In this document: piece by piece, positions 1 through 33,801 of the stretch
Layout of the letters: each line of letters opens with the position of its first letter
Numbering within the stretch: the first letter of the stretch is position 1
From: Boothiomyces macroporosus
Lineage: Eukaryota > Chytridiomycota > Chytridiomycetes > Rhizophydiales > Terramycetaceae
Length of the DNA: 33,801 nt
NCBI GenBank assembly: GCA_027604185.1
Contig: JADGKB010000130.1
Location: 1-33,801, forward strand
Direction: 5' to 3'
The notes under the pieces: model-generated
The model's database searches: none
What the model saw: only the letters and a program-made list of their open reading frames with translations
What the model was told of the DNA's origin: nothing
Made by a program: the position numbers and the translations under genes

Positions 1-1624
1 ACTTGTACATTAAAGGTACTTTGGACTTTACCTAGAAACGGAAATGCGACCGGAAGCATCCCTGTACATATTGCTCAAACAAAGGCCTAGAGTGTGTGTA
101 TTCCCAGCAGAAGGAACTGGAGGACAAACTGACGAAAATGGAACAGAGGATAAAGCAAATGGAGCAGAATTTGTTAGTGCCAGACAGGATTAGTTTGGAG
201 AGGAAAGAAAAGGTTAAACCACCCGCACTGCGGGTGTCACTCTCTCCTGGGTTGGAAATGCTACTGTTTTCAAAAAATCACGATTATTTACTGGATTTAA
301 GATTCAAAAAGTTTCCTTGTATCACAACAGGAATTCCAGAGCAGTTTTATAGACAGTCAGCGAAGCAATTCTGGCCGCTACGATTCGCGCTATACAGCTC
401 TGGGGCTATGTTTATCAGTGAAGAGCAGCTACCATTTGGGATATCCAATCGGATAGAACTTTCGAAAATATTTCTACAAAAAGCCCAATCATTCAATTTT
501 GCCACAGTTTGCGACCATTTATCAATTATAGCTTTATCCACAATTGCCACCAATTGCTATCGTACACCAAAACTAATCTAGATCTCAACAATATACAAGA
601 GGCCCTACTATATTATCGACTGGCTCTACAGTATGCAAAAATATGTAGCATAAACTCAGAAGAAGGAATATCAAAAATTAGCCATTTCGATTATGAAAGA
701 GAGTGCATTAGGAGAATTTGGTGGTTGATTTACACAAATTACACTGTGTTCTCGAAGCACCTTGGTTATGGCACTATAAAGGACGAGGAAAATCGGATTT
801 TCCTGCCGTCCAATAGATTTTATTTCGAGTCAGCAACGCCATTGGATTACTTTGCTATTGAAGTTGTTGCGAGTAATGAATGGTATACCGTTAGCTTGCC
901 AAATCAAACGGTTGAGGCATATGCCACGCTGCTCTTAAGAATACAGTCGAAAATTCGCTATTATGTCGAAATTGAGCTGTCGCAAAAGATACCCAACCTC
1001 TCTTACATTGCAGCAACGATTAGTTCTTCTTTGAATGAATGGATGGATTCCTTTACTCCAAAACTTCAAGAAGCAATGTACATTATCGAGAATAGGATAA
1101 CTAGAGATTTGGATCTTGCTTGGCTTGCAGTATACAACGCATGTATATATAACAGCAACAGGATAAATCTAATGCTACCTAAGTTTATGAAAAACGTAAT
1201 CAAAGGAAAAAATGTTCTGCACCAGTTGTACTTTAAAGAAGCGCTGGACGCTGCAATTGCTAATGCCCAAATAGTTTCCTTATTGCTAAGATACAACCCA
1301 ACTTTAGAGTACTTTACCTCCGTAGGGCTTTTAACGCTGTTTCCCTGTGCGTTCTTCCTTTTGTGCTGCACCAAAATAGGAAATTGTGCAGTTGAAACTA
1401 TAAACATGGGATACAAGTTACATTTAGAAGGACTGAATCAATTTCGTTTGGCCTTTCAAAAGCTCAATCAATTTTACAATATTCTACTGCATCTACAAAG
1501 TAAGGATCTATTGGAAACTATAATTTATTATGGAATTTTTACAGGTAGACGGATGGACGAGTTGATGGAAAGACCAGCAGCGAGTCACGTTGAGCTTTTG
1601 GAAAATCTGAACTTGAATAAATAA
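1..1624 (+). CDS. Zn(II)2Cys6 fungal transcription factor, paralog 1 (5' end outside window)
   Basis: Putative nuclear DNA-binding regulator; target unknown. The window opens inside the zinc cluster: Cys at 4-6, then a 20-nt intron (16-35), then KRKC with C-x5-C-x2-C-x6-C spacing, matching the last four cysteines of a fungal binuclear cluster. A heptad-like linker follows (DKLTKMEQRIKQMEQNL), then a long helical region resembling the fungal transcription-factor middle-homology domain, including FDYERECIRRIWWLIYTNY. A second 20-nt intron is at 562-581. The joined reading (1-15, 36-561, 582-1624) gives 527 residues without a stop. It is the first of three tandem paralogs with the same exon structure and is the most diverged (TLK instead of VKR after the second Cys pair). 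The start codon and first cysteine lie upstream of the window. Confidence 0.85.
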
Positions 1625-1746
1625 TTATTGGCCGTTTGTCCGCTGATCAATTGAATGGCCGTAATGTTTGTCTTGGTAACTTTTGGTTTGCATTACCCAA
1701 CATTAAAATATTTCTGGGTTTGTTTTCCAAATTTTTCCAACTTTTG

Positions 1747-3408
1747 ATGAAATCACTAAAACGAAGGAAACAGACTTATGCATGCGATACCTGTGTTAAA
1801 CGAGTTATAATGAACTGATATTTAGAAGCGGAAATGCAACCATCAACGTCCTTGTTCACTCTGTATTATGCTCAAAGTGGAATGCATTTATTCAAAACAA
1901 GAGGAACTGGATAGGGACTTGAATACGATTAGGGAGCGGATACAAGCGCTGGAGCAGAATCTAATTATTCCGTTTAAATATTCGTGGGAGAGAAAGAGGG
2001 AATACCCGGAATATGTTGAAATTCAACTGTCTGAAAAACTACAAGAAGAGCTATTTGAAAAGAACCATGATAACCTACTGGATTTGAGGTTTAAAAAGTT
2101 TCCAAATGCTCTAACGATTCTTCCAGAAGCATATTATCGAGAATCGTGCAAGAGGTATTGGCCATTACGGTTTATAATGTATGCTTCTGGATCCAATTTT
2201 CTGACGGGTGATTTGCTGCCTGAAGGATTATCCAGTAGATTAGAGCTAGCAAACATCTATCTCCAAAAAGCTCAATCATTCAACTTTGCACGAAATTACG
2301 ATCATCTTACTGTTCTAACTTTGAATTCAATCGCTTCTGTTCTTTTTCGTAAATATAAGTTGATATAGATCTTGATGAAAAGGATGCATCTATCGTTTAT
2401 GTAAAGCTAGCTGTCTTGATGGCTAAAAAAATAGGGATGAATACAGAAAAGGGTGTTGGGAAAATGTCGCATTTCGATTATGAAAGAGAGAATATTAGAC
2501 GAATATGGTGGCTGATCTTTAGTAACTTTTCTCTTACGCCTGTTTCATTTGGGATAGATACCATGGTTGATGCTGATAATGAAATATTTCTGCCTTCCGA
2601 CAATTTCTATTTCGAACCTGGAACCCCTAATGATTATTATGGAATAGAGATCATGTCGAGTGCCGAGTGGTACACCTGCACACTAAAGCATCAGTCACTT
2701 CAAGGTTATCGAATGTTGCTCCATCGCATTCAGTTGAAGATTCATCGATATAATCAATTGGAGCTTTCAGAAAATAGAAATGACTTGGCATATATTGCAG
2801 GTGCAATCTCAAGCTCGTTGGAAGAGTGGAAGATTACTCTATCGCCGATTATAGACTCCTTCTTGATTAAATTGCGTTTTAACATCAAAGTTGATGTTGA
2901 AAAAGGTTGGCTCGCAGCATATCTAGGACTTGTGTATAACAGCTGTAGGATCAATTTGGTTTTAGCAAACTTCATGAAGAATATAATCAAGGGAAAGAAT
3001 GTGGAGCAGCAACTGTATTTTGTAGAAGCATTGGTTGCAAGCAAAGAAAATTCTGAAATCTTGAGCCTGCTCATACAAAATAATCCCAAATTGGAACATA
3101 TCAGTTCTGTTTCAATATTTCCAATATTTATCTGTGGATTCTTTTTGTTGTGCTGTCGCAAGATTAGTTCGTTATGTAGACCGGAGGTAGAGGCATATTA
3201 TTATTTGCACTTGAAGGCTTTGGAACTATTCTCGATTGCTTTCCAGAAAATCAATCGCTTCTACCAAATCCTACTTTCGATGGAGAAAATGTCTCTGTTG
3301 GACACGATTATTTATTTCGGGACGTTCAAGAGACGACATATGGATGAAGCTCTTGAGAAGCAAACCCCAAATCATATCGATAAGCTCAAGAACTTGTCAA
3401 TAAAGTAA
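1747..3408 (+). CDS. Zn(II)2Cys6 fungal transcription factor, paralog 2
   Basis: Predicted sequence-specific regulator, 539 residues. ATG at 1747 is followed by a basic stretch and CDTCVKR, then a 22-nt intron (1804-1825), then KRKCNHQRPCSLC, which completes C-x2-C-x6-C-x5-C-x2-C-x6-C exactly. A short coiled-coil-like linker (residues about 50-70) precedes the helical regulatory domain, which has the conserved HFDYERENIRRIWWLIF motif. The second intron is 20 nt (2349-2368). Spliced length is 1620 nt, divisible by three. Retention of intron 1 would end the protein about four codons later, before the zinc cluster is complete. It lies 122 bp after paralog 1 and 153 bp before paralog 3 on the same strand, so local tandem duplication is likely. 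I see no clue to the target pathway. Confidence 0.9.
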
Positions 3409-3561
3409 ATGCAAGAAATTATGGACAACTCACAATTCTGAAATATCCCTATAGCAAAGTGATCTGGCAACTATCGTAGGATGGAAGACTACTTTAACTG
3501 GCTGTAAACACAAAAATGCAAGCCAAGAAATTTTTTTGAGGATAATTTTTCAGTGAAAACA

Positions 3562-5216
3562 ATGAAGAGCGTTTGGCGCCAACGGTTGTCCTGTGATAAC
3601 TGCGTCAAGAGAGTAATAATAATTTAATTACAGAAGCGGAGATGTGATAGGCTTCAACCATGCTCCTTATGCTCTGCTCGAAGGGTTGACTGTGTTTATT
3701 CTAGAAACGAACTGCAGGAAAAACAACTAGAGTTGATGGAAGACCGGATTAAAACTTTGGAGCAGAATCTGATTACACCTTTGAAATATTACTGGCAAGT
3801 AAAGAAGCATCAAGTTGAAGGGCCGAGCATTCCAGAAGTCTATCTATCAAAAGAATTGGAACAGTTTTTATTTGAAAACGACCATGATTATTTATTAAAC
3901 TTGCGGTTTCAAAAGTTTCCCAGTGCGACAACGATTGTATCAGAACAGTACTATCGCGAGTCCGCAAAGCTGTATTGGCCGCTACGGTTCGTGCTTTATT
4001 CTTCCGGATCAAATTTTGTGACGAATGACATGCTACCAAGAGGGATTGTGAACAGGCTTGAATTGGTAAGCATTTATCTCCAAAAGGCACAGTCATTCAA
4101 ATTTGCTAAAGATTACGACCATTTGACCGTCTTGACATTATCTACCATTGGATCTGTCTTGTTTCGTAAGCAGAGTTAATAATAGACTCGGATAAGAAGG
4201 AATCAATGCTTATTTATACAAAGATGGCAATTGAAATGGCGAAAATATTGAAAATCAACACAGAAGAAGGAATTGCCCGAATCACCCCTTTTGATTATGA
4301 GAGGGAACACATTAGACGAATATGGTGGCTTCTATATGCCAATTTCGCCCAAATTCCCAATTCGTTTGGTGTTGACACCATCTCCAACTCGGAACAAAAG
4401 ATTTTTCTACCATCGGACAACCCATATTTTGAATCAGCTACCGCAAATGATTATTTTGGAATAGAAATAATGTCCGATTTGGAATGGTACACTCCTTTGA
4501 TTCACGATCAGTCAATTCAGGGATATAGAATTTTACTTCACCGTATACAGCTTCAAATTCATCGGTATAATCAAATTGAATTGCTTGAAGATTTAAAAGA
4601 AGCATCGTTTATTGCTGGCTCCATTAATGCTTCTTTAAAAGACTGGTTTTTAGTTTTTCAACCAAAACTTGCTCTTCATCTATTCAACTTGAAGAACAGC
4701 GTTTCAGAGAATCTTGAAGAAGCTTGGCTAGCCGTCTATTTAGGTATTGTATATAGCTCCAACAGAGTCAATTTGGTCTTGGCCAGTTTTATGAAAAATG
4801 TAATCAAAGGGAAAAAAGTTGCTCACCAGTTGTATTTTAAAGAAGCAGTAGAAGCAGTGTTAATGCATGGTAGAATACTACAGATAATTATCGAGATAAA
4901 TCCCAGTTTCCAACAAATTAGCACATTTACCCTCCTTCCTTGCGCGTTTTTCCTTTTATGTTGCAGAAAGATACCCCAAGTACACTCCTCTGAAATCGAA
5001 AGAGCATATCAACTTCATTTAGAGGGATTCAAATTGTTTTCTCTTGCTTTTCAGAAAAAGAGCCGACTTTACAATATTTTGCAGTCTATGGAAGCAATGC
5101 CCATTGTGGATGCCATAATCTATTTTGGGATGTTTAAACGAAGGAATATGGACGAAACCGTAGAAATTCAATCAATTAACCATATAAATCTCATGAGTAA
5201 ATTATCAATAAAGTAA
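3562..5216 (+). CDS. Zn(II)2Cys6 fungal transcription factor, paralog 3
   Basis: Third tandem member, 537 residues. ATG at 3562 begins MKSVWRQRLSCDNCVKR; a 21-nt intron (3613-3633) interrupts the zinc cluster at the same codon as in paralogs 1 and 2, and KRRCDRLQPCSLC follows. A linker coiled coil (ELMEDRIKTLEQNL) and the helical regulatory region with FDYEREHIRRIWWLLY follow. The second intron is 20 nt (4166-4185), again at the shared position. Spliced length is 1614 nt, in frame. The sequence is closest to paralog 2. Downstream are tRNA-Pro and the duplicated monooxygenase; Zn2Cys6 proteins often control neighbouring catabolic genes, so the monooxygenase is a candidate target, but no operator was recognised. 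Confidence 0.9.
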
Positions 5217-5320
5217 ACATTATGCCTGCTTGTGACTTTAACGCACTTTTAATGTACTGTGCAAGTTAACATTTTCAAAGTAGCTTTCATATTTTTACGA
5301 ATCTGAAAATGCGGAGTCGT

Positions 5321-5393
5321 GGGCCAATGGTCTAAGGGTTATGATCCTCGCTTTGGGTGCGAGGGGCTCCCGGTTCGAGTCCGGGTTGGCCCC
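5321..5393 (+). tRNA. tRNA-Pro (anticodon TGG)
   Basis: A 73-nt cloverleaf: acceptor GGGCCAA pairs with TTGGCCC, discriminator C. The anticodon stem CTCGC/GCGAG encloses loop TTTGGGT, giving anticodon TGG. The T arm is CCCGG-TTCGAGT-CCGGG. The internal A box (TGGTCTAAGGG) and B box (GGTTCGAGTCC) are typical of RNA polymerase III promoters. No intron. The large duplication starts two bases after its 3' end. A second copy, identical over the visible part, sits at the right edge of the window on the other strand. Confidence 0.97.
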
Positions 5394-5395
5394 AC

Positions 5396-5400
5396 TTTTT
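5396..5400 (+). terminator. Pol III T-run after tRNA-Pro
   Basis: A run of five T two bases after the tRNA 3' end is the usual RNA polymerase III termination signal. It also lies at the first bases of the duplicated unit. Confidence 0.7.
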
Positions 5401-5536
5401 ACCTTTTACTTTTTTGTTTTGTTATTATTCATTCCATGTTTTTAGTGGCCAATTGATGTGTTTGGGAAGTGCAAAATTTCTGTTATCAGTCGTTTGAATT
5501 TTTTTTGTTTAAATTTGTGCCTCAACCATTGGCAAA

Positions 5537-7117
5537 ATGGAACACAAGAGTTATAAATGCATGATTGTTGGCGCAGGCACTACAGGCTTACTTTGTGCGG
5601 CAGAATTCGTTCGTCAAGGTGTACCTGTGTCCGACTTTGTAATCATCGACTCTCTTAAAGAACCTCATCGACTAGCTAGAGGGTGCTCGCTTTCACCTGG
5701 TACAATTGAAGTATTGGAATTATATGGAGATGTTGCACAACAGGTATTAGAAAATGCAATTCATTGGTCAAACATTGACTTCTATTCGGAAGGGCAGCCA
5801 ATAGTCAAGCTACAGAATTCAGACGAGCTTGCAAAATACTCTAAATACAGCTATTACTGCAGCATTGACCAATGGAAGACCGAGTATTTTTTAACCAAAT
5901 TCCTCGCAGATAATGGTGTCTATGTTGCCCGAGATATTTCAGTTGTCCAAGTACATGATATTGGAGATAGAGTGCAAGTAAAGCTTTCAAACGAAGAAAT
6001 TGTGGAAGTTGACTATTTGATTGGGGCCGATGGAGGCAAGTCAGCTGTCAGGAAGCAGATGGGAATCGATTTGAAAGGCACTTCTTTGCCAAACGGTTCA
6101 GTATACTTTCACTGCACGACTGAATACAATCACAACTCTACAGACACACTGAAATACTTTTTGTCAAATGATGGGTTATCATATTTCATTCCTCTCCCAA
6201 ATGATTCCTATTGTGGAGTAATTGACCTCACAGAAAATGAAGAGTATGATTATATTTCCAAAGACGATCAGAATGAATTGCTACCTATCCCAGACAAAGC
6301 TATTGAAAACTTGATTCATGAAAGAATGTTCCCTGGATTTGAATTTAAAGAAGTGTTGTACACCAGTAGATTCCGTGCCCATTACTTATTAGCGCAACAG
6401 TACTGGAATGGCAATCGTGTATTTTTGGCAGGAGATGCCTGCCATATGACTTCGCCTGCTCATGGGCTGGGACTAAACTATGGAATCCACGATGCACTGA
6501 ACTTGGGATGGAAACTGTCCATGGTGATGAAGGGGCTTGCTGGCCCTAAACTTTTGAACACTTATGACGAAGAAAGACATCGAGAAGGCGAAATTCTTGT
6601 AAAAAGAACTCTGGAGATGCAGCAAACGTTTGATGTGAAGAGTGACTTTGGAAAAGCAGTAAGGAACACTATTCTAAAATACGTTGCCCCAATGTTGCCA
6701 AAAGAGCAAACAAAGTTTGCTGCAGTGTTAAATACCAGATATCTTGGCAGTTTGACCGTGGAGAATAGTGGATGGCTTTCCTATTTATATCCAGGAAAGA
6801 AATTATTGGCTGGGGATCGCATCCCTTCTACATTATATCCTACATTTGATTCAAGATGTAATGGCCCTTCATATGGCTATACCGTTTTAGTGTTTTGCAG
6901 TGGGAAAATTCCATTCATTCTCCTTGACGTGTTGAAAACCACAAAATTAGTTTCAGCAATCCTATATGGCAACGAAACAAACGCCTCCCAATTCGGTGTT
7001 GGCAGAGAAGCTATTTTTCTAGTTAGACCGGATGGATTCATTGGCTACAGAGCTGATTCATTCCAAATTGAACCATGCTTAAAGTACCTCAAAGCCAATG
7101 CCCAAAGTCTTCATTAA
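5537..7117 (+). CDS. FAD-dependent aromatic-ring hydroxylase-like monooxygenase, copy A
   Basis: Class A flavoprotein monooxygenase of the PHBH/phenol hydroxylase group (FAD_binding_3); such enzymes use NAD(P)H and O2 to hydroxylate aromatic or polyketide substrates. 526 residues. The N-terminal Rossmann motif GAGTTGL begins near residue 12; the DG motif is YLIGADGGKSAVRK (about 161-174) and the GD motif is FLAGDACHMTSPAHGLG (about 296-312), followed by NYGIHDALNLGWKL. The C-terminal region ends in the VRPDGFIGYRAD segment typical of the thioredoxin-like domain in phenol-hydroxylase relatives. No transit or signal peptide is evident, so it is probably cytosolic. No intron, unlike most genes here, which is compatible with horizontal acquisition but does not prove it. 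The substrate cannot be told from sequence. Confidence 0.9.
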   Translation: MEHKSYKCMIVGAGTTGLLCAAEFVRQGVPVSDFVIIDSLKEPHRLARGCSLSPGTIEVLELYGDVAQQVLENAIHWSNIDFYSEGQPIVKLQNSDELAKYSKYSYYCSIDQWKTEYFLTKFLADNGVYVARDISVVQVHDIGDRVQVKLSNEEIVEVDYLIGADGGKSAVRKQMGIDLKGTSLPNGSVYFHCTTEYNHNSTDTLKYFLSNDGLSYFIPLPNDSYCGVIDLTENEEYDYISKDDQNELLPIPDKAIENLIHERMFPGFEFKEVLYTSRFRAHYLLAQQYWNGNRVFLAGDACHMTSPAHGLGLNYGIHDALNLGWKLSMVMKGLAGPKLLNTYDEERHREGEILVKRTLEMQQTFDVKSDFGKAVRNTILKYVAPMLPKEQTKFAAVLNTRYLGSLTVENSGWLSYLYPGKKLLAGDRIPSTLYPTFDSRCNGPSYGYTVLVFCSGKIPFILLDVLKTTKLVSAILYGNETNASQFGVGREAIFLVRPDGFIGYRADSFQIEPCLKYLKANAQSLH

Positions 7118-7541
7118 AATAAAAAGCGAATTTGAAACAGGCTAAAATTGATGCGGTATGTGATGGCAGTGAAATATCTTTAAAAGTCACACCTCGAGGA
7201 GTTGCCATATTTAAGCTTTAGGCGGAATTAGCTGTAGAAAGCTGTCAGTGTATTCAAAGTTTAGCCTTTTCTCCATTTGAACCAAAAATTTCCTTTCAAG
7301 ACGAAATGTGAATCAATCCGTCCCCAAACTCCCGGAAATTAAAAGGGACAGTATTCAAATACAATTCTGGCACCTTGTGTAAGTTTACATGGCAAATATT
7401 CAAGCAATTCCATGGTGTTTGAGGTTTGAAACAAAAGGCTTCGGGGGTCCTTGCTCTGCTTTTGCCCTGTGACCAACTTCCTTTTTGGAGCCTTTTTAGT
7501 CAGAACTCTTACCACAATTTGCACATTACTTTTGATCTGAA

Positions 7542-7871
7542 ATGGATACAACAAAGCTGCTCTTGATAATAGGAGCATGTGTATTTTGGATAATACTTGC
7601 AATTATATTTATTTACTGTCTCAGAATAACAGACAAGTCCTGGGAATTCCCTCCAACGCTGGAAGAGGTTGATTTAGTATTACCAATGTATGTTGACGAC
7701 GACGACGAAAGAGAAATTGTCACTAGAGCGCTGCAGGAGAACAGTGTGGAAGGAATTCAAGTCATAGTGAGAAGGAATTCGATACAAACGGACGAAACCG
7801 TAAATTCCAGTACAAACACAGTGGAAGTGGAGTATGTTGGAAGTCCCCCGCCGTACACTCCGGAGCTGTAA
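7542..7871 (+). CDS. Small single-pass membrane protein with LPMY and PPPY motifs, copy A
   Basis: 109 residues, family not recognised. Residues about 5-27 form one hydrophobic helix followed by LRITDK, suggesting N-out/C-in topology. The tail has LEEVDLVLPMY (ending at residue 48), an Asp-rich patch (DDDDE), and SPPPYTPEL at the extreme C-terminus. LPxY and PPxY are ligands of Nedd4/Rsp5 WW domains, so a membrane adaptor or substrate for a HECT ubiquitin ligase is the best inference. ATG at 7542 is the only start before the helix. It sits 424 bp after the monooxygenase, and that gap holds nothing else I recognise. A paralog with the same DLVLPMY block is at 10830. Confidence 0.8.
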   Translation: MDTTKLLLIIGACVFWIILAIIFIYCLRITDKSWEFPPTLEEVDLVLPMYVDDDDEREIVTRALQENSVEGIQVIVRRNSIQTDETVNSSTNTVEVEYVGSPPPYTPEL

Positions 7872-8078
7872 AAATGTATTATACCACACTCTAACCATAT
7901 ATATCCAGTTAATAAAAATAAAATGTTTTTATAGTTCTTGTTGTCGGTTTTGATTGATATGATGGTCGGAAATGACTGTGCGAGCTGGAATGATGATAAC
8001 TTGTTATCAAACGATCCCGGTTGTCCACGTTCTGGTGTATGACTTGGATTTATAAAGGAACAATAGCCTCACAACGCA

Positions 8079-8207
8079 ATGGAACAGGCGGTAGATGTTG
8101 CGATAATGTTTGGCATTCTCTTGCTTGTTGCTGGAATATTCTTGGCTTTTTACCTTTTACTTTTTTGTTTTGTTATTATTCATTCCATGTTTTTAGTGGC
8201 CAATTGA
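8079..8207 (+). pseudogene. Truncated chimeric copy of the 81-aa membrane protein at the duplication junction
   Basis: The first 22 codons match the gene at 10830 (start through most of its membrane helix). At 8146 the duplication junction replaces the rest with sequence from the region after tRNA-Pro, which happens to stay open for 20 codons and adds further hydrophobic residues (AFYLLLFCFVIIHS). The ORF ends at 8207 with 42 residues and lacks both LPMY and PPVY. If translated it would be a membrane peptide without the predicted cytosolic tail. Most likely a by-product of duplication. Confidence 0.75.
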
Positions 8208-8287
8208 TGTGTTTGGGAAGTGCAAAATTTCTGTTATCAGTCGTTTGAATTTTTTTTGTTTAAATTTGTGCCTCAACCATTGGCAAA

Positions 8288-9868
8288 ATGGAACACAAGA
8301 GTTATAAATGCATGATTGTTGGCGCAGGCACTACAGGCTTACTTTGTGCGGCAGAATTCGTTCGTCAAGGTGTACCTGTGTCCGACTTTGTAATCATCGA
8401 CTCTCTTAAAGAACCTCATCGACTAGCTAGAGGGTGCTCGCTTTCACCTGGTACAATTGAAGTATTGGAATTATATGGAGATGTTGCACAACAGGTATTA
8501 GAAAATGCAATTCATTGGTCAAACATTGACTTCTATTCGGAAGGGCAGCCAATAGTCAAGCTACAGAATTCAGACGAGCTTGCAAAATACTCTAAATACA
8601 GCTATTACTGCAGCATTGACCAATGGAAGACCGAGTATTTTTTAACCAAATTCCTCGCAGATAATGGTGTCTATGTTGCCCGAGATATTTCAGTTGTCCA
8701 AGTACATGATATTGGAGATAGAGTGCAAGTAAAGCTTTCAAACGAAGAAATTGTGGAAGTTGACTATTTGATTGGGGCCGATGGAGGCAAGTCAGCTGTC
8801 AGGAAGCAGATGGGAATCGATTTGAAAGGCACTTCTTTGCCAAACGGTTCAGTATACTTTCACTGCACGACTGAATACAATCACAACTCTACAGACACAC
8901 TGAAATACTTTTTGTCAAATGATGGGTTATCATATTTCATTCCTCTCCCAAATGATTCCTATTGTGGAGTAATTGACCTCACAGAAAATGAAGAGTATGA
9001 TTATATTTCCAAAGACGATCAGAATGAATTGCTACCTATCCCAGACAAAGCTATTGAAAACTTGATTCATGAAAGAATGTTCCCTGGATTTGAATTTAAA
9101 GAAGTGTTGTACACCAGTAGATTCCGTGCCCATTACTTATTAGCGCAACAGTACTGGAATGGCAATCGTGTATTTTTGGCAGGAGATGCCTGCCATATGA
9201 CTTCGCCTGCTCATGGGCTGGGACTAAACTATGGAATCCACGATGCACTGAACTTGGGATGGAAACTGTCCATGGTGATGAAGGGGCTTGCTGGCCCTAA
9301 ACTTTTGAACACTTATGACGAAGAAAGACATCGAGAAGGCGAAATTCTTGTAAAAAGAACTCTGGAGATGCAGCAAACGTTTGATGTGAAGAGTGACTTT
9401 GGAAAAGCAGTAAGGAACACTATTCTAAAATACGTTGCCCCAATGTTGCCAAAAGAGCAAACAAAGTTTGCTGCAGTGTTAAATACCAGATATCTTGGCA
9501 GTTTGACCGTGGAGAATAGTGGATGGCTTTCCTATTTATATCCAGGAAAGAAATTATTGGCTGGGGATCGCATCCCTTCTACATTATATCCTACATTTGA
9601 TTCAAGATGTAATGGCCCTTCATATGGCTATACCGTTTTAGTGTTTTGCAGTGGGAAAATTCCATTCATTCTCCTTGACGTGTTGAAAACCACAAAATTA
9701 GTTTCAGCAATCCTATATGGCAACGAAACAAACGCCTCCCAATTCGGTGTTGGCAGAGAAGCTATTTTTCTAGTTAGACCGGATGGATTCATTGGCTACA
9801 GAGCTGATTCATTCCAAATTGAACCATGCTTAAAGTACCTCAAAGCCAATGCCCAAAGTCTTCATTAA
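8288..9868 (+). CDS. FAD-dependent aromatic-ring hydroxylase-like monooxygenase, copy B
   Basis: Identical in all 526 residues to the copy at 5537, including the dinucleotide-binding GAGTTGL, the DG motif and the GD motif, so both copies are predicted to be active. The upstream 140 bp are also identical, since the duplication includes the region just after the tRNA; the sequence further upstream differs (end of unit A instead of tRNA-Pro). Expression from the minimal promoter should be similar unless control elements lie upstream of 5395. Gene dosage of the oxidase and of the neighbouring 109-aa membrane protein is therefore doubled together. Confidence 0.9.
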   Translation: MEHKSYKCMIVGAGTTGLLCAAEFVRQGVPVSDFVIIDSLKEPHRLARGCSLSPGTIEVLELYGDVAQQVLENAIHWSNIDFYSEGQPIVKLQNSDELAKYSKYSYYCSIDQWKTEYFLTKFLADNGVYVARDISVVQVHDIGDRVQVKLSNEEIVEVDYLIGADGGKSAVRKQMGIDLKGTSLPNGSVYFHCTTEYNHNSTDTLKYFLSNDGLSYFIPLPNDSYCGVIDLTENEEYDYISKDDQNELLPIPDKAIENLIHERMFPGFEFKEVLYTSRFRAHYLLAQQYWNGNRVFLAGDACHMTSPAHGLGLNYGIHDALNLGWKLSMVMKGLAGPKLLNTYDEERHREGEILVKRTLEMQQTFDVKSDFGKAVRNTILKYVAPMLPKEQTKFAAVLNTRYLGSLTVENSGWLSYLYPGKKLLAGDRIPSTLYPTFDSRCNGPSYGYTVLVFCSGKIPFILLDVLKTTKLVSAILYGNETNASQFGVGREAIFLVRPDGFIGYRADSFQIEPCLKYLKANAQSLH

Positions 9869-10292
9869 AATAAAAAGCGAATTTGAAACAGGCTAAAATT
9901 GATGCGGTATGTGATGGCAGTGAAATATCTTTAAAAGTCACACCTCGAGGAGTTGCCATATTTAAGCTTTAGGCGGAATTAGCTGTAGAAAGCTGTCAGT
10001 GTATTCAAAGTTTAGCCTTTTCTCCATTTGAACCAAAAATTTCCTTTCAAGACGAAATGTGAATCAATCCGTCCCCAAACTCCCGGAAATTAAAAGGGAC
10101 AGTATTCAAATACAATTCTGGCACCTTGTGTAAGTTTACATGGCAAATATTCAAGCAATTCCATGGTGTTTGAGGTTTGAAACAAAAGGCTTCGGGGGTC
10201 CTTGCTCTGCTTTTGCCCTGTGACCAACTTCCTTTTTGGAGCCTTTTTAGTCAGAACTCTTACCACAATTTGCACATTACTTTTGATCTGAA

Positions 10293-10622
10293 ATGGATAC
10301 AACAAAGCTGCTCTTGATAATAGGAGCATGTGTATTTTGGATAATACTTGCAATTATATTTATTTACTGTCTCAGAATAACAGACAAGTCCTGGGAATTC
10401 CCTCCAACGCTGGAAGAGGTTGATTTAGTATTACCAATGTATGTTGACGACGACGACGAAAGAGAAATTGTCACTAGAGCGCTGCAGGAGAACAGTGTGG
10501 AAGGAATTCAAGTCATAGTGAGAAGGAATTCGATACAAACGGACGAAACCGTAAATTCCAGTACAAACACAGTGGAAGTGGAGTATGTTGGAAGTCCCCC
10601 GCCGTACACTCCGGAGCTGTAA
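10293..10622 (+). CDS. Small single-pass membrane protein with LPMY and PPPY motifs, copy B
   Basis: Identical to the 109-residue protein at 7542: one hydrophobic helix (residues about 5-27), a cytosolic-predicted tail with VLPMY, an Asp-rich patch and C-terminal PPPYTPEL. Here it is followed 207 bp downstream by the intact paralog at 10830, which restores what is probably the ancestral gene order: monooxygenase, 109-aa protein, 81-aa protein. Function not known; the WW-ligand motifs point to ubiquitin-ligase recruitment. Confidence 0.8.
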   Translation: MDTTKLLLIIGACVFWIILAIIFIYCLRITDKSWEFPPTLEEVDLVLPMYVDDDDEREIVTRALQENSVEGIQVIVRRNSIQTDETVNSSTNTVEVEYVGSPPPYTPEL

Positions 10623-10829
10623 AAATGTATTATACCACACTCTAACCATATATATCCAGTTAATAAAAATAAAATGTTTTTATAGTTCTTGTTGTCGGTT
10701 TTGATTGATATGATGGTCGGAAATGACTGTGCGAGCTGGAATGATGATAACTTGTTATCAAACGATCCCGGTTGTCCACGTTCTGGTGTATGACTTGGAT
10801 TTATAAAGGAACAATAGCCTCACAACGCA

Positions 10830-11075
10830 ATGGAACAGGCGGTAGATGTTGCGATAATGTTTGGCATTCTCTTGCTTGTTGCTGGAATATTCTTGGGGAT
10901 GTTGTTGGTAATGAAGAGATATCAAGCACAAGTTTGGATCCAGCCTCCCAAACTGGACGAAGAAGATCTAGTGCTGCCAATGTACCAAGAAGCACAAGAA
11001 AGTGAAAGTCCAGTTCATTATAGAGTCCAGCCAGACCCCTTGAGAGAATTACCGCCTGTATATAGAGCTGAATAA
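10830..11075 (+). CDS. Small single-pass membrane protein with LPMY and PPVY motifs (81 aa)
   Basis: 81 residues: a short acidic N-terminus, one hydrophobic helix (about residues 7-27), then KRYQ, which predicts N-out/C-in topology. The tail carries LDEEDLVLPMY and ends ELPPVYRAE. The block PP-x-L-[ED]-E-x-DLVLPMY is shared with the 109-aa neighbour, so the two are paralogs despite different lengths. Two tyrosine-proline motifs on a minimal tail resemble the layout of yeast Rsp5 adaptors such as Sna3/Sna4, although I see no direct sequence homology. The stop is 55 bp from the convergent stop of the enoyl reductase. A truncated copy lies at 8079. Confidence 0.8.
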   Translation: MEQAVDVAIMFGILLLVAGIFLGMLLVMKRYQAQVWIQPPKLDEEDLVLPMYQEAQESESPVHYRVQPDPLRELPPVYRAE

Positions 11076-11130
11076 AATATCTGTTTATTGTTTTTTGACA
11101 TTTTTGATAAGCAGCAGACATAATGTCTGG

Positions 11131-12301
11131 TTACTCTGGGACCAAAATGCGCTTCCCATTCTGAAATCCATTCTCTGGTCTTGACGCTATCTTTACCAAC
11201 TGGCCGTCTGGTAGATCTTTGAATGACCAAGTTTCATGAAGAGGTTCCTTGAATTTGTTTTGCTTTGCAAGTTCAAACAAGTCCGAATAAATGGCAACCC
11301 GTGCACTATCAGGCCTATCAGTAGCCCATTTACTCATCCAAAAGCCAGTGCACGTCAAGTTTTTAAATATCAGCAGTGACGTTGGGATAGTGACTGGTTC
11401 TTTGGACATGCCGCCATACGTAACCATAAATGCGTCATTCCTATCATTAACTACGCGTACGCCAACAATCTTGCCATATTGGTAGCACTCTTTCCACCAA
11501 CTCCGTTTAATCCTAATCTCGGAATACCCAGATCTTTGATCTTTTGCTCTGTTTCAGCTTTTCGCACCTGGTCTTCTGTAATTACCAAATCTGCCCCCAG
11601 GTCAGCCAAGGATTTTGCAAGACTTTCAATATCAGGTCTGATTAATACATAAATACCTGTTTCTAACAATATTCACAGTTTTAAATCCCCAGGCCCTTGC
11701 TAATTGAATCACTGCTTGACCAACTGCCGAATTGGCAGAATTCTGTATGATCACATCTCCCTTTTCTAAAGCAACAAAGTCCTTGATCATTCTATACGCT
11801 GAAATTAATGTGAAATACCAGTTGGAGGGTTAACAGAGATAGTTGAGGCAAGTATTGGGGATATCCCTTTTATATTTTCCAATTTTACCACACTATTAGC
11901 ATTTGCGGCAGCGAACGTTTGCCAGGTGTCTATTTCAGTCTTGAATTACTAAATGACTGTTTCACTGGTAATACCCAATCGCCAGGTTTTAGGTGAGATA
12001 CATTTGACCCTACTTGAACCACTTGGCCAACGCTATAGTTAGTGAATCTCACCCTTCCTGCCCGCCAATAGCACCCATATCCGTCCATATCGGCTTAATT
12101 GGATAGGTTCCTGAATTAGCAAAAGCAACCTTCAATGATATTAATGTCAGATGGGTTCACTGGAGCCGCGAGCACTTTAACTACCACTTGGTCATCATTC
12201 ATTTTCAACTCGTAGTTCCTGACCGACAGCACTGTTTCTGGCTTTCCGTGTGATTTGAAAAATAACGCTTTTGAAGTGATTCGTCTTATTTGCCGATACA
12301 T
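11131..12301 (-). CDS. ETR1: Mitochondrial trans-2-enoyl-ACP/CoA reductase (MECR/Etr1 family)
   Basis: Medium-chain dehydrogenase-fold reductase that performs the last, NADPH-dependent step of mitochondrial type II fatty acid synthesis, which supplies octanoyl chains for lipoate. Spliced product 350 residues. N-terminus MYRQIRRITSKALFF is basic and Ser/Thr-containing, as in a mitochondrial presequence. Family motifs in order: VNPSDINIIEGTYPIKP, GAIGGQEGVGQV, LKPGDWVLPV, VNPPTAYRM, QNSANSAVGQAVIQLA, IVRNRPDIE, LNGVGGKSA, MVTYGGMSKEPV. Six introns: 12111-12129, 12033-12052, 11930-11949, 11799-11818, 11638-11656, 11441-11460 (19 or 20 nt each). Spliced length 1053 nt is in frame. An ATG at 12325 is also in frame but would overlap the divergent gene's start, so 12301 is preferred. 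Confidence 0.93.
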
Positions 12302-12316
12302 TGAAAAAACTTTGAA
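12302..12316. promoter_or_regulatory. 15-bp gap between divergent start codons
   Basis: The minus-strand enoyl reductase ATG (12301) and the plus-strand Thp3-like ATG (12317) are separated by only 15 bp; if the reductase used its alternative ATG at 12325 the coding regions would overlap. Any 5' UTR or promoter of one gene must therefore lie in the coding or intron sequence of the other. Confidence 0.6.
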
Positions 12317-14146
12317 ATGAATCATCAGTTTAACGCTTCACAATTCGTGAACGCTGACGGTACACCATGGTTATTTTTATCTAATAGAAAGGAGTCAAGA
12401 TCAAGTAAACCAGTATTTTGTTCAGAACCCTCATCTGATGCAGCAATACCAGCAATACTACCAGCAGTACCAGCAATATTATAGCCAGTAATTAGAGTTA
12501 ATCCAAGATCTTATGGAGTACAATCCAACCCCGTTACGTATCAGCAATATCCAAATTATTCTGGGACTCAATACAAACTGGCAGGATTTCAACAACGGCA
12601 ACAGCAACCGGCAAAGCCTCCGGTATTGGAACAAAATAGTACTTGATCGCTAAAGCAGACCATCAAGGTAGTCAAGGTTGGCCAGACAGTTTGAAGAGCT
12701 ATTTAAGCAGAGCAATAAACTCTAGCACCCCCGCAACAAAGAGCATGATTGACCTAAAGCTGAAAAAAGTAATCGGTGTTGCTATGGATACTAATGCAGT
12801 CTGGACAACAGATTGGGATCGCATGCCTCTTCCAGAGTAATTTTGCATTTATCCAGTCCATTTACTTCCCCAGATCATATTCCATCCGTTCCTCCAAGAT
12901 TAGCACCAGCTTACCTCCAGGCTGCTATATCAAAAAAGCACAACACCCCATCGCCATTAGACATCTCGCCAAAGGTAGGGTCTCCTAGCATGAATTCCCC
13001 ATTGGGGTCAAAAAAATCATCTAAATTATTAACCAAATCAAAAGGGAAAGCAGCTGTATCCAGTCCATCTATAGGAAAAGGGATTTTCGATTCCGATTCA
13101 GAAGACGAAAAAGAACCAGATATGAGTAATCTTTCACCAGCAGAGCGAGAAATTGAAATCAAAAGAAGGGAGCAAAGAAGAAATAGATTTAAAGCAGATA
13201 AAGACGAGCATCTAACTAAACAAAGAAAGAAAAAGCAACAATCGGACCGGTTTGAAAGGGAAAGACAAGAATTTGGGGACGATCACCAGGATTTTGTGAA
13301 TTGGGATGGAGTTTCTATAATTGGAACCTGTCAGGATCTAGAAAAGCCTTATTTGCGATTAACTTCAGCGCCAGATCCTTCTACTGTTCGCCCACTTAGT
13401 GTGCTAACAAAGACTTTGGAATATCTCAAAGAAAAATGGAAAAAGGAAGAGAATTATACTTTTATTTGCGACCAGTTTAAGAGCATGCGACAGGATTTGA
13501 CAGTGCAACAGATAAAGAATGAGTTTACAGTTAAAGTTTATGAAACACATGCCAGAATAGCTATAGAAAAGGTTTTTAGTTACTAAAACAGGGCGATTTG
13601 GGAGAATATAACCAATGCTCTGCACAGCTGAATCAACTATATAACATTTTTAACCAACCAGGCTGCAAAGATGAGTTTACGTCATATCGTATTATTTACA
13701 TGCTTCATACCTTCAATAAGAAAGATCTTATAAAGCTATTGGGAAGCATAACTGATCCAGGGCCGAATGTAAAGCACGCACTTGCAGTGAGATCGAGCTT
13801 ATCAATGGGAGATTACAATACATTCTTCAAGTTATACCATTCAGCACCAAATATGTCTGGATATTTGATGGATCAATTTGTGGAAAGGGAGCGTTTGAAT
13901 CTATTCAAGAAACTTACCAAGGCATTCAGACCAAAACTATCGATACCTCAATTAGCAAAGTTTTTAGGATTTGCACTGTCAGACCCGAGGAAAAATGAAA
14001 TCAGAGAAACCAGGGCATTTGTACAAAAGTATGGAGTTGAAATTGAACAAGATCACGTTGATTGCAAAGCAGCGTACGGGATACTAGTTGAGCAGGTACA
14101 GTTAATGGAAAAGAAAGGTGTTGATATTAAAGGCCAAATACATTGA
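12317..14146 (+). CDS. SAC3/GANP-domain protein of the Thp3/LENG8 family
   Basis: Thp3-type proteins act in the nucleus in transcription elongation, mRNA export coupling and splicing, with Csn12-like partners. 575 residues. Layout: [10 protein letters not shown], then a Gln/Tyr-rich tract (about 30-95), then [12 protein letters not shown] and DWDRMPLPE (the LENG8/Thp3 N-terminal block), a Ser/Pro linker, a basic coiled-coil segment (about 255-320), then [19 protein letters not shown] and the SAC3/PCI region containing [17 protein letters not shown], through GQIH. Introns: 12370-12391 (22 nt), 12488-12507, 12639-12658, 12837-12856 and 13572-13591 (20 nt each). Spliced length 1728 nt is in frame. 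The first intron was chosen because it preserves the Q/Y-rich frame; a shorter AG choice would create a stop. Confidence 0.88.
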
Positions 14147-14383
14147 TGTTACTTGTTTGAATTCACTTGGCTTGCTAGCCAGATTGAGTAATGGTTTGAT
14201 AATTTGATTGCTTCATATCCAATCATTGAAAATTTTCAACAATCAACAAGATGTCATAGTGATATAATGATCCTGTCGTAGCGCGTACTACGGCACAGAC
14301 CTCGATGGTCCAATCAATCATCTAGCAATGAGAGAACCGATTCATCAAATGCTTTAGACTTGTTTCACCAGTAGGTGGCTCGA

Positions 14384-14391
14384 TGACGTCA
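14384..14391. promoter_or_regulatory. CRE/ATF-type palindrome upstream of the GDPD gene
   Basis: A perfect TGACGTCA sits 44 bp before the ATG at 14435, with an AT-rich TATAAAA-like element between them (about 14417). This is the canonical CREB/ATF bZIP site. The rest of the 288-bp gap holds an inverted repeat CGTAG-n6-CTACG at 14277-14292 and no gene. Confidence 0.5.
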
Positions 14392-14434
14392 CTTGCCCCA
14401 TTTTTCCCCAAGCCAAATATAAAACTTTTCGAAA

Positions 14435-15381
14435 ATGTCTACGGCAGCAACACTAGTAATCATTGCAACGACTTCATTTGTGGGATACCAACTATTGCGA
14501 ACTAGAAAGATTACTAAAATGAATAGCGGCCTTCCCTTCCCTCACACTTACATGTCGCATAGAGGAGGATCTAGAGAGTGGGTGGAGAATACTCTTCCCG
14601 GCTTTAGGTATTCTGCTTCCATCAACGCCGATATTTTGGGTTTGTATTGATTTATATTAGAAATGGACGTCCAAATGACCAAGGATGGAAAAATTGTAGT
14701 GTTCCATGACAATACATTAGAGAAAATGTGCGGATTAAAGACAAAGATTTCCGACTAGTACTCCCTGTTAATAGTAGCGATTTCAAAGACCTGCCAAAGC
14801 TGATTATCCCAAAAGATTTGCAGGACAAAAAGGAAGTGGTGGAGAATCCAGATTCGTACCGTATACCTCTCTTTGAAGTGATTTTAAATGAATTCCCGAA
14901 TAGCGCGATGCAGATTGACTGTAAGAATGGGCCAGAGGAGCTTGTGATTCAAGTGGGCAAATTGATACAACACCACAAGAGAGAGAAAATTACTGTCTGG
15001 GGATCGTTCAAACCGTCAATTAATGACATGTGCTATAAGCACTTTGGGGATTCAATACCGTTATTTTTTGACATGTACAGAGGATTCAAATCAGTGATGC
15101 TTTACAAATTGGGGCTTTTGAACATTATGGAGTTCAGGGAATCTGCTCTAATATGCCCAGATATGACATTATTTGCGGATAAAGGTTATGTCAAAGCAAT
15201 GAACAGCAGGGGAGTTTCCGTGATTTACTTTGGTAGTGATGGTAGTGGTGCCTTGAACGATCCTGCTAAATGGGAGAGAGCTAGGTCTCTTGGTGCAAAC
15301 GGAATCTGTTCCGATAAGCCAACTGAATTGAAAGAATGGTTGAAATCACATCCTCTTGATAAAGTTGAAAAGTTAGAATAA
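14435..15381 (+). CDS. Glycerophosphodiester phosphodiesterase-domain protein (GDPD1/3, lysophospholipase D-like)
   Basis: Likely hydrolyses lysophospholipids or glycerophosphodiesters at the glycerol-phosphate bond. 301 residues with an N-terminal hydrophobic anchor (residues about 3-22). The GDPD signature is complete: H42-R43 in SHRGGSREWVENTLPGF, metal ligands E69 and D71 in LEMDVQMTKDG, and H84-D85 in VVFHDNTL; the C-terminal part has MQIDCKNG and ANGICSDKPTEL. A membrane-anchored N-terminus plus one GDPD domain is the design of mammalian GDPD1/3. Introns 14640-14660 (21 nt) and 14758-14777 (20 nt); in the latter an AG three bases earlier would give an in-frame stop, so the distal AG is used. 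Spliced length 906 nt. It is followed 12 bp later by the YbaK-like gene. Confidence 0.9.
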
Positions 15382-15392
15382 AAAGTTTTCCC

Positions 15393-16026
15393 ATGTATTT
15401 TGAAAGGTTCCTTGCAAGAGCGAAATCCCAACAACACAGTAGTATTCCGGATGCAGCATTACAGGTGATTAATGCCGCAAAAAACTTGGGAATCGATGAT
15501 GTCAGTAATTTTTACTCTGTGGAGTCAGACTACTATGAATGGCCATTAGAGCAACGCAAAGAGCGACTGGAAGCCCCCTCTGTCGACCACCTTTGTAAAT
15601 CACTCTTGTTTGAAAACACAAGGTGGAGACCCAAAGATGGCCAAGATAACGAACTGGACCATTCGCATCCCAAATATATCCTGGTAGTCGTTCAGTATAC
15701 CGACAAGATTAACAACAAAAAGTTGAATTTGCTAATGAAGGAATGGGGACAGCAAAGCGCCAAAGCCATAAATATGCGCATCGCACCAGAAGAAATGGCG
15801 ATTAAATTAACTGGGTATGGGAATAACGGTGTGACTCCAATTGGAATGCTGGAAAATGTGCCTGTACTAGTCACTGAAAATATTGCCAAATTAGATGTAA
15901 GCTCTTTTTTAATTTTAGCCTCCAGTTTTGTTTTTGGGCGGTGGACATGTAGACTGGAAAATCGCCCTTCCAGTTGATAGATTTACAAAAGTCACGAATG
16001 CCAAAATTGTTGACCTTGGAGAATGA
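15393..16026 (+). CDS. YbaK/aminoacyl-tRNA deacylase-domain protein
   Basis: YbaK/ProX-type domains hydrolyse mischarged aminoacyl-tRNAs. 203 residues after removal of one 22-nt intron (15897-15918). Recognisable features are the strand-rich core around KYILVVVQYTDKINNKKL, AINMRIAPEEMAIKLTGY, the GVTPIGMLENVPVLV segment and LFLGGGHVDWKIALP near the end; the G-x-TPxG and GGG motifs are typical of YbaK folds. The substrate is unclear: fungal members of this clade often remain uncharacterised. Only 12 bp separate its ATG from the stop of the GDPD gene, so its promoter lies in the upstream gene or the two are co-transcribed. No targeting peptide is obvious. Confidence 0.8.
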
Positions 16027-16206
16027 GTCAAGCTAGTCATTCAATAAAAACACAATGCGATAATTCAGAGTTGCTAGAGGGAGCATCCTTCTCGGTCATT
16101 CCCTACACAGATCTTTACACAGCACTACCTTCCTCCTATGGCTTGAGCGCCTTTAAACGTATTGTCCTTGTATTGGTTTCTATGATGAACTGCCCATCAA
16201 GTCACA

Positions 16207-16213
16207 TGACTCA
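16207..16213. promoter_or_regulatory. Gcn4/AP-1-type TGACTCA site
   Basis: TGACTCA lies 51 bp upstream of the ATG at 16264 and overlaps a CACATGA element. The match to the bZIP consensus is exact, but use is unproven. Confidence 0.35.
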
Positions 16214-16263
16214 TTTATTCGGTATAAGACGAAGGAAATTGTAATCTCAAAAATTTGTTCAGA

Positions 16264-19200
16264 ATGCAAAGGTTGGATATTTCTAATCCTAGTGAACAAT
16301 TAGCTATACAGCTGAATGCGAAATACCCTACCCTTAGTAAAGACGGGCTGTTGAAGATGAACAAAGATCTTGAAGGGTTGAGCTCTGCGTTGCAACAGAA
16401 AGCCATCAATCTCTACGCTCAAGCTACTCGCGAAGGCGCATTGGATGCTGCTGAGCAAGTGTTGCTTCTAGAGAACATCCACCAAGAAGTCTCACTTCAA
16501 ACCAATGTTAGCTTGCTGGTTTCCAACTTGATTTTGAAACATGCAAATGTGCATGAAAGAGTAGCCGGCTGGTTTGATAAAGAAAAGCCTCTTCTTCCTG
16601 TTATTGCGCGAAAGATTATTCTTCCTGCTATTGTGCGTTCATCAGCCCCTGACGATTTGATTGTCAGCTTCTACAAGCGATCATCTAAAACAGTTCAAGG
16701 ACTATTGATCAAGAACTGCATCAGATTCAGAAGAACAAAGCTCTTGGACGTGATTGTAAAAGACAGAGGTAAATATTCTTTAAACATAGAAACTTATGGA
16801 TTAACCAGCGCGCAAGTTTGTAGCATGCTCTATACTATCTCTGGAGAATGTCTAGCAGGTATATTGGATGATTATTGGGTCTACAGCTCCAATGTTCCAT
16901 GGAGTATGATTCTAAAGTATCACAAGGATGTTGTTTTTGATTATTTTGCTGCCAAAGTGTCAAAATTGGCAATCCTTGACAGATACAATGAATGGAGCAG
17001 GCTCTTTAAATACTTTGACTCTACTTTTCCTGTTCAGTTCCTTCACAAAGTTGTCCACCTATATTTAAAATATCCTCCAGTTCAGCTCTATCACTATGCT
17101 GTGATAAAGAAAGATGAAAAAATCACAGTTGATGATGATAGAATCGAACTTGCTTTCACGAGCGACTTACTCATTTCTACCAGAAGAACCAACGACATGA
17201 AATTCTGGATTTCCTTGTTGGATAACGAGTTAAAGAGCCCTAATTTACTGCTAAGAAATCTGGCCAAGCAAATATGGAATTGGATCAACGACAATTGCGA
17301 ACAGGGCTCTAAATTGGATATGAAAGCTGGATTAGTTTTGGACTCGTTCAAGGAAATCAAGAATATCATTCATCAGAACAATATCGTGTACGATTACAGT
17401 GCTTCATATGAACCTTTCAACAAGCAAAAATACGTAGCTGAATTCGTTATGAATTCATTGGAGAAGAATCAGTGGCCTTCAGTCGCGAAAACAATCCAAT
17501 TGGTGGATAACTGGGAAAAGATTTTGATTACCGCTTTCGATGAATTGAAGCCCTTCTTGGAACAAAATAACTTTAGCGTATTGGTTGACTCTTCCACAAT
17601 CACAAAGATATGCAGGACCAATTTCATCGATATCGCCACCAAGATCATTTCAAATATTTTGAATAGCTTCAACAGGAGAATCAAAGCACTGTATTTGAAC
17701 GCAGACAAGAAAGATCCTGCAATTGGAACTCATTTGCTGCTCGATGGCTACAAACGACTGTTTGCTTTTTACAGAAACGTGATTGACAAAATGTTTAGTG
17801 TCAAAATTACTGAAGAAAACTATTTCGAATTCCAGGAAACAGTGTTTTTGAAACTGTTCTTCAGCTTGAATTCTTCTGTAACAAGCATCACAAAATTGGT
17901 TACCGACCAGATCACAATCGATAACTTTTCCTTTGCCAACAGTAGCATTCCTGCTGGTCCTTTGAATGATTACTTTGTAGCATTAAGGGGTGAAGTATTC
18001 TCACTCTACTCTTTGTTTTGGAAATGGTATGATTTTGGACCAAAAGTTCGATCAGTTTGGACAAAGATTCTCAAATCTGTCACGGTTGATGTCAATGACA
18101 AAAAGCTGCTGGATCTATTCAACAAGATCAGACCAATCTTTTTGAATATTATTGATACTTGTCCAGTTGATAGCTGGTCTCCCTTTGTAGAAGAATTGTG
18201 CGATTTCTGGTTGGTCAAGTACGAAAAGGTTCAGTTTGACCACTTCCAGTTGATTAATGACATTTTATCAAAGGCCACCTACCACTATATGATGCTGGGT
18301 AAAGTAGACAATCTTCACAAAGTTGCCAACACTCGAATTGCCTTTTACGCATTCAATTTGAATCTAGGAACATCCATCTCTGACTGGAAGAATGACGAGC
18401 ACAGCTTGTCTTTCTTGGAATCATTTTTAAGTTTCCTTCCAGGTATCGGAGTGCTGGAGAAAGGCTTATCACTGGACATGTTCTTTTCTGAAGATACTAT
18501 CCAAAATTTCATAAAACTGCTTGGAGATGCAGTCGAGCTTTTGCCAAGTCACAACAGAGTGCTAACTTTATATCGAATTTTGAACGTTTATGACTACACA
18601 AAAAAGAGCATCAACGATGATATTGTCAAAAGAATCCTCGTTTATCTTGAAGGATTGCCAAGAAGAGATTCGTTGTCCATGTTCTTTGATGAAGATTGGT
18701 CAGTCAATGACAAAACAAAGGATCCAACAACCTTTGAAATCTATCTGTCACCACATATCAACCCTTACGACAGAAGATTGCAAAGAATGATTTTACGCCG
18801 ACAAGCTTTGATTAGAGAACAGCCAGACCGATTGAATTATTTTACCAATGCTGTAAAAGTAGCTATGGATTATGTACAACGCAACCAAAAGATCATTACC
18901 AAAGATACACTGTTGCCTGTTTGTCAATGGGTAGAAAGCAAAATTCGAAGAGTAGAATTCACCAGGTTGGGTGTCAGTCACCCGGTTTTGCAAATTTTCC
19001 CTCGCTTAATGGGTGCCTATCTCCCAAAGACTTCACCTTTTGATGAAAAGCATTTGCTCCATAGCTACGAAAGCAATGTCAAACTTATTGAAGTGCTGAA
19101 CGAGATTATTGAAGATCGATACAACTGCGAGCCAACCGCATATCCTGCAATCAATGAAATGTTCCAGGGGTATGTTGAACAGATTACACTTGGAATGCTG

Positions 19201-21660
19201 TACTTTATGCTACTTAAAGAGTTGAAAAATCCTTTCCCTTACACTATAGATTCTGTTGACGAAAAATTAAAGGTGTATCAGCTTTGGTTTGAATACCTTT
19301 TCAACATGAAATTCACTGCGTACTCCAGAAGGCAGTCCGAATCATTTGCAAAACAGGCGTTTGTTTTCCCAATGTCTTCCAATCGTGACTATTTCATTAT
19401 TCAAAATTTCTCAATGTCGGATACCAAGTTGACCAAAAGAATGCAGCCAATAATGCGAAAGGTCTCTCGGCAGTATGAAGCAAAGGTTCTTGGATTGTAT
19501 CAGAAAGTGCTGGCGCCTGAGCAAATGGAAATGTTGCAAGGAAAGGTCCCAGAGAATGTTGAAGATCATCTCAGCTACGGTACCATTGATAGGTTTATCC
19601 AATTGAAAGATTTCTACATCCGATTCAAGCTCCCTTCAACCACTCTCACCAACATTTTCACTGTATTGAAAAGCTTTATCTGTCATGATGACACTGTTAG
19701 AAACACCCAGTCATACAAGAGAATTCAAGACCTATTCTTGGTCAAAGAATTGTTGGAATTTGCAAAATCAGAAGAATTTATTGGTAAAATTCAAAAATCA
19801 AAGTATGGCACTGAAATTTTCAAGAAAATCGAGCTTGACCAGGAAGAAGCAAAAGTCCTGATACAGCTGCTGAAGGTTCAAGTTGCTGGTATTGAGCATT
19901 TATGGAGTATCAAATTTGCAGGGAAATTCCATCAAACTCTTTGGGGCGAATTGAACCTTATTATTGATCAGTATGAAAAGCGATACTCTGAAAAGCTATT
20001 CTTGAAGAGTCATGGATTGAGAAAAGCTCTGATTGAAAATGCAACACAGCTAGTCAAAGTCTGTCCTTCAGCTTTGTACATCAAGCAAGTGCTGGCCGAC
20101 TTGTTGCTACATCGTCCAGAGCTTGTTTTAGAAACTGTCAAAAAAGAGTTTCAACCAGGCTCTCAGCTATTTACAAAGGGTGTATTCACCATTGGAAACC
20201 CTGGTGATCCAAACTTTTTGATTCCAAATGCAGCGTTTTTAAATCGCATGTCAACCAAAGAACAACAGGAGCTAGCTGAACTGTACAAAGTCATTGCTTT
20301 GGATTCCACTGAAAAGATTGAACGCAAAGTCTTGGCTGTACAACGATTTTCTCATTTATCAAGCGTTTCAGTTGGTGAAATCGCCAAATTGTGGGAAATA
20401 TTGAACGAGAATCCTGAAGTGCCACCCCACGCCTTTGTCAAAAAGTCTCTTGCAGGTGCGTTGATATCAAAGGAGGCTGAATTCCTTAATGTTCTGGACT
20501 TGATTCTTTCGCCAAAGTGGATTGAAGATAGAGACATTAATGTATTTTTAATCAACAGTTTGGGACAATTGGCAAAAGTTGGTGGTATTTTGTTCTACCG
20601 AAAGCTCGAAGAGATTGTCACAGAAAAGTTTAATACTCTTGGAGTCGCATCTATGACTGCGATTATCCGAGTGTTGTCTGAATACAAGGAAGGTGAAACC
20701 ATGTTGCTGCAAATCTGGAACAAATTCAAGAATCTTCACTCCAAGGTTAGCAGTTGTCTGGTTGAAACTATTATTGAAATGCTTAATTTAAGCAACAGTG
20801 AAGCTATCTGGGCAACAATCGAGTCAATGGTCGAATCAGGTGGTGTCACTGCTCTCTTTTTGGCAGTGAATATTCCGTCTTCTGAATTTTTGGATCCAAG
20901 ATGGAATCAGTTTGGGGATGTCCGAAATAAGTTCCTTGGCGTAGAAGCATTTATTGGTGAGATCAAAGAGATTGTTTTCGCCAAGAAGGAGATTGCTATC
21001 CGATACTTTAACACGGTTATTTCAAAATTGGCCCAAAGTACAGATGATTCACTTGATGCTATCAGGGCAAGGTCTTTGGCGCTTTGTCGTCTCCCTCATT
21101 GGTATGGAGTGGAAAAATCAATCAACTCTGCGATTTTTGAATTGTCCAGAGAATACATTTTGACAGTCAACTTGGAAATGGACAAAATGGCTAGTAGATA
21201 CTTTGTTCATTATGTCACTGGCCATGTAGTTGTGTCTATGCAGCGCTATATGGACTATGAGGTACAGTTGAAAAAGAAGGGCATGGATTTCGAAGAATCT
21301 CGCAGTGATCACTCCAACGTGTTTAATCCCATGTTGCAAACTCTGTTTGACAATGCCGGTGCTTCTGAATCAATGAAAGTAATCTACACCAACATGAACA
21401 AAGTTGACATGCTGCTCAAAACCAAAGCGTTGAATATCTCACGATTGAAAGGGTTGGATAAGACTGTTTGCCAGGAACGCTTTGCATTCTACTCTGCCAT
21501 GCATACTGTTTACCAAACTTTGAATGGCTTGATGGCTAAACCAGAAGAAAATACATATGTTCCTCCAGCCAATAGCTCTGGACGCAACAGTCGTGGAGGA
21601 GGTGCAGCAGGCAGAGCTAGTCGTGGAAGAAATACTGGTCGTAGAAAACAACTATTTTAG
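16264..21660 (+). CDS. Very large helical protein of unknown function with RG-rich C-terminus
   Basis: 1798 residues from ATG at 16264 (MQRLDISNPSEQ). I do not recognise the family. The sequence is almost entirely amphipathic helix with Leu/Ile/Phe-rich repeats, suggesting an alpha-solenoid scaffold; no nucleotide-binding, catalytic or membrane motif is visible. The last 35 residues (ANSSGRNSRGGGAAGRASRG onward) form an RG/RGG tail ending GRRKQLF, typical of RNA-binding or arginine-methylated proteins. There is no intron over 5.4 kb, whereas neighbours have several, and the 19-22 nt size means retained introns could not be missed as long gaps. It may be a scaffold in RNA metabolism, but that rests only on the tail. 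Confidence 0.85.
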   Translation: MQRLDISNPSEQLAIQLNAKYPTLSKDGLLKMNKDLEGLSSALQQKAINLYAQATREGALDAAEQVLLLENIHQEVSLQTNVSLLVSNLILKHANVHERVAGWFDKEKPLLPVIARKIILPAIVRSSAPDDLIVSFYKRSSKTVQGLLIKNCIRFRRTKLLDVIVKDRGKYSLNIETYGLTSAQVCSMLYTISGECLAGILDDYWVYSSNVPWSMILKYHKDVVFDYFAAKVSKLAILDRYNEWSRLFKYFDSTFPVQFLHKVVHLYLKYPPVQLYHYAVIKKDEKITVDDDRIELAFTSDLLISTRRTNDMKFWISLLDNELKSPNLLLRNLAKQIWNWINDNCEQGSKLDMKAGLVLDSFKEIKNIIHQNNIVYDYSASYEPFNKQKYVAEFVMNSLEKNQWPSVAKTIQLVDNWEKILITAFDELKPFLEQNNFSVLVDSSTITKICRTNFIDIATKIISNILNSFNRRIKALYLNADKKDPAIGTHLLLDGYKRLFAFYRNVIDKMFSVKITEENYFEFQETVFLKLFFSLNSSVTSITKLVTDQITIDNFSFANSSIPAGPLNDYFVALRGEVFSLYSLFWKWYDFGPKVRSVWTKILKSVTVDVNDKKLLDLFNKIRPIFLNIIDTCPVDSWSPFVEELCDFWLVKYEKVQFDHFQLINDILSKATYHYMMLGKVDNLHKVANTRIAFYAFNLNLGTSISDWKNDEHSLSFLESFLSFLPGIGVLEKGLSLDMFFSEDTIQNFIKLLGDAVELLPSHNRVLTLYRILNVYDYTKKSINDDIVKRILVYLEGLPRRDSLSMFFDEDWSVNDKTKDPTTFEIYLSPHINPYDRRLQRMILRRQALIREQPDRLNYFTNAVKVAMDYVQRNQKIITKDTLLPVCQWVESKIRRVEFTRLGVSHPVLQIFPRLMGAYLPKTSPFDEKHLLHSYESNVKLIEVLNEIIEDRYNCEPTAYPAINEMFQGYVEQITLGMLYFMLLKELKNPFPYTIDSVDEKLKVYQLWFEYLFNMKFTAYSRRQSESFAKQAFVFPMSSNRDYFIIQNFSMSDTKLTKRMQPIMRKVSRQYEAKVLGLYQKVLAPEQMEMLQGKVPENVEDHLSYGTIDRFIQLKDFYIRFKLPSTTLTNIFTVLKSFICHDDTVRNTQSYKRIQDLFLVKELLEFAKSEEFIGKIQKSKYGTEIFKKIELDQEEAKVLIQLLKVQVAGIEHLWSIKFAGKFHQTLWGELNLIIDQYEKRYSEKLFLKSHGLRKALIENATQLVKVCPSALYIKQVLADLLLHRPELVLETVKKEFQPGSQLFTKGVFTIGNPGDPNFLIPNAAFLNRMSTKEQQELAELYKVIALDSTEKIERKVLAVQRFSHLSSVSVGEIAKLWEILNENPEVPPHAFVKKSLAGALISKEAEFLNVLDLILSPKWIEDRDINVFLINSLGQLAKVGGILFYRKLEEIVTEKFNTLGVASMTAIIRVLSEYKEGETMLLQIWNKFKNLHSKVSSCLVETIIEMLNLSNSEAIWATIESMVESGGVTALFLAVNIPSSEFLDPRWNQFGDVRNKFLGVEAFIGEIKEIVFAKKEIAIRYFNTVISKLAQSTDDSLDAIRARSLALCRLPHWYGVEKSINSAIFELSREYILTVNLEMDKMASRYFVHYVTGHVVVSMQRYMDYEVQLKKKGMDFEESRSDHSNVFNPMLQTLFDNAGASESMKVIYTNMNKVDMLLKTKALNISRLKGLDKTVCQERFAFYSAMHTVYQTLNGLMAKPEENTYVPPANSSGRNSRGGGAAGRASRGRNTGRRKQLF

Positions 21661-21705
21661 TTGATCTTCAATAAAAAGTATCAATGTCCTATTTTACAAT
21701 TGCAT

Positions 21706-22098
21706 TTATTGGCCAACAGCGCTTTCTTCGTATGTTGGGGGTAAGGGAGTAATATGTACATTTTCTGCTATTGTATTTGTATCAGTGCTTGATAGTGCTG
21801 AATCTCCAGGTAATACTGCCTGTATATTTGGTAAATAACTGCCCCTTGGAGAGTAAATTGGTAGCGGCTCTTCATCAATCGAACAATGCTCTTCCCCAAT
21901 ATATTCTATATCAACAAACGCTTGCTCACTGAATTCTGCCTTCCTCTTCCACTTTAATTTACAGCATATCAGAAGGCAATTTAATGTTAGTGCTACTACA
22001 AATACAAATATTAGATTTAGCCAGGGATTCATTGTAAATCCGTCTGCCTGGTACGCACTTGAGCTATTTACTATGTTTGTCGCTGAGCTGTTCATCAT
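21706..22098 (-). CDS. Single-pass membrane protein with LPIY and PPTY motifs (130 aa)
   Basis: 130 residues. The N-terminus is short and Ser/Asn-rich with potential N-glycosylation sites (NSS twice). MNPWLN leads into a hydrophobic helix (about 25-48), followed by KLKWKRK, predicting N-out/C-in. The tail carries EEPLPIYSPRG and ends LPPTYEESAVGQ, giving one LPxY and one PPxY. NPW directly before the helix is shared with the 67-aa neighbour. Likely a WW-domain (Nedd4/Rsp5) ligand by motif, unproven. It is convergent with the 1798-aa gene, stops 45 bp apart. Confidence 0.75.
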   Translation of the reverse strand: MMNSSATNIVNSSSAYQADGFTMNPWLNLIFVFVVALTLNCLLICCKLKWKRKAEFSEQAFVDIEYIGEEHCSIDEEPLPIYSPRGSYLPNIQAVLPGDSALSSTDTNTIAENVHITPLPPTYEESAVGQ

Positions 22099-22258
22099 TT
22101 CTGGAAAGCGTTGGGCAGTATTATTCCCACTTTATCATTGAGCCTTGTGGGCTTGAATCATAAAGATGAAGAATTAGTAAAATGAAATTCAGTGGAATTC
22201 AAGCATTCAGTAATTAGTGTTTATTATAATCTATCAGTGTATCTTATGCTTAAGTCTA

Positions 22259-22483
22259 TTATTCAGGGGGATGCACGGTGTAAGGGGGAAGTGCTTCTTC
22301 TACTGGCGGCTGGTGTTCTATATTCCCTAGAGTAACCAAAGCTTTTAAATATGCTTGTCTAGCTTTCACAATCTTTATAAATACCAGCAAGATTGATACC
22401 GATACAACAAAGAACGCTAGGGACTATGGTTAGGGAAATGCTACTATCCACGGGTTCTGGCTGTTTTCAGGCGGATGGTCCAT
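22259..22483 (-). CDS. Small single-pass membrane protein with LPPY motif (67 aa, spliced)
   Basis: Two exons (22483-22445 and 22423-22259) joined across a 21-nt intron (22424-22444) give 67 residues; too short and split for an ORF scan. The N-terminus MDHPPENSQNPWI leads into a hydrophobic helix (SLAFFVVSVSILLVFI), then KIVKARQ predicts a cytosolic tail ending ALPPYTVHPPE. NPW before the helix matches the 130-aa protein; the intron lies right after this NPWI. LPPYT resembles PPPYTPEL of the 109-aa proteins. Splicing is required: without it the reading stops within four codons of the junction. Confidence 0.75.
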
Positions 22484-22837
22484 GAGTAGTTAAAGAAGGC
22501 AACTCTGAAAACGTTTGGTGTGTTTGGTTTTTGTTGGGAACTGAATTGGCATCCACTTTTTATGGTGAGGATGTTTCAAATCCTGTTGGTTGATATAAGA
22601 GGTGAAAATTAATAGTTATTACACTGAAATCAACTTGAGTGCTTGTTAAATCTGGTTTCTTGCATTTAACAGTTCAGTTCGTTAAATACTAACGCACAAC
22701 ATTGAACATGGCTGATTAAAGACACTTTTGGCTTTATTTCATGGGAATAAGTGATTAGGTCGAATTCATATTAATTTTGGGCAATCACAGTCCAGATTTA
22801 AACACTATTTAAATAACAGGAAATTTTCCCAAGCATC
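22484..22837. other. Intergenic gap (354 bp)
   Basis: AT-rich sequence upstream of the 67-aa gene and of tRNA-Asn. I see no gene, repeat or convincing regulatory motif. Confidence 0.5.
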
Positions 22838-22911
22838 GCTTCCATGGCGCAATTGGCTAGCGCGTTCGACTGTTAATCGAGAGGTTGGTGGTTCAAGCCC
22901 ACCTGGGAGCG
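22838..22911 (+). tRNA. tRNA-Asn (anticodon GTT)
   Basis: A 74-nt cloverleaf: acceptor GCTTCCA pairs with TGGGAGC (one G-T), discriminator G. The D arm has GGCGCAATTGGCTAGCGC; anticodon loop CTGTTAA within TCGA stems gives GTT. T arm GGTGG-TTCAAGC-CCACC. A seven-T run at 22914-22920 should terminate Pol III. No intron. Confidence 0.97.
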
Positions 22912-23046
22912 ACTTTTTTTTATTTTCCAATTCCCGTTTCCTATACTTTTGAAATGCATATCATTTTATGTAATTCATTTTATTCAATTACAGAGTAAAC
23001 TCTATCACTTGCAGCTTTGCATGACGAGAGTTCTCTTTTTAAAAAA

Positions 23047-25441
23047 ATGGATCAGGAAAATCCAGAGTGGAAGCCAACGAACCAAATCTCACTCAATATC
23101 CAGCAATTACAGTTGAAAATCAGCAAAAACCCTTGGGACAATGAGGCTAGAGAGCAGCTGATAAGGGAAACTATAAAGTTGGGAGACAATGAACAAATTG
23201 ACCAAGCGTACAGAGGATTCTTGGATCAGTTCCCTACCTGCGTACTTGAAATTAACCATAGGCACGCATATGGCTAAAGTACGTAGAACACACACACTCA
23301 ATCCAAGATTTCAAGAAGCTGGAAGAAATATTCAAGTCTTGCATCCAAAAAGTTCCAAATGTTCAGCTATATAGCAAGTATGTTGATTATATTATTGAAA
23401 TACAATCAGATTTTGAAACTGTTGTTTCTACTTTTGAATATTGTTTGAAAATTGTTGGCACTGATAAAGACTCTGGCGATTTGTGGCATAAATACATTAC
23501 TTACTGTCAGCAACACCAAGTAATCGATACTAATCACAGACACAATCCAGTTATGAAGATCAGCAAAAGATGGATCAGCTGCGAAAGATTTTACACAGAG
23601 CAGTTCATACTCCATTGAACAATATTGAAGAAATATGGAAAGAGTATGATACATTTGAAAATCAACTGAACAAGCTAACTGCTAAAAAGTTCATATCTGA
23701 TCAAGCCGGTGGATACATGACTGCAAGAGCCTGTTCTAAAGATTTAAAAACTTTGTTGGAACCGATTGAAAAAATACAACCAAAGTGGATAGCAAAGCCT
23801 CCAACCTGGACTACTAACCAGATACAATTATTGAATTACTGGAAGCGGTACTTGTCGTGGGAACAAAGCAATCCGCTGGGGCTAGATAAGGAGTCTTTGA
23901 TTGCGCGAGTTCTTTATGGTTATAAATGCTGTTGGCTAATGTTGAAATACTTTGTTGAAGTGTGGTATGACTGTGCTTGTTTTCTAAGAGAAAATGAAAA
24001 GGCAGAAGAAGCAATTTCAATCCTCAAACAAGGTATCGCCGAAAACCCATCTTCACTACTGTTAAACTTTACATTAGCTGAACATTACGAACAGAAAAAA
24101 GTACATTTTACAGAAATTCAAACATTGTTTGATAGTTTGCTAAAGCTGCTCGAAGAGAATTATCAAGCCTCGAACGAAAAGTTTGATCAAGAAAAAGAGC
24201 AGTTGAAAAGCCTGTTGAGGGAAAATAGTTTTATGGAGGATGATGGCGAAGCTAGAGAAAGGGAAAGAGAAATTGCAAAAGGTAAGGAATACTAATATAG
24301 AACATGAAAGAGAAGTCTATCAAAGAATTGAAGTGCCAAGAATGAAAAAGAATGAAATGTTTAAACAGAGTGTAAGTTTGGTGTGGATTGTTTACATGCG
24401 TTTGACAAGACGAAGTCAATCTATAAAAGCTGCCCGTATAATATTTGGAAAAGCCAGAAAGTCAACTCTAGTTACCAGCCATATCTATGTTGCGTCTGCT
24501 CTTATGGAATATTATGTCAATAAGGATGCAGTAGTAGCAGGTAAAATCTTTGAAGCTGGTTTAAAGCAATTTCCAATTAATGAAGATCCTCAAGCTGCTG
24601 ATTTCATTTCTCATTATATTGAATTTTTAAAGTGTTTGAATGATGACAACAGTAACATTGACTAATGTAGATACCAGAGCTTTGTTTGAAAGAGCGTTGT
24701 CGCAGATTCCACCAGAGAGGTCTAGAGCATTGTGGACTAAATATATAGACTATGAAACTCAATATGGAGATTTGTCGAATCTATACAAGATTGAAAAGCG
24801 GTTAGGCGAAGTATTCCCCACAGGTAATAGCAATTAACACCAGAGGATGTGAATTCAAATGAATGGGCTGTGAAAATCGCCTCCAAGTGGTCATATTTTG
24901 ATATATCTTATGTTGGCGAACTAGAACTAGGTCTCAAGCATTTAGAAAGTGTTCCAAGAATACCTGCTCCTGCGCAATCAAAGCAAGTGCAAAATACACT
25001 AATGCGTAATGATCAAGGGAGACAGATTGCAATGTTGGGAGGTGTAAATGTAGATCAATATCCAAGACCAGAATTTGGAAAGTGGAACTTTTACAGGGCC
25101 GAACCTGGGCAAGCTAAAATCTGCAAAATCACCGAGCTAGATCAACCTGCTAGCGAACCGGTTGTTAGCACCATCAAAAAGAAGGATTTGCCACAAGTAC
25201 CAGAAGCGATTGCAAAGCTGATGGAAAAGCTTCCACCAAAGGATAGCTACAGCGGGCCTTACTTGAATGTCGATGAGCTGGTATCTTTCTTGATGCGGTT
25301 AAATATCCCAGTTAGTTTAGGAAAGATGGTTAATGCGCCTGATCGAGATTACAAACTGGGAATGAAACGGCCACGCAATGATGATGACGGTAAGCTTATA
25401 GTAACTTAGGTCGCCATTCAAAGAACTATCGAACCGATTAA
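23047..25441 (+). CDS. RNA14: Cleavage stimulation factor subunit 3 / Rna14 homolog
   Basis: HAT-repeat scaffold of the nuclear pre-mRNA 3'-end cleavage and polyadenylation complex (CstF77/Rna14). 758 residues after removing six introns: 23242-23261, 23520-23539, 24282-24300, 24652-24670, 24824-24843, 25390-25409 (19 or 20 nt). Landmarks: ARIWLKYVEH HAT repeat, LWHKYITYCQQHQ, LNNIEEIWKEYDTFEN, SLVWIVYMRLTRR, RIIFGKARKS, ALWTKYIDYETQYGDL, then the C-terminal region with LPPKDSYSGPYLNVDELV, corresponding to the CstF64-binding monkeytail area. Spliced length 2277 nt is in frame. The last intron sits just before the stop: spliced it ends RHSKNYRTD, unspliced it ends KLIVT. ATG at 23047 gives the expected N-terminus. 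Confidence 0.93.
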
Positions 25442-25571
25442 TAAAGATGACTCATCCGGCTTTTCCATTTTTATCCAAATATTCTTTCAGATTAGCACGC
25501 TATTTCCTACCTCATTGGTGGTACGTTCGGCGTAACTATTTTGAAGGCGCACAGAAGTTTTCAAAAACCTC

Positions 25572-27749
25572 ATGCCTAATCAATTTGTTAGCAAAACCTC
25601 TTATAGGGTATACAAGACGAATGACGCAAGGACATTGATAGAAAATCCAGCTCGATTGGATATTAATGGTGCGGAGCCAACCACCATGTTGTCAATTACT
25701 GATACTGGAATCACCGTGGGAGGTAAGTGTCATTAATCAAGACAAGAGCGCAATCTTTCCTGCATCGCCTAATGCCATCATTTTCACTCAAGAAATCATG
25801 GGTTTGGTAGGTGTCATTGAGTTATCATTTGGGAAATATTTGTTGGCAATCACTTCGAGAAAGCTTGCAGCGACATTGCAGACACACAAAATCTGGAAGA
25901 TTACGGGTGTTGTGGCTATTCCCATTGGAGCTGGAAAGCCTGTCGATATCTCTGCACTTCCGGATAAAGATTTGGGAAAGCATGCGATTGATGAAGAAAT
26001 CCTAAAGCAAATCAAGGAAATCTTCCATGCTGGCCGCCTTTACTATTCGAATACTTATGATGTTACTCATTCTATCCAACACAACTACTTTTCGAAAGCT
26101 ATGAAGCCAACATCCACAATTGTAGATGATCGCTACTTTTTCAATCAGAACTTGCAAAAGGATTTGATTAAAGGTACATTCCGTTAATATAGCAAATAAT
26201 GCTGAAAATGACACTTCTCCATGGATCACCAAAATCATCGCAGGGTTTGCTGGAACTATTGACGTTGATTTGAAAGAAAACGAAAACAAAGCAATCACTT
26301 ATCAAGTTTTGTTAATTTCTCGTATCAATCATAGGCGTCTTGGGACCAGGTATGTGCGTAGAGGGTTAGATTATGAAGGAAACGCAGCCAATAATGTTGA
26401 AATGGAACAAATTGTGTTGAACCAAGATTTCCTCAAGGATAAATCCCTCAGCTCGTATGTTCAATTGCGTGGCAGTGTTCCTTCTATCTGGGGTCAAGAT
26501 TTGGACTTGTCGTATCGACCGCGTTTGGTTTTGGCTGACATCAAGAATGAATCAATTTGGAAGCCAATCAAAACCCATTACCAAGATTTGAAGAATCAAT
26601 ATATTGGTGAGCGTGGATTCCAAGCTGGAATGGATAACGGAACGGTTGTTTGTGTCAATTTGTTGAATGACGATGGGTTTGAAGGCCCATTGAGCAACAT
26701 TTACGAAAGCACTGTAAAGAAGTTTGGTGATTCTAAAATCAAGTACGAAAACTTTGCAATGAACAAGTTCTGTAAGAATGGAAACTTTGACAAGATTGAA
26801 ATCCTAAAAGATCGTGTGCATCTACCACTCATTAACAGCGGCTGGTTTGTTGCTGAAGGCGATGTGCCTTCGTTACAATCAGCTGGCACTTTGCGTGTTT
26901 CCAAAATTCAAACTGGAGTTGCTCGAGTATCTTGTTTGGATTCGTTGGATCGCACCAACTTGACTTGCAGTATTTTTGCACGATACATGCTTCCTTACCA
27001 AGTGCAAGGAATTTCGCCTGGGCTACCATCTGTTCAAGTTTTACCTGCTACTGGTGTTGCACCATCTGAAGTTCGTGATACCGTTTCTACCACTAGAAAA
27101 GCTTTGGAAGGATGCTACACTAACCTCACATGCTTGTGGGCAGACTCTGGTGACAGCATTTCTTTAATGTATGCTGGAACTGGCGCGTTAAAAGCTGATG
27201 TTACTAGATCAGGAAAGAGACAGATTCAAGGATTGTATAATGACGGAATGAACTCTTTGACGAGATACTACTTGAACAATTGTAAGGTTGATATTTAATT
27301 TAGTTACACATGGACATTTGCAGGATACCTATGACCTTTTGACTGGTAAACTCACCGTTGAAAAAATCAATGAGCTTGCTGAAGTAGAAGGGCCAAAGAG
27401 AGCAAAGAGAATCAAGAGACCACTGGTCCAAAGAAATAATTTCCCAGGAAATATTGTCCCTTCCACAGTTCTTAACATTGTCGAGCCGGTTTACTTTAAC
27501 GCCAGAGAATATTTAGAAAACAGCAAAACATCACAAAAAGAAAAGAAGGTGGTTGATCGTGTATTAACTGTGATGAAAGAAGTTGCTCCAGAAAAGATTA
27601 ACACTATTTTTGAACTAATCTGGGCAATGTACATCTTCTTTTGGATCTTTTTGATTACCAAATTGCTGAAAATCCAGGGACAGACAGTCGTTGATACTCC
27701 AAAATTGACAAAGGAGATTATTGAATTGAAAGCAATCGAGAAGAAATAA
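25572..27749 (+). CDS. SAC1: Sac1-type phosphoinositide phosphatase
   Basis: ER/Golgi lipid phosphatase that removes the phosphate from PI4P. About 705 residues from ATG 25572 (MPNQFVSKTSYRVYKTNDAR), with introns 25723-25741 (19 nt), 26174-26192 (19 nt) and 27282-27303 (22 nt); spliced length 2118 nt is in frame. The SAC domain shows IIFTQEIMGLVGVI, GRLYYSNTYDVTHSIQ, RRLGTRYVRRGLD, FVEAEG-like FVAEGD, and the catalytic C-x5-R-T loop CLDSLDRT with nucleophile Cys442. Most homologs read C-M/L-D-C-L-D-R-T; the second Cys is Ser here. The C-terminus has FELIWAMYIFFWIFLITKLL, a membrane anchor, and ends in Lys-rich KAIEKK, compatible with ER retention. It is 130 bp after RNA14. Confidence 0.93.
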
Positions 27750-27792
27750 ATCGCACATCTTTTTTAACTATGGTGATGCAATGAATATATTC

Positions 27793-28350
27793 TTAATTGA
27801 GATAGTAAAACAGAGCGCCAGCTGATGCACATGCAACACCAAATCCAATTGCCAAAGACATGTAAGAACCTGACTTTCCCCCTCTCTTTTGCTTTGGTTT
27901 AGGAGTATATGGTGGCAAATTACAATTATCCAAGTTATGCTTGTATTCATCAATCACACGCAACTTTTCTTGCACTGCTTGAATAGTTCTCTTTCTCGTA
28001 TCCTTCAACACCTGATTTTCATTGACAATCCCATCAAGCCCAATCATTACTTTGAGTAATCCCTCTTCATAGGTGTAAAGCAGCTTGTTGTTTTCAGGAA
28101 GAATCTTTCCGTCAGTCAGAACGAGTGGTGTTTTCAGCAAGTCGGATTCATAGTCTTGAACCAATTCTTCCATTTGTTTTCTGAATTCATTAATATTTCC
28201 TAATAACTGGAGATGATTCTTTGCTATTGTCGGCTGTAAAGTCTTCTTTTTTTGGCGCTTTACTGGCACTGGTTCTCCCTCTGTAGCCTTCATTTGCTCT
28301 TCCTTTTCTTTGGCAGCTTTGACCATTTTACTCATTTTCCCTCTTGCCAT
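27793..28350 (-). CDS. BAG-domain, tail-anchored Hsp70 cochaperone-like protein with LPPY motif
   Basis: 185 residues from ATG 28350. The N-terminus is Lys-rich (MARGKMSKMVKAAKEKEEQ). Residues about 50-140 form the three-helix BAG domain (EFRKQMEELVQDYESDLL, YTYEEGLLKVMIGLDGIVNE, TRKRTIQAVQEKLRVIDEY), which binds the Hsp70 ATPase domain as a nucleotide-exchange factor. NLPPYTPKPKQKRGGK follows, then a C-terminal hydrophobic helix (SYMSLAIGFGVACASAGALF) ending YYLN, so it is probably tail-anchored with the BAG domain cytosolic. Yeast Snl1 combines BAG with a membrane anchor but at the opposite end. The LPPY could bind Nedd4/Rsp5 WW domains. The stop is convergent with SAC1, 43 bp away. No intron. 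Confidence 0.82.
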   Translation of the reverse strand: MARGKMSKMVKAAKEKEEQMKATEGEPVPVKRQKKKTLQPTIAKNHLQLLGNINEFRKQMEELVQDYESDLLKTPLVLTDGKILPENNKLLYTYEEGLLKVMIGLDGIVNENQVLKDTRKRTIQAVQEKLRVIDEYKHNLDNCNLPPYTPKPKQKRGGKSGSYMSLAIGFGVACASAGALFYYLN

Positions 28351-28389
28351 TTTTGACAAAGAAAAAGCATGCTTTAGAAAATTGTTTTT

Positions 28390-28475
28390 CTAGTGCGCTC
28401 ATTTTAATATTATTGGAATGGCTTGCCCTGGCGAGTATTAGTGCCGCCTTCGTGCGGCGAGATTCCATTCACTAG
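28390..28475. other. Potential multi-branched RNA secondary structure in an intergenic region
   Basis: Nested complementarity: CTAGTG (28390-28395) with CACTAG (28470-28475), GAATGG (28416-28421) with CCATTC (28465-28470, sharing one base), hairpin CTTGC/GCGAG (28422-28435) and strong hairpin GCCGC-n6-GCGGC (28443-28458). It lies 40-125 bp upstream of the BAG gene ATG, so it could be 5' UTR structure or a small RNA. No known RNA family was recognised. The rest of 28351-28610 shows nothing else. Confidence 0.35.
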
Positions 28476-28610
28476 ATAAATTCGTCGAGAATCAAAAGCC
28501 AGAAAAGATCAAAAGTATAAGTCAATTAGTGGAACAAAACGTTGGTTTATTATATCAAACTTTCGTCTTCATTATCATATCTAGATATTAATTCCTTCTT
28601 ACCACTTTTT

Positions 28611-29416
<806 letters not shown>

Positions 29417-30833
29417 TTATTGTTCTGCATTTTCATCCATCTTCTTTACTTTACCTTCGAGCTTCAAGTCATTGCCAGTGATGCGCTTGTAGATGCTCTT
29501 TACATCTTGGCAAGTAGTTTCAAAGTGGGAGGTAGAATCGTAGGACTTGGAAATGAAAATTCCATCTTCCTTTCCGTCAGCAATTGGTTCATAAATCTTT
29601 TTGATATCAACGAATTTCTCTTGGATAGATCCCAAAAGAGCTAAACCAGCTTCACACTCCTTTTCTGGGGAGTCAGTTTCAACAATGGTAGATACGATAG
29701 CAACAAAGTAGTCCTTGGCACAAACATTGTGTGCAGCAGAAACGGCAGCAACATAAATATCATGCTTTCTCTTCACTTGGTTTTGAGGGATGACCAATTG
29801 AACAGAGTCAGCATCTCCAGTGTTTGGAATTGGGTGGTTCAAGAAACAGATGATACGAACAACCTTGCCAACCTCCTTGACCTTTTCAGGGAAGTATGAC
29901 GGATCACCAATGACAGCCTTTGTTTTGGCAACCTAATTTTAAATTTGAAATTACTTCTCCTTCACTCTTTACTCCAACGACCTTTCCGTTTTCATACACG
30001 ATTTCTTCAACTGGCTTGGAGAGCATATAAGTGCCACCATAAATAGCACTCAATCTGCAGTTAACAAATAGCTACCTAGCAAACCCTTGAGGAAGCTCAC
30101 CAAGACCATATAATGGATAGATATAAGGAGATTTACCATATCTGGCCATGGAATTCATGTACAAACAAATGCGTTCGTAGGTATCACGGGCTGGCTGATT
30201 CATGTAGGAATCGTCCAAGTGCAATGCCAAAGCATGACCAATAAAGTCTTGAGTACCTGGTTCCAATCCAAACTTTTTGTAAACTTCAACCATGGTGGCA
30301 GTGTTCAAATCGACACCTTGCTGAGTAGATGGGTTGGTAAAGTCATAATTTTGAATAAATTCAAAAAAGCTCTTTGCACGACGCTTTTCAAACAATCCCA
30401 TCAATGGAGACATCAAGGCTTCTTGCTGATTTGCAGGTACTTTGCTAATCTTTCCATCACGATATACAAAGGATCCTTCGATTTGACGGAATTCGAGATA
30501 GCGAGTAACATCGGTGTGATAGAGAATATTGACAAATTCTCCAGAAGCCATGGCGAATTTTGGAATCAAATCAACATTGTAATCACGATCACGCCCGAAT
30601 TGAGTTGGTGGAGCCATGCCTTCTCTGAATTTACGGTAGAGCTTTGGTTAAGTTATTTATACTTGAGTGAGGTTCAAACTGGCTGATTCACCACCATAGT
30701 AATCATTGCGATCCATGTGCAGAACTTTCTTGCCTTCAACACTCAAGAGACCAGAAAGGATACATTCTGTGAGACCGGTACCTAATACAATAACGTCGTA
30801 TTCTTCATTCTACGGGTTAGCAATATGTACCAT
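29417..30833 (-). CDS. GDI1: Rab GDP-dissociation inhibitor
   Basis: Cytosolic protein that extracts prenylated GDP-bound Rab GTPases from membranes and recycles them. 443 residues, normal length. N-terminus [20 protein letters not shown] holds the Rossmann-like GxGxxE motif, then [76 protein letters not shown] and [15 protein letters not shown] are family landmarks. Introns: 30810-30830, 30642-30662, 30055-30075 (21 nt each) and 29933-29954 (22 nt). The first intron directly follows the ATG, so exon 1 contributes only the start codon. Spliced length 1332 nt is in frame. Confidence 0.95.
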
Positions 30834-30904
30834 TTTGTGGAGATTGAGTAAGATTGCTGACTTGCTTTTGGCTTCTTGCCGCACCGTGGCTTTGAATCCA
30901 CCAA

Positions 30905-31294
30905 CCTTGTAAATGAAATGTTGCTGAAAGTCAATAAAATGATAGTCGCAAGAGCGAGATATTCAGATTTCCTCCTTGGTTACAGCGACATATTGGGGTT
31001 TGAGATGGGTTTGGGCAATATTGCATGAGACACAAGAGTGCCACCGACTTGATTCATGTCCTCAATGCCGTTCACAACGAAACCGCAAGCAAGCAGCATA
31101 GTAAAAAGTTCCGCTTCTACCCATAGTTGCGTCATTATGCGCCTACGCAGACTCACTGGGATTCTGAAACTCAGAAAGTAGCCCGTAATGAACATGAAAC
31201 AGATCAAAGAATGACTGTCTCAGTAACTTGAACTTACAACAATGGCAAGCAACGCAAAGGGCTGGGACTTTTTCCGATCTTGTTTTAACAGCAT
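30905..31294 (-). CDS. Possible OSTC/Ost3-like oligosaccharyltransferase subunit, exon structure unresolved
   Basis: Tentative. From ATG 31294, MLLKQDRKKSQPFALLAIV is followed by a segment that is not cleanly open, then MFITGYFLSFRIPVS, MTQLWVEAELFTMLLACGF and, across a putative 18-nt intron (30972-30989), SEYLALATIILLTFSNISF. Three hydrophobic segments with GY after the first, VEAE-like at the second and a basic end recall OSTC/DC2 and the C-terminal half of Ost3/TUSC3, which are ER membrane subunits of N-glycosylation. Between 31200 and 31260 no 19-22 nt intron restores the frame (only a doubtful 15-nt option), and the 3' end is unclear and approaches the GDI1 start. It may be a decayed gene, or carry an unusual intron. 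Confidence 0.35.
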
Positions 31295-31606
31295 ATCCAA
31301 ATTAAAAATGATTAAATTTATGGTTATATTAAATTTTAAAAGTCCGTCCCATCTTCTGATGGCGTCTTTTCAAAATTAATCATCAGGGGTAGCAATTATG
31401 TCAACTGGACAGCACTCACGCTCAGACTTTTTAATTTGCAAAAGGAAATGCCAAACCAAAAATCTTGCCCTTGGCAGAACTTGTCAGCAAAACCGAGCTA
31501 CCAGTATACTAGAGTTTTTCTTTTTCGAAAGGATGGCGCTATTTAAAACTTTGGCGTCTTTCCATGGTTAACCTTTCACCGGTGGCTTGTTAACGTGTCA
31601 ATTGTG

Positions 31607-31643
31607 ATTGGACTTGAAGAGGGGCTCGTTAATTTTATATAAA
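31607..31643 (+). promoter_or_regulatory. CCAAT-box (inverted) and TATA box of the GATA-like gene
   Basis: ATTGG at 31607-31611 (reverse CCAAT) and TATATAAA at 31636-31643, the latter only 24 bp before the ATG at 31668. Transcription would begin close to the start codon. The remainder of 31295-31606 is AT-rich without a recognised feature. Confidence 0.45.
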
Positions 31644-31667
31644 CACCAATTAAAGTGAATCACATTT

Positions 31668-32702
31668 ATGGCAGAAATAGAGTCGGAAGATTATAAACAA
31701 AAATATTTTGCCGGATTAGAAGAGCAGATAAAGCTGCACAAAATAATCAAAGAACAACAAGAGGAGATTAATATCTTGAAACAGAAACTAAGTCTCCAAG
31801 AGGGAGGTACCGATGTTATTAATGTAGAATCCAACCAAAATAGCGAGGATACCTTTGCAGATGATAAATCTACAAAGAGCGATACCAGAGCTTGTGGAGG
31901 TAATACATTCTCTTACTCAGATTGCTCAGCAACAGTGACTAGTCAATGGTATAATGATCATCAAAAGCTGGGAAGCTACATCTGTAAGAACTGTTATAGG
32001 AAGCGCTGGCGGAAACGAAATTCCTCTTTGATGGCGTCCCAATGTGCCGTTTGCAAATCAACTGCGTCTGCGGCGTGGCACCAAAACAAACTAAACGAAA
32101 CTGTATGCGATAATTGCAACCACACCCCGATATCTGCTACCTGCAACCTGTGTAAATCCACTAATTCTCCAAGGTGGCACGTTGATCAACAAGATGGTAC
32201 CATATGTCATTCTTGTTTTTCTTTCAAAAATAAAGACTCTCCCAAAGTAGAAGCTCCAACAGCCTGGAGGACTTGCGGGAATTGTGGTGCTACTCAAACT
32301 TCTTGCTGGTACAAGGATCGTAAGCGACTAGGAGGCCATGTGTGTCGAAAGTGCTACACCAACCAAAATCTAACCCGAGTCGACGTCCTTCCTGATGGCA
32401 CCACTCAAAGAAGACAATGCTCCACTTGTAGCTCGTATGAAACTACTTCTTGGTACAACGATCCAGATAACCCGGGAACATTCAACTGTATCCGATGCTA
32501 CCAAAAACGCAGGCTGCGCGCTCTTCAAGGAAATGAAAAGAAACCAAAGAAAATAACAAAGATGGAATCCACGGAAACTTTACTTCCACCTATAGAAACT
32601 AGCAGTCAAGCCGAACCTACTGTACATTTAAAACTACCTGACTGGAATTTAGAAGAAATCGGCGCTTTGATTGCACAGTCTGCTTCTGAAGAAAAGAAAT
32701 AA
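31668..32702 (+). CDS. Five-finger GATA-like zinc-finger protein
   Basis: 344 residues, probably a nuclear regulator. An N-terminal coiled coil (LEEQIKLHKIIKEQQEEINI, about 17-45) precedes five treble-clef fingers. Fingers 2-5 have both Cys pairs: 126/129/147/150, 159/162/180/183, 203/206/226/229, 251/254/274/277. Finger 1 has C86 and 106/109 but Tyr83 at its first position. In all five the Trp is exactly eight residues after the second Cys (94, 137, 170, 214, 262), the C-x7-W spacing of GATA factors; inter-pair spacing is 17 or 19 rather than 17/18. Typical GATA factors have one or two fingers. The tail ends LPDWNLEEIGALIAQSASE. No intron. The target is unknown, and some fingers may bind protein. 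Confidence 0.85.
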   Translation: MAEIESEDYKQKYFAGLEEQIKLHKIIKEQQEEINILKQKLSLQEGGTDVINVESNQNSEDTFADDKSTKSDTRACGGNTFSYSDCSATVTSQWYNDHQKLGSYICKNCYRKRWRKRNSSLMASQCAVCKSTASAAWHQNKLNETVCDNCNHTPISATCNLCKSTNSPRWHVDQQDGTICHSCFSFKNKDSPKVEAPTAWRTCGNCGATQTSCWYKDRKRLGGHVCRKCYTNQNLTRVDVLPDGTTQRRQCSTCSSYETTSWYNDPDNPGTFNCIRCYQKRRLRALQGNEKKPKKITKMESTETLLPPIETSSQAEPTVHLKLPDWNLEEIGALIAQSASEEKK

Positions 32703-32744
32703 TTTTTAATTTAGTAATATAGTTTAATTTTTTACCTTTTTAGC

Positions 32745-33666
32745 ATGGATGTTTTTCAGCAGTACAAATCAATCGATACCACAGGTGAGAAGCGTGCGTC
32801 TGTTGCTTTGATAATAAGAGAGCGAGAGGGACTGGAAATATTTTACATTCGCAGAGCACACAATCCGAGAGATAGATGGTCCTCTCATGTATATTGACTT
32901 AACCCAGATTGCATTTCCTGGCGGAAAGAGAGAAAAGAATGAAACCGACTTGGAAGCATGTAAAAGGGAAGTTTTGGAAGAAGTTGGATGGGACTTGGAC
33001 GGAACAGAGTAATTTCAAGTTGATTTCAGATTTGAACTATTGGGGAGACTGGATGACAGAGAAGTAAAAGCACCCGCTTCAGCTAGAAGGGTTATGGTAT
33101 TATGCTGCTTTGTATTCTTGCAGAAAGAGGATGTTGCCATCAAAACGGATCCAAATGAAATATCGCTTGTATATTGGGTTCCAGTAAACGAAATTCTGGA
33201 ATGCAGGAGGTGGGAAGCAGTCAGTTTCCCTATTACCCAGCATCTATTCCAAGGAACTAATAGTATTTTGAATGCTCTTGTTGGGTCGTATTCCTTTTAT
33301 GGAGTCCCTATAAATGAAAATCGAAGAGCGGAGCATATTATTGAAGGCACACCACGACCATCAACTGCCCATAGATTATTTCCATTATGGGGATTGACCT
33401 TGTGGATGACTAGTGACTTTCTAGAGCAACTGGGCCATCCATGCATTGGGATTTTGGGAAAGCCTCGATATTCTTCACCTGAAGTTGACTTATTCATTAG
33501 CTTGATGTATACTAAAAAGGACTTACAGACTTCACTGGTTAGAGATAGAATGCGGTTTGGATTAGGCTACATAACAGTTGTTCGGGTTGCAGTCGCGCTA
33601 TCGTTGACTCTAAAAGCTGCAGGGGTCTATGCGGTCTTTAAATTGGTCGGAAAATTAAGAAAATAA
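32745..33666 (+). CDS. Nudix hydrolase with C-terminal hydrophobic segment
   Basis: Nudix enzymes cleave nucleoside diphosphates linked to another moiety. 293 residues after removal of introns 32890-32908 (19 nt) and 33009-33029 (21 nt); spliced length 882 nt. The Nudix box (residues 54-76) fits G-x5-E-x7-R-E-U-x-E-E-x-G-U exactly, with REVLEEVGW; the first intron splits it from the RWSSH segment just before FPGG. RRAHNPRDRWSSHIAFPGG resembles the fungal CoA-diphosphatase (Pcd1/NUDT7)-like group, but the substrate cannot be fixed. The C-terminal third has TVVRVAVALSLTLKAAGVYA, a possible membrane helix, before KLVGKLRK, which is unusual for a soluble Nudix enzyme. The ATG at 32745 is 42 bp after the GATA-like gene. 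Confidence 0.88.
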
Positions 33667-33747
33667 AACCAAATCTAAAATACTTTTTATTATTTGCTAC
33701 TGTTTCATTTAATGGCAATGATGTGCAGCATTGAAAAATCAAAAAAT

Positions 33748-33801
33748 GGGGCCAACCCGGACTCGAACCGGGAGCCCCTCGCACCCAAAGCGAGGATCAT
33801 A
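33748..33801 (-). tRNA. tRNA-Pro (TGG), partial at window edge
   Basis: The reverse complement matches the 3' 54 nt of the tRNA-Pro at 5321-5393 exactly: anticodon loop TTTGGGT, T arm and acceptor 3' strand with discriminator C. The 5' part is outside the window. Confidence 0.93.

Follow-up and report, generated by a model that had tools for sequence, protein, structure and literature searches.

The question raised by this 33,801-nt contig of the chytrid Boothiomyces macroporosus (the window) is whether segments of only 19–22 nt, where the usual fungal introns are far longer than about 20 nt, are spliced as introns and, if so, how a spliceosome could read them.

Introns of the window

An intron-by-intron check gave 36 introns in 13 genes (Table 1): seven of 19 nt, 17 of 20 nt, eight of 21 nt and four of 22 nt. 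An earlier sequence-only reading had the same total and the same counts at 19 and 20 nt, but it placed the introns in 12 genes and counted seven at 21 and five at 22 nt. As it had stated, all 36 begin with GT and end with AG, and the claim that the complete spliced coding sequences are divisible by three holds for 13 of the 13 intron-bearing genes, which show no internal stop after splicing. The contig start cuts off the 5′ part of the first of these genes. Two introns (12639–12658 and 14758–14777) contain also an in-frame AG that would give 17 nt; for the latter, the 17-nt version was chosen in the uniform-length run.

The restoration of family motifs by splicing, likewise claimed before, was found again at the level of protein domains. 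For nine window proteins, 21 of 29 junctions lie within Pfam domain matches, one of the 21 directly at the first residue of the match. The GDI match (747.5 bits) covers four introns and the Suf/RNA14 match (492 bits) covers five; the first 427 AA of the 1791-aa gene gave no Pfam match. Both intron positions are, by eye, common to the three Zn2Cys6 paralogs A, B and C. The public B. macroporosus RNA14 protein, apparently from the same contig, is continuous across five of the six RNA14 junctions and the Terramyces protein across all six, while the SAC1 protein of Boothiomyces JEL0866 is continuous across all three SAC1 junctions. After splicing of RNA14 intron 6 the product ends with GRHSKNYRTD, vs. 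GRHSKSYRTD in Terramyces. As the public RNA14 model misses this one 20-nt intron, genomes with ultra-short introns may suffer when gene finders demand longer ones. Judged from sequence, the observation of 19–22-nt introns in the window is confirmed as real, and we infer that these segments are spliced.

Table 1. Introns of the window, with positions, strand and what supports each of them
Gene and intron	Positions	Strand	Length (nt)	Support or remark
Zn2Cys6 gene A, intron 1	16..35	+	20	gene 5′ end cut by contig start; same zinc-cluster place in B, C (by eye)
Zn2Cys6 gene A, intron 2	562..581	+	20	position common to paralogs B, C (by eye)
Zn2Cys6 gene B, intron 1	1804..1825	+	22	within Zn_clus match (PF00172, 37.5 bits)
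Zn2Cys6 gene B, intron 2	2349..2368	+	20	frame, consensus, shared position
Zn2Cys6 gene C, intron 1	3613..3633	+	21	within Zn_clus match (33.7 bits)
Zn2Cys6 gene C, intron 2	4166..4185	+	20	frame, consensus, shared position
ETR1-like dehydrogenase, intron 1	12111..12129	-	19	within ADH_N match
ETR1-like dehydrogenase, intron 2	12033..12052	-	20	within ADH_N match
ETR1-like dehydrogenase, intron 3	11930..11949	-	20	frame and consensus only
ETR1-like dehydrogenase, intron 4	11799..11818	-	20	frame and consensus only
ETR1-like dehydrogenase, intron 5	11638..11656	-	19	within ADH_zinc_N match
ETR1-like dehydrogenase, intron 6	11441..11460	-	20	within ADH_zinc_N match
SAC3/GANP-family gene, intron 1	12488..12507	+	20	frame and consensus only
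SAC3/GANP-family gene, intron 2	12639..12658	+	20	frame and consensus only; 17-nt in-frame alternative
SAC3/GANP-family gene, intron 3	12837..12856	+	20	frame and consensus only
SAC3/GANP-family gene, intron 4	13572..13591	+	20	within SAC3_GANP match
GDPD gene, intron 1	14640..14660	+	21	within GDPD match
GDPD gene, intron 2	14758..14777	+	20	within GDPD match; 17-nt in-frame alternative
Aminoacyl-tRNA-editing-domain gene, intron	15897..15918	+	22	within tRNA_edit match
1791-aa gene (16264-21660), intron	16769..16789	+	21	frame and consensus only
67-aa gene, intron	22424..22444	-	21	weakest of 36: short gene, model score 9.5
RNA14, intron 1	23242..23261	+	20	public model continuous across
RNA14, intron 2	23520..23539	+	20	public model continuous across
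RNA14, intron 3	24282..24300	+	19	public model continuous across
RNA14, intron 4	24652..24670	+	19	public model continuous across
RNA14, intron 5	24824..24843	+	20	public model continuous across
RNA14, intron 6	25390..25409	+	20	kept in public model, which reads into intron
SAC1, intron 1	25723..25741	+	19	Boothiomyces JEL0866 protein continuous across
SAC1, intron 2	26174..26192	+	19	Boothiomyces JEL0866 protein continuous across
SAC1, intron 3	27282..27303	+	22	Boothiomyces JEL0866 protein continuous across
GDI1, intron 1	30810..30830	-	21	directly 3′ of ATG; GDI match starts at residue 1
GDI1, intron 2	30642..30662	-	21	within GDI match
GDI1, intron 3	30055..30075	-	21	within GDI match
GDI1, intron 4	29933..29954	-	22	within GDI match
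Nudix gene, intron 1	32889..32907	+	19	within NUDIX match
Nudix gene, intron 2	33009..33029	+	21	within NUDIX match

Length distribution across the genome

The genome-wide length check covered the window and twenty 10-kb stretches at fixed coordinates of 20 contigs, that is 234 kb of 15.2 Mb (1.5%). When intron length was given a uniform prior, 19–22 nt accounted for 179 of the 257 predicted introns. The lower edge of the distribution was sharp, with 43 predictions at 19 nt vs. none at 18 and one each at 17 and 16 nt. A further 76 predictions exceeded 22 nt, most of which, not checked singly, resemble a flat false background.

In a decoy control with uniform length of 15–300, GT-AG gave 54 introns, 28 of them at 19–22 nt, and five decoy dinucleotide pairs together gave 106, seven of them in this range. 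The control bears on the possibility of an annotation artefact, in which reading frames are joined by GT..AG pairs that occur by chance or by small indels in the assembly. The 106 decoys show that a free search accepts false introns, and all four window predictions longer than 22 nt were judged wrong. Yet the decoys have no peak at 19–22 nt, the shared positions in paralogs, the junctions within conserved domains and the public proteins all speak against it, and so does a motif spacing map independent of gene models (see below); we consider such an artefact very improbable.

The later gene models, which allow GT-AG only, gave 269 introns of 19–22 nt as automatic predictions using a learned length prior (58, 117, 72 and 22 at 19, 20, 21 and 22 nt, respectively), 20 nt being the commonest length. 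In the window this run called 35 introns, of which two were rejected on review (4066–4086 and 4832–4851), and it missed three of the 36. Neither the uniform-prior search nor the motif spacing map used the learned prior. Predicted introns number about two per predicted gene (278 in 124). The earlier suggestion that introns of this fungus have narrowed to a length near 20 nt and carry a branch motif shortly before the AG is supported: all 20 of the other stretches contain at least three predicted 19–22-nt introns (234 in total). Such introns are predicted also in splicing genes on further contigs, and in 10 proteins from other contigs 41 of 45 junctions lie within Pfam matches. By these predictions, the ultra-short introns are not a local feature of the window.

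Lengths of 30–294 nt were given by 20 of 289 predictions; four of these, in the window, were judged errors and the other 16 are automatic, unreviewed calls. The window's four predictions above 22 nt were rejected by judgement: one would fuse two genes and another takes out an open frame, while of the remaining two one skips the stop codon of the 1791-aa gene and one lies beyond it. A 46-nt intron with homology support was found in Isy1, a gene on another contig, so the earlier statement that every intron has 19–22 nt is true of the window but not of the genome. Introns of 23 and 24 nt are predicted in Slu7 and SF1.

Two spacings within the introns

The predicted introns share one layout: a 5′ GTA, a short YTRAY branch motif and an AG-terminated tail, most often of 5 or 6 nt. 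A YTRAY-like motif is present in 265 of 269, and in 200 of 269 the branch A is nucleotide 14 or 15 of the intron and is followed by 5 or 6 nt. Counts for the four spacing classes (14+5, 14+6, 15+5 and 15+6) were 49, 51, 54 and 46 (chi-square p = 0.57); the two settings of each spacing are about equally common and statistically independent. As length is the sum of two spacings with two near-equal settings each, a ratio of approximately 1:2:1 for 19, 20 and 21 nt follows. The spacing rulers are not absolute, since 69 of the 269 predictions lie outside the four classes (four of these without a good branch motif), and the 5′ spacing can be much longer, as the Isy1 intron shows.

When intron interiors were shuffled, 7.7% fell in the four classes (13.8% in the highest of 200 shuffles). 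Motif counting without gene models gave 45, 46, 38 and 30 matches at the four spacings, with 3.37 ± 2.0 (maximum 14) in the other 1445 cells of the map. One pattern occurred in 154 predicted introns vs. three other sense and eight antisense sites within the 177 kb of predicted gene span; 14 intergenic sites were also seen.

The introns might be real and still obey no ruler, a deletion bias driving all of them to one minimum so that the narrow range is simply a floor. This account, the one given for mikrocytids (PMC10245619), fits the sharp lower edge and the tolerance of longer introns in Isy1, Slu7 and SF1. With a pure floor, however, most introns should sit at the minimum and numbers should decay above it, whereas 20 nt is commonest and both spacings use their two settings about equally. 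We regard it as a serious possibility, short of an even chance.

Splicing machinery

Among the snRNAs sought (U1, U2 and U6), recognition motifs are canonical: ACUUACCU in U1, whose match of 68.8 bits is just below the cut-off of 69.5, GUAGUA in U2, which is present in two copies, and ACAGAG in U6. All eight splicing proteins sought were found, namely Prp8, Slu7, SF1, U2AF65, U2AF35, Cwc25, a Yju2/Saf4 family member and Isy1; loss of many splicing factors of the mikrocytid or microsporidian type was not found among these eight. U2AF65 matches human residues 199–435 at 51% identity (227 bits), and U2AF35 matches in pieces at 51–71%. Predicted Cwc25 starts with MGGGDLN, its N-terminal glycine motif (glycine plug) being intact. 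Predicted Isy1 starts with MAPKTLAQKQE, the same 11 residues as in the public JEL0838 protein, and the start MARNEEKAQSMLYRF, exact or within two residues, is present in six of eight other fungi aligned (Globomyces differs, and one model starts later). Just downstream of the shared 11 residues our gene model and JEL0838 disagree. The examined parts of the spliceosome look ordinary. The sequence-only reading had inferred a spliceosome that defines introns within about 20 nt and had suggested a search for changes in Prp8, SF1/BBP, U2AF and U1 proteins; given the canonical snRNA motifs, the presence of all eight proteins and the predicted Cwc25 motif, a necessarily unusual spliceosome is not supported.

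The same results bear on the idea that the segments merely resemble introns and are insertions dealt with outside the spliceosome, by translational bypass, DNA elimination or editing. A length well under that generally known for fungal introns is what such insertions would have in their favor. Against them, the motifs fit the U1, U2 and U6 recognition sequences of this genome, the splicing genes themselves contain such introns, and introns of similar geometry in Stentor are treated as spliceosomal. We find this explanation barely tenable. Taken together, the GT...AG ends, the branch-AG distance, the matching snRNAs and the restored frame and family indicate that these are very probably conventional U2-type GT-AG introns, reduced to the minimal frame that the host spliceosome will accept.

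Each intron would then be read as one unit by motif and spacing (intron definition). With footprints taken from general knowledge, the 5′ spacing would correspond to the stretch that pairs with U6 and U2, leaving hardly any linker. In the common classes only 3–4 nt separate the branch A from the final AG, which leaves no polypyrimidine tract, so U2AF could reach hardly anything beyond the AG and the first bases of the exon. The length floor may be a steric limit; the ceiling, a soft one, may arise because wider spacings are no longer recognised or because of deletion bias. U1 and U2 would presumably conflict sterically within about 20 nt. We propose only tentatively, as less probable than not, that the introns are read by two independent spacers (14/15 and 5/6 nt) in a fungus whose U1, U2 and U6 motifs are ordinary and whose SF1 and U2AF are retained. 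Neither separate footprints of U1 and U2 nor a polypyrimidine tract would then fit, so that the cross-intron A complex, as depicted for yeast and human, should be impossible and a hand-off or a merged U1-U2 contact would be called for.

The lack of a tract might also mean that the 3′ end is recognised by a factor of the SPF45/RBM17 type instead of U2AF, for which PMC8363638 provides a precedent in short human introns whose polypyrimidine tracts are truncated. Both U2AF subunits are retained, however, and we consider this rather unlikely.

Comparison with known ultra-short introns

The chytrid intron lengths come close to the lowest on record for any organism, and no report of such introns in a fungus was found in the open-licence literature searched. 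The ultra-short introns known so far belong to ciliates, to parasites and to a relic nucleus, and could be put down to spliceosomes that are aberrant or reduced. In a chytrid whose splicing factors are recognisably fungal, machinery nearer to the solved spliceosomes acts on 20-nt introns, which sets a test of how little RNA a spliceosome needs; two-spacer reading, if true, would be directly testable in a culturable relative of well-studied fungi.

Introns of the ciliate Stentor coeruleus (15–16 nt) are likewise GU-AG and AU-rich, with a conserved GUA start, conserved snRNAs, a fixed branch A (position 10 of 15) and a 5-nt tail after it, but they differ in having a single predominant spacing (10 or 11, plus 5) instead of 14/15 plus 5/6 (PMC9505925). 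Stentor Cwc25 is reported there without the N-terminal glycine motif, whereas in the chytrid the motif is predicted to be present, which bears on the idea put forward for Stentor that tiny introns become possible through altered branching factors, Cwc25 among them. Chlorarachniophyte nucleomorph introns of 18–21 bp (as quoted in PMC10245619) have nearly the same length range, but in a relic endosymbiont nucleus and not in a fungal nuclear genome of 15.2 Mb. Mikrocytids share uniform tiny introns (16–17 nt; 224 in 179 genes, vs. about two per predicted chytrid gene), yet these are parasites with a strongly reduced spliceosome, 17–19 proteins being identified, vs. eight of eight sought in the chytrid (PMC10245619). 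Paramecium has also one very short length class, though of longer introns, and there is pressure on its 3n introns (PMC5014332), whereas 21 nt is a common length in the chytrid (72 of 269). The type B introns of Trichomonas vaginalis (about 25 nt, shortest 23) are similarly short with the branch site near the 3′ splice site; they number 24, in an intron-poor genome that has also a 56–196-nt class (PMC12316389).

Short introns in the window

The window belongs to a genome of 15.2 Mb in 216 contigs. Its RNA14 product matches a Boothiomyces macroporosus protein (100% identity, over 99% of the length) and its SAC1 product a protein of Boothiomyces sp. JEL0866 (95% identity), while Isy1, encoded elsewhere in the assembly, shares 96% identity with its counterpart in Boothiomyces sp. 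JEL0838. As these protein relatives are from Boothiomyces, a chytrid genus (Rhizophydiales, Terramycetaceae), the fungal host named in the sequence-only reading is borne out, and an initial assignment to Saccharomycotina was dropped on the protein matches.

For the window, the output of the learned gene finder was rebuilt by hand and then checked; the gene finder had fused Zn2Cys6 genes B and C, inserted two false introns in gene C, continued beyond the stop of the 1791-aa gene and split an open frame at 31900-32193, all of which the hand models correct. This gave 36 introns in 13 genes (7 of 19 nt, 17 of 20 nt, 8 of 21 nt and 4 of 22 nt), all with GT-AG ends, and the CDS of each of the 13 hand models was in frame. 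For two of the 36, an in-frame alternative of 17 nt exists. Nine of the 13 intron-bearing proteins were run against Pfam, with Zn2Cys6 gene A and a 67-aa gene left out; SAC1 junctions were assessed against relatives' proteins instead. Matches were obtained to Zn_clus (two genes), ADH_N with ADH_zinc_N, SAC3_GANP, GDPD, tRNA_edit, Suf, GDI and NUDIX, and 21 of the 29 intron junctions of these nine proteins lay within a Pfam match. The first 427 aa of a 1791-aa window protein had no Pfam match. The contig starts with a tandem of three diverged Zn2Cys6 paralogs; compared by eye, they have both intron positions in common, with lengths of 20, 22 and 21 nt at the first and 20 nt in all three at the second.

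The RNA14 protein available publicly for B. macroporosus is the same as ours through five introns, then continues into the sixth intron and terminates in GKLIVT. Since our spliced end, GRHSKNYRTD, agrees with GRHSKSYRTD of Terramyces, the sixth intron is probably real and was overlooked in the public annotation, and the public C-terminus is probably wrong. From the public RNA14, SAC1 and Isy1 proteins most of these introns have already been removed, which means that annotation software has encountered them before.

Occurrence across the genome

Bases 10001-20000 of 20 further contigs, picked by contig number and hence non-randomly, were analysed along with the window, a sample of 233.8 kb or 1.5% of the genome. 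A scan for joinable frames with a short exon requirement gave a bump at 19-21 nt amid heavy noise, and a stricter codon-score scan lost nearly all sites, leaving 5 GT-AG candidates at 19-22 nt. Both were superseded by a Viterbi gene model run also on five non-GT-AG dinucleotide pairs as a chance control. When all lengths of 15-300 nt were given equal prior weight, this model placed 28 of 54 GT-AG introns at 19-22 nt vs. 7 of 106 for the five decoy pairs. When donor, branch and acceptor weights were learned and the length prior was kept uniform, 179 of 257 introns fell at 19-22 nt (43, 78, 45 and 13, respectively); 2 were of 15-18 nt, 5 of 23-30 nt and 71 were thinly scattered over 31-300 nt.

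A learned length prior raised the share to 288 of 311 predicted introns; in genes with a score of at least 8, it was 269 of 289. These 269 comprised 35 in the window and 3 to 24 in each of the 20 stretches. As a gauge of error, 2 of the 35 window predictions were rejected and 3 of the 36 hand-checked introns had been missed. Of the 20 longer predictions, the four lying in the window were inspected and judged to be gene-finder errors. Outside the window, ten proteins of the 19 meeting the criteria for Pfam analysis were examined, and 41 of their 45 junctions lay within Pfam matches, a count that accepts any TPR family in the case of one repeat protein and includes a junction located at the first residue of a domain.

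Selection for premature stops in introns of 3n length was also considered, as an in-frame stop was present in 57 of 72 21-nt introns vs. 121 of the 197 introns of 19, 20 or 22 nt (Fisher p = 0.008). This excess was set aside because a gene finder less readily sees stopless 21-nt introns, which would give the same bias.

Spacing of the splice signals

In a model-free test, GTA, YTRAY and HAG were counted on either strand for all combinations of the two spacings. Four adjoining cells held 45, 46, 38 and 30 occurrences, with weaker flanking shoulders (up to 12), against a background of 3.37 +/- 2.0 across 1445 other cells (maximum 14). This map spanned 2-60 nt upstream and 0-24 nt downstream of the branch motif and showed no second spacing class.

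Most of the gene-model predictions follow a two-by-two rule. Among the 269 predicted 19-22-nt introns, 200 have the branch A at position 14 or 15 followed by 5 or 6 nt (74.3% vs. 7.7% with interiors shuffled); the four combinations occur 49, 51, 54 and 46 times, and the two spacings are independent (p = 0.57). The corresponding counts are 6, 9, 6 and 6 for the 36 hand-checked window introns, and 6, 4, 2 and 1 for 16 introns of splicing genes, a table omitting the 23- and 24-nt introns and two of Isy1 (a disputed one of 22 nt and one of 46 nt). The donor GTA is followed preferentially by A at +4 (58%) and seldom by G at +5 (20%), and T precedes the AG in 64%. In the 177 kb of predicted gene span, GTA N8-9 TRAY N1-2 HAG occurs in 154 predicted introns and at only 3 other sense and 8 antisense sites; 14 more sites are intergenic. 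Inside genes, motif and spacing thus nearly suffice to mark an intron, although the pattern accounts for only 154 of the 269.

Slightly longer introns were predicted in Slu7 (23 nt) and SF1 (24 nt). Removal of a 46-nt intron from Isy1 joins ELFEQA to AQM, which agrees with ELFEQAAEM of Globomyces and with the JEL0838 protein, and this intron retains 6 nt after the branch A. From these very few cases, the distance on the 3′ side of the branch A may be kept more strictly than that on the 5′ side.

Splicing machinery

U1 starts with AUACUUACCUG and scores 68.8 bits, slightly below the family cut-off of 69.5; U2 contains GUAGUA and U6 contains ACAGAG. There are two U2 snRNA genes, which have the branch-recognition region in common and differ mostly in the 3′ half. 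Prp8, Slu7, SF1, Cwc25, a Yju2/Saf4-family protein and Isy1 were found, as were U2AF65 and U2AF35, for which the queries were human sequences. Tiny introns are predicted in the genes for Prp8, Slu7, SF1, U2AF65, U2AF35, Cwc25 and Isy1 as well. Both Cwc25 and an RRM gene occur twice with identical scores, reflecting either segmental duplication or unmerged haplotypes.

In Stentor, loss of the Cwc25 glycine motif and changes at the Isy1 N-terminus have been suggested to avoid a sharp-lariat clash (PMC9505925). The introns of Stentor are also some 4-6 nt shorter than those found here. In this genome Cwc25 is predicted to begin MGGGDLN, with the glycine motif present, which speaks against the Cwc25 part of that suggestion. 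Isy1 starts with MAPKTLAQKQE in both our model and JEL0838, unlike the MARNEEKAQSMLYRF or close variant of six of the eight other fungi aligned. An adaptation shared with Stentor is only a lead, because our model and JEL0838 join the first exons differently immediately beside this start.

A possible mode of intron definition

Pairing with U6 takes up roughly the first 8 bases of the intron, and pairing with U2 roughly five bases upstream of the branch A; a 5′ spacing of 14-15 nt would therefore consist of U6-paired and U2-paired bases with almost no linker. At an earlier stage, U1 on +1 to +6 and U2 on +9 to +15 would nearly touch, and the two may or may not ever be bound together. The 3-4 nt between the branch A and the AG leave no polypyrimidine tract. 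Slu7 is dispensable in yeast when the branch-to-AG distance is short; here Slu7 is nevertheless retained, as are SF1 and U2AF. From these spacing sums, which draw on spliceosome structure, and the retained factors, the preferred reading is intron definition, in which an ordinary spliceosome recognises motif plus spacing.

Ultra-short introns are in themselves a known kind. No paper on them in chytrids or other fungi was found in the open-licence literature searched; as far as that search reaches, what is new is that the host is a fungus, that its splicing factors are recognisable and that spacing follows a two-by-two rule.

Other features of the contig

ARAGORN found two tRNAs in the window and none in the 20 stretches. 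Directly after tRNA-Pro begins a head-to-tail duplication of 2751 bases without mismatch, each copy containing a FAD-binding monooxygenase-like gene (PF01494) and a small ORF; it is either very recent or an assembly artefact. Because the contig terminates inside an inverted copy of tRNA-Pro, it was probably broken within this repeated tRNA. Three small proteins, each with one hydrophobic span by eye, have proline-rich, PPxY-like tails and are perhaps a local family.

Locations of features in the window (forward-strand numbering) and in other contigs (C) or the Isy1 stretch (L036) of the source assembly (G000)
Feature	Location	Remark
Zn2Cys6 paralogs	1-5216	
tRNA-Pro	5321-5393	
Duplication, first copy	5395-8145	
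Duplication, second copy	8146-10896	
Small protein	7542-7871	PPPYTPEL
Small protein	10830-11075	LPPVYRAE
Small protein	22259-22483	LPPYTVHPPE
RNA14 sixth intron	25390-25409	probable
tRNA-Pro, inverted copy	33747-33801	contig end
Isy1, differing exon join	L036 1225-1280	
U2 snRNA	G000:C80:60682-60874	
U2 snRNA	G000:C178:9607-9797	
Cwc25	G000:C49:3194-3481	
Cwc25	G000:C100:4789-5076	
RRM gene	G000:C20:74251-74478	
RRM gene	G000:C20:119318-119545
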